A DNA stretch of 64,000 nt from Ophiosphaerella korrae (lineage: Eukaryota; Ascomycota; Dothideomycetes; Pleosporales; Phaeosphaeriaceae), in NCBI GenBank assembly GCA_028456385.1, contig JALNQF010000013.1:124001-188000 (forward strand), given 5' to 3'. This document shows, in pieces, positions 1 through 64,000 of this stretch (its first letter is position 1; every line of letters starts with the position of its first letter). The notes below the pieces were generated by a model, which searched no databases, was not told the origin of the DNA, and saw nothing but the letters and a program-made list of their open reading frames with translations. The position numbers were made by a program, and so were the translations under genes.

Positions 1-485
1 GCTATGAGTTTTCCGCGTCTGTCACCTCCAGTACCATCAGCCGTCCATTCAAGAACATCGACTAGCAGTTCACTCTCAAGTGGTTGGGACGTGCCAAACA
101 CAAATACTGTTCCACCGCCAATTGGTTTCCCGGGCGTGTTTTGGGGCAATGTGACATGGCCATTCTCTAGATATTTCATTGCCACATATGCACCCGGCCA
201 CGCCGAGAGGCGTGGAAAGCCCTGAGTTTGGTTTGATGTTCTCTGTGTTGGCGCACATAGGAAATCAGAATCGTTTACTCTCGTCCTGCTTGTATCTTCG
301 GGGGGTGGTAGCCGGTATGTCATCATACCATCATAAAATCCTGGTGTTGTCCGGGAAACATATCCACGAGGATAGCCATTGCAGCCAACGAAAATTCCAT
401 TTTTAATTACAGAAAGCTGCTCGTTCCAAGTGTGAGCAAGGGCTATACGGAAAAGAACAGTGGTGAATAAGTGTAGCAGACGCAT
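1..485 (-). CDS. Secreted DUF7492-family protein, N-terminal part (runs off left edge)
   Basis: The minus strand is open from the ATG at 485 to the window edge, so the 3' part lies outside. Residues 1-17 (MRLLHLFTTVLFRIALA) form a signal peptide. Cleavage would leave histidine as the first mature residue (HTWNEQL). The blocks GYPRGYV, RTTPGF, GAYVAMKYLENGHVTLP and GGGTVFVFGT match what I remember of the fungal secreted DUF7492 family, whose function is not known. No intron is needed in the visible 161 codons. The gene is divergent from the ferritin-like gene at 722, and the interval between them carries two copies of the CArG-like element. Family assignment is fairly sure; a copper-binding role for the N-terminal His is only a suggestion. 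Confidence 0.8.
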   Translation of the reverse strand, partial: MRLLHLFTTVLFRIALAHTWNEQLSVIKNGIFVGCNGYPRGYVSRTTPGFYDGMMTYRLPPPEDTSRTRVNDSDFLCAPTQRTSNQTQGFPRLSAWPGAYVAMKYLENGHVTLPQNTPGKPIGGGTVFVFGTSQPLESELLVDVLEWTADGTGGDRRGKLI

Positions 486-570
486 GGTCACTTTGATCAA
501 GTGTCAGCAAGAATGGTCGAGGCAAGTCTCGTGGACTTACGAAACATGATGAGTATATATTCGACTGCAT

Positions 571-638
571 GGGCCCAGAACCGGGACACTCGAGGGGCCT
601 GCTAGCAATTCACCACACAGGGTCCTTGTTTTGGGCCC
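571..638. promoter_or_regulatory. Paired CArG-like GGNCC-N6/7-GGNCC elements between divergent genes
   Basis: GGGCCCAGAACCGGGAC (571-587) and GGGTCCTTGTTTTGGGCCC (620-638) lie between the starts at 485 (minus) and 722 (plus), 84-151 bp from each. Both have CC and GG flanking a 6-7 nt core inside outer GG/CC arms. The same shape recurs upstream of at least seven other genes in this window. Function is inferred from recurrence and position. Confidence 0.55.
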
Positions 639-721
639 TCGCAGAACAATAAATTCGGAAAGGCGGGAAGCTCTCTTACTTCTAATTTGAAACGATTATA
701 ACCTAACGCAACTGTACTATA

Positions 722-1780
722 ATGTTGCTTCATATTTTTGTAATCATCTCGCTTTCGTTAGCAACTTTTGCCAGATGCGCTCCATTTCCGGACACAGGGA
801 TAGCAGGCGGCGGACTTCCAAACAGTCCTCTACCAGTTGAAATATCTGTCGGCGGGGCAAAAGATGTACAACTAACACAGTTTCTTGAGAATCTGGAAGT
901 CTCGTTCTTCTCTGCCGCCTCCACAAACCTCTCAATCTGGGGTAACGAAGGGTATTCCAACAATTCTTTAGGTACCGTGAATAGAATTGCCACAGTAAGT
1001 TGACTTTCCTGCGAAATGTGCCACATAGCTAAGTCCTAGCAGCAAGAAGAAGTCCACCTGGAGACACTTACAACCATTCTTAATACCTACAACGTACCCT
1101 TGATTCCACCTTGTAATTACTCATTTCCAGTCTCCTCGGCGAAGGAGTTCTTCGACGTAGCTGACTTTATCGGCTCGGTCGGTATCTCAGCGACCATTGG
1201 CTTGTCTCAACGTCTTGCACTTTCGGACCCTTCAGTCGCGAAATTGATTTCTTCGATCCTCTCAGTTGAATCCCGCCATGATGCATTTTTCCGCGACGTT
1301 CAGGAGAGAGAGCCAAATCCAGGGACTTTTGATACTAGTATCGGTGCTATTTGGGCGTACAACATTGCGTTGTCCTTCATCGTCCCAGGATCTTGTCCAG
1401 TCCAGCTTCCAATCCCAGTACTTCCGGGACTTACAGTGGCTCAGGTAATAATGAGCCAAGCAACTCTCGCTTCATATGCAAATAGTACGATTAACGCTAA
1501 TAGCAAGAGTGGAGACACATTTAAAGAATTCACCTGGGATCCAACTCAGATGCCTTTCGTTGTTCAAGGCGATAAACAGCTTCTAGCTGGTTGGGTGAAC
1601 CAAGCCAATAAGCCCGTGTATACGCCATTGACAAATATATCGAGGGGGAGGGGTACAGCTAAGATGCCAAAGGGACTGAGTGGTATTACATACGTTGCTA
1701 TAACTACCGAGCAGTTTACGGACGTTGACGATCTTGCTCGTGGTACCATAGCCGGTCCAGCCGTAGTAGTTGTATCCTAA
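722..1780 (+). CDS. Secreted ferritin-like domain protein (Rds1-like)
   Basis: Two exons, 722-994 and 1043-1780, give 336 residues; the intron is 48 bp (GTAAGT...TAGCAG), and an alternative acceptor 3 bp upstream would add one Gln. A signal peptide (residues 1-19) precedes a ferritin-like four-helix region. The segment QFLENLEVSFFSAA, then QEEVHLETL across the splice and SVESRHDAFFR, gives the E...ExxH / ExxH spacing expected of metal-binding ferritin-like domains. Fungal proteins of this kind are secreted or wall-associated and linked to stress or sexual development (Rds1 type). The exact reaction is not known. The C-terminal half is rich in G, T and V. Two CArG-like elements lie upstream. 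Confidence 0.8.
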
Positions 1781-2217
1781 GAAGATAGTCATAATTACAA
1801 TGTTAGGTCAGGAAGCCTAGGAAATTATAATTACCAATATTGAGTTGAAATTTTGAAGCCGACTCTAGCGTCTTGAATATTGTCTGTGACAAGGACTTTT
1901 GGTAATCAGCAAATATGATTGCTTTGCCTTTCTCCCACTGCGAGCATAGACGGTTGATTAAGTGCTGCTTGTAGTCTTCCCCCTTTATGATGCTTTGGAA
2001 AAATCGTATTCGCCAGGCAATTTCTCACGATGCCGAACACCGCTCTACAGCGCAATCTCCACTGAGTTTACCACCAATCACGTTGCCCCAATAGGGCAAA
2101 TCGGAAGATTAGAAATCCGATACGGACATTATTGCGTCGATCTGGGTTAAAACACCAAGTATCCAGGCCTATATAGTATAACCCAGGTTTGATTTGGAGC
2201 TGAAGAATTGTCTCAGC
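1781..2217. other. Intergenic, nothing supported
   Basis: No reading frame with coding character, repeat or RNA gene is seen between the ferritin-like gene and the minus-strand remnant that ends at 2218. Confidence 0.5.
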
Positions 2218-2748
2218 CTACCCTCTCTGATCAGGAATTCCTATTGCAAACGCCAGAGTAAAAATCTTTCTGTATATTTGGTCCGCTTCCTTCTTTTCCT
2301 CTAACATCTCTTCCCGGCAGAGTTCCACAAGATCAAACTGTAACAAATAGGCGGTTTTAATTATTTCTGATACATCTTCTTGATCTTCGACAGCTTGTCT
2401 TTGTTAGTGAAGTAGCATCGTTCGCTCCTCTTCGAGTTCTTCGGGCGTTGGCAGTGGTGCGTCCAATTCGAGTCTCCTAGATCGAAGCGAGTAAACCTTG
2501 TAGGAGGAGGATACCATTCATCTGTTATTCCTTTCGTGATAATATCTGCAGCAATGTTGCGACAGAGCCGGTCCGGCCTCATGGAATTTATCTTCTCGTA
2601 AAGCTTAACGGGATAGAACTGTATCCCCAAAATTATTCGATTATTTGCGGGGAGATTGCAATTAGCAAAGTTAGAAACCTTTTCCTCCAGTTCTCGTCGT
2701 ACAAGGTCTAGTTCATTAGATGGAAAAAAGATAAAGCAATTAAACTGT
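2218..2748 (-). pseudogene. Broken charged, coiled-coil-like gene
   Basis: Three stretches in one consistent gene sense can be joined. The first exon follows an acceptor CTAACAG near 2749 (NELDLVRRELEEKVSNF...). An intron of about 39 bp (GTATCC...ATCTAG, about 2474-2512) then restores frame into LELDAPLPTPEELEEERTML. An in-frame TAA at 2404-2406 follows, after which coding character continues (VSEIIKTAYLLQFDLVELCR, EEKKEADQIYRKIF) to TAG at 2218. The TAA would be a Gln codon if one C had become T. No initiator ATG is clear upstream, where a TATA-like TATATAAGG lies near 2910. The product was probably a small coiled-coil protein of unknown role. Confidence 0.45.
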
Positions 2749-2759
2749 TAGGTGAGACC

Positions 2760-3620
2760 TTCCGTTGGAACCGATCATTTATGACGATATACGTATTCCT
2801 AGACTCACAAGAATTGTATTAGATGGTGATGGGCTTAAGAAGCAATTAATAGAAAACCGATTTCTATGAAGACGAGAGTGAGAGTCTGCTGAACAACCTT
2901 ATATACTTCGTGAAGCGTCTAATTCACCCAGGGTCAATAATAAGCAGCCTATCTATGTTACGATTTGTTATGAATGAAGAGTAAAGAGGCTGAGTTGATC
3001 ATGCATTTCCAGTAGACCGTGCTTAGTGTTGGTTCTCCTTTACAGTCTGCTTGACGTCATTTATATGCCATGCAGCCACTTTTCATGCGAAACCTGTACA
3101 GCCTGCGAACGAAGGGGCTTTGGGACTACGACTAGACGCTGCGCCCTTCTCACCCGGGCATGGTCGTGGTAAACAGATCGTCAGTTACACCATCATTGCT
3201 CAGGTAATATGACGATAAACCGGCTTTGCGTTGCTTTCCCCTGATTCTTGCCCGTTATGTTCGTTTACTATCCGTGGCTTAGCATGGCAGTCGTCCTCTT
3301 CTTCAGCATTGCATATGGGTCAAGCCTGGCTAAAACACGAACTGTCGCCCTCATGGTCATACTGCTTCAACTCAGCCTCTCGCCAGAGAAGCAAGAGGCG
3401 GTGCAACACTAATCCCGTAAGCATAGAATCCACTAGAATACTTCTGTGCTTGATTTTAGCCCTCAGTTATCCAACTGAGATGTGAGAACGGAAAGGATCG
3501 TCTCCTGCATCGCCCCTTTGGCGACATGCGCATTAAATGTAAAGTCTGACTTGCAGAGGCGCTGTCATGCCGTTCCAGGATAATGGATCGGATCATATGA
3601 GCGCCGAGCTGTAGGTCCAA
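2760..3620. other. Intergenic, 5' region of minus-strand remnant and upstream of bZIP
   Basis: The segment at about 2825-2870 resembles the first exon of the broken gene below it (ATTAATTGCTTCTTAAGCCC versus TTTAATTGCTTTATC...), suggesting a local duplication. Nothing else is recognisable between 2900 and 3620. Confidence 0.35.
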
Positions 3621-3630
3621 GAACCTCGAG

Positions 3631-3638
3631 TATAAAAA
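3631..3638 (+). promoter_or_regulatory. TATA box of the bZIP gene
   Basis: TATAAAAA lies 69 bp upstream of the bZIP start codon at 3707, a normal distance for a fungal TATA element. Confidence 0.5.
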
Positions 3639-3706
3639 GCCGCTACTTTGCGTCCTGGAGATCAATCAGCACAGTTCTTTCTCGATTCATCATCTATTCA
3701 TATAAA

Positions 3707-4394
3707 ATGGAGCACTATGCAACCTCTACTACCTCTGAGAGTGCATTAGACACGTAAGTCCTGTTTACAACAGCGTAAGATAGCACTGACCTTTAGCAGT
3801 ATGGACTTCAAATTTCTGGATCCGAATCAATACATTTCTCCAGAGCTTTTCAGCCTCGGCATGATCCCAACAGTCGACACTCTCGAGGCGTACTGCCATT
3901 ATGGAGACCTCGCAGAGTACTCATTTGAACCCTATATTGCAACAGCATCTGCAGCCATTACAGAAAATCAGCCCAGTCATTCTATGAGTCCTCTCATGCA
4001 GCCTAGCACAGGCTTATCATTTTCCACAAGTGGTGAATTCTTTCTTGGAGAGATTTCAACCATCACTGATAACGCGGCTTCAGAGGAAGAGAAGCGTAAA
4101 AGACGGCGCGAAAGTAACAGACGGGCTGCGTAGGTTCTGCAATCCGCGATTGTTCAACCTGTAAGCACTGACATCAGCCACAGAGCTAAGTGTCGTGAGA
4201 AGAAACAAGCTCAAATAGAAGGACTACAGCATATGGTTGAAACCCTGCTTAAACGACAGTCTGAGCTTGAGAGACAAGTGCATGTCTTTCAAGAAGATAT
4301 AAAGGCCCTTACTCTACAGAATGAAATGATAACACAGGAGAACGCTAGGTTATGCTTAGAGATAGATAAGGCTACTTGGGATTCGTATGCGTAG
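3707..4394 (+). CDS. bZIP transcription factor
   Basis: Three exons: 3707-3753, 3797-4129, 4184-4394 (introns 43 and 54 bp, CAG/TAG acceptors), about 196 residues. The second splice joins SNRRA to AAKCREKK and creates an exact basic-region signature N-x2-A-A-x2-C-R directly after a KRKRRRE nuclear-localisation stretch. Leucine/hydrophobic heptads follow (IEGLQHMVETLLKRQSELE, then VHVFQEDIKALTLQNEM). The N-terminal half is acidic and hydroxyl-rich, as in activation regions. It is short compared with most Yap or AtfA type factors. It stands at the left end of a series of small coiled-coil genes and may represent the founding type. Its target genes are unknown. Confidence 0.88.
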
Positions 4395-4512
4395 GGATGG
4401 GTTATTTGAAAACAGTAACGTTGATATGTCATAACGAAAATCTTTAAATCTATGCAAATCCTGTCCTGCCAAGTGGCCAGCTGTGACTGGAGAAGTGAAG
4501 TGGACGATGGAT

Positions 4513-4923
4513 TTAAGTATAGTCCAAGCTCAACCTTTCCTGTCGGCGAATAGGTAAACGGAAGGAAGCCGTTGGAGCGACCTGTAATCTCATCTTTCGT
4601 CGTGCCATTTCCCAACGCCAGGCCTCCGCCTTGAGCAGTTTGTCGAGGCTCCTAGCCACAGCATCGCAGTCTCCATAGAACTCATGTACTCTCACGTCAC
4701 TTTCTTCTCTGTCCTTAGAAATCAGCCCATGGCCCATAGTGGCGCCCCACAAACCTTCGACATTGATTGTGTGGTCATTGGGAACATCTTCGGTTTGGCG
4801 CCCTATCTGCACCGCATAAACTGGCCTCATGAATCCAATCTTTATCATTTCCGGGTACTTTACCTCAGGGTAGGCTTCCGCTAGGGAGAACCAGGTGCTG
4901 CCGCCGTCCTGCCGCTGCAGCAC
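4513..4923 (-). pseudogene. Hypothetical protein, probably frameshifted near its start
   Basis: An open frame of about 136 codons on the minus strand has coding character (EAYPEVKYPEMIKIGFMRPV, then a W-rich basic end), but it opens with GTG and has a stop just upstream. A nearby ATG at about 4938 starts MNSNSSAAAAG in another frame, so a single indel in the GGACGGCGGCAGC stretch would join the two. Family not recognised. The 3' end at 4513 is 118 bp beyond the convergent bZIP stop. Confidence 0.35.
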
Positions 4924-5022
4924 TTGAGTTGCTATTCATAGACGGTTTACTTTGCTCTGACAACACTCTTGAAATAAACCGTTACTTTTCAAAAAGCATA
5001 ACCGGGAACTCAGAAACAGCCG

Positions 5023-5035
5023 CCCCCCCCCCCCC
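5023..5035. repeat. Poly-C tract
   Basis: Thirteen consecutive C residues in intergenic DNA. This is a homopolymer prone to length error. Confidence 0.7.
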
Positions 5036-5108
5036 TCGGGCCCCCTTAACAAGAACTCTAAAAACATTGCAAATCCTACACTATTGACCGTGTACTTTTG
5101 TCAGATAT

Positions 5109-5240
5109 AATGCTGAAATGCGTTTATCACAGATTGCTAATTGAGATAGTGTATATTGATGGTTGTTTTTGTTGTTCGACTATGTTCTCTGTTCTCTTGC
5201 CTTTTATGCTTCCGGAGCTTCCGCCATATCGGCCCTAGGT
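5109..5240. repeat. Dispersed repeat copy 1 (partner at 7069)
   Basis: Starts TGCTGAAATGC and ends with a TCTCTTGCCTTTTATGCTTC / AGCTTCCGCCATATCGGC block. The same start and end blocks occur at about 7069-7205 with a more diverged middle. Both copies are non-coding and could be relic LTR or MITE ends. Confidence 0.5.
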
Positions 5241-5383
5241 ACTATGTCGCTAACCCCTGACACTGCCTGGTGGAGCAGCGCGCATCTAACAACTTTCCTA
5301 CATAACGGAATAAATTTTAGGTAAATTAGTTATTTTATATTTCTGTACGAATGGTAGGAAATCTGGTAACAGTCTAAATATTC

Positions 5384-6226
5384 TTATAGGCTCATCGCTG
5401 AACAGAAAATAGAGAGAAAGTTCACCGCCGGAACAAAATCTAGCTCTGTCTGCCTTTTTATCTTATCATCAAGCTCTTTTAGACCTAAAGCCGTCAAATA
5501 CCCGCCTTTCAGTTGGTATCCTCCTGTGCACATCCGCAGGACGTTGAGTTTGGACATACGCACAATGTCCAAGGGTGAAATCATTACCTCGTCCCGTATC
5601 CTGTCGTTGAAACATGGGGCGTAGAGCCTTAGATCGATAGTTTTGTCTGGAACAGATATCTTGTGCCACGTACCTTTCATTATTCCGCCGGATGTCCTCA
5701 ATGGTGCGCCAAACGCCATAAGAAATGTTTTATCTGAACCCGGCTCCATCCCCATTTTGATCTGTCGTAGCTGGTATTTGTCTTTGAAGACCCGATTTCT
5801 ACTGGGCTTTCCTGTGGTACTGAACTTGACCATCCGGTTGAGGGTTGTTGTTGTTTTGTTGCGGATGGGGAAAGTCCCAATAAGGTAAATTTTGAGCCTT
5901 CTCCTTCCATGTTCTTTCAAATACTCTTCTGTATGGTGCAGCCGTTGTGTAAGAGCTGGTACGTCACTACCAAGTAATAGTAGCTTCATCCCTTCCTGTA
6001 ATAGCTTTTCCATCTCAGATACGTTCCAAATTAAATCACGGACTGGATTTAGAATTTTTTCCCGGTCTGTTTGTAAAATACAATCTACCACCAAACTGAG
6101 CTTCGCAGCATCATAAGCTGAGATGTACTGTAAAATAGCCTCCCAAATTTCATAAGGTAATGAGAATAGAGTAACATTCGATTTCTTTTGATAACAGCGT
6201 GGTGAGAACAATCGATTTGTTTGCAT
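5384..6226 (-). CDS. F-box protein
   Basis: Single exon, 280 residues, starting at ATG 6226 (MQTNRLFS). The frame extends 14 codons further up without an ATG, so this start is preferred. Residues about 17-42 (LFSLPYEIWEAILQYISAYD) are a clear F-box, the segment that docks on Skp1 in SCF ubiquitin ligases. The rest (coiled helix, then a beta-rich region) gives no recognised substrate-binding repeat. It is flanked upstream by the CArG-like element at 6310-6327, 84 bp from the start. It is the only plain ubiquitin-pathway gene in the coiled-coil cluster. Confidence 0.75.
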   Translation of the reverse strand: MQTNRLFSPRCYQKKSNVTLFSLPYEIWEAILQYISAYDAAKLSLVVDCILQTDREKILNPVRDLIWNVSEMEKLLQEGMKLLLLGSDVPALTQRLHHTEEYLKEHGRRRLKIYLIGTFPIRNKTTTTLNRMVKFSTTGKPSRNRVFKDKYQLRQIKMGMEPGSDKTFLMAFGAPLRTSGGIMKGTWHKISVPDKTIDLRLYAPCFNDRIRDEVMISPLDIVRMSKLNVLRMCTGGYQLKGGYLTALGLKELDDKIKRQTELDFVPAVNFLSIFCSAMSL

Positions 6227-6309
6227 GATGTGTGGTATACTAGAAACGGAGAAAAGGCGGGGATACAAATAATAAGTTACATTTCTTGACTCGCGTCTCT
6301 ACTTGAGAA

Positions 6310-6327
6310 GGGGACCAAAAATGGCAC
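6310..6327. promoter_or_regulatory. CArG-like element upstream of the F-box gene
   Basis: GGGGACCAAAAATGGCAC contains CC-AAAAAT-GG, a formal CArG box, 84 bp upstream of the F-box start on the minus strand. Confidence 0.5.
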
Positions 6328-6466
6328 TCAGCGGTATAACATTATCGCCATATCCTGGTGTCCTCTAATTGGCTGTAACTAGCTGGGGTTCAATCCGACC
6401 CATGATGCACAGCTACGAATATAGAAAGCCAGGTTATTAAGCAACCAATCAAGTGATTGAATGTTT

Positions 6467-6487
6467 GGGGGACCAAAAATGGTCCCC
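6467..6487. promoter_or_regulatory. Palindromic CArG-like element
   Basis: GGGGACCAAAAATGGTCCCC (6468-6487) has 7-bp arms that are exact inverted repeats around AAAAAT, and contains CC-AAAAAT-GG. It lies 87 bp upstream of the coiled-coil gene at 6574. It is the most symmetric copy of the recurring element. Confidence 0.6.
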
Positions 6488-6573
6488 TTAGGATACTCAG
6501 TTCAAATACATCTGGCGATGGAATACAAGATTGCTTAAACAGTTACAGTACTTCGCCGCAACAGGGAGAGACC

Positions 6574-6905
6574 ATGGAGAGTAGGAAAATGCGTCAGAGT
6601 AATATCGACCGTGATCAGTGGAGAGTATTATGCCGTGAGCGGCTATCAAAGCATATTCGTAAGTCAACAGAAAACTACATGAAGTTATAGCTCATACCAT
6701 TGAAGAAAATGTCAAGCTACGAAAGGAGATGGAAACATGGAAGGAAAAGGCAACCACAGAATCTCAGCGAGTGAAGCTTGCAGAAGAACAGCTTTGCAAG
6801 ATGTGCGAGAATAATCAGCAGCTTCAAGAGCATGTAGATAGATATGCTGCTAGTACAGAGTACTTGAAAGACATGTTTGCGAAGTGCTCCTTAGGGTTAG
6901 GTTAG
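6574..6905 (+). CDS. Small coiled-coil protein
   Basis: Exons 6574-6658 and 6691-6905 give 99 residues. The intron would be only 32 bp (GTAAGT...TTATAG), very short, but it restores frame exactly and both sites are normal. After a basic N-terminus (RDQWRVLCRERLSKHI) the protein is one long amphipathic helix with EENVKLRKEMETWKEK, AEEQLCKMCENNQQLQEHVD and further heptads. No named domain is seen. The promoter holds a perfect palindromic CArG-like element. It belongs by style to the coiled-coil set between 2 and 29 kb. Role unknown; dimerisation is likely. Confidence 0.6.
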
Positions 6906-7068
6906 TTAAGTAGGATATATTATTCTAACTAGAGTTAGATATAATTAAGCGAAGACGTACTACTCTAGTTAATAAAATATATTATAACTATATTAGCTTC
7001 TATACTTAATAGATCTATAAAGTAGCTAACCTTATTACAGTACTAAAATGGAGGGTTTATGTTAGATA
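6906..7068. repeat. AT-rich TpA-dense island
   Basis: About 160 bp dominated by TATATT, CTAGTT and TTATAA strings with very few CpA dinucleotides, unlike flanking DNA. This is what repeat-induced C-to-T mutation leaves behind. It separates the coiled-coil gene from the second repeat copy. Confidence 0.45.
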
Positions 7069-7205
7069 GACTGCTGAAATGCACCGAGTAGAAATCGATA
7101 ATTAAGATAATAGATAGGGTATTTATCGTGATTGTATTCATTGTACCGTTTTACCTACTATATTCTCTTGTCCTTTTATACTTCCGCAGCTTCCGTCGTA
7201 TCGGC
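7069..7205. repeat. Dispersed repeat copy 2 (partner at 5109)
   Basis: Shares TGCTGAAATGC at its start and a near-identical 40-bp 3' block (CTCTTGTCCTTTTATACTTC, AGCTTCCGTCGTATCGGC) with the copy at 5109-5240. Confidence 0.5.
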
Positions 7206-7577
7206 ACTACAACATTTTGGCGCACATGCATGCACAGCATCTGAAGCTAAAACACCAAAAGCGGCATATGGGATGCTTCCCGATTCAGCTAAAAGGTTGG
7301 GTAGCGTCTGGAGAATTCCGGGTGGCGTTAAAGATACCACTCTCTGCGGATGAGGGAAAGCGTGATGGAACCGTCTCACTTAACAAGAACAGGAGAGAGC
7401 AAAGAACATCGAGATGTTTATTATCGGCGTATAACTCAACCTATACCACATGGGAACGCCGAGAATGTGATCCCAAGTTGACTCAGGGACATACTTAACC
7501 TATTCCTAGCGTCCAAGATTTTTGTTCTAGGAGCACTTACAGTACTTCAAGACGTGTTCGGCAGGGATACCAGTTCA

Positions 7578-7630
7578 GGGCCCACCCAGAACTGGACCAT
7601 GATCTACTACGGGAACCAAAAACGGGACCC
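7578..7630. promoter_or_regulatory. Orphan pair of CArG-like elements
   Basis: GGGCCCACCCAGAACTGGAC (7578-7597) and GGGAACCAAAAACGGGACCC (7611-7630) each contain a CC-N6-GG core (CC-AGAACT-GG, CC-AAAAAC-GG). No intact gene follows: the first ATGs downstream meet stops within about 10 codons, and a Copia relic begins further on. This could be a promoter left without its gene. Confidence 0.4.
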
Positions 7631-7639
7631 AAAGGTAGC

Positions 7640-8815
7640 TAGGCACAACCCATGATTAACGCTTAAGGCATCCAAAAATATAAAAATAAGCTATTGTCTA
7701 AGATGCACGCATCGCTTCGCGGATGTTCATGCTGAAGAGGGATTACTATATTCAAATTAAATCAGCAATGTGAGAATAAGCTAGTGCGACTGATTTGATG
7801 CTAGTACTGCGTAGTGTCCAAGGTCTCTATAGCGCACTGAAGAACATACTTCATACGCGAATAGACCTGGCGATCCTCTCTCAGCCAGCGCTTTCTGTTT
7901 GGAAGACTACTTTTTGTAGCTCCTTTATGCAAGGGACTAGCGGCTTGCACTGAGCTGTGAACTCCTTGCTAATTTGGTGTAAGCTTATGGGAACGTGAGA
8001 ATTGTGAGAGATGATTGTGTTGTATTGTAAGGTATCTAAGTGCAAGATATACTGTGATGATCGAGTCTAGGTCCTGAGAGGGGCACCCTTATTAGGGATA
8101 ACCCTTAGCAAGGGATATACTAGAGGAACAGCCCGAGCTCTCGTGGGTCACCTAGGTTTACACACCCCCTTCAGTTTGAAGGTAGCTAAGAACTGATAAT
8201 CAAGATATACTGAAGATTGAACCATCCCTAGGCGTATACATGATTAGAAACTGGTTGCTAGGTTTCAACCAGAGCACGTTAAGCCTCATCAAAAACCCAG
8301 TGGAAAAGAGTACCACCAGTAATCAGTGTCTTGAAGTAAGGAGGGTAGTAGTGAGTTTATGCCAGGAAGAGTGGCATCTGGACTTGCTTGCCAGGAATAG
8401 CGTCTGGACTTTTGCCAATGGACTTCGCCTTAGAATTCAGTGTGCATGACACTAGGTTGCAGTACACTGGGGAGCGACTCCCAGGACTCCTAGCCGCTGC
8501 TACCAACGGTCCATTAAGGACAGGGCGTTGTCGGTCTGATAGGACGTCTCCTAGAGCAGAACTGATGATTCAGGTGCAAGGACTTTGCAATTGCCACGTA
8601 GTGGACTTGATTGTTCATGCCATATAGGACTTACAGATTAATTGCGCTGCTGCCAAGTATGTTGGACTTTGAGTTGCGCTGCTGCCTTGAGAGAGGCGTG
8701 TTGGGTAGTTGCGAGCGTTTGCAAGAGAGTAGTTGCTTCTTTTTAGCTCCGCTTATACTGCTGCGCGTACTGCATACGTGTGTATATAAATCAATTAATT
8801 GCTTGACTTCCTACG
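7640..8815. other. Non-coding flank of the Copia relic
   Basis: No gene is supported. The stretch after about 8640 repeats word groups such as GAGAGTAGTTGC, CGCGTACT and GAGCGTTTG also seen at 9020-9090. This suggests internal duplication within the LTR or 3' region of the element. Confidence 0.35.
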
Positions 8816-8856
8816 TCCATCATGAACTTAAAATGCACTTTTAAGTTCATGATGGA
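8816..8856. repeat. Hairpin 1: 18-bp perfect inverted repeat
   Basis: The left arm (8816-8833, TCCATCATGAACTTAAAA) and right arm (8839-8856) are exact reverse complements around a 5-nt loop. A TATATAAATCAATTAATT string precedes it. Confidence 0.75.
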
Positions 8857-8896
8857 TATTTTTGGTTATAAATTAATTAATTATTTGATTTATTTA

Positions 8897-8939
8897 TCAG
8901 ACGGATCGACTTTATCACAGATAAAGTTGATTCGTCTGA
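8897..8939. repeat. Hairpin 2: 20-bp inverted repeat
   Basis: TCAGACGGATCGACTTTATC (8897-8916) pairs with 8920-8939 around a 3-nt loop, with two C-to-T differences that still pair as G-U in RNA. The outer arm resembles that of hairpin 3. Confidence 0.75.
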
Positions 8940-9166
8940 GGTATTTTTTAAGCATAAGTTCAATTCTGGGTTAGGACCTTTTGCGCTTCTTTTTGCTCAT
9001 TTTATGCTTTGGTAGAGAGAGCAGTTGCGATTGCTTTTTCGCAGAGAGTAGTTGCCTATGTTGGCTATGCGCGTACTACGCGTTTGCTGAGCGTTTGTAT
9101 AGCTCAACTTACTTAATTATTAACCAAGACTAGGGTATATAAATAAGTAATTGTTTCAATTTACGT

Positions 9167-9225
9167 ATCAGTCGGATCGACTTGATCACCAAGCGTTGGT
9201 TAGTGATCAAGTCTATCTGACTGAT
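9167..9225. repeat. Hairpin 3: 23-bp inverted repeat
   Basis: The left arm 9167-9189 (ATCAGTCGGATCGACTTGAT plus CAC) pairs with 9203-9225 around a 13-nt loop, with two transitions. It shares the CAGNCGGATCGACTT word with hairpin 2, again just downstream of a TATATAAATAAG string. Confidence 0.75.
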
Positions 9226-9233
9226 ATATTTTT

Positions 9234-9905
9234 CTAGGTTGTCGGTTCAATTCTTGGTTGGGGCATTGTTTTTGAACTTTCAGGGACTGGTAGGTTGGAG
9301 CCGGTAGTAGCAGGGACTCGGGAGTAGTTGAGAAGAGACTTCCAATTAACGAACTTCTGTTTAGGAAGAAGCTTAGTGAGACCATCCGCCGGCTGAGACT
9401 TTGTATCAATATACGCGACTTTGAGAGTATCGGATTGAACTGCTTCGCGTAGCCAGTGATGATGAATATCAACGTGGCGAAGAGTAGTCTTTAGTTTTGG
9501 GGCTTCAGCTGTGAGGAGGCGAATTGTCTGCTGGTTATCACAGAAGAGGATCTGGTCATTATCTAGGCCGAGATCATGAAATACTCTCCACCACCAGATA
9601 CACTCAGTACCTGCAGATGAAGCAGCAATCAATTCAGCTTCAGTAGTTGATTTAGTGACGCAGCGTTGGAGAGTCGCTTTCCAGTCGATTGGGCCGCCAA
9701 AAAGATAGAAGATATAGGCTTGTGAGGATTTACGGGCAGCCTTGTGATCAGCGTAAGAAGCATCAGTTGCTCCAAAGAAGTCTGGTTCGTCTTGATTAAC
9801 AATTTGAATCGTATGATTGGTCTCAGAAGCTGAGTAGTGTAGAATCCGCCGTTTTGAGGCACGTTGAGCATCAGTTTCAAGTTGAGGGCCGGTTGCTCGT
9901 GATAG
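9234..9905 (-). mobile_element. Copia-type retrotransposon 3' fragment (RNase H end)
   Basis: The minus strand encodes the end of a Ty1/copia polyprotein. It starts around 9780 with FFGATDASYADHKAARKSSQ, then CVTKSTTEAELIAASSAGTE, CDNQQTIRLL, RHVDIHHHWLREAV and VAYIDTKSQPADGLTK, which are the RNase H signatures (D, E, D and the H-rich block). The reading continues across two overlapping frames near 9632. Everything upstream of RNase H (gag, protease, integrase, reverse transcriptase) is missing beyond about 9905, so the copy is 5'-truncated and dead. Its 3' side (8.6-9.2 kb) carries three hairpins and probably LTR sequence. Confidence 0.85.
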
Positions 9906-11796
9906 TCTCGACCCGCGGGCTTATTGTCACCTCCTAGTAAACTTCATGTTCACGATGTTAGAATAGCTTATTTTGAGGCTGAGAGTGTTAGATACGTTTC
10001 TTAGATTGATGTTCCTTATTAGTGTTTCATTGTAATGCATTGTGTATATCATTACTTTTGTATGCTAAAATCTGATGTGTTTCCTATTCAGATAACCTGC
10101 ATCCTCCCTTGTGGCACTAATGGGTACAATTACGTTTTAAAAGCCGGTATTTCAGAATCCCTATTGAATAAGATTTGGCTAAACATTTCCGGTCTGCCCG
10201 GGGATGTGGTGAGGTGTTTGATGCGGTAAAGGCTAACATCGATCGCGCCCTGGTTAGGTTAAGCGTATATTTCAAACTGCTTGGCACAGCTCCACAATGG
10301 CACAGACCATGAGTCAATTCTATCCACATACATTACCATCAATCTCACTCCATCTCACACGTACCGTTGTCAGCAATCACGGCATTCTAGCTACCTATAA
10401 TTCTATCATAAAGGTATTGTTCTCGTTATCGGCGCAAGGGAACAGCTTACAAATCAAGATTTAAAGGCCCAAGCGACCACCCCGCCTAAGTCCTGCACAC
10501 AAACGTCAGATCGACCGCGAACGATAGTTCCTCCCGCCGGTCAGCCTCGAAAGTATAGTTCCGGGATTGCTTAGAGTCGAAGAGCAGGTACAGCGTCAGT
10601 AAAGAGCGGATTGCTGAAGGTTGTACGTAAAGGCCTGTACCACTTGTCACACACATAACAGGCAGTAAGAGAAGCCAACGTCAAGACGCCTTCCTAAAGG
10701 AGCTCTGCACAGCCGCTGCCCAAAGAGCGCCAGCTGCCACCCTTGCTCCGCTTTCTCTACGGCATCTCGAAGCTACACTCTCGTGGACGATGCACCGACC
10801 CATCCGAGGGACTTAGTTCGCCTGGTCTAGCGTGATAAGCCAGGATCAAAGCTTCCAACACTGGCCGCGTGATAGCGCCCTCAAGGATCATCGACGAGAT
10901 ATACAAGCGTCGTTATGCAAGCTGCAAGCCTCCAGCACTGCTCGTGTCCACTACGACTTCAAGGATCCTTGGCACCCCGTACCTCCGTTGGCGCTCTCTC
11001 GAACCCTGTCTAGAAGCTACTTACGAGCCTGCTCGATACCTATATTCGGATACTCCTCCGTGTAGGTTTCAACTAGGCGTTGGAGAAGACGGCACGATGC
11101 CCTACAATTTCGTAATTTGGGTAAAGGCAGGACTGCGTCCTTGAGTGAACTTACACGATGGGATGTGTCGAGTTTGCGTAGCCTGCTCCGCCTCTTACCT
11201 CCTCACTGCTCGATTGCTCGACTGCCCAACTGTAGCGCCTATCACCAATTCAGGCATTTGCATCATCTGAGGCAGATTCGAGCTCTCACCTTTCTTGAAG
11301 CCTGCTCGCTGGCTGTGAGCCGACAGTCCGGCACGCTGCAGTTTCCGATAGATCACCACACTATGAGGAATCGTACCACTTTCCAGCTGAGGCGCACACT
11401 GCCACCTCCGGCATGCAGGATCAGCGCGAGAACCCTGGCTGTAGAGCATGAACAAGGCGCTGCTGTAAGTGATTGCTCCGTAGTCTTCATGCATAGAGGA
11501 GCAGGGTGCTTTCATTGGTAAAGACAACTCGCCTAGTGCAATTTCGAGCAAGCTCTCTTCCACATCTAGAGCTGGGCGTGCTTCATTGTGAAGCCACATG
11601 GAACCTTGATTGGTAGAGATATCATCGTAAAGTTCGAGGGAAGCACGTCCAAGCACCCTCTGAAGTCGGACCCTGCCATCCCACCGCTCAGGAGTCGAGC
11701 ATAAGTTACGGTAGGTCTGCCCTTCAATTTGTCGTTCTCCATTTGCGAATCACCATTTCTACCTCCGCACTTTTCATTCACACAAGCAAGCAAAAA
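9906..11796. other. 1.9 kb without a supported gene
   Basis: Several open frames exist (for example 11117-11521 plus and 11195-11656 minus) but they overlap each other, lack introns with sensible flanks and show no domain. 10.5-11.2 kb is locally GC-richer than its surroundings and may be an old, decayed insertion. Confidence 0.4.
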
Positions 11797-12444
11797 ATGG
11801 ATGGAGTATCTTATAGCTTTTTCGAAGATGTCGACATTTTCAGTCTCCTCGCCCTCGATCCGCATCACCTACGCCACCGCCCGATCGAAATCATCCTCAA
11901 AGAAATTCGAAAGGCCTATCTCAAGACTATGCTCATCGTCCATACCGATAGAACTAGAACGACAAATCCTAAACCCGCCCAAAGGTTGAATGCGTTGAAA
12001 GACTTCCTCGGTAACTTTAACAATCGCGGCGTTGTTCCAGAGAGAGCCACTGAGCTAGTGGAGAGAGGTTGTCAAAACCAGTCGTCAACACCAGACCCTC
12101 GGCTGAACCGGAAGACGCCAGTGCCGCGACGAACCGCATCCCAACCTGGCTCATCCCCCTCGAATCCTATTATTCTTGATGCACCTGGAATCAGCACTAC
12201 ATTCCACCCAAGTTCACCTTCCAATTCCATTGCACTTGGAATCAACGCCGCAACCCCAGAGCAAGGACACAATGGGAGTAAGAGGACGGCCAGGCATCGT
12301 AGGGAACGTCGCACCCACCAACGCCCGACTGAGAAGGCCTATCGTCTGTCGCGAGGTTCTCGATGGGTTCCCGCGCCATACGCTGATGAGAGCGACATCG
12401 AAAGTGTATGGGAACAGGATTGGGATAGTGATGATGTCCTTTAG
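11797..12444 (+). CDS. J-domain-like protein with HTD in place of HPD
   Basis: Single exon, 215 residues, starting at ATG 11797 (MDGVSYSFFEDV). Residues about 9-70 follow a DnaJ fold: DIFSLLALD, then EIRKAYLKTMLIVHTDR and LNALKDFLGNF. The loop that should read HPD reads HTD. Since the HPD triplet is what stimulates Hsp70 ATPase, this protein probably no longer works as a standard co-chaperone. The rest is a low-complexity S/P/R-rich tail with a basic KRTARHRRERRTHQR patch and an acidic end (ESVWEQDWDSDD). The family is common in filamentous fungi; the role is unknown. Confidence 0.65.
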   Translation: MDGVSYSFFEDVDIFSLLALDPHHLRHRPIEIILKEIRKAYLKTMLIVHTDRTRTTNPKPAQRLNALKDFLGNFNNRGVVPERATELVERGCQNQSSTPDPRLNRKTPVPRRTASQPGSSPSNPIILDAPGISTTFHPSSPSNSIALGINAATPEQGHNGSKRTARHRRERRTHQRPTEKAYRLSRGSRWVPAPYADESDIESVWEQDWDSDDVL

Positions 12445-12748
12445 AATGGGCGGATTAGCACTCTAGAAATGCATTGATCTGATCCTTGTTTGGCCTTTGA
12501 AGTCTTGGGGTGAATGTAGAACTGGAGGTACTCCAAATGGAGATAATTGGTTGTATGATGTCAATATCTCGCTGATGCGCATTCAACAATCGAGAAGCCG
12601 ATGAAGCAGTCTCCGTCACGCTTGGAGGGTTTGGGGGCGATGTAGGCTCGATCCGGGTTACGCGGGTTGGTATGATGAGAAGGACCAAAGGAAGCGTTCC
12701 GTGACATAAGGGACGGAGCCATCGACATCTGACATCGTCTATGGTTTG

Positions 12749-13240
12749 TCAGCGAGTCCGCGTCCTCATTGAAAGCCCGCACTTATCTGAGAGCATACTA
12801 TCTTGATTATAGGCGCGTTGAAGCTTTATTGTTTTCACAACCCTGTGATATGACAAAAATAGACTGGCCATGATCTGGGCCCCTTTTGATATAGATCCGT
12901 TTCGATTTTGCGTCCCTACAGCTTTCGGACTCTTGCTATTTTTTTTATTACCTACCATCACGCCTTTGCTGGAGCCCAAAATACGAACAAGCTCGTGGAT
13001 GTCGTCATCGGTGATGAAACCAGGGCCAATGTCGATGAATTGCTTAATCCCGTGTCCGAGCATGTACCTTATGCAACGACGAAGGAACGAGCGGTTCTCT
13101 TCGGCAGCCCCCAAGACGTCAGGTATAGCCTTCTGGACTTCAATTGCAGTTTCCCGATCAGCAGCTGAACTGGTGTTACCATTGAGAAAGGCATTGTAAA
13201 TCCCGGCAACATTAGGCTTTGTTACACGGGTATCGTGCAT
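12749..13240 (-). pseudogene. Truncated S-adenosyl methyltransferase (PF04672-like)
   Basis: Begins at ATG 13240 with HDTRVTKPNVAGIYNAFLNG, AADRETA, NRSFLRRCIRYM and GIKQFIDIGPG. These are the opening motifs of the mostly actinobacterial Methyltransf_19 family, including the SAM-binding D-I-G-x-G. The match stops after about 90 residues (DIHELVRILGSS). The rest of the 163-codon frame is unrelated and the usual acidic SAM-ribose loop is absent. A possible donor (GTAGGT) follows but no continuing exon was found. Family length is about 260-280 residues, so this is a remnant, probably of a laterally acquired gene. Confidence 0.6.
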
Positions 13241-14078
13241 TTTCTCTTGTCAAGGCGATTGTAGCAGTGGTATGAAAGCCATAGTGAGATTTCTAGAAAG
13301 GTTTATGAACTGAAAGGGAAGTTTTTTCTTGCGAAGCTCGAAGTTTGATTTATTCGTACGAGCAATCGGCTAATTGACCTCGCGACTTTATAGCTGACCT
13401 CGTCTTACCTCAGTTATAAATACAGCAGTCGTCCGGCCATATATGGTGCATAAGGCAATCAATGGTAAGAATATGTCAAGACGTCTGTTGGGCTGACAAC
13501 TTCGTTTAGTGCCTTCACGTGGGCCAGGATGCCCTGGATCACGCTGCAGATACGACTCACAGCCTCAAAAAGCAAGGGCCTACTGTAACCTTAAATAGCG
13601 CCACCTCCGCATCTTTCGTCCTATTCTCCGATTGGTCAATTGATCCATCAACCTTGCCTTAGCCTTTTCCCGGTCATGCCGTGTCCCGATTTTGGGTTTT
13701 GGCAGTGCCATTGCTACCCGGATCTTCTGCCATTCGACCCTTGCTTATGAGAGGCTTTAAGCAAGGCCGCCAACAAAAATGCTTCCCCCTTTTGACAACT
13801 GATCCTGCACCGTCAGCGTAACAGCCTGGATCCGACTTCTGATGTGACTTGGTAGTACTTTATTCACAAATCTTTCTCACTCACAAATAAGGGGCAATAT
13901 ATCCCTAGATGTCGCAATAATATACTTGCCTTCTGGTGGTGATGAACTTTTAGGTAGAGAACGTTTGAAATTTGACTATAAACGTGCGTCTAATTACAAA
14001 CGACTTGCTCCCCAAGCCCGCAGGGGACGGACCAATCCAGCGTCATATGATAGCACTCCGCTTGGTCAGCATTCCTCC
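13241..14078. other. Intergenic with a lone CArG-like site
   Basis: GTCCCGATTTTGGGTT at 13683-13698 contains CC-GATTTT-GG but has no intact gene within 350 bp. A short frame at 13926-14171 lacks an ATG start and is not supported. Confidence 0.35.
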
Positions 14079-14840
14079 TTAAAGGAGGCTTACAATAGCA
14101 ACATGAAACACAAGAAACGGAAGCAGCCCAGGTACGTTAATGTGCCCATGCGACGTACCGTCACCTGTTAAGACTGTAAGTGCCGTTCGAGGAGAGGAAG
14201 ACGAATTGACGAAAGAGCCATTGGTCATGTTATAACCAGCTGTCCAGTTTGATCGAGGAGTAAAGCTACTCGATGCGTTATTGCGCTGGCTTGGGGCGCC
14301 TGTGACTTCTGGTGCCAAATTACTATGCAGACCGCCAACTTCCGTAGTACTTGCTGCAGTAGAGGTGTAGCCGGATTCCATACCGAGCGGCAACGCTGAG
14401 GAGCCAGTCCGTGTGAGGACTACAGTCACAGTCCCAACAAAATTGCTGACCTGAATTTGTATGGTAGCTTTCATGGTACTAGAGCTGTTCATAATTTGGG
14501 TCGGGCCTGGGCAAGCCCCCTGCGCCGTCGTGCTCATTGCAACGGTCTGCGCATTACCCGGCACCGAACTCTGACCCATCACCGTTCCAAACACGGTCGG
14601 CGCGGAAATTAGGCTGACAGTTGTAGCATTTATTACCGTTCTGATGCTTGATTCAACTGTTAAAGGAGTTGAAAATCGTTGAAAAGTTGTCTCGATGCTG
14701 CCGGTCTTAGAAACTTGTCCGATAAATGGTCCAAAGGTAGCGAAAGTTGCTTTGGGTGTCACGTTCGAACAAGCTACCTGCGCAGGTAGCAGGCTTAAGC
14801 CAAGGGCGAAAAAAAGTGGAAATATCATAAAGGACCTCAT
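14079..14840 (-). CDS. Secreted, probably GPI-anchored Ser/Thr-rich protein
   Basis: Single exon, 253 residues, starting at ATG 14840. A signal peptide (MRSFMIFPLFFALGLSLLPA) is followed by a beta-rich, Thr/Ser/Val-rich body, several N-x-S/T sites, a Ser/Asn-rich stalk and a hydrophobic C-terminus (PGLLPFLVFHVAIVSLL) after a small-residue region. This is the layout of a GPI-anchored wall protein. No enzyme domain is recognised. It shares a 195-bp divergent promoter with the coiled-coil gene at 15036, with two CArG-like elements between them. Confidence 0.7.
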   Translation of the reverse strand: MRSFMIFPLFFALGLSLLPAQVACSNVTPKATFATFGPFIGQVSKTGSIETTFQRFSTPLTVESSIRTVINATTVSLISAPTVFGTVMGQSSVPGNAQTVAMSTTAQGACPGPTQIMNSSSTMKATIQIQVSNFVGTVTVVLTRTGSSALPLGMESGYTSTAASTTEVGGLHSNLAPEVTGAPSQRNNASSSFTPRSNWTAGYNMTNGSFVNSSSSPRTALTVLTGDGTSHGHINVPGLLPFLVFHVAIVSLL

Positions 14841-14910
14841 TCTTACCAGAAAATTGCAACGGAGGTAATGCGAGAACTTGGACAAGTGATGTAGATGTGT
14901 ATTGTGAGGA

Positions 14911-14954
14911 GGGCCCGGAATCGGTCTTACGGAAAGGGTCCAGAATCAGGCACC
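14911..14954. promoter_or_regulatory. Paired CArG-like elements in a divergent promoter
   Basis: GGGCCCGGAATCGGTC (14911-14926) and GGGTCCAGAATCAGGCACC (14936-14954) lie 71 bp from the minus start at 14840 and 82 bp from the plus start at 15036. Spacing between the two cores is about 25 bp. Confidence 0.6.
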
Positions 14955-15035
14955 ACCGGCTCAAGGTCAACACTGTAAAAGTCGAGATAGAACTACTTTG
15001 CCTTTCAAAATCAAACTCATCAAAGTGTGATTGAC

Positions 15036-15401
15036 ATGGATTCAGATTCAGATTACGACAGAGAGCTTCCAAACTCAGATCCGCCAACCCCGATCGAGGC
15101 TGGTTCCTTTGATTTGCTGACCCAAAGGGTCGAGGAGTTTCAGCGAATGCATCAGCTCGAGACAATAGAGAGGCTTACAATCGAAAATAACACAATGCAG
15201 AATGCCATTGTGCAATACCAAAAGCTTTGGTGTTCAACCCTTCAATTGCTTGAACAGGCGCTTGAAGCTTTGCAATCATTGCAGAGAGCATTTGAAAACT
15301 GCGTCAGTGAAGACATTGCTGCAGAAAAAGATTGGTTAGAATTTTGGGGGATTAGAAAGGAAAATCAGAGTCAGCAATATAGTCCTGCAGGTTGGATATA
15401 A
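15036..15401 (+). CDS. Small coiled-coil protein, family A
   Basis: Single exon, 121 residues, from ATG 15036 (MDSDSDYDREL). An acidic N-terminus with DPPTP is followed by one long helix containing ERLTIENNTMQNAI, QYQKLWCSTLQLLEQALEAL and SLQRAFENC. The EN...YQ...LLE...SLQ.A spacing matches the protein at 21657 and the broken copy at about 25.6 kb, so these three form a family. No named domain. The shared promoter with the GPI-type gene contains two CArG-like elements. Confidence 0.65.
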   Translation: MDSDSDYDRELPNSDPPTPIEAGSFDLLTQRVEEFQRMHQLETIERLTIENNTMQNAIVQYQKLWCSTLQLLEQALEALQSLQRAFENCVSEDIAAEKDWLEFWGIRKENQSQQYSPAGWI

Positions 15402-15496
15402 GAATCGGATTCTTGAACTGAAACTCTATAAACTAAGCATGTACCAAGTGGGAACATCCCAGAAGAAGCGATGTGAAAGTTCATCTTGAAGCCCTA

Positions 15497-16488
15497 TCAG
15501 TGAAAGCCCTCTAGTTCAGTTGCGGTGCTCCGGGATAGTTCTGACCTTGATGCAGGATGACCCTTTGGAGCCACTAGCGGCTTCTCCACGAATGGATATT
15601 TGTAGAAGGTCCGTAGAGACTTTTTCCGCTGGGGTGTGGGGGAGACGGGGCTGACGAGTTCATTCCGGACGCTGGGGGATGCTGGCTCAAAATCCATTGC
15701 GACCGGGACCGTCTGTTCCCCAATGGACATGGAATCCTCCTCTGTGTTCTTCGGGCCATTTCTCTGCCTAGCTCGCCTCGCAACGAATATCAGGGCAGCG
15801 GTGAGCACTATTGCTAGTAGGATGCCGATGACTATACCGGCAATGGCACCGCCTGATACCTTCTGGCTCTTCGAGTTCTTAGACGGGGGAAACGTTAGAT
15901 TCGGCTGCAAGCCTGGACTAAAGCCTTCTGCTGGCCAAGACTGGCCTGGAAGGAGCTGATAGTCTGCGTTGATTGCTGCAGATTTTTGAGTGTCTATAGA
16001 CTGGCCTTCGGCAGGATTGATCACCCCAATCATTCCGTTCGGATGGCATGAGTCGAGTGCTGTACAATAGAACCATATAGGGAGGCGATCTCCAATAGTT
16101 ATATTGAAAGTCGGGATCTGTAACGGCATTAGTTATCTTCAGCAAGTAGGAATGTAGGGAAGAATACATCTCCATTAGTTGAGACTGTTTGCGTGAGGAA
16201 ATTTTCAGAGTGAAATCCTGTTCGCCCAGGATGGATCAACTCATAGGGTACGCAAGGGTTGCAATGACCGTTCCCGCACGCTTCAGATACCGTATATTCT
16301 CCGCGAACCACCGAGTGGTTAGTCGGGAAGAACTCAAAGACGACCAGGTCCCCAACACCCGCAGTTGTCGTTGTCGGATCAAACATGTTACTACCTCCAA
16401 ACCCAACTCTTATTTTGTGGACCTGGGCTGCGTCTACAAGCACTACAGCTAGAAGCAGAAGTAAGGACCGGCCACAAGAATGAGTCAT
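15497..16488 (-). CDS. Cupredoxin-domain membrane-anchored surface protein
   Basis: Exons 16488-16168 and 16117-15497 (minus), intron 50 bp (GTATTC...TTACAG), 313 residues. A signal peptide precedes one cupredoxin domain (VHKIRVGFGG, DLVVFEFFPTNHSVV, then IPTFNITIGDRLPIWFYC and SCHPNGMIGVINP). The His, Cys, His and Met of a type 1 copper site are all present (TNH, FYC, CHPNGM). A single transmembrane helix (AIAGIVIGILLAIVLTAALI) and a basic, Ser/Pro-rich cytoplasmic tail follow. This is the fungal extracellular cupredoxin/serine-rich type found on plant- and lichen-associated fungi; substrate unknown. Confidence 0.85.
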
Positions 16489-17223
16489 GGTGAAAAACGA
16501 CAAAAGGAGTGACTTGAGATTCTGTAAGTTTGTTGATGCCAGCGATAAATGAAAGAGGAAAGTAATGCCTTTTGTCCTGCACAGAATGCTGCGAGCTTTG
16601 CGAGGGTCAGGTGGGACCCGGTTTTGGGAACCTTGCTGCGGGGCGGCGCAGATAGCTTGAATGTTCGGAGGCGGTGCCACTCGTGGACCGGCATCTTAGC
16701 TCACTGGGTGCAATCCTACTAAGGGTTTCTATTATCGACTTCTGCCTACAGTTCGTTTATTCCATATCTATTCGCACTTGAGCCTTAGTATATATATCTG
16801 GACCCTGCATTATCAGACTCGTGAAATACTCCAGCGGAAATCACTTATATTGTAATCACAACTACGAACGTCGCTGTAATGTATTTTTTGTTACATTTAC
16901 TCTAAGGCAATAGGCATACAAAAGCACAAAGACCAGAACACTCAGCAATGAGGACATTTGTCGCGAGAATTATCGGAATAGGCCACAGCCAAATCGAACT
17001 CTAAGAGAGAAATCCAGCCAAGAGGTACACTAGCATCCAGACATCAAGTGAAATATTCACTTCGAAAACTTGTTCGCTTAAACTTCATGCGAAATTCTTA
17101 TCAATGAGTCAAACGCAACACTGGAAATTGTCATTCAAGATTCGCAGAACAATTGCCTGATTAAGTTGTTGGATGATAAAGCAAATTGTTTCTATTTGAT
17201 TATCTTTGGCCGGTTATAGGAAT
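16489..17223. other. Intergenic, nothing supported
   Basis: Promoter side of the cupredoxin gene. No coding frame or repeat is evident. Confidence 0.4.
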
Positions 17224-17239
17224 GGCCCAATTCTGGGCC
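17224..17239. promoter_or_regulatory. CArG-like palindrome without an evident target
   Basis: GGCCCAATTCTGGGCC has 6-bp perfect arms and a CC-AATTCT-GG core. A TATA-like AAATATAG follows on the plus strand, then an ATG at 17277 with a frame of only 42 codons that runs antisense to the 3' end of the coiled-coil gene. Confidence 0.45.
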
Positions 17240-17301
17240 AAGTGTCTAAATATAGAAGAGAACAGTCCAAGTCATCATGTCTTCATTAATGACACACGGT
17301 C

Positions 17302-17917
17302 CTAGGCCTCTTCTGCTTTCGCCTCATTCTTCGATTTCAGATGCTTGCGGGCCCTTCCACGTTTCTTCTCTGGCTCAAGTGGAACATCCAGATCATTGAC
17401 GTCAGCAGGCCTTTGGCGTTTTGGAGTTATCGGGGATTTCTGTACTAGAGATTGAGAACTCCTCACTGCCTCTCCCTCCAACCTATCAAGCCTAGACAAG
17501 GCTATACCGAGTTCTTTTTTCGCTTCGTGGTTTTCTCTCTCGAGTTCTTTAACTCTATCCTCACAGGAATGCACACACTTCTGCATCTCTTGATGAACGT
17601 TTTCGTATTGATGAAATAAGTTCATATAGTACTGGTTGTTACCAGCCAAGAGGTCGTATTGCTTGCGGAGGTCTCTCAGCTTGCGGAACTCCCGATAGTA
17701 TGCAGATTCGTATCTCTCAGATGTCGATTTGCAAGCATCCAGTCCGCTGTAGCAAGCTTGAAGATGCTGGTAAATTTTGGCAAGGTGCTTTTGAGTCGTT
17801 GCGACCGGGTGCTCGGGGGTATCTTCATGAAAATCCTAATGGTGTTAGACGGGATATGCATGTACCTGTAGAACGAACCTGGGCTGCGGTATTGGATGTT
17901 TCACACTGAGATGCCAT
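17302..17917 (-). CDS. Coiled-coil protein with basic tail
   Basis: Exons 17917-17879 and 17835-17302 (minus), 43-bp intron with GTTCGT donor, CTAAC branch site and TTAG acceptor, 190 residues. After a short N-terminus (MASQCETSNTAAQ) the protein is helical, with repeated Y/H/K heptads (KHLAKIYQHLQACYSGLD, ERYESAYYREFRKL, VKELERENHEAKKELG). A basic nuclear-type tail (EPEKKRGRARKHLKSKNE) follows. No named domain is seen. The size, helix and basic end fit a nuclear coiled-coil protein like its neighbours. Confidence 0.7.
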
Positions 17918-18750
17918 TTTAATTAAGCAGAAGATGAGAATAAGGTAAGAGGCAGAGCTGTTTCGATTTTGGGTTGAGAACATCAAGCTCTTTGCGCATT
18001 AGACTGCTGATTTAAAGAACATTTCCTGTGGAGATGGACGAGGAAGTGGATGTGGCGTGGGACGGAACGCTCAGAGCCGTCGCATCCTGAGCTTAGAATA
18101 GTATTTCGAGGGTGAATCTATTTTTTCTGAATATTTGATACCCGCTGATGAGGTTGACAGATACTGGAATTGTGGAGACAGAGTGCGGTAGTACTGCAAC
18201 CCTGCTGTTCGCGATCCTTCAGCAAGGATTTCCTAAACTCTGCCTTGCTACCCCACCTACGTCGCCCGCATGAGCTATCAGCCAATTATAGAATGAGAAT
18301 AAGGCTGGCAAGGTAAAACCCTGAACAAGGGCTTAACACACTAGAGCCCCTGTTGGTCTTAAATTTTCAACAATCTTAGCATAGAACAGACCCTAGTAGG
18401 GGCTGCAAAGACCTTTGGCAAGGGTAATAGCAAATGAGAAGCCCCCAAATCTGTTACTAACGACCCGTTGGTCCCCAACACTCGGGTCTATCATTTCAAA
18501 CTTTAATATGCAAAATGCTGATCAATAGCTGCCGCGCGCTTAACCGTTGTTCTCATGTGGGCTTACTCCAATTTTAAACATAACCAACACAACCCTTGCC
18601 GCGCTTAAACATGGTCGTCGGAGGGCTCACCTTCTCATTTGACGTGGGACAGAAGTCCAATTCTTTCGAGCGAATGGTCTCATCCAACATAACTTGAACA
18701 ACTTCACAAATTTTATCATTTATTTCATGTTTGTACAAACTTTTCATACA
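17918..18750. other. Intergenic, nothing supported
   Basis: No gene-like frame. A GACCCGTTGGTCCCCAACAC word at 18469-18488 is reminiscent of the GGNCC element but lacks the CC-N6-GG core. Confidence 0.35.
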
Positions 18751-19110
18751 TTAGTGTTGGCGGGAAGATTTAGTTAAAGCCTCACGGGAGACCACCGTGA
18801 GGCCTTTTCGATTCTTGATATCGGCTTTAAGTAGCTCCTCTAGCCTCACGTTCCCTTCATCCAGAGCATCGTAGGTCATGTCGGTCCTCTCCTCAATTTT
18901 TTTCACAATGTCCTCTCCTAGTCCCCTCGGGGAGAACTCTCCCCGCACAAAAAGGCGCATGTCGAGAATCCAGCATCAATCTCGGCATATGAGGCGGGCT
19001 TACTCGTCCAGAGTCTTACATTCGGACTCCACCTCCCAGAAAAGAGCGATCCTTCGTGTTTTTACTTCACGGTTACGGTATCCTTAAGTAGCTTTTCGAC
19101 GAAATGACTT
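18751..19110 (-). pseudogene. Broken small gene with several in-frame stops
   Basis: One minus-strand frame reads LKLKSFRRKAT, stop, GYRNREVKTRRIALFWEVES ECKTLDE, stop, ARLICRD, stop, CWILDMRLFVRGEF and then a helical end (GEDIVKKIEERTDMTYDALD, VRLEELLKADI). The interrupting codons (TAA, TAA, TGA) are each one C-to-T step from CAA or CGA. The end also folds back on itself (GCCTCACGG and its complement at 18780-18804). The family is unknown, but charge pattern and length resemble the nearby coiled-coil genes. Confidence 0.35.
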
Positions 19111-19252
19111 CAATTTTAGTAAACAACGATGAATTACAACAGTGTTCGATGACCTATGCGCCAAAGCCAATCTCTACCTCTTTCTCTCTGAATTCTGTCG
19201 AGCCGTACTAAAGAATGGCGGTCATCGCCTACTAGCGCTACCCAGCCTTTCG

Positions 19253-20023
19253 CTATTCTTGCCAAGAGCCAAGGTCACCTTCAAGCTCGTCGTGCTTCCG
19301 TTTCAGGGATGATGGGAGAGACTCTGGCGATTGTATCTTTTGAGAGCTCATGCTATTACCACAAGCGGAAGGACCACTCTCGTCTTCGACGTCAGCCTGC
19401 GTTTGTGCATTCGTTTCCCGGTCTTTGTCAGCATGCAATGGCTGATATCCAACTTCTTCGAGCTTAGCTTCCAAGTTTTCAACCTGATTTCTAAGGCCTA
19501 TAACCATCCTCCCCATTTTTGCATTGATATCTACAAGTCTTTCGTTCTCCTCTCTGATCTGGATGTTCAATTCGTCGAGCTCGCGATATCTGGTTCGGTA
19601 TGCGAGTAGATCGTCCTTCGAACGCTGCGATTGCCCTTCAAGATTTTTGTACTTGGCATTTTCCTGGCGAAGAATCTCAATTTCCCAGCCCATAGCTTTA
19701 TTTGCTTCAGTTGATTGCAATAGTTTATGATGTTCCACAGAGTATGCTTTCTCAAACTTCTCCGCACTAGAGCTGAGGAAGGTATCATGGGTAAGAATCT
19801 GGTCGTGCACAGTCTGTACAAGACGGCCCATGGTAAGCATGCTGTTAAGGATATCTATGACATGAGGCTTTGGGGAGCGCCTGGAGCTGTTAGGTATATG
19901 GGGTACCATTCTTGCCTGAGTGTCACCGGCGACCTGTGATGGTATGAGAGCAAATTCGGGCGTTATGCAGCGAGACATTACCTGGGTCATCGTGGCTGTT
20001 GTTGCGATGAGTTGCGAAGCCAT
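19253..20023 (-). CDS. Coiled-coil protein
   Basis: Single exon, 256 residues, from ATG 20023. Residues about 1-55 are Ser/Thr/Pro-rich. Residues about 60-200 form a long coiled coil (KFEKAYSVEHHKLLQ, WEIEILRQENAKYKNLE, YRTRYRELDELNIQIREENE, LRNQVENLEAKLEEVG). The tail is acidic, Ser-rich and ends with SLKRKHDELEGDLGSWQE. A TATA-like TATATTTTATAAC lies about 15-25 bp upstream of the ATG on the minus strand. No CArG-like element is seen close by. Named function none; likely a dimerising nuclear or cytoskeletal adaptor. Confidence 0.7.
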   Translation of the reverse strand: MASQLIATTATMTQVMSRCITPEFALIPSQVAGDTQARMVPHIPNSSRRSPKPHVIDILNSMLTMGRLVQTVHDQILTHDTFLSSSAEKFEKAYSVEHHKLLQSTEANKAMGWEIEILRQENAKYKNLEGQSQRSKDDLLAYRTRYRELDELNIQIREENERLVDINAKMGRMVIGLRNQVENLEAKLEEVGYQPLHADKDRETNAQTQADVEDESGPSACGNSMSSQKIQSPESLPSSLKRKHDELEGDLGSWQE

Positions 20024-20495
20024 GGTCCGGGAATGTTATAAAATATAAGATTTGTATTGAGCTATAATGTTAGGGAATAGGGGAGTCTCTGCTGGATTCC
20101 TCGTTACGTTTATACTGCCGGGGCAATGGTTATATCTGTGGCGTTTAGAACTCAATGATTACGCAACAAGATTGAGCTAAGTTTCAAGTTGTTACACCCC
20201 AGCAATGGATTCTAATTTGACCGGTTATCGCCATATCAGTTTTTAGTAGTGTTGCGAAAATTAGATTATCTGCACGCGAGCATAGATCCCTACCCCGGAT
20301 TTAAGAGACGCCAGTCCACTCAACCCCTGCAACCTACTAACTCGATCCTCTCATCACCTTCGCTTGGAGGTCATCATCGCCCGATACAAAACGGGGTATG
20401 ACTTTACGGCACAGCAAGTGGTATTCTAAAATCGTGTTCTCAAATATATCTTTTCTAACTCCACCTATTTTAAATACTTTATTTCTTAAATTGGA

Positions 20496-20523
20496 AGGGG
20501 GTTCGAAACCGGGCCCTCAAGGG
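20496..20523. promoter_or_regulatory. Degenerate GGNCC-type element
   Basis: GGGGGTTCGAAACCGGGCCC followed by TCAAGGG has the outer GGNCC arms but an atypical core. It lies about 200 bp upstream of the coiled-coil gene at 20727. Confidence 0.3.
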
Positions 20524-20726
20524 TACTAGGCTTCCCGAATCAGGGGGCAGATTTTGATTCTAAAGGCTGGGTAACAGACGGCAGGCATCCTATAATAGGC
20601 TAATGGAGAGAGCTCTGGCATTGGCATACTTGTAAATCAATAGAACGTGTCTATGTTTCTTTATTGACTTGCTTGTTATCTTTTCTTAACGGAGACTCCA
20701 GGATTCTCATACATTTTATCGCTACC

Positions 20727-21307
20727 ATGTCTTGTCCATGGTCAAGCTCCACACAACAGGTCGAAAACTCGCTAGATACAACTCTAACCAGCTACCTATC
20801 GTTCGACCTTCTCGATCACCTGGATCCAGTTGAACCAGTACTTGATATCACGACTGACACACTCAGTATGCCAAGCGATACAAACTTCGACTGGTCTAGC
20901 GGTATTGATCCTACCTTCCTTTTACTACCTGAACCGGATGATTTCGTCCTCGAAACACCCCTAGCAAATGACAGTACTTCCGGCAAACCTGCAGGCGACG
21001 AGCAAAGTCTTAGAGAAGCCGTCCTGCAGCTTGGACACAGCATGGAAGCGAGGCTAGCGAAGATAGAAGACAGCATAGGAATGATGGATCAGAGACTGAC
21101 AAAAGTCGAAGAAGCTAAAGAAACTCAGGATATTGAGTATGTTGATACTACTCTGTTGGGCATGTAAACTCTCGCTAACAATACGAAAGAATTCAACAAC
21201 GGAAGGAGCAAATTCGGGCAGAATCGAAGAAATTACTCGATGACCTTCGGGAGTACCACAATCTCGCGAATTTGACTGCTAGGCGATTGGTTGAGCCAGT
21301 TAAATAG
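20727..21307 (+). CDS. Coiled-coil protein with acidic N-terminus
   Basis: Exons 20727-21136 and 21190-21307 (53-bp intron, GTATGT donor, CTAAC branch site, AAG acceptor), 175 residues. The first 90 residues are acidic/hydroxyl-rich and look like an activation region (SFDLLDHLDPVEPVLDITTD). A helix then runs to the end (SLREAVLQLGHSMEARLAKI, DQRLTKVEEAKE, and after the splice QQRKEQIRAESKKLLDDLRE). The layout resembles the bZIP at 3707 without its basic region. Function unknown. Confidence 0.7.
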
Positions 21308-21467
21308 GTTTTTGGTACTATTGCTTAATATGTTGACCATAGAACTCGTGTAGACTTAGCTGAGTGGAGCTTTGCAATGGCAACTTTGTTTTTTAGACCG
21401 CTCATGTCGAATGGTCATCCATATTTTCTCTTTCCAGTACGATATACAAGTAGGAGAGCGTCACTCA

Positions 21468-21523
21468 GGGCCCTGAAAATGGGACGAGATTCTCGCAAAG
21501 TGCTTTGAGGGTCCAGAATCGGG
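21468..21523. promoter_or_regulatory. Paired CArG-like elements
   Basis: GGGCCCTGAAAATGGGAC (21468-21485) and GGGTCCAGAATCGGG (21509-21523) lie 134-190 bp upstream of the coiled-coil gene at 21657. The second has an exact CC-AGAATC-GG core. Confidence 0.6.
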
Positions 21524-21656
21524 TAGCCTTTGTAGCATAAAGCAGTAGTGCAACAGTATAACTATTCGATATCGAACTTGCCCTCAATCCACGAATATGT
21601 ACAATTCTTGTCGCTAAGGAAATTCACCATCAGATCCAGAAAATTATCACAGCATC

Positions 21657-22010
21657 ATGCTAGGCTACAACAAGCATAGGGTTCGTCCCACAGCCAGTAC
21701 TGACATATCCCCAAAGAGCAATGCTACGCAGACTACCCGCAAGCAGAGCGGCCAACCCGCGAGTGATCCTCCCTCAAGAAGACCAGGAAAGGCAAAGAAA
21801 ATGCCTACTCCAGATATTTCCATCATAGAACAACAAAGGGAATGGGAGAATAGTCAACTCAGGAAAGAACTTCAGTACCAACGAAGAAAGCATGGCGCCA
21901 GCATGTATTTACTTGAAGAGGTTAGACTTGTAGTCAAATCTCTTCAGGAAGCACTTGTGAATTTCGAGAAGCTGAACTCAGAATTCGAAGACGAAGTAAC
22001 GGATGAGTGA
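21657..22010 (+). CDS. Small coiled-coil protein, family A
   Basis: Single exon, 117 residues, from ATG 21657. A basic, Pro/Ser-rich N-terminus (SRRPGKAKKMPTPD) precedes a helix: EWENSQLRKELQYQ, KHGASMYLLEEVRLVVKSLQ, EALVNFEKLNSEFEDE. It aligns end to end with the broken gene at about 25.6 kb (shared EN-LR-EL, GAS-Y, EV, FEDE-type spacing) and more loosely with the protein at 15036. Two CArG-like elements sit upstream. The basic N-terminus suggests a nuclear protein; role unknown. Confidence 0.7.
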   Translation: MLGYNKHRVRPTASTDISPKSNATQTTRKQSGQPASDPPSRRPGKAKKMPTPDISIIEQQREWENSQLRKELQYQRRKHGASMYLLEEVRLVVKSLQEALVNFEKLNSEFEDEVTDE

Positions 22011-22376
22011 CCTCAGGGAAGCTATTACATTAACAAGTGGATTCGTGCAATATCTTCGGTATACGTACAGACAATATAGTTACATTTTAGCATACCTTGA
22101 AAGTTGAACTAAGCCTACTCGAGAGGCGTTGTTTCAAAACACGAACGATCTGGTTGATCTCTGCAGTTGCGCCGCAGCCGGGGCCTTGCGACATCAAGGG
22201 GCTTAGCCGCAAGGAACCAGGGACGTAGGTTTTATAGATCACTTATATAGTCTATTGTGCATCGTCCAGCGAATAAAAACAATGTAAACCCTGTTCGCTG
22301 CCTCCTAGCCGACCACAGGCTTTTGCAGTGGTGGGATAGAAATAGTTCACATCCATTTCAAATTCAAAACGCGTCT

Positions 22377-22413
22377 GGGCCCACAATCAGGACCTTGCGA
22401 CCAAAATCGGGTT
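22377..22413. promoter_or_regulatory. Paired CArG-like elements
   Basis: GGGCCCACAATCAGGACC (22377-22394) and GCGACCAAAATCGGGTT (22397-22413) lie 174-210 bp upstream of the coiled-coil gene at 22587. Confidence 0.55.
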
Positions 22414-22586
22414 ACCTTTGGAAAACTTTTGCCTACCGCCAGTCGACAGCGACTAATTAGGTAACAACAATTCTATATCTCATAGCAATCAGATTATTTA
22501 TCTTCAGACCTCGCCGCGAGAAGGATAGGTTTTAAACCAGACATCTGACTTCCACCGCACAAAATCATTCGTTGTAGTCACTAGCA

Positions 22587-23200
22587 ATGGCGAATCTTAT
22601 GCATGGGCAACCGGTAAGATGATAATCTGTGGAGCCGAGAAACAACGTACTGATATGCACTGGTAGTCTATGATTATCCCGCCACCGAGTCCAATGGTAC
22701 AGGATGTTCTTCAAAAGCTCAACTCGATTGGAGCCGACTTCATTTGGATGATTGCCGTATATCAAGAACAAATGCGTATCAACAAGGGTTTGAAGGATGA
22801 CATCACCAACGCCTCGGCCTCTTACGAACTCTTACGCCAGGCAAACAACCTTGCAGAACAGAAGATCACGTCGCTTGAGTCTCAACTATACAATAGCCGT
22901 GACGATTCAAGTGATAGGTATACGGAATTCTCTTCTGAAAGCTTCACTGAAGAACAGATGAAGGACCAGCAAGAAGAGATATCTTATCTCAAATCGGAAA
23001 ACCGTAGGATCCAACTTGAACATGAGGCTGAAATGTCTAGAATGGCTGAAGCAACTCGAAAGTACGAAGAGGCGTTGGCACGCGCCAGTGACATGGTTAT
23101 TACCAGTGCAAAAAGGATCGCAGAGTTTGAAGCTCTAAGGGAATCTGAAGTGGTTGATCAGAATTGCAATTCTATAAAAAGCGAGCATACAGAGGCTTGA
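22587..23200 (+). CDS. Coiled-coil protein
   Basis: Exons 22587-22613 and 22667-23200 (53-bp intron, GTAAGA...GGTAG), 186 residues, starting MANLMHGQP. The body is almost entirely coiled coil: MVQDVLQKLNSIGADFIWMI, ELLRQANNLAEQKITSLESQ, QQEEISYLKSENRRIQLEHE, MAEATRKYEEALARASDM. A Ser/Asp break lies near residue 100. No named domain. It follows the gene at 21657 and precedes a kinase-like fragment, all on the plus strand. Upstream are two CArG-like elements. Confidence 0.72.
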
Positions 23201-23390
23201 GACGGGTCTAGGTTCTATCTTCTCATCTGACATTTATTGAAATTGAAATTATTTTCGCTGAAGAGCCTGCTTCACATTGCCTTAACTATAATCTGAAGGA
23301 CAGGTCTTCTCCTAATCAATACCGCTTATCATATCGATCTATAGTAGTCTTTGAAGCTCTAAAGAAGCTCGATTGGGTGTTCGTCTTCCG

Positions 23391-23727
23391 ATGCAGATTG
23401 TACGACTTCGAGACTCAACACTTGAACAGACAGCAGTAGACACCAATTCATCCCCGCAATATCCAGACCATATAGAGCTTGCTACTATTGCTCACGAGGT
23501 AGGTGGCTCAGAGCGAGAAAAAGGGATGTTAGAGAGTGTATGATTATAATTCTATAGTTACTTGATGCCATTCAATCCCTCAAAGATAGTGGATGGACGC
23601 ACGGAAATATACGATGTTTAACTGTCCTTCTTTCTCGCGAAGGAAATGTTCGACTCAGTAAGTCGGGTTTCATTGCATAGAAGCTATTAAACACATAGAA
23701 ATATACACGAACCAACCGCCAGGCTAG
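23391..23727 (+). CDS. Short kinase-like fragment protein
   Basis: Exons 23391-23498, 23558-23657, 23699-23727 (introns 59 and 41 bp) give 78 residues. LLDAIQSLKDSGWTHGNIRC, then TVLLSREGNVRLK resembles the catalytic loop and following beta hairpin of a protein kinase. However, the loop reads HGN instead of HRD, no DFG follows, and the N-lobe is missing. It is therefore either a remnant or a truncated pseudokinase. Two fuller relatives are at 42664 and 46325. Its stop codon overlaps that of the convergent coiled-coil gene by three bases. Confidence 0.45.
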
Positions 23728-24319
23728 CTCAACTCATGCGTTTCCTGTTCTAGCGATTTCGATTTCGATTTCGATTTCGATTTCACTCTAACCTGACGCT
23801 TGAGACCCTCAGTGAGGGCTTGAACTTCTTCAGTCCACGCGACAAGCTTTTTCATGTATTCCTCCACTTCTCTACATGCTCTGTTTTAGTTAGTTGCTTC
23901 CCAAAGAAGCCCTGTTACAGAGCTTACCTGTTTCGCTCATTGATCCTACAGCGTGTTAGCGATGTATTGACTTCCACAGGAAAAACATACTCTCGGCGAA
24001 TATTCTCAAGAAGATCCTCCAACCTTGATAATGTGACTTCTTCCTTTGGAGCGGTTGCTGTAGCGTCTGGAATGAGCTGGGCGGCAGGTTCTCCGCGAGA
24101 CGTGACTGTGGTTTGCTGATAGCCTAAACCCTGCGCGGTGTCGTTCGGTATGTACCCTTGCGGTGGATATGTCTCCTGGTAGTATATGTGAGGATAGAAA
24201 GCGTAGTTCGGATCGTAGTTATATGGTTCTGTTTCGGCTAGGAGTTGGGATTGCAACTGCGGTTGTGATTGATGTTGCTGCTGGTGTTGGAAGTTTTGGC
24301 AGGAGCAGTATGAAGACAT
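23724..24319 (-). CDS. Q/Y-rich and coiled-coil protein with (KS)n tail
   Basis: Exons 24319-23991, 23945-23928, 23871-23724 (minus), introns 45 and 56 bp, 164 residues; the 18-bp middle exon keeps frame. The N-terminus is Q-rich then Y/P-rich, a prion-like low-complexity stretch. A helix follows (VTLSRLEDLLENIRRE, INERNREVEEYMKKLVAWTE, VQALTEGLKRQ). The end is five Lys-Ser pairs encoded by a GATTTC microsatellite. It fits the local coiled-coil set. Function unknown. Confidence 0.68.
23755..23784. repeat. GATTTC hexanucleotide microsatellite (5 units)
   Basis: Five perfect GATTTC units. On the minus strand they are in frame and encode Lys-Ser repeats at the C-terminus of the neighbouring gene. 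Confidence 0.85.
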
Positions 24320-24628
24320 ATTTGAATTCGATGGGAAATTGATAAAAGTAGTTGATCGTATTCTCAGCGATTAACCAGTAGCTTGAATATATACCTAGGT
24401 GAGGGGTAACCCAAGCCCCCTGCGGGGCTGTACGTTGCGGCCAAGTATATCCATGAGCGCTATGCTGGGCAATGGCCTGCATAGCCACTAGGATAAATGC
24501 AAGCTGTGCCTTAATCTATTTTCGTGACAATCCTGCTAGTTCAGGGTTGGTATACCGTGTATTGGGCCACATTTTAGACGCTACCCAGGTCTAGGACATG
24601 CACTGTCTTACTTTCTAACCAATCTGCA

Positions 24629-25227
24629 ATGTTGTCTCAAGTAGATATTAATCAAACAATACAGGAACACGCTGCATGTTCTGTTGCATCATCGTGCGAC
24701 TCACTAATGACTTTTTAGGACATGGACCCCATTACTGGTAATGCTACCTTCCACGAACTGCTCTGCCCTACGGATAAGGAATTTCTCAATACTATTACCA
24801 AGCTGAGTGAAGCATCAAGCGGAATCCAACTATCCCACCAAATGATTCGTTCTAGTGGGATTCCCGGAGCTAGCTTACTACAGATTTAAAGAACACTCGA
24901 GAAGCATACTCGTCGCTCCAGCAGCTCTTCGACTCAAAGACTGAGGAATATAATGAGTTGAATTAGAAATAATTGGAACTATGCCGCGAGTGGAACTATA
25001 GTTATCATTTAATCCGCGATCCTGACATGGAAGGGTGGGAAAATGAAGTACCTGCTGGTCAGCTTCTCACATTGCCCACCATTTCACCAGAAAACGAGAC
25101 TCTTATCGCCCAAATCGAACAGCTCAAGAAGGAGAAACAGGACATGGAAGAAAATTATCAGAGCGCTCTTGTCGCCGCCGCCGATCGTATCAATGCCGTA
25201 ACACAGAAATTGGACGAAACCACTTAG
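24629..25227 (+). pseudogene. Coiled-coil gene with two adjacent nonsense codons
   Basis: Exons 24629-24640, 24719-24848, 24884-25227 join in frame (introns 78 and 35 bp; CTAAT branch site, TTTTTAG and CTACAG acceptors). The product would read MLSQDMDPITGNATFHELL, then REAYSSLQQLFDSKTEEYNE, then ELCREWNY and LIAQIEQLKKEKQDMEENYQ. The frame is interrupted by TAG at 24964 and TAA at 24970, with coding character unbroken on both sides. Both stops are one C-to-T change from CAG and CAA. Confidence 0.55.
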
Positions 25228-25584
25228 TGGGGCTCTGATTCAATGACAAGAATTGCTTCTCCTCTAATTCGATTAGACAAAGGGAATGAACGCCCAAGGC
25301 CACGAGGAAACAAGGCAAGGCGCAGAAAATAGGAGAGCGCATCTTGCGAGGAGCTGGAAGGAGCCCGTTTTAGCTTGCACAAAAACGGGGAGTAGCCCGA
25401 AGAGGACCCTAATTTATTACTAGCTTATATAGAGAACTTGTCCCTTTGTCGCTTTGTATCAAATTTCTGCGTTGTTGCATTAGTGCCTATGTTGCCCTTC
25501 TCATCAAACAAATACCCTCGTTCTCCTGGACCGGTCGATCATGAAATATCGCGGCATGACGGAATTACCGTGTCTCTATAAGCT

Positions 25585-25842
25585 ACACATCCAGCAATGT
25601 AGTCATCCAAGGCTACGCTAACACCAAGCTTAGCCGAAGTTATTAAGATCAGGACAAGAGAGAATGGGAGACTGCGAGAAGAGCTCGCTTGCTAGCACCA
25701 AAAGGAGGGGGCTAGTATCTACTTTGTGCAGGAAGTGAAGCATGTTTTAGAGAGGATACGCAATGCGATAACAGTTGTTGAGAACTAGAAGGTTGATATT
25801 GAAGACGATTTCCAAGCCGAGATTCAAGTACCACAATCATAA
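25585..25842 (+). pseudogene. Broken paralogue of the 21657 coiled-coil gene (family A)
   Basis: The frame TPSLAEVIKIRTRENGRLRE, stop, HQKEGASIYFVQEVKHVLER, IRNAITVVEN, stop, KVDIEDDFQAEIQVPQS aligns over its whole length with residues about 51-115 of the protein at 21657. The TAG codons at 25693 and 25786 interrupt it; both can be derived from CAG by C-to-T. The start region (25600 and above) has a further stop and no clear ATG. Same strand and 3.7 kb downstream of the intact copy, so a tandem duplicate that decayed. Confidence 0.6.
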
Positions 25843-25905
25843 ATTACCCGATCCAACATGAGAGACTGCAATAGAATGATAATCTTGAGTCAACCAACCG
25901 TATTC

Positions 25906-26332
25906 CTACGATTTTTGTGGAGCGGTCGATAGTGTCGCGTAGATAGCAGGCGCATTAAGAAGTTCCTCAACCATTTGCTTTTTCCTATTGATGATACTTT
26001 ACGTATTTAGTTATGGCTTCACGGCTCATCCAAACTTCAACATACCATTGAATTATTTTGCCACAGAAATTGCGCTGCAAGTTCGTGAGACGCAATCCCC
26101 CTATCCAAGTTATAACATGACTTAGTACCCATTTCTCACGGTCATGATTGTATAACGGCTGGTCTTCTTGTGCGATGAGGGCATGCAGTCGGCCTCGTAG
26201 ACTTGAGGAAGTGCGACGACGGTTTTGGACAATCCGGCGCATTCTGGGGCCAATATTTTCGTATGTGAATCCACTGATCCGTAAGAGGACAAGCAGAGCT
26301 ATTTCCATGTCTTCCCATCTTACGCGGGACAT
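25906..26332 (-). CDS. Small Myb/SANT-like helix protein
   Basis: Exons 26332-26046 and 25984-25906 (minus), 61-bp intron (GTATGT...CAATAG, CTAA branch), 121 residues. Residues about 4-53 (RWEDMEIALLVLLRISGFTY, RRRTSSSLRGRLHALI) look like a tryptophan-anchored three-helix DNA-binding unit of the Myb/SANT kind. A WVLSHVITWI helix follows, and the second exon ends in QMVEELLNAPAIY. It resembles in plan the 60-residue protein at 33419. DNA binding is inferred, not shown. Confidence 0.6.
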
Positions 26333-26637
26333 TGTGAATTGAGAGAAAGTAATGAAGAGAGCAAAGTCACACGAAAGTGAGAAGAAGGCTTAGTTTGGTC
26401 GGAGATCATAGTTATGCCGCGTGGGGTGCTGTGCCACATGAGAGCAGCCCTTGCCTGCACATTTGAACCTAGCCTCAAACCAATTTTAGCTGCCTAATTT
26501 ACTCACCTGCGATTTCAACGTGATCCTCCTTGTATGCTGAGATGCAATTTTAGTGCTCCCCTTGACTCTCATGCAAACTATCTGTACTTATTCAAGCACC
26601 AAGGCTCCCGGAAGCTATCTACCACCAGAAAATCAAC

Positions 26638-26875
26638 ATGTCACAGACGCAATCTCAGGCGTATACCGATGGTGAAATCAAAATCTTCAAAGGACTCTCA
26701 AAAGAGCATCGAGAGGGCATATCTTGGTCGCGCGTTGTCTTAGAGTACAACACGCAAGTCCCACACATCCGGAAGCATACCAGTAAATGGTCTCCGTAGT
26801 AAATGCAAAGCACTTGGATATCATTTGGAAACAAGAGGCGCCAAATGACTCGGACCAATCGGCAGAAGGAAACAA
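26638..26875 (+). pseudogene. Frameshifted Myb/SANT-like gene
   Basis: From ATG 26638 the frame reads YTDGEIKIFKGLSKEHREGI SWSRVVLEYN then stops at 26793. In the next frame the family pattern continues (VNGLRSKCKALGYHL). The two parts line up with YTKEEEQLLIRLKNLGLDWY and EDGLKNKYERMK of the protein at 33419, so a frameshift lies near 26780. Confidence 0.5.
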
Positions 26876-26884
26876 CGTTGAAGG

Positions 26885-28092
26885 CCGGAGCCAAACGACC
26901 GGGGCTTGAGTTTCAGCCCTTGGCTGAAGCTCATGATACAAGTGGTCTGACACCCAGTCCGGAAGAATGGTCAGACTACTCAACTTATGGTTCCAATTCC
27001 CCTGTTCGTATTATACTAACCCTCTATGAGAAGAGTGTGCATGCTGACAAGTGCCTAGATCGCAAATGCACCATGGTGGTATCCTAACCATCTCAGGGGT
27101 TGTATAGAAAATTTTATCGCGATTGATGAAGAAGAGCGGTATTACCGAAAGACCCCCATCGTGGAACAGTTTCTCTAATTTGCGGTTCAGTACTAGAGAC
27201 TGTCTCTTAGATAGTTGACTTCGCCTTTAGTAAAGATAGTACATACTTTAGAGCCAAGCATAATTAACAATAGTTTTGTATATAAGGCCCTGTTCGGTGC
27301 AGTTATTTTCTTCACGGTGATATAGTCGTTAGCGAAATCGGCTTCACCTCTGCAAGGGGCAAACTTTAACTGGGGCTGGCCTGTCAGCAAGGGTGCTCAG
27401 CCCCATCACCTTCCGTAAGTAGTCAAGCGCTAACTGTCAGCATCATGATCAGCAACACATGCAAGGTTAAATTCATAATGAATGTATAATTACTGGTCAG
27501 CGATTGGTGATACAAGGGCCCCACCCTTGCTGGCAGGCCGGCCATGGAGCGTTACGCCCACACCCGCACTGAAGCCTTCGTGACGGCAGTCGAACGCGGC
27601 TGGCGCGCCAAAGCAGAAGCGTGGGCTCTCGCTATTCAAGAGGTATCTCGTCAAATGGAAAGACTCTTGGGTGTCGGCATCCGATTTGTTCAAACGTGGG
27701 GGAACTGCTTCATGAATTCTGGACTAAACCATACATGAGTGCCAAAAGGTAAGTGTTGATTACCCAGCAAAGCTTTCACCTTTTGTTAAAAACCCATCAT
27801 AGAGTTACTATTGAAAGATGAGGGGAATATATCTATGCCCACGTGTGTACCTAAGCGAAGGTGGCGCGCGTGACAGTCACAAATGCGGATTGGCGGCTAA
27901 GGGATCCATGCATCAACATTCTTCCAGCTGCCGCGCTGGTGACGAATCATGTTAGAAAACTCAAATTACGGATTCACAGCCATGGTTATCGGCAAGATAT
28001 AAATCATGCCGGGCGATATGCAAGGCGTAGCAGCCGAAATTACACAACATAAAGTCTATTCTGACGTTGGAATGAATGCTAACGTCCACTCC
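26885..28092. other. Intergenic, nothing firmly supported
   Basis: A minus-strand frame at 27193-27390 (FANDYITVKKITAPNRALY) is faintly reminiscent of retroelement polyprotein but has no diagnostic motif. No other features are seen. Confidence 0.3.
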
Positions 28093-28695
28093 TCATTTCT
28101 TCGCCTGTACTTTCCTCCGCGTCCGCCTTACTTGAGAAAATTCACCCGTACCATCTCTTTCAAATACAAATGTCTTGAGAAGCTCTTCTGCTTTCTCAGA
28201 GCGTATTGTGGCAGCTTTGAGCAGTTCTGCTGATCTGGGTTCATTCGCTCGTACCTTTTGCAATGATCCTAATTCATCCTGGGGGCCTTTCGCATAGACT
28301 TGTAGCTGCTGGTCTGAGATTATTCGTGCATTCGAAATTCTCTAACGCAGTCTGGCATGTTGTCTCTAGATCTCTCACTAACTCATTCATTCGCTGCTCA
28401 AGCTTGATGTGGACCCGCTCCTTTTCCGGATTTTCTTGCTTCGAGGCTTCGAGCCCAAACTTCAGCACCACTAGTTGATTTGCTATCGACGTTTGCTCAA
28501 CTAGCGTGTTCTTCAGACGATTTGAATTTGTTCGAGGTTCTGGTTGAGATTTTGTATAATCAGACCTTGGTTATACAATCGTCGCCGGGCTTGGTTGACG
28601 CAGGTGGATAGAGAATAGAGTTGTTCATAGAGTTGACTGTTTTCAATCTGTCTCTCAACATAAAGGGCAACATTAGATACACTGGGAAGACTCAT
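28093..28695 (-). pseudogene. Frameshifted coiled-coil gene
   Basis: From ATG 28695 the minus strand encodes SLPSVSNVALYVERQIENSQ, QARRRLYNQGLIIQNLNQNL. It then shifts frame near 28515 into LKNTLVEQTSIANQLVVLKF, EKERVHIKLEQRMNELVRDL, and again near 28340 into QQLQVYAKGPQDELGSLQ and RSEKAEELLKTFVFERDG, ending KVQAKK. No GT-AG pair removes the breaks, so two indels are likely. Intact, it would be a coiled-coil protein of about 195 residues, like its neighbours. Confidence 0.5.
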
Positions 28696-29308
28696 TATGA
28701 AGTTTTGGCGTTTGGCAATTTTTCACTATGGCTCCATTTATGTGTTTCCCTGTACAGTGTTAAATGTGCCAAGAACTATGTTTAGCTCGCCACCACAGCC
28801 TCGATCAAGCATTATATTTGGTGTTCTTTTCTTAGATCACTAAAAGTAATTCATTAACAAAGTTGAGTTTCGCTACATCGTCAGCAGAAATGTGATCGAA
28901 GATTGAGGTCCGAACTTCGTTTGCCACAAAAAGAGGATGTAACAGCATGATTTAGCGTACTAGAAATACCTGCTCAGAAGAATACTTCAGCATATAAATT
29001 GGTATGTTCAATTTCAGAGCTACATGGTTCTAATAATACACATAGCAAGGGTAAAGTTGCAAGCTAAGGATAGAAAACAGAAAACACCCTCACAAATTTA
29101 ACCTGGTGATAAGAATAGATTTCATATCATGTAAGAGGAGCTGTATGGTGTTCTTACTGTGAAATGCTTGGTTGTACCATATAGCTAGCGTGAGCCGGTC
29201 ATGAAAAGTCCACACGTAGCTGTTATATCTGCGGTAGCGGATCCAGCGCCAATCCAAAAGTCCTCCAATCGGTAGGAGATACAGTCTTCGACCACACCGA
29301 GTTAGTAT
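28696..29308. other. Intergenic, nothing supported
   Basis: AT-rich, no coding frame. Confidence 0.4.
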
Positions 29309-29328
29309 GTACCTAATTAGTTAGGTAC
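29309..29328. promoter_or_regulatory. Palindrome GTACCTAATTAGTTAGGTAC
   Basis: Two perfect 8-bp arms around TTAG, in the 3' intergenic region beyond the NRPS-like gene. It could be a binding site or a hairpin. Confidence 0.35.
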
Positions 29329-29351
29329 ACGGATCTTACCCGAAACACGAC

Positions 29352-29453
29352 AATCACGCTGATTCATTCCCCGCATCATGTTAAATTTACAAATTAATAT
29401 CACGTTGATAATTTATTGAATACCCTGCATCCGGCATCCGGTTTCAACGTGAT
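29352..29453. promoter_or_regulatory. Three ATCACG(T/C)TGA-type sites
   Basis: ATCACGCTGATT (29352-29363), ATCACGTTGATA (29399-29410) and TTTCAACGTGAT (29442-29453, reverse orientation) match the word repeated in the 102-bp array at 34941. Another copy is at 33154 beyond the other end of the NRPS-like gene. Confidence 0.4.
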
Positions 29454-29563
29454 CTGCAGGATCATTTGCGGTTAGTGCGCCGGCACGCCTGTACCAAGTT
29501 CTCGGTAAGTGGAAGCCCCGAATTCTCCGCGTGCACGACCCACTACTCCACACTTGATTCTCA

Positions 29564-32500
29564 CTACGGACGCACAGTACGTAAATGTTGCCAGGCATAT
29601 CCCTTGACGACGTCGGCTTTCACCGGCTCGGCTCTACGTAACGTGTTCGACACTTTTCGCGCTAATCTGGTGCTGAGTCCAAGCAACCCATTGCATATAT
29701 GCAAATACTTCTCGTTGAGAAGCATCACCATGGCATTTTGTTCATCACGCTTGAGCTTTCTTATACCCTCCAACCATGTCCTATGTGATATTGTCGGCAA
29801 TTGAAGAACAATAGAGAACAACTGCATGATATCGCTCCATGCTTGATAGTTGAAGTTCTGCACATGATAGACCGTCATCCGAGTCTCTTCCGAGGAAGGT
29901 GGGGAGGCTACTAGTACCTCGGAAAGGACCGTAGCTGCGTCTTCTAAAGGTAGCCATGAGATAATCTGCATATCTCGTTAATTATTATCTATATGTTATG
30001 GGATGTATACATACCCCTTCTAAAGAAGGCAAAGCTCCCATGCGGCGAGAAAGATTGAGCATTGTGGGAACGAACTCTTTTTCATTCCAGAACCCATTCG
30101 TTTTGGAACCAGATATCTGACCACACCGCACGATGATACCGTTGATACCATGAGAATTAGTTGCCTGCTCAAGCATCTTCTCACAAACCAACTTTGCCGT
30201 GCCATATCCAAGCGAAGGCAACTTCCAATCGCTGCCAAACAGCTGTTCGGGGACAAGCACGGGACCTGTAGTCAATATCGGCGATTGATACTGTTCGACA
30301 GCAGCGATAGAGGACACAAACATGAATTTAGGCGTCGACATGCATTGCGTGGCCAAGTAGAGAAGGTTCGCCATTGTCGTATATTGACTAGAGAAGTGAT
30401 CTTCTCCTCGAAGTAGGTCAATCTGGAAAGCGCTATGAAGTATATGAGTAACACTCGATGCGAGACGGCCGTATATTGCATTGGAGAGACCCAAGTCTTT
30501 GCGTGTTGTATCGGAGCAAAGGATATCGATCTTGTCAATGACGGAAAAGTGGATAGGCGCCCCTTTGGTATCGTTGCACATAAACTGCCGAGTGTGTGGT
30601 TCCAAACTCCGGTGTCGGCGGTTCAGACAAATGATCCGATCGACTCCTGAGTGCGCTGCCAACTGAGCAAGAAGGTGGCATCCAAGCGCTCCTGAACCGC
30701 CGGTGAGGAGAACGGTAGCGCCTGCGTTGCTGTTCACCTTCATTGGCCAAGAAGCAATAACGTATTTATTCATCAAGTCTTCATAGGAGATCTTGGAACG
30801 TGAGGCCTTGTACCGAGGGCTACGGAGGTACGCCGCGATCTTAGATATTGATGACTGCAAATAAACCAAATCGTTGGGGATATTAACGTCGTTGGCGCGA
30901 AGCTCTGGTGAGTTTTGGGATTGTAATACAATAAAGTGATGAAGCTGTGTGGCCTGTTGCGAATCCATTCCGAGCTTGAAAAGATCATCTGTAATGCTTG
31001 GAAGCCTTGCATGCGGCGCCCATATGTGGTCTTGAACATAGCGCAGAAGAATTGATTCAAGGTTATCCGGGGCAGGAGCGTCCACACTAGGCATCAAGTC
31101 CTCAATAGCTAAATCGATCATTGCTGATGAGACCGACAAGCGTTTTTCGGAGCCACCCGGTATTCGGTCATCCTCAATGGGGGTGATATTGGCTGATTGT
31201 GGCTGGTGACTTGCGATAGTCACGGCGGAATGCAGGGACTCTTCTAGACGTTTGTATGCCCGGTCTATTTCGTTTCTAAACTTTTCATACGAGGCTTGTC
31301 GAAGGATAGACCCTTTGGCAGACCTCGGAAATGATTGATATGGTTGGAGAATGATGAGAACCGTATCAGACCAGATTCTTGCGTACGCGTCTATTTGACG
31401 CCCGGCCTCAACCACTACAGGCCATATTCTCTGCCTCAAAGTAACATAGTCTTCTTGCTTGATACTTTGCTTTGGTTCAACCAAGACCCCAAGGTAGACT
31501 CTCCCGCTTCCACAAGCCAGTGCAGCTTGAACGTCCGCATGTTGAGAGAGGAGTGTTTCGAGAATTGATGGCTGGACTTTTTCGCCTGTTGCTAGTACAA
31601 TAATATCATCGATTCGATGAGTGAGTCGAAAATCCCGGCCTGGTCTTTCATTGCTGGTCACAAAAATGTCACTTGAATCGAAATCTTCAGTCCATCCTGG
31701 TGGTCGAACTCTGAGGCGGTAATGACGTTCATCTTCCATATTGGAGTTATGGACCTCCTCAACGCTACACATTCGATCTTGTCTAAGACGAAAAAAGTCC
31801 CAGTCTCGGTCCAGTGAAGGTCGAAGTACTCCTAAACTGCCCAATTCAGTGCTTCCATAGCCACTCATGAGCTTAACCCGTTCTTTGACCAATTCATCTC
31901 CAGCGCCTTTGCTAAGTGGACCACCTCCAGTTATAACGCAGTCAAGCTTCCTCAAAGCCTCCAGGCCTTTACCATTTGGGAGGTCCATGATAGCTTGGAG
32001 GATGGAGGGAACGATAAGAAGCGTGCGAGCATTGACTGCATCAACGCACTCTAAAGTTGAAGTTGCGCAAGGTATGCGGTTAGCAGGTGGTATGGCAAAG
32101 GGCTTCCCAATTGAAAGAGAAATCATAGGCCCCAGTAGTCCATAGCAGTGATACAAGGGAAGCGTAGAGAAAGCGATTGCCTTTTGTTCGTCTTGTGCAG
32201 ACCACCTAGAGTCAAATTCGAAGCTACTATATGGAGCGTAGCTTAACAGGTACCGATGTGATTGAGGAACAGCTTTCGGCATGCCAGTGGTCCCAGATGA
32301 GTGAAGAATGAGGACGTTACAATCGAGATCATTGGTATAATGATTTTGCCAAGCGACTCGTGGCTGGCCTTCAGTAGTGTTTGAACCTTTCATAAATTTC
32401 AAATAGGATACTTGGGAGTACAAAGTTGGCGGTGTTGACTCTGAGGTGTAGATAGCAAGTGCCTCGAGAACAACACTTTCAAGAACAGGCGACGTAATGA

Positions 32501-32995
32501 TAGCGCAACTTTGGGTCTCTGCAAGCAGCGAGTATAATGCGGTAGGGCTTAAGCGGACCGAGATAAGTACAACCTATTCCATGAGCTTCACATTCAGCTT
32601 CAGTTCGATCGACATACCGGTATTCCCAACCCCATGACTGCGAACAGGTAGGTTATCAACCCAATATCGCTTTCCATCAGTAAGGCAATCGCCCTTCCCT
32701 TCACAACCTCGCCTTCTGTTAAAGTTGGCATTTGGGCTTCGGAGATATTCCCTAGGATCCAGGACTGGCAACGAAGAATCATGTTACGAAATATTTCGAA
32801 GGTGACTGCAATAGGTTTTCCTAACGCTGGGCAAATAGAGGGATTCTCCAGTTGCAGACAGAAAAGGTGTCCGGCATTGTTGGCAGCGTTGAAGTCGATT
32901 AAATCGAGGGTGGTTTTGATCTTTTCGCTTGGTTGTGGCTGCTGCACAGTTTCAAAAAAAGGGAGAAGAAAATTTGAATGCTGAGAAGAATTCAT
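29564..32995 (-). CDS. NRPS-like A-T-R reductase (adenylation, carrier, thioester reductase)
   Basis: Exons 32995-32618, 32573-30015, 29965-29564 (minus), introns 44 and 49 bp, 1112 residues. Order: adenylation domain with the AMP-binding motif LILHSSGTTGMPKAV (about 214-228) and later the SGYGSTELG motif; carrier domain with LGMDS around 655, whose Ser takes phosphopantetheine; NAD(P)-binding reductase starting VLLTGGSGALGCHLLAQL at about 745. Such enzymes load a carboxylic or amino acid, hold it as a thioester and release it as aldehyde or alcohol; no condensation domain is present. Start is the ATG at 32995. The substrate cannot be read from sequence. The neighbouring alcohol dehydrogenase could act on its product. 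Confidence 0.9.
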
Positions 32996-33080
32996 ATTGT
33001 AGAACAACTTTGATGAACCTATTGGAAGAGGCAGGATGTCTGTAATGATGAGATGAGAAATGTATCACATACCCTTCATC

Positions 33081-33413
33081 TTATCTATCGGTGAGTTCGT
33101 GCGCATGGGTCCGGATTTCTCTAGCTACGCTGCTTAATCTTACCCATCCTAGGATCACGTTGAAATTCGCCCAGGTGGTAAGGTAGACCCCAGTATGGCA
33201 AGGATCCGGAAGCGAGCTGAAGCGCGCGCGGTTAAAAAGGATATCATCCATGCCACATCGGATCACCGGGATGTTATCCAGGACACACCGATCAAAGGGG
33301 CGTGGGGCACGCGCTACGAGGTCCAATAGATGTTGGTGCCCTTTCAATACACAATAGCTATCGGATGCAATGATCTCCCAGTTTCCATCGTAGCGAGCAA
33401 CGCTGCAAGCCAC
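33081..33413 (-). other. Possible coding remnant upstream of the NRPS-like gene
   Basis: An open minus-strand frame of 110 codons (YDGNWEIIASDSYCVLKGHQ, ARAPRPFDRCVLDNIPVIRC) has coding character but opens at GTG with no ATG in frame. It sits in the promoter region of the NRPS-like gene. An ATCACGTTGAAA word lies at 33154. Family not recognised. Confidence 0.3.
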
Positions 33414-33418
33414 CAGCT

Positions 33419-33649
33419 ATGCCCACTCCAAAACCTCCGTACACCAAAGAAGAGGAGCAATTGCTCATTCGACTCAAGAACCTTGGCCTCGACTGGTACG
33501 AGATTACATCACAATACAATCAAGACGTACCGCCGGAAAGACGGAGGACTGAAGATGGACTAAAGAACAAGTATGAGCGAATGAAGCCCAAGAATTCGGT
33601 AGGAGATTTGAATCACAATGTTATGACCATGCGCTAATTTTTGCAGTGA
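33419..33649 (+). CDS. Mini Myb/SANT-like protein (60 residues)
   Basis: Exon 33419-33598, then a 48-bp intron (GTAGGA...TTTGCAG) followed directly by TGA at 33647, so the second exon contributes only the stop. The protein (YTKEEEQLLIRLKNLGLDWY, then RRRTEDGLKNKYERMK) is a single Myb/SANT-like three-helix unit and little else. If the intron were retained, the protein would gain 12 residues. Relatives: 25906-26332 and the frameshifted 26638. Lies between the NRPS-like gene and the alcohol dehydrogenase. A role as local regulator is a guess. Confidence 0.6.
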
Positions 33650-33735
33650 CGAGCATGCCAGGAGTGGATGGGGTTTGCCTTATTGTGATATGATGTAGTG
33701 GAGGAGAACGGATTACATATGTATTATGAGCTGAG

Positions 33736-34783
33736 CTAGTCTTCAGGCGTCAGAACAATGCGATACCGAATAGTGCCTAGAGTCATCAAGTCAAATCCTT
33801 TGTTTATCCCATCAGCAGTTAGAGGAAGCCTTTGTACAACTGGCCTCACACCATCCTGAGCAGCATTCTCTAGCATCTCCTCGCAGCAACAACGTGGCGC
33901 AATGACAGATCCTTCAATAGCCAGAGCTTGAGTAACCAAAGGAAGCGAAGGTATTTCAATTGCATTATCTAGAATACTGAGGAAGAAGATTCGTCCTCTC
34001 GGAGCCATAAGACTCACTAGATAGTGCCAATCTGCGAAGAATCAGCCCCGGATAGAGTAGAAAATCTATATCCTTACCCGCTGGGAAACTCGTGGTTACC
34101 AACAGAGTATGCAATGGCTCTCCTTGGTATCCAGTCTTGGAGGAATCTTTTACGAAGTGAAATTCCTCCGCACCGAACTGAATTGCGTCATCGCCTTTTC
34201 CTTCTGTTTTGGAGAAGACTGACACATTACAGCCTTGGTTCACAGCGAATTGTATTGCGAGATGCCCGAGGCCTCCAAGGCCGAAAACCCCAACTCTGTT
34301 GCCCAGCGAAACCCCAGCGCTCTTAAGGGCGAAGTATACGGTGCTTCCCGCACACATGAGAGGCGCGGCCTCAACGTCAGTCAAGCCGTCTGGTAACTTG
34401 AACAAGAAAGTTTCTTTCCAAATTGCTTGAGACGCGAATGCCCCTTGGTCAAGATCCGATTCTCCGTAGATTTTCCGGTCTGGGCAGAAGATTTCGTCCT
34501 CTGAGAGGCATTTTTGACAGGTGCCGCAGCTGCTGTGTTGGTATCCCCATCCCACCCGGTCTCCTTTGCGTAAGGAGCGAACGTTTGGCCCAAGTTCTTC
34601 AACCACGCCAACACCTTCATGCCCAAGGACCATGTCGTGGTAGCGAAAATGGTTGTCAGTTCCACATAATCCGGCAGCTGTAATGGAGAGCAGAACTTCA
34701 TCGTCAACTAACGGGGGTCTAATTGTGGTGCTCTTGTAGACAGAACCATTTGCCGAGCCCTTATAGACGGTATATTCGAACAT
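33736..34783 (-). CDS. Zinc-dependent alcohol dehydrogenase (CAD/YahK-like)
   Basis: Exons 34783-34078 and 34031-33736 (minus), 46-bp intron, 333 residues. The splice restores PAD-WHYLVSLMAPRG. Catalytic zinc ligands are in GLCGTDNHFR and GHEGVGVV. The structural zinc cysteines are in CGTCQKCLSEDEIFC. The nucleotide fold has GVFGLGGLGHLAIQFA. This places it in the medium-chain, NADP(H)-using cinnamyl-alcohol-dehydrogenase-like group that interconverts aldehydes and alcohols in the cytosol. It is next to the NRPS-like reductase, which releases aldehydes. Upstream lies a 102-bp tandem array of ATCACGTTG sites. Confidence 0.9.
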
Positions 34784-34940
34784 GTTTAATCGGAGAGATT
34801 TAGTTATTGAGTGAAGAGACGTCAGAAAGAGTATAATTGTTATGATCCTTTTCAAATGGGATGACTCTGTGCCGTTGATAATGTGAACCCATGCCATTCC
34901 GATGCAAAGCGGTACGTCAGAGATTAGCAAGGGTATATAT

Positions 34941-35350
34941 TTGGTATTATACATCACGTTGGAAGTGGCTTATCATCACGTTGAAGCTGACTAACTTACT
35001 CGTCTTGCGCTACAACCCCAGTCTTATCAACATCACGTTGATTTGGTATTATACATCACGTTGGAAGTGGCTTATCATCACGTTGAAGCTGACTAACTTA
35101 CTCGTCTTGCGCTACAACCCCAGTCTTATCAACATCACGTTGATTTGGTATTATACATCACGTTGGAAGTGGCTTATCATCACGTTGAAGCTGACTAACT
35201 TACTCGTCTTGCGCTACAACCCTAGTCTTATCAACATCACGTTGATTTGGTATTATACATCACGCTGGAAGTGGCTTATCATCACGTTGAAGCTGACTAA
35301 CTTACTCGCCTTGCGCTACAACCCCAGTCTTATCAACATCACGCTGATTT
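34941..35350. repeat. Tandem array, four 102-bp units, each with three ATCACGTTG words
   Basis: Four near-identical 102-bp units (starts about 34941, 35043, 35145, 35247). Each contains ATCACGTTGGAAG, ATCACGTTGAAGC and ATCACGTTGATTT. The fourth unit has two words changed to ATCACGCTG. The array lies 158-570 bp upstream of the alcohol dehydrogenase start. Because 102 is a multiple of three, a long plus-strand frame runs through it, but this is a by-product. The regular motif density suggests a protein-binding array. Confidence 0.85.
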
Positions 35351-35359
35351 GGGGTTATC

Positions 35360-36090
35360 ACACTAAGTTCGACCTGCATCACGGCATCAAGACGTTGGAG
35401 TGACTGTAGGTAGGATAACTAATCCCTATTGGTATGATAAGGGCATGGTTTGAGAGCTCGAAGGGACGGAACTCTAGCTCATGGAGACACACATAGAGGT
35501 CTACCGTTTTGGATACTTCCTGCCGAACTTTTGCACTAGTAAGAAGATCCGTGCAGACTATTACGCTCATAATGAGAACAGTTTTTCCTTTTAGTGAAAT
35601 GCAAGACTCACTAGAAACTATAACCTTGCCTTTTGTGTTGGCTGAGTATTGCTAGCAGTAGCTTTTCGATATACATTTCGTGGTACTCTTGGTGAATGCG
35701 AGTTCCTGTTATTAGCCCTGGTCTTCACGGAAATACACCGCCACGTATAAATTGATGAATATTCAAAATCTTTCTTGATTAGCTTGGATTCGAGGAGCTA
35801 TGGGGTATGACCTTTCAAGTATCACTTTCAAGAGCCTATTCATATAGTCCGCAACCCAAGCAGACAGGACGAAGAAGTAAGATTATCCGTAGAGTAGACA
35901 GCTGGCAGGAATAAGATGGTGTCCGAGAGATTTGAGAGAGCAACTACAGCGTCAACTGATACCACTCAGGAGCCTCCATTATGACCTAAATTTTGCATCA
36001 GAAAGCTTTGAAGAGCAAGAGCAAGGGACTATGTATTTATAATTTCTACAGTCAGACATACGCAGCTCCCAGCGTTTCATCATTCGGAAG
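35360..36090. other. Intergenic, nothing supported
   Basis: No gene, repeat or RNA gene recognised between the tandem array and the CArG-like element at 36094. Confidence 0.4.
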
Positions 36091-36093
36091 GGA

Positions 36094-36112
36094 GGGCACC
36101 GAAAATGGTCCC
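36094..36112. promoter_or_regulatory. CArG-like element upstream of the MADS-like gene
   Basis: GGGCACCGAAAATGGTCCC with a CC-GAAAAT-GG core, 97 bp upstream of the start at 36209. Confidence 0.6.
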
Positions 36113-36208
36113 TCGAGGCGGTGCTTCCTTCCAGAAGTCGAAGAAATTTAAGGCCCTTGGAGTATAAGTTCTCCGAAGCACTCATTGGCATAGGCTAACA
36201 ACCCCAAC

Positions 36209-36713
36209 ATGCCTTCTCAAAAACCCAGCCTTCGTAAAAGACTCAACAAAAAGAAGAAAAGGCGATTTGGACCTTTGAGAGGTAAATGCCGAGAGTACGC
36301 AGAGCTTCCTGGAGTTGAGTTGGCGCTCTTTATTGCCTTCGAGAAAATGGACAGGGACAATAAAACGAGAACAGAGTTTTATTCTCTTCGATCTAAGCGG
36401 AATATCCCCTGGCTAAGAAACATAGATGGTATTGTAAGTAGTACACCATCGTAGTTCCATTTGCCTTGGCTGACTGCTGTAGCTATCGGACGACATGAAT
36501 AAGAACGAGTTGCTGGATGATATTGGGAGCGACATTGAGATGCCTTGCGAAGAGCGAGATGATGAAATGGAAGGGGGTGAGAAGAATACCCTTGTTGTAG
36601 GTAACCAATGCCTGCAGAGACTGGATTTGCTGGGTTCCACTCGAAATGGACCAGTATTTCCGCCTCTACCTGACCTTGACCTCGACTTGATTTGCGATAT
36701 CATGTCGTTCTAG
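36209..36713 (+). CDS. Small MADS-box-like protein
   Basis: Exons 36209-36433 and 36483-36713 (49-bp intron, GTAAGT...TGTAG), 151 residues. The N-terminal 70 residues follow the MADS plan: a basic helix (RKRLNKKKKRRFGPLRGKCR EYAELPG), a hydrophobic strand VELALFIAF, and FYSLRSKRNIPWL as second strand. It lacks the usual MGR start and has an insertion (EKMDRDNKTR) between strands. The C-terminal half is acidic and ends in PPLPDLDLDLICDIM, which could activate transcription. Canonical MADS proteins bind CC(A/T)6GG; its own promoter has such a site. Confidence 0.6.
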
Positions 36714-36858
36714 ATTGCGAGAATATTAGCATCAATGCATATAATTCTTTAAGTATTTAAAAACGCAAGAATGTTTCGCGAATATCTTTTGATGATTTTC
36801 ATTTCTTCGCCCAGTAATTGTAGGATACTAACAGCCTAGAGAATACTATCCGTGTAAC

Positions 36859-37383
36859 TTATGTCCCTCGATTCTTTCGTTGCATCACATACATCAACTC
36901 TGCCATGGTCGGCTTCGTGGAAAGATCAACCCGAGGTGGTTCTTCAAGGATAGTACGAAGTCGACGCGGCCTTTCCGTTCCAAAGTACTCGCATTTCGCC
37001 AGCTCGCCAGGTAATTCGATCCGACCCGTGGCTGAGCTACCTTCAGGCAGCTCAGCAACCTTATTCTGTGGTACCGCTTTTGGGAGAGACTCGCCATAGT
37101 GGTAATGGTTCACATTAATGACAAGATTGTCTAGCTTGAGCATATCCTTTACAAGACCTTTGAGTCTTTCGCACCCTGGTCTCCGGCAAATGATTTGATC
37201 CAAAGGATCAACCACATCTATGTGCGTACGCGGTCTTCTGCTTTTGCCGCAGCGAGAGCATACCGGTAGGTATACGAGTTGTTCGCTTTCTTGGTGCTTG
37301 CTATCACCTCTCACTTTATCTTTTCCCAAAAGTAGAGGATGATCTCGATAGTACGAGGTAGATGAACGGCTTTTTCGACTCAT
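36859..37383 (-). CDS. Zinc-ribbon-like hypothetical protein
   Basis: Single exon, 174 residues, from ATG 37383. A basic Ser-rich start is followed by a four-cysteine metal site (VCSRCGKSRRPRTH, then ICRRPGCERL), i.e. C-x2-C...C-x4-C. The rest is polar with a basic FGTERPRRLRTILEEPPRVD stretch. It may bind zinc and nucleic acid or protein. It is divergent from the patatin gene, and three CArG-like elements lie between the two starts. Family not recognised. Confidence 0.6.
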   Translation of the reverse strand: MSRKSRSSTSYYRDHPLLLGKDKVRGDSKHQESEQLVYLPVCSRCGKSRRPRTHIDVVDPLDQIICRRPGCERLKGLVKDMLKLDNLVINVNHYHYGESLPKAVPQNKVAELPEGSSATGRIELPGELAKCEYFGTERPRRLRTILEEPPRVDLSTKPTMAELMYVMQRKNRGT

Positions 37384-37487
37384 TCTGCTTGCAATGGGAA
37401 CGCAGTTTCGAATTGGTGTCAGATTTCACATTCTAATATGTAAGCTAACTTACATTGTGAACGCTGTTTCTTTATGGAAGCAATACA

Positions 37488-37581
37488 GGGGGTCCAGATT
37501 CTGGCTCCCTCAGGAAATACTGAAATCGGGCTTCAGTCCACTTAGGAAGACTGTTTAACATGGAGCCCGATTCCTGGGCCC
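37488..37581. promoter_or_regulatory. CArG-like elements in the divergent promoter of the patatin gene
   Basis: GGGGGTCCAGATTCTGGCTC (37488-37507), a half-site CTGAAATCGGGC near 37520, and GGAGCCCGATTCCTGGGCCC (37562-37581), followed at once by a TATA box (GTGTATATAAG). They lie 63-156 bp from the plus start at 37644 and 105 bp or more from the minus start at 37383. Confidence 0.6.
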
Positions 37582-37643
37582 AAGTGTGTATATAAGTTTG
37601 AGTCTACCTGTTACATCTCAAACGATCATCATTGACTTTAACT

Positions 37644-40600
37644 ATGAAGCACTGTCAGCACACAAGCTGGCTAAGCCTTTGCTCCGAAGGCAACGATACC
37701 TACCTGGTGACCTCTGACCGCCTTGATACCATTAAAACTCATATTCCTGAACCAGATTCTCAAAGACCAAGCCTTTTTATGCTAATTGGCAATAGAGCGA
37801 AATCGATCGCGCTGCGCGAGCTCTTCGGGGCGAAGAGAAACCAACGCTTTCTTACAAAGCGGATCCCAGGCGAAATACACCTCCATGTCCAAGCATCCAG
37901 TATCTTCAACGAAAGGCCTCTGCTTATTGCCGATAGTGATATTCCAGCAAAGACTTTGAGGGTCAGAATACCTTCTTCTAAATGTCATGAAACCACGAAG
38001 CAGATCGTCCAGAGACCCGGCTCACTCGACGAGATTTCCAGTACCATCTACTCTCAGTTGCTTCAACCGTTTGTTGACGTGTTCTGTTTGTTCTCAGATG
38101 ACCTAGGTGGTTTTAAGCAAGTTGCGCATTATCTTGCTACGTGGCTTGAGCAGGCTCAAGAGTCGACAATTCCCATTAGTACTCGCCCACGGGTGGTCAT
38201 AGTGACCGAAAAAATACCCTCAGGCATGGAAAATGAGAAAGAGGCAAGAAAGGCCTTTCTTTGGCTGCTGAGCGAGGAAACGAAAAGAGACTTGTTTGAG
38301 CAAGTTTCGGCAATTGAGATAATTGCACTTTTCCCAGCCGGCGCACTCTCCGTTAATGCTCGCCACAGATTGCTCAAGGAACGTATCATGAGTGTATCAG
38401 ATCAGGTGCGAGAGAATAGGGAGCAGTCTAGATCGCTTTTCTCTGTGACTCACTTTGCTGCGTTCCTTGCGAGTGCATGTGGGCACTTCGCACGGGCTAC
38501 AACTGAGCCGTTCGATTTTATCAAGGCTTCCCGAAGGGACAATCCGGCACCGAAAGATTTGGATAGGCATTTGGCTAACTTAATGAAGCACATTAGGACT
38601 TCTGGAGACTTCACCGCATTTGCAGCTCCTACTATCGCATCTTGTCTTTTGCTGGATAGCTATCCTCCTGATTCACACTGTAGGTTAGAACGGCATATCC
38701 AGTGGAAACATCTAACAACTCGATAGTGTTCTCTCCAGAGCAAGTCTTGGACTCTATTTATAAAGATTTGTTTCCAAAGAAGAGGATCATCTCGTTTGCA
38801 GATTCGGGGGACGTCATCCTCCGGAGTGGCTTCATTAATCTAGTCTGTACACATTTAATAAGCTTCTTTGAGCAGCTAACACACGGTCCTTTACCGGCCG
38901 CAGAGATTCACCGCGGCAATCTGGATCGATTGAAACATTACTGGCAAGGTATCCAAAGCAGCAGTACCTGTCTCTGCTGCTTGCGTCGAAGACCACAGTA
39001 TAGCTTGTCTTGCGGACATATCTTATGTGAGAACTGCGTTCTAGTCTTTGGAAACGTTGACGAACATGACCCATGGATGTACAAAATACATCGCTGTTTC
39101 CTTTGTGGAGAAGAAATGTCCGAGGAAGTGACTGTCAAGATTCATCCTCCTACAGCTGGAGTGGGAATCCTTTGCATTGATGGCGGTGGCACACGCGGCG
39201 CTTTGCCCCTTAGAATGATGAAGCGTATACACGATCGGATCGGTTTGCCACTTCCCTTCCAACAATTCTTCAAAATCGCCTTTGGGATTAGTTCAGGTAT
39301 GCTTTTGCATATTTAACTGATCGACATACAGCTAACTTCTTTTAGGAGGCCTCATCGTGTTAGCTATGTTCGTCAACGGATGGGGCATCGAAGAGTCTAC
39401 CGATACTTTCGAACGACTCGCCAAAGTTTCCTTTACGCCTCGGAAAGTGTCCAAAATTCCGATCTTCCGTAACTTTATTGAACTTTTGATATCGTACTTT
39501 GCTGACGGACTTTATGCGCCCAAAAACATTGAAGTGGCGTTGAAACAGGTTTTTGGGAACGACAGGAGTATTTTAGATATCTCTCATGCGACAACTACGG
39601 GAACACGGATCGGCCTTCCCGTGGCCACTGTAGGTGGTACGCCGTCTCGCCGGATCTTCACGAACTATAATGGTGTGGGGGAGCGTATTGAAGGGCAAGG
39701 TACGTTTCACGTGATTCAAATGGACTAAGACCTGACCAGAGTAGAAGACCGCGTCATAAAGCCGAGAGACGGATCAGGAAGTGTTCCACTATGGGAAATG
39801 TAAGTCCGTGGAGAAAAGCACAAAGCTATGCTGACCGCTGGGACGTAGAGCACGTTCTGCTTCTGCCGCACTTGGGTATGTTATCTCTCGTCCTGGGGTT
39901 CTACAACTGATTAATAAGTGTAGATTTTTCCCCCCGAAACATATCCGTGATGTTGGCACGTTTCAAGATGCAGGGCCATTCGTGAACGATCCATTGATTT
40001 TAGCGCTTTCCGAGATGACAGCTCTGTTCCCTTTGAGTGATAAGCCTGACTTTGTCATCTCTTTAGGGACTGGCGAACCGCACCGCGCTGACATGCCCGA
40101 AAAGGTATCTGACAATACGCGACAAAAGAGCATTTTGCGTAAGCTAGGCGAAGCCATCTGGGAAAAGCTAGGGGACAAGCAGATTAGAGAAGCGATCCAA
40201 ACCCGGTGTATCCCAGAGTGGTATCATCGACTCGACACTGCACTTGACGGTTTCGGGCCGAGACTAGATGACACGGCGAGTATGCCTATGTTGAAGGAGC
40301 AAGCCGACAGAGATGATTCGATCTCCGAACTAATAGATAACGCAGCGTATTGTTTGGTTGCTTCTTTGTTCTACTTTAAACTGGATAGAGATCCAGATAG
40401 GCATGAAGGAAAGTTTGTAGGCTCTGGATACATCTTATGCTCCGTACCAGTCAATGATTCGGCCTTCCCAGCGCTGATGAATCAGCTCTCAGAGGAATCA
40501 GCGCATTTTCTCCTGGATGGCTGCCCGGTCTGTCCGATTGATGACCCTTCCTGCTTGGATAAAGACGGTAACTTTCAAAAGATTATCGAGATAAACACTA

Positions 40601-40842
40601 CCGACTCATTTGCCATAACGTTGAAGAGAGGACAGACTGAACCTTGGAATATCAGTGCCTCTCCGTTCTCGGTAAAATCGCTGATCAAGAAACAACGTTT
40701 GAAATCTTTCTTCGGTAGGCCTGATCATCGAAAAAGGAAGGCTTCTTTCGGTAGGCCTGAACATCGAAAAAGGAAGGCTTCCGACAGTTTTGATCTCCCA
40801 GGAACGAAACGAAGGTGTACACACGGGCGTGGGAGCACGTGA
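37644..40842 (+). CDS. P-loop-like / RING / patatin phospholipase protein
   Basis: Six exons: 37644-38679, 38727-39296, 39346-39699, 39745-39799, 39849-39875, 39924-40842; five introns of 45-49 bp; 986 residues. Residues about 42-350 resemble the P-loop domain of related fungal proteins, but the Walker A loop is reduced to GNRAKS. Residues about 427-472 are a RING-like finger (CLCC...CGHILCENC...CFLC). The patatin domain starts near 493 with IDGGGTRGALPL (oxyanion hole), has GISSG with nucleophile Ser near 534, and the partner Asp in QDAGPF near 695. It should hydrolyse phospholipids or other acyl esters. The C-terminus has a duplicated basic block (GRP-D/E-HRKRKA). Fungal patatin proteins with NTPase-like modules have been linked to self/non-self responses. 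Confidence 0.85.
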
Positions 40843-41547
40843 AGCAAAGAATAAGGCGCATCTGAAGTCTTTGAATTTCTATATCCGCACTAACGTGTTG
40901 ATATACCAAGCACATAAGGCGTATTCGCCTCGACGTGAATTGTAGAGGAAACTTCAACTTGATACCTGACAGGCACACGTACACGATGTGGACCGCGGAC
41001 TACTGTAAAATTCCTACGATAGAGTTCAAAGTTCAACATTGACAGGCCGTGATGTTATGCCTCTTATTACTCTCCTTATCACTAACTCAGTCCACAGGCC
41101 CTCAGTGCTCTCTACTTCTCCTTGTTGAGCTCCATCATTAGCCGTATCTTTTCCTGCCGTTCTCACCACATAGTTTGCTCCCTCTCCCCGCTACTTTCCG
41201 GTTTCCTAGGACCTCCCTCATCACTTCTCTATCGAGCGTTCGACATTTCGGTCACATTATCCTTGCCTATCCCCCTCTGCCTCTTGATCCTCATACCAGC
41301 TCGTATCTTCCAGTTGCTAGATGGACATGAAGCTTTTCTTTGCCCCACATATGAAGGAGTCCTTGGAAGTTCGGCAATGAGCAGATGTTTGTAGACTCAA
41401 CCGTTGGGTGTGGATAGAGGGCAGTGCATACTTTCAGACCCGCAGAATAAAATCAATAGCGCTGTCGAGATCCGTGCTCCTTTATTTTCCTCGCCCTCAA
41501 CAGCTTGCTCGTCTGTGTTCATGGTTTATGATTAGAGAACAGTACGG
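40843..41547. other. Intergenic, nothing supported
   Basis: A plus frame at 41122-41394 is C/L/S-rich and lacks coding signs. Confidence 0.35.
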
Positions 41548-41686
41548 AACTAACGACCAAGCCACCTCATGTACTAGGTCGAGAGTGGTACTCAGAGAGC
41601 TCGATACTTTCTGGAAGCAACCGAATGCCAAAGGATAGGGTTTGGTGTGTGGAATAGAAACACTACGGTCCAAAGACTGGAGGCAA
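41548..41686. repeat. Direct repeat copy 1 (partner at 48815)
   Basis: About 135 bp from GACCAAGCCACCTCATGTAC to CCAAAGACTGG recur with roughly 90 percent identity at 48815-48950 in the same orientation, 7.3 kb away. Confidence 0.7.
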
Positions 41687-42090
41687 GCCACTGCCACAAA
41701 AAAAGGACGTGCTGACTTTTACCAAATTTCGTCACCGCCTACCTTAATTTTTCCCAAACGACAGGTTCGGAGGTTAAGGTACATATAGTGGGTGTAACTT
41801 ATATTATTTTTGCTATCTGGGCCCTCCATGACACTTCAGTGGCCATCACTGCCTTGACTTCACTCATTCGCGCTACTTTGCCCTTTGCCACACGGTCTGC
41901 GACGATCTACGCATACCAGGAAGAGCCTCTCATGCTAACATCCATGATTACTAGTGGTGGTGAGGGCACAAGAAGGAAGGGAGCGACACACTTCGGAACC
42001 CACACGCCACAGTTATTTCTGGGTGCGTCTGAAGTAAGGATAGTGTTGGAATTAATTACGATCCATACCGTATAATGTCAGCACCTTAAT

Positions 42091-42307
42091 GTGTATTTTG
42101 ATTCGATTTAGAACCAAGCACAACTACTAACATGAGTAGATTCAAACCGTTGTACGGGCGGCAGTGCTACGTTCAAAGGGTGAATCCAGGGAAGTTAATA
42201 TTGAAACGCTGGAATATGAAGTACATAAGCGTTTAGCCTTTATGTCACCGCCATTCGGCATGTATTATTGACGGAGTTTGTGGTGGTACATAAAAGAAGA
42301 TAGCCAT
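42091..42307 (+). pseudogene. Inverted duplicate of the last exon of the AAA gene
   Basis: This 217-bp segment matches 48987-49205 in reverse complement. It includes the intron end (CTAACATGAGTAG), the last exon (VVRAAVLRSKG, SREVNIETLEYEVHKRLAF, ending MYY plus TGA) and 36 bp of 3' flank. No upstream AAA exons are present, so it cannot be functional. Differences from the source are mostly transitions. Confidence 0.75.
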
Positions 42308-42663
42308 TTCAGGGCTAGATCATCTACATGGATCATTACGTTCGCTGTGTCACCCCTCAGGAAGTGAGGCTCAGGCGCCGACTCAAGCCTGCTGCTGCTA
42401 CCACCGCCACCGCCGCCGAGCACCCAGAAGCTGCGACTCCACACACGACGAGCCGGCATTGAATAGGACCACACGTTCTCCTAGCCACATCCGTCATATC
42501 TTTGAGCTTGCTGCCGTTTATCCTTTTGCGCAGCCTCGCCTCGCTGTGTTACGGACCAACTTGCCTCTAATTCTCCGCTGCAACTATATCCACGGTTTTT
42601 GCGATGATATCCCTCCCTCCGATCTTCTGAAGAAGAATCATACTCCTACTGCGCAACTGAAAG

Positions 42664-43335
42664 ATGGCACAAATCAGATTCCCGACTGGGTTGAAGATGA
42701 CAGACTGCCTCGGCACGGGTATGGCGTACCTAGACGAGACCTCCAAGACTGTCATAAAATTTCCTCATGAAGGAGATGAGCCCGCTATCGATGTTGAGAG
42801 AGGGATATACGAGCGATTCCAGCAACACGGCGGACATAGAGGTCTTCTGCAGTATCATGGCCTGTTCGAATTCGGCATCCGCTTAGAATATACGAGCCTA
42901 CATAATCTTCGCCAATACCTCTAAATTCATGATGAGATTGGCGCTACGCACCGACTTCGATGGAGTCAACAAATCACTAGTGCGCTTGCTTTCGTTCATT
43001 CGATGAATGTGATTCATGGGGATCTCACGTGTCACAACATTTCTTTAGACGACGGCCAAAACGCGAAGCTCTTTGACTTTGGTGGTTCCTCAATAGATGG
43101 CTCTGAGCTATTAATTGGGGTGACTGCGAGCCACAGGTGGCCTGGAAACGACGACAAATCAACCCAGGTAGATTTATTTGCCCTTGGCTCTTGCATAATA
43201 AATGGCTTCACCTCATCAGGCGCTCAGGCATCAACGCTTCTGTATCTCCCATATCTACAAGGATGAGAGCAGTCTAAAGAAGGTCAAAAATTATATGAAG
43301 GTCAAAAATTATATGACAGAAGGGTGCACGTTAAT
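42664..43335 (+). pseudogene. Broken small protein kinase
   Basis: From ATG 42664 the frame encodes a compact kinase: TGMAYLDETSKTVIKFPHEG (beta-3 Lys), YERFQQHGGHRGLLQY, then TAA at 42922, then in the same frame LRWSQQITSALAFVHS, NVIHGDLTCHNISLDD (catalytic loop, HGD form), LFDFGGSS (DFG) and ASHRWPG. After VDLFALGSC the frame decays, and an 18-bp tandem duplication (AAGGTCAAAAATTATATG) occurs at about 43285-43320. It is a paralogue of the intact gene at 46325. The TAA is one C-to-T step from CAA. Confidence 0.65.
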
Positions 43336-43339
43336 TCAA

Positions 43340-44124
43340 AGCGCTTGACGAATAATAGTTGATTGATCTCGAAGTACCTGCGTCTTGTTTCACCACGGGG
43401 TGCGTCTCGCGACGCAAAGATAGACATGGTCAAGCGGGTGCGGTTTCTTTCCATTTGAAGGTATGTTGAAAAGCTTGAAAGTATTAACCCTATATGCGCT
43501 GTTAGCCTGTCGTATTTAAGATAGTAATCAGTGCAGCAGATTTTCTATCAAGTTGGTTTACCAAAAGTCTGAACAACATATTTTTGTGCCTCTCGTGTTA
43601 TCGCAGGTACTAACCAGGGCGGCCACGCTGCACAGTTCTGCGCGCCACGGCAGCTACAAGGCTGATGCAGCTGCCAGAGGTCGCCGTAAGATTCTAAGGC
43701 TTACAAGAAACCCATCACTAAGTGTTGCGGGCGGTAAGAACGTCGCGTTAAGGCTATATTAAAGGACCTTTCCTAAGCTAGAGAACAAAGCCCCTTGTAA
43801 AGAAGCCCGCGAAGGCAGCGAGACGCGCATATTTTTTCTGTCAGAGGGTTACCTATGCTTACAAATACCCTTCGCAACACTTAACTTAAGACTGTAGGTG
43901 GTTGACTGATTCCCACACGTCACTTATGCTATGTAACGGCAACACTTCGTTGCAGTCCAATAAGCAAGCCTTCATTCCAGGAATAAACCCCGGAGCATGA
44001 TGATTGCGAAAATATTAAATCTGACATCCACTCTCGATAAAGAATCTTACCATAGACGCATATGTTTGTTCCAAGATTAATATTCCCAATGAGCTTTATC
44101 GCGTGAACTATCTAGGCAGTCCGT
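43340..44124. other. Intergenic, nothing supported
   Basis: No gene-like frame beyond a 69-codon run at 43553-43762 without domain or ATG support. Confidence 0.4.
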
Positions 44125-44836
44125 TCACTCCATGCCCTCCGCGTCCTCTCCATCGCCATTCATACCAATATTCTTGAACCAGGTTTCCTGTTGCTGCTGA
44201 CTAAGTTGGGGGGGGAGCACGTCGAGTAAAGGCGGAGGTGATGGCCTGTAGATTAGGTGTCCAAGCGCGAACTGTAATTTCGGCCATAACATCTTGATGC
44301 GCGGGGTGAGTAGAGATGTCCCAGGCGCCATCGAAGAGGTAGTGCTTGTTGGGAAGCTTGGCGTGGCGAGGGCTCGGGATCGTGCGGAAGTGACGCTGGT
44401 TTAGAGACTTGAAGGTAGTGTCGACGAAATTGGCATAGCTGTCCCAGACGGTCCAAGTGAAGGTGTAGGGCTGGAATTGCTGGATTTCAGCAGCGAATGG
44501 AGTGCTAGCGGCGCAGGAGAGCATATAGGTTGTGTCGCGCTCAGTAGTCTGTGTGAAGTGGCAAAGGACCCAAATCTCAGAGTTTAGAAGTTGCCTAGCG
44601 TACAGGTTGACAGCGGTGTTAACCCTGACGTATACTTTGGTCGGGTCTTTCTCTGTGCCAAACATAGTGCCAATATTGGTCGCGTTCTCGATGCTGGTGC
44701 GGTCGGACGGCTGAGGAGGTGGCGGGCGAGGAACGTCGAGGAAGGGATCGGTGATCTGGACAGTAGGAATCTGTGCGATGATGGAGTTGACAGCCCACAA
44801 AGGGCGCACTTGAAGTTGGCTAGTTCCGGAGGACAT
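44125..44836 (-). CDS. Orphan protein with frameshift at a C8 run
   Basis: From ATG 44836 the minus frame gives about 210 residues (PLWAVNSIIAQIPTVQITDP, KVYVRVNTAVNLYARQLLNS, PYTFTWTVWDSYANFVD) and stops right after a run of eight C (44208-44215). Dropping one C continues into LSQQQQETWFKNIGMNGDGE and an acidic end at 44125, giving about 236 residues. Either a sequencing slip or a real frameshift. The gene is GC-richer than its surroundings. No family recognised. Confidence 0.5.
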
Positions 44837-46324
44837 GATGCTGAGGTGAGTCTACTAGAGGCGAAGAAAAAGTAAATGTGATGATGTAGGAGTGTAGACT
44901 AGGAAAGCAGCCTTATATGCCTCGGGGCTGCCTTTACCTACACGCCGGCAGTAACTGCCTGCTCTTGGATGAGAGTGAAGGCCGCTACCTGCCTTTACAC
45001 GATAGGACAGCACAGGCACGTCCCTGCTGCGTCTGCTTCAGCAGCGCTACTGCCTTCTTCACCTGTCCGTCTGCTTCGTATGCCATGGCGAGCACGTGCT
45101 GCGACAATAACCAATATGAGTCCCCGGCCTCTTTAACGTTCGTGTGTGTGTGTGCAGACTCGAGCTGCGCAGGCGTGGCTGGGTAGGAGGGTCGACGGAG
45201 CATGCGCGGCGCTTTCGAGCAGTGTTCAATAATAGAGGAGCTGCGTCTTTTTGCACAAGGCTAGTCGTTTTGCGGTTCGACTCGCCTCGGGCGCCGTTGC
45301 GGGGCTACTAGCAGAGCTAGTCGAGCGCGCGCTTTCCCAGTATGGGAGGATGAATATAATGCGAAGTATACGCCGTATTATTGCTCATAGGGGCAAGAAT
45401 GATTTCCATGGTTGACTGCAACCTCTAAAAATCGATCAAAATATCAATCCATATACAAATCAAAAGCCTCATTAATTTTAGCTTCCTAACTAATCGCGTT
45501 ATGAATTGGCGATCTTGTTTGTATGGGGTTTTATATGGGCGTTGGGTCGGGCCCACATTGCGCCGGGCCTAGTGGTAAAAAAAATACGAGCTCCTTCGTA
45601 GCTTGCGGGTACTTGGCGGACCAAACGGGCGGACAAACGACTCATCGCCCCATAGCCCATCCCTCACTATCTCGCGCCTCGCCAGCGCTGCATCTTCTTG
45701 CATATCTACTAGTTAGCGCAAAATGTTCTCACTTGATTATGTAAATATATTTAAAGTTCAATAATTATTCCTATAAATCTCACTGTGGCTGGTGCCATGT
45801 CACTACTTCTTGGCGACCCTAGATCCTGAAGTTGATTGTGGAAGCGCCAAGAGATATTACTTGGCACTGATCTCACATCGCGAAACCTCTCTATCAAATT
45901 CGGGGAAGCGTTAAATGAATCTCACAGCGAAGCGAAGCTCCACAACCTCGCAGGAGGCACGGTGACGGCGAAACTCTACCACGACACGTATCCGAGTCGA
46001 CGCCTGAAAGTGTGCGACAAATTGCAAGCGGCATGCAGCTTGCGCGACAGACACCGCATCATACTCCTCCCTCTGTTCTCCTTTGCGCGAGCGCCGCTCC
46101 ATACTACTACGCACTTCATTGGTTCTACAAATACGCATCGTAGAGTACAGTTGAAGCTGATCCCTTCTACCCTTCTGCAAGACCTCTCAGCGACTGAATC
46201 AAATATTGGGATTACCGTGAATATCGGGTATGCGGGGATTGCAATTGGGATTGTTTAAGGACTTGATTGACGGCTAACACATATATAGGAGCACCTCGAC
46301 GTACAACTCTCCTCCCTAGCCGAA
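44837..46324. other. 1.5 kb intergenic without a supported gene
   Basis: 45.0-45.3 kb is GC-rich with GTGTGTGTGTG; 45.4-45.8 kb is AT-rich. An open frame at 45836-46258 opens at TTG and has no domain, so it is not accepted. Confidence 0.4.
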
Positions 46325-47234
46325 ATGGAACAGGCGCCGGAACTCTACATTCCAAACGGGTTCACCATTAAGGATATCGTCGCATGGGGAACCTCTGGCA
46401 TAGTATTCTTAGATTCTACATCCAATACTGTCGTAAAATCCCCGCTTTCAGAACTTGATAGAGGAACTATTAAGATTGAAAGAGAGATCTATGAGCGCTT
46501 CACACAACATGGGGGACACGAAGGCCTTCTTCAATATGTCGAGCCATTCGGGACTGGGATTCGACTTGAGTTTGCTAGTAATCAGGGCATACTTCCATAT
46601 ATACGAAAACATAAAAGCAACATCAGTTTCGAACAACGACTTCGATGGTGCGAGGAGCTTTCCTGTACACTTTTCTACATCCACTCGAACAAGATCATCC
46701 ACGGGGACTTTAAATGTAACAACATTTTCCTTGATAGTGCACTGCACTCTAAAGTTGCAGATTTTGGCGGATCTTCCATGGACGGATCTGGCCTCAGCGT
46801 TCAGGTAACGGCGAGCCATCGCAGCCCTGGAGTTCTGAATTCGATTAAGGGAGATCTATTTGCTCTTGGCTCGTCTTTCTACGAAATTTTGACCGGCGAA
46901 GCTCCTTATGCTGAACGCGAAGAAGATGAGATCAGAAGCTTGTTTAGCGAGTCCAAGTTCCCTGAAACAACAAGCCTAGGACTAATGGGTGATATCATTC
47001 TGGGTTGTTGGCAAGGCAAATACGTAACTGCATATGAAGTGTACACGAAAATTAAAGGTAATGTAATGCTGTTATTCTTCATTTACATCTTTACTAATAA
47101 TTATCCTTTTAGTAATCCGAAAGCGACCCGACTCTCTGTACAATTCTCCCCACGCTCTAACAATTACAACTGCCTTCGCAATATCCGGACTCTGTTTGTT
47201 TGCCGTCTATTGGAAAAGGTTAGCAAATCGCTAG
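46325..47234 (+). CDS. Small protein kinase with C-terminal membrane helix
   Basis: Exons 46325-47057 and 47113-47234 (55-bp intron), 284 residues. Kinase features: WGTSGIVFLD glycine loop, VVKS with the beta-3 Lys, IERE (alpha-C Glu), HGDFKCNNIFLD catalytic loop, VADFGGSS, then ASHRSPG and DLFALGSSFYEILTG of the C-lobe. The HRD Arg is replaced by Gly, so activation-loop phosphorylation is probably not needed. After the splice comes RKRPDS and a hydrophobic ALTITTAFAISGLCLFAVYW helix ending KRLANR, which would tether it to a membrane. A further possible intron (GTTAGC...TTTGCAG) would change only the last residues. Substrate unknown. Confidence 0.72.
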
Positions 47235-48183
47235 TTACTTCCAGACTTAACATACCAATCATCTTTGCAGCATGGACATTCTCCTACTTTGGAGGTTGTG
47301 CCCACGTTTTCAGGTTTCATGAGAGTTGTAAGACCTGGGCAATTCTCTGGCCCTAAGGCATCGCCTCCAGAGCATGTTTTGGAATAGCTTTTGTTCGGAA
47401 AGATAGTTTTGGGAGTTTTCTTGCATCCAGACCATCTGTACGGTGCATTTATTTCAACACACATTGTACTTATCCTAAATACTACGATCAGCCTTCGTAC
47501 ATGTGATAGGTTAATACAGAGGTATCAAAATCACCTGTCGTGGCGAGTGTTAAGTGCGCCTCGAAAATCGGGAGATATTGCCTGCTGAGATATCGATGAG
47601 GAGATAGAAGAGCAGAGTCGATGAAAGTGGAAAAGAGAAATCATCCGGACCCGTGGGGCATATGACACCCCCCGGAGGATCTGATACCCTGCTGCCAGCG
47701 CATTGCATGCAGATCATCGCGGATGCCAAGTAAGGCCTACTGAGGGTTCAGGGTAGGACAAAGCGCTTGTAACTTCTGCCATTATCTCTGCTGTAAATAC
47801 AGTGACCGTGGGAGGAGCTGATGATTGTTGCGAATGTACTGAGCCACATAGTCACATGATCATTAATGATATACCAAATCCGTCACAATTAATTATATTG
47901 AGAACATATCTCAACCATTCGGCCCCAGGGTTAAGCAAGCTACAACCGCTTCTTTACGGTACTCACTGTAAATGAAGTCGTTGATCATTGATAAGGAAAG
48001 TTCGGGTTGTGCAGCTGTGTAACATTCTAGGCAACGCTGATTGGCAATGAACATGCAGACTGGCAAATGCGTGACAGAATTACCCCACCCTATCCTGGAT
48101 CAAGTCCTTGATATTAAGGTCTGCCCTCCGCCCAGATTTATACTTTGCAAACTCAACTTATCTTTCCCCACGTGATCATTACC
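47235..48183. other. Intergenic, nothing supported
   Basis: No recognisable gene; a TATA-like ATTTATACTT lies just before the broken gene at 48184. Confidence 0.4.
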
Positions 48184-48807
48184 ATGGCTACTCAAATCTC
48201 CCAGCGCTAATACCCAGCTTACGAGCCAACACTTGCTCAGTCAAGTCCTACCACAGCAGACCTTTTGAGTTCAGCTATTACGTTTATCGAACCAATTACC
48301 GCGGCCCCATTCTCCGCAATTCAGAGTCTCTTTGATCACTTGGCCGAGAACCCCGCTACCGCCGCAGCTCTCAATGAAGTCTACTCACTACGTGGTATCT
48401 TCAAGGCTGCTGCCACCATAAACCCCACATGCGACCAAAAGCTCACTATCGACCTATCGCCTACTCGAACTGCGTGCATCCCATATAGTCTTCAGGCCGA
48501 GCTTAACCCATACGGACTGGCTGATATTTTGGCCTTCTTTACTGCGGTCACTACTCATCATGTCCCACAGGTTATTGCCTTACTCAGCGCCGTTGCTGGC
48601 TGAGAACTAGCCCCGCTGCACACCAAACTCAATGTCAATAGTGTGTCCAACAGACGCCACTGTCCACCAACACAGTTCGCGAACTCAACTGAACATGGTA
48701 AACACGCAGAGAACGTGCTAAGGGAGGAGCTGGGACGAATGTACGTTGACGTTCCTGGATTCTTCAAAGCCTTTTTCGACAGAGTACGGAACTGCGTCGA
48801 ACCTTAG
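48184..48807 (+). pseudogene. Orphan gene with two nonsense codons
   Basis: A single plus-strand frame from ATG 48184 runs 207 codons to TAG 48805, interrupted by TAA at 48208 and TGA at 48601. Coding character is continuous: MATQISQR, stop, YPAYEPTLAQSSPTTADLLS, IQSLFDHLAENPATAAALNE, LTIDLSPTRTACIPYSLQAE, stop, ELAPLHTKLNV and HAENVLREELGRMYVDVPGF. Both stops are single C-to-T changes from CAA and CGA. Family not recognised. Confidence 0.5.
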
Positions 48808-48814
48808 GTGACAC

Positions 48815-48950
48815 TGACGACCAAGCCACCTTATGTACTGGGTCGAGAGTGGTACTTAGAGAGCTCGGTACTTTCTAGAAGCAGCCGAATGCCAAAGGAT
48901 AAGATTTGGTGTGTGGAATAGAAACACTAGGATCCAAAGACTGGCGCTCA
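48815..48950. repeat. Direct repeat copy 2 (partner at 41548)
   Basis: See the copy at 41548-41686. Here it abuts the 3' flank of the AAA gene, whereas copy 1 is 400 bp from the inverted AAA exon. Confidence 0.7.
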
Positions 48951-49022
48951 AACACAACGAACGTAGTGATCCGATCTAGCTATGGTATGGCTATCTTCTT
49001 TTATGTACCACCACAAACTCCG

Positions 49023-52000
49023 TCAACGATACATACCGGGTGGCGGCGACGTGAGGGCTAACCTCTTCTGTACTTCATGTTCCAGCGTTTCAATATTCAC
49101 TTCCCTGGATTTACCCTTTGAGCGTAGCACTGCCGCCCGTACAACGATTTGAATCTACTCATGTTAGTCGTTGTGCTTGGTTCTAAATCGAATCAAAATA
49201 CATACTTCGCGCCCCACTAATTCGTGTTCTGCCAATCTTTCCACATCGATAGAGGTGATACCCGCTGTTTGAATGTACAGCGTCCACATCTGTTTGCGAT
49301 CCTGTCGAGTAGGCTTTTCGTACTTGATGACTTGGATTATTCTGTTGAGAAGAGCGTCATCGATGTTGTGTGCCGTCGAATTTGTAGTGAGAAAGAACAC
49401 TCCCCGAAAACTTTCGAATTCCTTCAAAAGATTCGCCACTCGATCGTCGTCTGAACTTCCGGTCCGCTTCCTGATGAAGGGGTCCGCTTCGTCCAGAAGC
49501 AAGACTGCCCTCCAGCGATGGCCCAAATGGAAGACATCTCGCAGGCTGAGCTCCGCGATACTCAAAGCTGCTGGAGTGAATGATAGCAAAGGCCTTTGGA
49601 AGTGTTCCGCGGCACTCTCTGCTGTCAATGTTTTACCTGTGCCTGGTGGACCGAGGAGCAGAATCCCTAGACCATGGCCTTTCCTTGGCATGATGTCCGG
49701 TGCAGCTTGACTACCGACGCCAAAATGCCCTTTCAGCAAACTACTGAGTGACATCTTCTCTTCTTCATCTAGTACAAGATTGTCAAATGTTTTCGCCCAT
49801 TGGCTTGGCTCAAGATCGGCTAGAGCAAATTGAGCCCATCGGCTGAGGACAAAGCTGTAACCTGCAACAACAGGGTTCGTAATGAGAAGCTCATCGTCTG
49901 TGATTGCGTCTCTCGGAATAAAGACATGAGAACTGCATCGATGTCAGGGGCGAAGATAGTTGAAAGTCAATGTACCTACCCCGGTAATAATTGGTCTTGG
50001 CCCTGGCTCTCACCGTGCTTACTTTCTTTGGCTTCGGACCGATCCTTCCGCTTCGTGTAGGCGTGGTACGAAACATTGTCTAGTACAACGCGCCCATGGA
50101 CCTCCAAATCCTTTCCATCTTGAGACCGTGCCTTTGCGTCATATTCCCAGATTTCGGGCAGTTTCAGTTTGAAAAATTTTCGTCCACGGTCGGTGAGAGA
50201 TGTTCGTGTCTCCGAATCTAAAAATTCTAGCGGGTATCCTGGTAGGCTTTTCACGTCTCTTGTCCCTTGGAACTTGTCAAATTGAAGCTGGGTACTCCTT
50301 TTAACATAACCCGAGCTTCCAAAATCGATATAGCGTGCCTCGACTACGTATCGTTCGAGGTTGCTATCTTTACCACACTGCTGTGTGACGTATGAGATCT
50401 GATAACCCCTTGGCTCACCATCAAAGCCTTCGGTGGGAGCAAGTAGAATACCATTCGGCTTCAACAATGTCCAGAGGAGCTCAAAGGTAATCTTGCCTGC
50501 CTCGATCAATGACTGCTTTTTTCGGATGGTATCCTTGTACTGGGACTTGATAGTCTCTACCAAAAGCGCGCCGTGCTTTGCTACAGTCTCTTCTAAAGAT
50601 GCCTTTGTGAGATAATCTTCTAGTTCAGGAAGGTGGAGGAAGAGTGTCTCGGCAGGAATCTGTTTCCTTATTAGTATTCCCCGCTGCATTGCTCTAGGAT
50701 TGTACATGCCTCTGGCGAATCGACAGAAATCGAGGAGCCCTTTGCGTCGGCTAGTACAACCCGCAGCATGTTCGTTAAGGCCTTCGAGTTGATGACGAAT
50801 TCCACGCGTCCAGTAAATTTATGATCCCAGGTAAAGTTCTTTCGGACGACAATAGCCTTCGAAGCTTAGTCCCTTCGTTAAAGTAGCGGAGGATTTACTT
50901 ACAAATTCGTCAAATTTATTTACATTACTGTGAGACAAGACTTGGCGCCATTTGTAGTCTGGAAATCAGTCACCTTACATCAAAGAAATAAGAACACTCA
51001 CCAATATACCGGCGATCCACCTGTACGGCTTCCGCAAATATTCCAGTTACTCTAGTCGGTTCAGCCGTGGAAGCTTCCATCCCTCCCTTAGCTGAGGATG
51101 CCACTAGCTTTCTGGCTTCAAAGAAATCATAGATTAATCTCTTCATAGTGCCAACGAGGTTCTGAACTTCTTCATCTGTGATTGTGTATGGTGGTAACAG
51201 CATAAGGAAATTTCTGCCATCGCAATTGGAAGAATACACCTGAGTGTTGTACGGGGCTTGCAGACCTTGCTTCTATTAGAACGATCTGCGCATGAAGGTA
51301 GCTGCTTGCCTTTATTGCGTAGTTCGCGTGCAACGTCATCATTTGGCCCGAACAACTCTTTGGAGGCTTTGACCTTGACAAATTCTATCTGCGACAGAAG
51401 TTAGTGATGTTACGCTCAGGCCCAGTCTATCGTACTCCGATCATCAGACCCTCTCCCCTGATATTGCCAACATGGGGATGGCTATCGAGACTTGCCATCA
51501 GCAGCCTCATCAGTTTGTTGCCTTGATTGGAAATGTTTTTCACAAGGTCCTTCTCGCGTATCTGTTTCATGAAATCAAGGGCACCAGCGCAAGCCGGGGC
51601 CCAGTTCTGAAAGGTTTGACCATGATTGAAGTAGCCACCATCCTTCTCTATAACGTCTGCGATCTCTTTGCTCATTAAAATGGCTGATAATTGCTCGAAT
51701 CCACCCGCCAGGCATTTTCCTAGGGTCAGAACGTCGGGCGCAGCCCCGTCACGCATCCACGCATAAAGGTTACCGGTGCGATACATGCCGCTCATGCACT
51801 CGTCAAATAATGACAAGATACTATACTTCTTACAAACATCCAATATAGCTCGGAGGTATCCAGATACATATGGCATTGCACCGAGAGCCTGGCGATGGAT
51901 TAGTCCTTGCTGAAAACGCAAGCAAGGGGCAAGCTTACGGCACCAGCAACTGGTTCCAAGATCAAACCAGCAATGTTTCCAGGTCCAGTGCTTTCAATCT

Positions 52001-52652
52001 CGCTTTCAAGATCTTTTTTGAGGCGATCCACATAGTCAGCATCAGATTCTTCGCCCTTCTTCCCACGGTAGCTGTCGCATGCAGACAAACGCGTATGTTG
52101 ACTCAGCGAGTCCTCGAAGGGTTCGCGATGGGCAGGATATCCACTGAGTGAAGCCTTGTAAGTTGAGCCATGGTATGATGGATTCCGGGAGAGGATGATC
52201 CGGCGCTCTGGTTGATCTTTGCTCCTCCAGTACTGTGTGATCAACTTTGCAGCTGCCTCGGTCACCGCGGAACCTAAATATCAAGTCAATAACACAGCTA
52301 CACTGTCTCTTCGTCATATCTCACCCGAGCTGAGAAGGACTGCCTTGCTAAAAGCACCTGTTGGTTCAGCTACCAACCGTTGAGAAAGAGCTTCTGCGAT
52401 CGGAGTTGTGAAGCACTGATGATTGAGATAGGTAACCTTGTTGCGCTGTACTTGAATACTTTGCTCGATACTTTCATTTGGCCCCGGTCCGAGACAACTG
52501 ACTCCAGCGCCACCAGAGGCATCAAAGATCTCTCTCCCATCCTGTGTGATCAGATAGTGCCCCTTGGCCACATCAATAGGCAAGAGTTCCTTCTGTGGGC
52601 TGCAGCGCAGAAGATAGCTCACTGGCTCCGTATGCTCGGTCATTTTGCTCAT
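49023..52652 (-). CDS. Class III aminotransferase fused to DUF7025-type AAA ATPase
   Basis: Ten exons (minus): 52652-52325, 52273-51939, 51888-51436, 51388-51310, 51265-51002, 50958-50903, 50856-50710, 50659-49980, 49932-49206, 49154-49023; 1066 residues with no stop at the domain border. Residues about 1-425: PLP-dependent class III aminotransferase with FDECMSGMYRTG (Asp near 249) and TLGKCLAGG (PLP Lys near 279), ending LPPYTITDEEVQNLVGTMKR. Residues about 460-750: the DUF7025-like region (FAIVVRKNFTWDHKF). AAA core: GPPGTGKT near 875 (Walker A), VLLLDEAD near 925 (Walker B), FFLTTN sensor. Two introns start with GC (51266-51309, 50660-50709). If it is two genes instead, the AAA part could start at MEASTAEP near 51078. 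Substrates unknown. Confidence 0.72.
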
Positions 52653-52659
52653 TGTGGGA

Positions 52660-53010
52660 GAAATGTCAATAATCGTTTTTGGTGTGACGTTGTTATCAGC
52701 GGTGGTTAGCAAACGTTCAGCAGATAACAGCGGTCGAGTCAATCTTATACCCCCGGGCAAGCAGATCAGCTGACCTGCAGGGGGCGGGCGACTTTGCAAT
52801 TGCTGGGTATGTCAAAACCGCAGACTGCGGACAGGCAGGACCCGGAACAGGGCATCGGCGTGCAGGCGGATGCAGATAAAGTGGCACAAGCAAAATGAAA
52901 ATGAATGCACATGAAAAAGTTATACTGACTCTAAGTTAGTATATAGGTCACGAATCTAATATAATAGAGCGTGTTTATAGCTTGTATTGATATTGTTGTT
53001 CTCCTTAGTT
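52660..53010. other. Intergenic, nothing supported
   Basis: 5' side of the fusion gene; no coding frame or repeat. Confidence 0.4.
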
Positions 53011-53528
53011 TCATAGATCATTTCTGAGTAAATATGTTCCAATCGGAAAGCAGATTAACATTATAAGAACCCTGAAAATGGGCGGCAATAAAGATAGCTC
53101 AGGAACAAGTGCCAGCCATACAATTACCGTAAAAATAGCGAAGATCGATCGATTCCCTCTCGTTCCGAATAAAAACAATAGCATATTACAAAACGAATAA
53201 ACGCATGCCATAAAAGCTCGTTTTCCATCAAGTGTTCCAGGATCTGGGCTAGTTAGGGTGATAACCATGTTTGTGAATGGTGTGCCTCACGGAAGAATCT
53301 GCAAATCCACACCACGCATGTTGCCGGTATTGTAACATAGATTACGTGGAGAGCTTCAAGCTTATCATTGAAAATTTCAAGACATATGCAGAGAGTTACG
53401 GCAAGCAACATCGCAAATCCAAAACTTGGGATCAGAAGTAGAGAGTAAACAAGCACAAGGAGTTGATAGGCAAGCTTGCGCTGACGGATGTTGACAAAGA
53501 GAACGGACACAGACGCTTCGTTACTCAT
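53011..53528 (-). CDS. Small four-helix membrane protein
   Basis: Exons 53528-53291 and 53243-53011 (minus), 47-bp intron (GTGAGG...CCCAG), 156 residues from ATG 53528. About four hydrophobic segments: LLVLVYSLLLIPSFGFAMLL, VIYVTIPATCVVWICRFF, ACVYSFCNMLLFLFG and IFRVLIMLICFPIGTYLL. A polar loop (HPGTLDGKR) is formed across the splice. No family recognised. Confidence 0.6.
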
Positions 53529-53894
53529 CTTCACTGAGTTGCACTGTGTGAATGTAATGGTGTTGATAGTAAGCTCTGCAGTAGAGGGCACAAGGGAGCT
53601 TTTGACTATGGCAATACCCTCCGCGCTCTCTGTACCCGCCACGTGCAATCGAACCATTGGCGTTCATCTCTACACCATGACATATCGCCATCCTGCATTG
53701 TGCAGGCTTGCATAGCATGTGGCTAGGATACTGGTATTGCATGCTGTAGAAATATGTGCAATGATGAAATTAAAACGGCCGCCATCCGACGTGAGCCATG
53801 GCCATTGCTCGGACAGAAGTACATGGGTTTGTTTGTAGTATCCATTCGAAAACATATGTAAAAGTTCCTACGTTACTGGCAATCAGCCTCATAA

Positions 53895-54399
53895 TCAGGA
53901 ATTTGCGTATGGCTTTCTCTTGTCCCAATCATTTCCAATGCCAAACGACCACTTCAACACAGTACAAGCATTTTGTACAAACCATTTAACCCACGGGCCC
54001 GCGTTCTCGTAAGCTTCGTCGGCTGCTACATAGGAATCGAAAGCCATTGCTTCTTCTTTGGAAAGCCAGCCAAATTGATACTCCTTAGACTCGTTCAAGT
54101 TAACCACCAACACGAATTTTCCGTCGTCCTTCTTCCCCAGAACACTCACTTTTCCCTGAGGAATGTTAGAAAGGAAGAGATCCGTAGCAGTTTTATCATA
54201 CCTTTCGCTGAAAGACTGAACAAACATAATCCACATTAAGTTTATTTGTTTTTTCTGGCACTGGAAGCCAATCCATCAAAAACTCAACCCGTTCGACGTT
54301 CGTATCTTGGAAGGCCTCGGTGTCCCAAAAGTAATCACCTTCGCGCACTAACTGAGAAGAGCGTTCCCAATTCTCCCAATCAGACAGATACTTGCTCAT
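53895..54399 (-). CDS. Hypothetical protein
   Basis: Exons 54399-54202 and 54155-53895 (minus), 46-bp intron (GTATGA, CTAAC branch site, CTCAG), 152 residues from ATG 54399. Features: SKYLSDWENWERSSQLVREG, VEFLMDWLPVPEK, then after the splice GKVSVLGKKDDGKFVLVVNL and LSKEEAMAFDSYVAADEAYE. It looks globular, with acidic and aromatic residues. No family recognised. Splice sites and frame are convincing. Confidence 0.6.
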
Positions 54400-54479
54400 G
54401 ATGTCTCGGGTAACAATGATGAACGAGATGGAAGTTTCGATAAGTTGCACTTTTTACTAGGAATCGTAGTTAGGATGAG

Positions 54480-55387
54480 GTTGGAATGAGGGAATTATAT
54501 AGGCCATGCCGAGCACCTGCAGTTGGCAACCAGACCGAAGGACTTACTGACCCCTGTTGACTTGGGTCACCCCGAGGTGGTCGAACAACACCTCCTTGGG
54601 CTGGCTTACTCTGGCGTTCTGTCAAGCATGCTATCTCATGCAGGACAGTATCGTTTACTCAAATCTGGGTTCAAACGGCGGGATGACGTGTAGGTGAGGG
54701 ACTTTGAGTTCGGCAAGGGCACCTGCATTATGGCATGCATATTGCCGCACGGTTCAAATGTTACAGATACAAGCTGCATGAAGTCGTCCACCATGACCCG
54801 CTTCCAGGTTTTCTCTTCTTTGTTGTCTCTCGACTACTGCGTCCTTCAAAAGTTACCATATGCTAAGAGCTGTAAGTCTGACTAGGGAGGTAAGATGACA
54901 TAGTTCCACCGATGTTAAAAGATATATTATTGGTCTATTGCAGTCTTTCAATAAAGCCTCCAAGCCATCTCACCCCTGCGGGTCTCTTACTGGTGGTTGT
55001 GTCACGACAGGGTATGAGATGTCACCAGCGGTGAGGCGTTTGCCGGCGCTGTCTAGCACTCTTCCTCACCACAAGCTTTTGGTATGATTAATCTAGATAA
55101 AAAGCGCCAGGAGCCCAAACCGGCTACTTGCCAGCCCTATGCCGCTACCAACAGTTGGCTCAGATGATAGTTGGGATCATGTGTGGTGGGTAACGATTGT
55201 GCTGATATTAATAAGGAGGTATTTACATGAGGGCACAATTTGCGGCGAAGGTTATGAAGTAATTACAGCAGAGGCGTCCAGATCAGCCGCACATATACTT
55301 TGACTGTGCATTAGGTGAAATTTGTGTGGAGATGTACTTGTGAAGTTGGCTCTAGTAGAATGCTTCTCTTAGTAGGTGGTGACTCTA
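54480..55387. other. Intergenic, nothing supported
   Basis: No gene recognised in about 0.9 kb between the small minus-strand gene and the 3' end of the Zn2Cys6 regulator. Confidence 0.4.
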
Positions 55388-57921
55388 TTAGTACAGGTTC
55401 TGCTGTCGCCAGACATTCTCAAGGATTTCGAGGTCCATCTTCAGGATCGGTGAGTTAGGCGCACATTCAGAAAGTACACTGATTGTCCGTGTGATGAGCG
55501 CGGCGAGGTTTGACTTGGTCAGCTTCGTGTCCGAAGGCAAGTATTCGCGGAGTGGTGATCTGGCTACTACAGCGAGGACGTATACGTTTCCAAACTGTCT
55601 ATAGACGGTTAGCTCGTATGATGCTGCAACTAGGATACTCACGCGTGAAGTGTGCCGACTATATTAGTAACAACGAGTCGTTTTTTCGAAGTGCGCTGAA
55701 ATTCCTTGTACTGACTGTGCGGATCGGCACCAACGCGATCAAAAGCGATCGTACTCTGAATCGCGGCGTTTATGCATTGGCAGGCAACTTGGATATCTTC
55801 TTGTTGATCTTCTGTTAGTGCCACGACTGGCAGTTTGAAGGTATAAGTCGAAATTCTTAATGAGTTTCGAAGGATCATGTAGGAAGCTCCGTAGAATTTA
55901 GCGCGTAGTCGGGCGTTGTTAATATCTATTGCAGGGAGGTCTTCGTCTTTCCAGGCCAAATCCTCCGGTAGCCCTTTTCTCCAGGTTTCTAGCATAGTTA
56001 GATGGCCTTTTGCATACTTGACAGCCTCTCTAGCGTTACTTATATCGAAGCTCTTGCCACTATCTGAACTGCGTTAACGAAGCATGCACAACGAATCTCT
56101 TAGTACTTACTACTCCCGTACAAGGAATTATGTGCCTCATTGAGAAAGACTCGAAGCCAAATTTGGCAGGAGTAAAATAGCGTAGCTGCATCTTCGTCGA
56201 AGATGTCTTCGGGATACATAATAACTCCCTGGTATATGCCGCTTGCTGGCAGAGTAGCCATTTCTGCTCGAATGTCCCTAATAGTTGACGGTTAGTAGAC
56301 TGTGGCTGTAAGGCGATAGGGCAACTAACGATTCCAGCTGCACACATGTCCAGTACATGCGCATAACTAAGTTTAGCCTATATCGCTCTAGGGGGGGTAA
56401 GGAATTCTTGCGTTTTAGATAGACGTTGCGGTAAAGTTTGTTTTTGTCCCTGCCCAAACTTGTCAAATGCGGTCTAATATAAAAATAACAGCTAAGCTTA
56501 CGCTATCATCAAGAGTCCAGTAACACGGCAAGCGTCATTGATCCAACTCCAGCTCTCTAAGACTCGACCATACTGGCTTAAGTATAAGGCAGCTAGGATC
56601 ATGGCTTGCGCGTGTTCTAAAGTGTTACCACCGTGCTGATTTCCAAGTATATCCGTAGCATAAGCAAAATAAGCCATGCCAGGAAGAATTTCGATGTTCC
56701 TTGGTGGATCATCTTCCGAATTTCGGGGCGCAGGGAGACCTCTCCCTTTAAAAGAACACACCATTCCAAGTGCAAGGATAAGAAGGACGATGGCATTCTG
56801 AAGAGATCGCTCAATTGCGCCCGATTCGCCAAATGTACTAGTCGATCGCTTTCTCTTAACGCTAGGATTGAGCTGATGGTTGAGAGGCGACATGGTGTTG
56901 GCCGATTTCAAGTTAGGACTGTACTGTTTACTGAATTCGCTAACCATTATGCGGATCCTTCTGGGATCTAAAAACGGATGGAGGTTGTGCATATTCTGCT
57001 CATAAGAATTGCACAGCTGCGAGAGAACCTGGGAATCGAAGTTGGGTCTTCCGTCCGGACCTAGCCCGCCTTCAAATCCTGTCGAGCTTATTGTACTTGG
57101 GCCGGGGTGGCCTAAGGGTGGATGACCCCACAGACCTTCTTTTCCGGCTGCTGGAGAAGAAAATTCAGAATCACCTCCTTCCCCTACACCCCAGACACGG
57201 AGAACTCCTCGATCCAGCTCAAGCTGCATGAAATATTCGGAGACACTCAGGTTGTATTTTCTAAACTTGTCCAAAAAATTGTCACCTATAGCTGATGGCC
57301 ACTTTTCCAACAGCATGTGGGCTGAAGCGGTATGACCACTCCGAAGGCCAACGTCCTCTTTCGAGCCGTCCGCGCTTGTAGAGTCAGTCCTTGCGCTATC
57401 GGCAGGTGATGCTAGAGCCAATGTATTTTGCTCTGGTAGTCTGCTTTCAACCAGTGTAGTGAGGCTGGCCATACACTCTTGCAGACGGTCGACGCCCTCT
57501 TGAAGCATCGCCATGTTTCTGTCTTGCCTGCGAAGTGTTAGTATACTGCTGATGAGTAAGAACGTGTTACATGCTTCGGTGGTGGTACATCCTTGTATTG
57601 GCATTCGGCGTCGTTCTCTCGGCAGAAATGACATGGTCTGGCTTCGTCACACTTCTGCTTGCGCGATCGACATTGGTTGCAAGCTTGAGTCGCCCGAGCC
57701 GGCCTCCTTCGTGCGCCAACTCTTAATTCAGGCCCATATACAGGCCCAGAAGGAACGGGTTGGCCATTGAACAGAGGTGGCAGCAATGTATTCTGCGAGA
57801 ACCCAACTAATTGGTCATATGGCTGTTGAATCTGCAGTAGAGGGCGTGTTTCTAGAGGTGGGCCACCACTCTGGCTATTCAAGTAGTTGGTCTGGTAGGC
57901 GATTTCGAAAGATTGGGCCAT
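55388..57921 (-). CDS. Zn2Cys6 fungal transcription factor
   Basis: Multi-exon minus gene from ATG 57921. The DNA-binding zinc cluster is ACNQCRSRKQKCDEARPCHF plus CRENDAEC, the C-x2-C-x6-C-x6-C-x2-C-x6-C pattern, near residues 80-108. After an intron around 57545-57600 (exact sites unclear; several GT donors, TTCGCAG acceptor) comes a coiled linker (MAMLQEGVDRLQECMASLTT). The fungal regulator middle region follows (LCNSYEQNMHNLHPFLDPRR, AYATDILGNQHGGNTLEHAQ). Further exons lie down to 55388 (RYRLNLVMRMYWTCVQLESL, IWLRVFLNEAHNSLY, LETWRKGLPEDLAW, LTKSNLAALITRTISVLSEC). It is a nuclear regulator, target unknown. Confidence 0.82.
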
Positions 57922-57924
57922 GCT

Positions 57925-58290
57925 ATTGTCCTTTCGTGCAGGAAGGCAACTGGTGAAGGGTTAGGAAAAGCGGTAAGGCAAAAACGAAGGACGAAGGACG
58001 TCCTAGCCTCGCTGGGGGCGTGCATATGTACTAGAGAAGAACCTCTTATTTTTGGCATCGTCTGGATCAGGATTTAGGGGCTTAGGTGGCGCACAGTGCG
58101 CATCTTCCTTAGCCACATTAGCTTTGGTGCTGAGCGATCAAGCGAATTTTTGGGGAAGGCGTTCAAGGAACGAATCCATGCTAGGGATCCAGAGAAATGA
58201 CGCGAGTTCATTGAGATTACTCTACTATCTAGCAACTATCAGCCCCTTCCCGACTTGCAAGACGGCCCCCAGCCTCAGCTGCTACATTTT
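57925..58290. other. Promoter region of the Zn2Cys6 gene
   Basis: No coding frame; the short repeated word ACGAAGGACGAAGGACG occurs near 57984-58000. Confidence 0.4.
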
Positions 58291-58797
58291 TCAAGCTTGT
58301 CTTTGACGATACCCTGCTTGAATTTTATCCCACAGGAGCTTGTCATCCATCTCGTACCCCAATTCTTCGTCTAAGTTGCTGGTCAATTGGAGGCTTCGCA
58401 CGGTATCTGGTCCGAACAGGTGCCGCTTCTCTCCACGCATTTCAGCCAAACAGCCATCAGCAATCTTCTTTGTTTCCTTTCGCAACTCTTGGACAGCTCC
58501 GAAGTGATCGCTATTGAATTTTTCACGCAGGTAGAGGGTAGCGAGCACGGCTGTCGTTCCGAGTGGTCGCTTGTCAGGGGTGTGAACGATGTCTGTTGCA
58601 TTGTCACCATCAAGAATGCTCCACAGCCTTTCGCTAACTGCTATGCTTGGATTATAAGGCTCTTCCGTGCTGTTTCGGAAGGAAATCTTGTCTGACTGGC
58701 TGGACAGGGATCCGTATAGGAGCAGGAGTTTCTCGGGCTCTTTTCTTCTTAGACTAGGAGCATTGTTGTATCCACTAGGATAGAAGAACTAAGACAT
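58291..58797 (-). pseudogene. Orphan gene with a stop at codon 3
   Basis: The minus-strand frame opens ATG TCT TAG at 58797 and then runs 165 codons uninterrupted (FFYPSGYNNAPSLRRKEPEK, VSERLWSILDGDNATDIVHT, DKRPLGTTAVLATLYLREKF, VQELRKETKKIADGCLAEMR, LWDKIQAGYRQRQA) to TGA at 58293. The stop is one C-to-T change from CAG. Alternatively an upstream exon starting at another ATG (MRLPLETLRDATIVF, in a different frame) could be spliced in, but no good sites were found. Family not recognised. Confidence 0.4.
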
Positions 58798-58799
58798 AA

Positions 58800-59204
58800 A
58801 ATACGATAGTCGCATCACGTAGTGTCTCTAAGGGTAGCCGCATGATGGGTGGTGCAGAATCATGAGAGGTAATGGTACACATCTAGATCTTTATCTAGCC
58901 GGGCTTGACAGACCAGGCTTGCTGAGGCTCTGCAGGGGCGAGAACTGCGGTGAGATTCAGCAGAGAGCGGAGCAGTGGTTACTTTGGCGCTATACCTTTT
59001 TGTCGAAACCACATGGCTTCAACAAATAGGTATAGCGCGATCTATTAGGCTAGTGTCCGTGCGAGGTTGTGACTCCCCACATCCCCCAAATGCAATGGCC
59101 AGGCATCCGCATCCGCGCTTGCCTTTCACTTCATTCCGCCACCAAACCTAGGTCTGTTTTAGTCGGCATCCAGCTTGCTGGGGTGCTTGCCTTCCTGCAG
59201 GTGC
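58800..59204. other. Intergenic, nothing supported
   Basis: Upstream region of the EDGELVT-repeat gene. Confidence 0.4.
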
Positions 59205-60888
59205 ATGCCATGCGTGTACGATCGGCGAGAACCGCTTAACCGCCGCTTTCAGCGATGTTGTGCCAGGATTTCTAGGTTCAACAAAAATCATGATGTGCCG
59301 ATTTACTGTTCTACTTCCAACTTTATGCAACCACGAACAACAATGGAAGACGGCGAGCTTGTAACGGAAGACGGCGAGCTTGTAACGGAAGACGGCGAGC
59401 TTGTAACGGAAGACGGCGAGCTTGTAACGGAAGACGGCGAGCTTGTAACGGAAGACGGCGAGCTTGTAACGGAAGACGGCGAGCTTGTAACGGAAGACGG
59501 CGAGCTTGTAACCATACCAAAGAAACAACTTGACGTCCTTCTCCAACACTGTTACAATTGCTCTAGCTTGAGCGACGATGCTCGATGCATAGCGAGGACC
59601 CTTCAGGCCGCGCCCTGCGGCGCGAAAAGGAAGAAGTCATTACTAACCTCCAGTTCCAAGCCCAAGCAGAGGAGAAGATCGGTACTAGATCGATTGCCTC
59701 AACCAAGTCAATGGCAAGAAACCCAGCTCTCCATCGTTGTGGATAAAGAAAACTATGAATACATAATTCACTCACTCATAAAGGACTATTCCATTGAAGT
59801 TCGGAACGATGATTCACTTTTGACGGCAGAAAACCGCGTTGACGACAATTCACAACAGCGAAAGGAACAAGAGCTTGTGACAGTGGGTATAAATCTAGCA
59901 AAGCTAGAGCAGAGTGCTTCCAGGGCACTCAACACTCAGGATGCTGTCTCCGCCCTTCGGTGCTTGGTAATTGTATCCTATTGCCTTTATCTCCAACGAA
60001 AAGGAATTCCTAAAGATGATGTCAATCGGATCATACAAGACTTTATCGCAATTGATGAGAAGAGAAGGAACAGACTGCTTCCACTAGCAGCTACGATAAA
60101 CAATGTGATTTTCAAGGTCGCCTGTTTGGAAGGTTGGGACATTTTCCGAGCCACAGAGCTGTTCCTTATCTGCAAGTCATTTGTCGTTTCTATAGTTATT
60201 GAAAGAAGCTAACTTGGCCTAGCCAACTTACCGACTAGGGCGTTGATGGATGAAAAAAAGGACGGATTGCTCCAGATACCGAAGCAGCTTTCTACGACTA
60301 AACCTTATTTCAGCGACTGTTTACGACCTTCATACACGATACCAACCCTCATCAAGCTCCTCATTTATGAGGCCGGCCTTGAAGAGCAAGATTCGTAAGT
60401 TTCCTATCGTTAGGGTAGACCTAGCAGCTAATTCCTCCTATAGGATCGAAACGATCAGCGCTCATCTAGGATACGATCCGAGTATCGTACCGAAAACCAT
60501 CGGAAATATCTATATAGTTGATGCCGCGGTGAAACCCTCTACTATTTTTCACAACGCTGTCTCGGCGATTGTGTCCAGCGAGGCCAGCAACGTGAGAAAC
60601 ACTAACGCGACACTTATAAGTCCCTTGCAGCAGACCCAACAAGAATCTCGGCTTGTATCCTATGAGGGGCACTCGCTTCAGCCACCGACCTTACTAGAAC
60701 AAGGTGTTTCGAGTGTTCAATTAGGAAACCCTGCTCAAGCGGACTACGACCTATTATCGTTTGGTATCGAACAAAACAACGAATGGGTGATTGATCCTGA
60801 GGAGCTTGGGATCGAGCAACTCAATCACTGGGCTTTAGATCCCAACTCATTTTCTAACGATGTCTTATTCGTTCCAGAGAACAGTTGA
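59205..60888 (+). CDS. Gene with eight EDGELVT repeats; likely interrupted by a stop at 60210
   Basis: The plus frame reaches TAA at 60210. Possible starts are ATG 59205, 59325 (MQPRTT) or 59343 (MEDGELVT). After eight 7-residue repeats come QLDVLLQHCYNCSSLSDDAR, a basic patch (GAKRKKSLLTSSSKPKQRRR), ENYEYIIHSLIKDYSIEVRN and a helical region (DAVSALRCLVIVSYCLYLQR). Beyond the TAA the same frame stays coding (ANLPTRALMDEKKDGLLQIP, LIKLLIYEAGLEEQDS). A 50-bp intron (GTAAGT 60395 to TATAG 60444) links to TISAHLGYDPSIVPKTIGNI and an acidic end at 60888. So the gene either ends at 60212 or is a longer one broken by a nonsense change (AGC-TAA from AGC-CAA). Function unknown. Confidence 0.5.
59346..59513. 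repeat. 21-bp coding tandem repeat, eight perfect units
   Basis: Eight copies of GAAGACGGCGAGCTTGTAAC plus G, in frame and identical at the DNA level except the last base. This implies very recent expansion or homogenisation. Encodes Glu-Asp-Gly-Glu-Leu-Val-Thr. Confidence 0.9.
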
Positions 60889-60934
60889 TAGTGGGCGAAT
60901 AAAACATCATACTCCAATTATATCTCTAAAATCG

Positions 60935-61412
60935 CTAATTCTCAGCCCAATGGATATACACAAATTCTACGCCTCCGCTAACGCAAATGTAAGTATTAGG
61001 GGCACAATAAAGCATTTTTCCACGACTCAGAGAAACAGACGTTTCGTTTGAAGTGCATGTAGAACCCCCATTTTCAGCCCTTATAAATATAAGGTATTGA
61101 GCGTGTCCGGCGAGTTTCAACCATGCTCCATCATTTTTGGACTTTGCCATAGCGATCCAGTATCGTTCCTTTTTATCTAGTAAGCGTATAAATATAGAAC
61201 GGAGCCGGGAGCGTAACCTTAGGGATCAGCTTGGACACTTCGCGTCCTATTGGCAATGCCTTCTCTTCCCATTTGTCATTTGCAAACTCGAGCAGATCTG
61301 CCTTGTTCTCCATAGATTTATATTCTCCATTTTGCTGAAGCCACAGCTCTAGCCCAGCTACTAGGTTATCCACCTCCTTGCCCAGTACCAATTCCTCCAG
61401 GTGTTTCGGCAT
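60935..61412 (-). pseudogene. Cupin-like remnant (phosphomannose-isomerase-type end?)
   Basis: A minus-strand frame from ATG 61412 (MPKHLEELVLGKEVDNLVAG, ADLLEFANDKWEEKALPIG) ends at 61173. A second frame (ERYWIAMAKSKNDGAWLKLA, VSLSRGKMLYCAPNTYICVS GGVEFVYIHW) runs to 60935. The second part resembles the C-terminal cupin of type I phosphomannose isomerases (G-x-x-x-x-x-APNT pattern). A TTACTAG acceptor lies between them, but the phase does not fit, so either a sequence break or a missed exon. Assignment tentative. Confidence 0.3.
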
Positions 61413-62224
61413 GAGTGGGAGAATTGCTCGGCAGGGTTGTCCTAGACAGTTAGACTTATCTTTCCCTATTTAAATAGTCAGAACTAATACTTTATAATTT
61501 TTTATCAAACGAAACTACCTCTTCGGAGCATATAAAATCCAATGCGGAATATCGAAGCCTTTGATGCAGGCAGGCAAAATACGGAAGCTTACTGACCTAT
61601 AGTGGGGCAAACTTGGCAGTGCCAGCTTACTAGCTTATTTTAGAAGGTGGGGTATATTCACGTGCCGTCAAGCTCTCGTGTATGCCCAGGATTTGCGGCA
61701 GCCGGACTTTTTTAAATTATCTTTAGCTATTCGCGACTCTAATTGAACCAACACAAAGCCCTCCTGAATCGCCATGATGGGAGAGAATGTGGCACAGCTC
61801 TGTGAACCGTTCAACTGATGTTGAGAAACTTCCGAATTACGCTATTCCGCTGGCCAGCCTAGAGGTCATGCACAACAGCATTGCGATTTTGAGAAAGCCA
61901 TCCTATCTGAAGTGCAACTATCCGACTGTTGCTTTGTTTTCCTTGCAATGATGTGTCTGCAATCGAAGTGCGCCTATCACTGTGACGAATGAGAAACTTA
62001 CGCCATGCAGTAGGATCAATTGAGAATCAGGGGAATATCTAGCTTACCGATGTTGCAGCTAGCATCTTCGGGAGATGTAGAAAATAGTTCCGAAGGAGCG
62101 AAAGAATTCCTCTCTCTGGGGTTTACTATATGTATCAAAGGCTGAACCTCTTACGCCCTGCTCTGGCTGCCTTCTTCACCGGTGCGTTTGCCTTCCACCC
62201 AGTAATCAGTTGCCTTGTTGCCCA
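61413..62224. other. Intergenic, nothing supported
   Basis: No coding signal; AT-rich around 61.45-61.52 kb. Confidence 0.4.
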
Positions 62225-62637
62225 ATGGATGCAGCAAAGTTCAAAGTTCTGCCAGGGCTCGTTGCTCCTCCTCCAACGCCTGAGGTATGGCCCTCCCTGT
62301 CACGCGTATTTAAACTGATTTGTTCTGACAACACTAGCTGCGACCACAAAAAATGGAAAAAACAACTTTTCAAATTAGAGGTGAACAGGAGGAAATCTTC
62401 TTAATATCCTCGAGTACAGCAGAGCGAAATTTAGGAATCGCGCTCTTCGGTACCGTTATTGAAAAGTCAATGCTCTCCAACATTGAGGGACCATCTGATG
62501 CCAATGTTCTAGGTATGTTTTGCATTGCTCTAGAACACTTGCAACTCAAATAACAGCCTTCTTTCGCAGCATCTTTCAAGAGCGTAAATCCGGCGGATTG
62601 TGAAAAGCATATCGGCCGGGAATCACTACAGCCGTAA
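62225..62637 (+). CDS. Small hypothetical protein, three exons
   Basis: Exons 62225-62284, 62338-62512, 62570-62637 (introns 53 and 57 bp with normal GTATGG/GTATGT donors and CTAG/CGCAG acceptors) give 100 residues: MDAAKFKVLPGLVAPPPTPE, LRPQKMEKTTFQIRGEQEEI, FLISSSTAERNLGIALFGTV and ADCEKHIGRESLQP. All three joins keep frame, which supports a real gene. No family recognised; likely a small soluble protein. Confidence 0.6.
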
Positions 62638-62681
62638 ATGTGTATCACAAAAGTAACCCTCAATCGGCTATAAAAAGAGAG

Positions 62682-62924
62682 ATGTCGGATCAAATTCCCG
62701 CTTTTTCAACTGGGAACTATGAGAAGCACTATTGGGATCTATTAACTGAGATCTTCTTGCCAGAAGGGAAAGGGATTGAAGAAGGCATCCACGAAATAGT
62801 CAAAGGGTTTTATGAAGCACTTGTGAATGAGTCCTGTATTGGCCTTGCATACAACAGCGAATTTCACCTTTGTAGCCAACTGAAGTGGAGCGTTGAGACT
62901 TGGCAATACGTGACTGAACGATAG
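62682..62924 (+). CDS. Small hypothetical protein
   Basis: From ATG 62682, 80 residues: SDQIPAFSTGNYEKHYWDLL, EEGIHEIVKGFYEALVNESC, LKWSVETWQYVTER. Helical with aromatic residues. CTATAAAAAGA lies only about 10 bp upstream of the ATG, too near for a normal TATA box, so either the start is further down or the gene has another first exon. Not recognised. Confidence 0.4.
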   Translation: MSDQIPAFSTGNYEKHYWDLLTEIFLPEGKGIEEGIHEIVKGFYEALVNESCIGLAYNSEFHLCSQLKWSVETWQYVTER

Positions 62925-63551
62925 CGCAAGAGAGAAGAAATAAGCTAAGCGTTCTCAATTTGCATGCTGATCTAAGAAGATGAGTGGCTTGCCCTAGCAA
63001 ATCCTTGCTTACTGAGGTGCGGTGCAGAGTTACGTTTCGACGATCTATTATATCGAACTCGTCATACCACGTAGAGTGGCATCCAATGTATCTGACTGTG
63101 ACACATCAGTAGCTAATCATGTCAACCCGTAGAACTTGTCGGATGAGGGTCAAGGGCGACGCATCTCGCTGCAGCTAGATCTTAAAGCAGGTTTCATATG
63201 CATGAAGCTTGTGAGGTGCTATCTGCGGGTACGCAACAATCAGAACTAGGCAAGTATATCAGCTGATTATTTCAACATCCTCGTCGATCGCTGCGTATCT
63301 AGCGCCCCACATTCCCTGCTAGCTATTATTGAACGCTGAACAATGTTCTCACCGATTATGCTAACTCGCGTTGCATACTCTGTGGCGAATATGCAGTATG
63401 CACTGACAAAGAGCACATGTCAGGTGCATGTGCGGATAGGTAGTGCGCCGCAAACCTTGTAAGGGTAAGAAGAGCGCATAAAAAGGCATTTACCTCCATA
63501 TCAGCGTCCTTATGGTTTAACATCCCACTCTACTTCAAAAGATTGTCAACC
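62925..63551. other. Intergenic, upstream of the proline-rich gene
   Basis: Nothing coding. A TATA-like GCATAAAAAGG lies near 63476-63486. Confidence 0.4.
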
Positions 63552-64000
63552 ATGGTTACTCCAACCAATACCCCACCTCTTCCTCCTTCTCCTTCTGCAA
63601 CTTCTTTTCCTCCTCCCCCTACCCCTCCTCCTCCTCCCCCTCCTCCTCTTCCTTTTCCTCCGTCTCCTTCTCGAATTAGCGGTACATCTGAACAAGCAGT
63701 TGACAGTACGATATCGGCGTTGGATCGTCTACTATCGGCAGATTACGCGATATTCGAGGGAAACTGGGTTCTACTCACGTCTGAGGAGCTTCATTTGTTT
63801 AAACTGGAACGAAACCAGGTGCCATATGCGACTTCATCTTATGTCCAAGTGGATGAACTTGCAGGTGCTATAGCCAAACTTCAATTTGGAAAACATCCTG
63901 CAATGGCGGAACTCGCGAAAATAGCACTTCCAGGGATGAAAAACCTCGCTACCGAACTCAAATGCGACAACTGGACGATTATTAATGCGTTATGTTATCG
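63552..64000 (+). CDS. Proline-rich N-terminus protein (runs off right edge)
   Basis: Open from ATG 63552 to the window edge (149 codons, no stop). Residues 1-45 are Pro/Ser/Thr-rich with polyproline runs encoded by CCT/CCC repeats. The following part looks globular and helical (EQAVDSTISALDRLLSADYA, LTSEELHLFKLERNQ, KHPAMAELAKIALPGMKNLA). Family cannot be set from the visible part. Confidence 0.6.
   Translation, partial: MVTPTNTPPLPPSPSATSFPPPPTPPPPPPPPLPFPPSPSRISGTSEQAVDSTISALDRLLSADYAIFEGNWVLLTSEELHLFKLERNQVPYATSSYVQVDELAGAIAKLQFGKHPAMAELAKIALPGMKNLATELKCDNWTIINALCY

Follow-up and report, generated by a model that had tools for sequence, protein, structure and literature searches.

Does the palindrome that recurs in the first 38 kb of the window (the whole stretch of DNA analysed, 64,000 nucleotides of contig C35) act as a common control site for the genes around it, and if so, what kind of protein would read it? 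The preliminary description had listed 17 coordinates with the form GGNCC-N6/7-GGNCC, assigned them to the CArG class bound by MADS factors and proposed a regulon, an interpretation that is partly supported as a whole. Something like this form is indeed present at all 17 coordinates, with uneven quality: when the best fit within 12 bp is taken, four (620, 6467, 17224 and 22377) show no mismatch, nine show one, three (7578, 13683 and 21509) show two and one (22397) shows three, compared with 45 of 3000 random window positions that fit with 0-1 mismatch; for 13683 the best fit, at 13672, is a site other than the one intended. Exact matches number five in the window, and one of these, at 57731, falls outside the span originally described. 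The analysis covers one genome, in which start codons were placed by hand.

The recurrence of the palindrome is real and goes well beyond chance. A scan for pairs of GGNCC half-sites with at most one mismatch in eight, which needs no trained matrix, finds 19, 30 and 19 pairs at spacers of 6, 7 and 8 in positions 1-38000 as against 3-12 at the other spacers between 0 and 14; neither the rest of the window nor 190 kb of background shows such a peak. We also trained a matrix on 32 of 45 consensus rows, all from other contigs, with rows from C35, copies of repeat family A and identical 17-mers dropped. At a threshold of at least 11 bits this off-contig matrix detects 11 sites in positions 1-38000 (38 kb) and none in positions 38001-64000 (26 kb), where the exact match at 57731 scores just under the cut-off (printed as 11.0). 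Sixty Markov simulations yield a mean of 0.87 and a maximum of 4 sites, and the enrichment over shuffled controls is borne out by column-permuted matrices, none of which reached 11 sites in 200 trials. In 200 kb of background the same matrix finds 10 sites of at least 11 bits, four of them from a single locus (L014) that itself looks island-like; these stretches were hand-picked, in some cases close to exact hits found before, and many have a higher G+C content than the window. Across the genome, the 17-base consensus is present 45 times versus 2 for the reversed pattern, and related patterns occur 19 versus 5, 23 versus 5 and 42 versus 8 times, while GGNCC-N6-GGNCC without the A-rich core is barely enriched (379 versus 323 for the reversed control, each strand). 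An initial comparison of words and dyads gave no clean answer, with base composition ranking top, and scores on loci L025-L029 are partly circular because these loci had been retrieved on account of their sites and some went into the training of the matrix. The off-contig matrix and the spacer scan together support the earlier proposal of a cis-element common to many unrelated promoters.

The positions of the sites relative to genes point the same way: of the 11 window sites that reach 11 bits, 8 are located some 60-260 bp ahead of a start codon inferred from our hand-made gene models. The pair at 572-588 and 621-637 (11.7 and 13.0 bits) precedes, at distances of 87 and 136 bp, a minus-strand gene (ATG 485) with a Pfam match to DUF7492. 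Between a minus-strand F-box gene (ATG about 6226, with an F-box match below Pfam's cut-off) and a plus-strand coiled-coil gene (ATG 6574) stands the pair at 6312 and 6470 (6312..6486; 11.7 and 17.3 bits). The pair at 14911..14953 (8.9 bits at 14911, 15.3 bits at 14937) is flanked by a minus-strand ORF that looks secreted and is rich in Ser/Thr (ATG about 14840) and by a plus-strand coiled-coil gene (ATG 15036). Three further plus-strand arrangements follow: 20500..20516 (12.6 bits), 211 bp upstream of an acidic ORF (ATG about 20727) for which the Pfam scan gave no match; the pair at 21469 and 21510 (21469..21526; 10.7 and 9.5 bits), 131-188 bp upstream of a coiled-coil ATG at 21657; and 22378 (17.2 bits) with a weak second copy of three mismatches at 22398 (22378..22413), upstream of the plus-strand coiled-coil gene 22587..23200. 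The last gene, modelled with a short first exon, an intron and a main exon from about 22670, has 11 relatives, and the N-terminus of the model is that of a 186-aa relative (P0121). Finally, the pair at 37491 and 37564 (37491..37580; 15.3 and 9.9 bits) lies 63-153 bp upstream of a plus-strand patatin-RING gene (ATG 37644; RING and patatin matches both below Pfam's cut-offs) and, on the other side, some 108 bp ahead of the start of a minus-strand ORF (ATG about 37383).

For three of the 11 stronger sites no clear start lies nearby: 7613..7629 (plus strand, 17.1 bits), 36096..36112 (plus strand, 12.0 bits) and 17223..17239 (minus strand, 16.7 bits), for which the nearest inferred downstream start is that of a minus-strand ORF at about 16488, 735 bp off. 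With these hand models, the upstream position claimed earlier stands for the F-box gene, the patatin gene and the coiled-coil genes that start at 6574, 15036, 21657 and 22587. No site of 11 bits or more lies within 1 kb of the NRPS-like, alcohol dehydrogenase or aminotransferase genes, so the claimed absence holds at that level; a weak 8.6-bit match at 52838 adjoins the aminotransferase ORF, and site 36096 is about 1.1 kb from the dehydrogenase ORF.

The sites also occur in pairs and in islands. On C35, 36 sites score at least 9 bits, and 20 of them have a neighbor no more than 100 bp away (random mean 3.97, with a maximum of 15 over 2000 trials). Clustering in islands is also seen across the genome: of the 104 unique exact sites, 45 have a second one no more than 10 kb away (uniform mean 3.35). 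Copied promoters account for part of this clustering; with repeat copies removed, the figure is 26 of 84.

Such copying underlies the strongest of the alternatives, in which the sites either are carried along as passengers by dispersed repeats or duplicated segments (R1 and family A) or serve as repeats for a transposon recombinase to bind, with no regulatory role. The R1 block, which is about 350 bp long and contains a pair, has 43 matching pieces at 70-100% identity, 15 of which end at the same query position, 357; family A has nine matches. The block 6290-6600, which holds 6312 and 6470, has eight further dispersed copies that are 76-91% identical. Both palindromes are present in eight of the nine R1 copies examined and lie 55-57 bp apart in six of the nine, a retention that fits a regulatory site and a repeat passenger alike. 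However, the window sites apart from 6312 and 6470 lie outside both R1 and family A, the window promoters give no match when compared with one another by blastn, and most of the stronger sites sit close upstream of inferred starts. The DUF7492 promoters also speak against passengers, in that they retain the sites and little else: on C35, C68 and C468 the sites stand 87-169 bp before the gene amid flanks that hardly align, which shows that they were kept while the flanks diverged. This comparison drew on the upstream DNA of five of the eight DUF7492 copies, among which the intact C434 copy and the C745 copy have no site upstream; the C68 copy, a remnant, is preceded by a site pair. We regard the passenger explanation as distinctly unlikely. 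Repeat-induced point mutation (RIP) was rejected as a cause because RIP indices in the window are ordinary.

Less probable again is the MADS-box regulon of the preliminary description, with the sites as CArG boxes bound by a fungal SRF/Mcm1-type or RlmA-type protein. The likeness to the boxes of SRF, Mcm1/McmA and RlmA is that CC..GG flanks an A-rich core; CC-N6-GG occurs in 28 of the 45 strong sites, whose cores are A-rich, and a genome search with PF00319 returned three exon matches, only on C334 and C445. None of these is in the window, where a MADS-like gene had been described. Moreover, the form CC(A/T)6GG is found in only 5 of the 45 strong sites, and the Mcm1-type site, which has the form CCYWWWNNGG, in none of the 45. 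The dyad spacing is not a fixed six bases, with spacers of 6, 7 and 8 all in excess and 7 most of all; the core tolerates G/C; and the outer GG..CC arms are as informative as the inner bases, although the search patterns fixed these arms beforehand. The MADS/CArG assignment was rejected on these grounds.

Very improbable is an RNA element or DNA cruciform, with the inverted repeat working as a hairpin in a 5' leader or a terminator. Perfect palindromes able to fold do exist among the sites (6470 is one), but the variable N positions are complementary between half-sites in 18 of 77 sites versus 20.6 expected, so that selection for a hairpin is not seen across these 77 sites, and a protein site with free N bases fits better. 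A TATA-like stretch follows the sites in three promoters (those of the window DUF7492 gene, the window patatin-RING gene and the C468 DUF7492 gene), and the sites there are therefore probably outside the transcript; a fixed TATA position beside the sites, present in a few promoters, was discarded as a general feature. Chance combined with selection by eye, to which the exact fit of only 4 of the 17 listed sites might seem to lend weight, is refuted by the off-contig matrix, permuted matrices, simulations and spacer scan and is given practically no credence.

The reading that we favor, with a probability of about 0.65, is that a single regulator, other than a MADS protein, acts on accessory-island genes through these sites. 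The palindrome consists of two GGNCC half-sites around 6-8 mostly A-rich bases (core near NRAAWYN); it lies some 60-260 bp ahead of the start codon and is frequently doubled, the copies being about 20-160 bp apart. It would be bound by one sequence-specific regulator, probably a dimer touching the two GGNCC half-sites and probably not a MADS protein, which would control otherwise unrelated genes, often from common bidirectional promoters, in the accessory islands that this pleosporalean genome carries (C35, C304, C255, C146, C68, C468 and others). What the data show is that the palindrome recurs non-randomly, prefers certain spacers, is paired and clustered, stands upstream of genes at most of the stronger window sites and is present in DUF7492 promoters with diverged flanks; we infer the protein binding, the single regulator, the sign of its control, the co-expression of its genes and the accessory nature of each island. 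Fungal transcription-factor regulons, such as those of zinc-cluster regulators, have palindromic sites in gene-cluster promoters, and the present sites resemble them in the short palindromic dyad, the several copies per promoter, the neighboring unrelated genes and the often bidirectional promoters; the genes here, in contrast, do not make up a single pathway, and their islands are scattered across many contigs. We know of no fungal factor with the half-site GGNCC and a spacer of 6-8.

The list of hallmark genes of Starships reportedly comes from Gluck-Thaler (2022). Passages of PMC12134995 describe these giant transposons as having a DUF3435 captain and cargo that includes DUF3723, ferric reductase and patatin-like genes. 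The likeness to our islands is that sites precede captains on C501 (18.7 bits) and C261 (16.7 bits), one DUF3723 gene (12.2 bits) and one ferric reductase gene on C304, and the patatin-RING gene of the window. Against this, the PF11917 profile (DUF3435 captain) has no C35 match among its 45 matches (49 candidates scored), a DUF3723 search likewise has no match on C35, and 7 of 10 captain upstream stretches have no 11-bit site. These stretches represent 10 of 28 loci, with the captain start codon located in only part of them, and include C501, which was picked for an exact site known beforehand in its vicinity; C37 scores 12.6 bits and C912 8.5 bits, and those on C5, C364, C278, C209, C107 and C144 have no site. 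For DUF3723, the upstream stretches of 3 of 22 loci gave, besides C304, 9.7 bits on C55 and no site on C183. Sites lie within 1.5 kb of 2 of the 28 captain loci (expected 0.18, P 0.015) and 1 of the 22 DUF3723 loci (expected 0.14, P 0.13), with no excess around either at 10 or 25 kb. A general link of the sites to Starships is weakly found, and a Starship-wide regulon is possible and unproven.

No such motif is described in the Starship passages of PMC12134995, PMC12289983, PMC12153272, PMC12506042, PMC11623301 and PMC11905480. According to one passage, promoters of a Starship cargo cluster respond to formaldehyde (PMC11623301), and in another a CTACGGAGTA motif is reported for the direct repeat of the Starship Tardis in Aspergillus fumigatus (PMC12153272). 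The Tardis motif is likewise short, over-represented and discussed in connection with Starships and a possible zinc-cluster site, but it has another sequence, is located in an insertion-site direct repeat and is not described in that passage as a promoter motif (PMC12153272).

For the question of how captain and cargo expression is controlled in giant fungal transposons and accessory islands, a defined palindrome before island genes and some captains offers a concrete handle. More tentatively, and as a possibility that we consider unlikely, the islands may be of mobile origin, some Starships included, and may run a private circuit: one regulator, encoded in the islands or dedicated to them, would recognize the paired GGNCC palindrome and thereby switch as a group the captains (DUF3435), the hallmark cargo (DUF3723, ferric reductase, patatin-RING), DUF7492 and the orphan coiled-coil genes. 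If this is true, a captured gene would enter the element's programme by gaining a site pair.

Seventeen coordinates had been put forward in the preliminary description as copies of GGNCC-N6/7-GGNCC; four match the pattern exactly and nine with one mismatch, and the rest are weaker, three having two mismatches and one having three. A fit with 0-1 mismatch is found at 45 of 3000 random positions. Two tests were chosen to sidestep the earlier selection of sites: a spacer count without any trained model, and a matrix trained outside C35, the 494,052-base contig of which the window is bases 124001-188000 (the genome comprises 63 Mb in 974 contigs). For the first, pairs of GGNCC half-sites were counted at spacers 0 to 14, with no more than one mismatch allowed over the eight letters. 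Window positions 1-38000 hold 19, 30 and 19 pairs at spacers 6, 7 and 8 and 3-12 at each remaining spacer, where a site with GGG or CCC runs may score at two adjacent spacers; positions 38001-64000 hold 4, 7 and 4. The 190 kb background gives 41, 54 and 43 pairs at these spacers and 36-55 at the others; it consists of 19 background loci, the twentieth, L014 (C2:540001-550000), having been omitted because it itself contains a site cluster. At 5894-6444 of L014, four sites are accompanied by a further palindrome, CCGCCATTTTCGGCGG, which is also present in C242.

The matrix was built from 32 of the 45 genome matches to a 17-base consensus, after removal of C35 matches, copies of the block at 6290-6600 and identical words. 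With a threshold of 11 bits it detects 11 sites (the stronger sites) in window 1-38000, none in 38001-64000 and 10 across the 200 kb background, L014 accounting for 4 of these; 60 simulations give a mean of 0.87, and none of 200 column-permuted matrices reached 11. A lone exact GGNCC-N7-GGNCC at 57731-57747, in the window half that is otherwise devoid of strong sites, scores narrowly under 11 bits. Genome-wide, the 17-base consensus occurs 45 times and its reversed pattern 2 times, and related forms 19 versus 5, 23 versus 5 and 42 versus 8; for GGNCC-N6-GGNCC without the A-rich core the counts are just 379 versus 323 on each strand, and therefore the element is not defined by its half-sites alone.

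The sites tend to be paired and lie mostly before genes. On C35, 36 sites score at least 9 bits, and 20 of them lie within 100 bp of another, compared with a mean of 3.97 for random placement. The proposed position upstream of start codons holds for 8 of the 11 stronger window sites, about 60-260 bp before inferred starts (assigned by hand), and fails for those at 7613, 17223 and 36096, which have no start nearby. Stronger sites precede, on the minus strand, the DUF7492 gene (ATG 485), an F-box gene (ATG about 6226), a secreted-looking ORF (ATG about 14840) and the ORF starting at 37383, as well as coiled-coil genes starting at 6574, 15036 and 22587 (the last with an N-terminus identical to that of its relative P0121), the ORF starting at 20727, and a patatin-RING gene (ATG 37644; Pfam matches under cut-offs). 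A weaker pair, 21469/21510, lies upstream of the gene start at 21657. Several of the site-bearing window promoters are bidirectional.

Other repeats are present in the window. At 34939-35352 a 102-bp tandem unit occurs four times, with about three ATCACGTTG words in each copy; these copies, which overlap the start region of an alcohol dehydrogenase ORF (33968-34957, minus strand), may form a further regulatory array of a different kind. A 21-bp repeat at 59345-59512 (eight perfect copies) is read as TEDGELV within an ORF, coding-looking segments at 42769-43146 and 46451-46831, the latter within a kinase-like ORF, are related at about 51-54% identity, and two repeat copies near 41.5-42.3 kb and 48.8-49.2 kb share 90-92% identity.

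DUF7492 has eight matches at seven loci, in addition to a remnant on C68 identified by similarity to the window gene. Sites lie 87 and 136 bp before the ATG on C35, 88 and 153 bp on C68, and 169 bp on C468, and these three upstream stretches can scarcely be aligned outside the sites. Among the five of eight copies whose upstream DNA was compared, the intact C434 and the degraded C745 copy have no sites upstream. For the coiled-coil protein encoded at 22587-23200, the database searched holds 11 relatives; those assigned to an organism come from Phaeosphaeriaceae sp. PMI808, Verruconis gallopava, Patellaria atrata and the lichen-forming Sticta canariensis. Such a patchy spread would fit either moving cargo or vertical loss. 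Proteins of PMI808 (Pleosporales) are 93% and 99% identical to two window proteins, the 93% one being an ORF that reads through an intron, and the scattered substitutions suggest a close relative and not an identical genome.

Copying of promoters accounts for part of the genome-wide site count. The exact sites are clustered: another lies within 10 kb for 45 of 104 (3.35 under uniform placement), and for 26 of 84 once repeat copies are removed. The block at 6290-6600 has nine matches in the genome, itself included. A second dispersed block, R1 (about 350 bp, L027:5035-5391), has repeated GCTCA words and 43 matching pieces, 15 of which stop at one shared query position; this may mark where a mobile element, or else a copied promoter, ends. 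Both palindromes are present in 8 of the 9 R1 copies read, at a distance of 55-57 bp in 6 of 9, and the copies vary in their tails; on C35, C304, C113 and C223, a DUF7924 domain is found about 1.9-2.8 kb away from R1. Of the window sites, only 6312/6470 fall within one of these two repeats. Two motif-bearing stretches, L025:3442-3717 and L028:5606-5805, contain short degenerate repeats that look coding, are rich in CCGTGGAG and resemble one another.

An association of the motif with Starship transposons in general is weak. Sites are found about 173 bp and 255 bp before the ATG of the captain (DUF3435) genes on C501 and C261, and, on C304, upstream of a DUF3723 gene (about 104 bp) and of a ferric reductase gene (93-130 bp from its inferred start), as well as ahead of the patatin-RING gene of the window. 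An exact site lies within 1.5 kb at 2 of 28 captain loci (expected 0.18, P 0.015) and 1 of 22 DUF3723 loci (P 0.13), with no enrichment over distances of 10 and 25 kb. Since this association is weak, 7 of 10 captain upstream stretches examined have no site of at least 11 bits, and C35 has no captain match, we do not regard the window as a Starship or the palindrome as a Starship motif; the parts of the Starship literature surveyed describe no such promoter motif. Matches to DUF3435 and DUF3723 on C656, C402, C241, C138, C845 and C62 are rich in TAG/TAA stops, a pattern that fits repeat-induced point mutation acting on older elements.

The original interpretation of the palindrome as a CArG-like site marking a MADS regulon is not supported: of the 45 sites in the retrieved loci that score 14 bits or more, CC-N6-GG occurs in 28, CC(A/T)6GG in 5 and CCYWWWNNGG, in either orientation, in none, and MADS matches genome-wide are confined to C334 and C445. 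Matrix information is equal at the outer and inner G/C positions, although the search patterns had fixed these positions. A hairpin is likewise not supported: the variable bases of the two half-sites are complementary in 18 of 77 sites versus 20.6 expected after shuffling, so that selection for base-pairing is not evident.

Most likely, one dimeric, non-MADS regulator would bind the palindrome sites. The same regulator would, again most likely, control the island genes; we infer the binding as well as the sign of control and the identity of the regulator.
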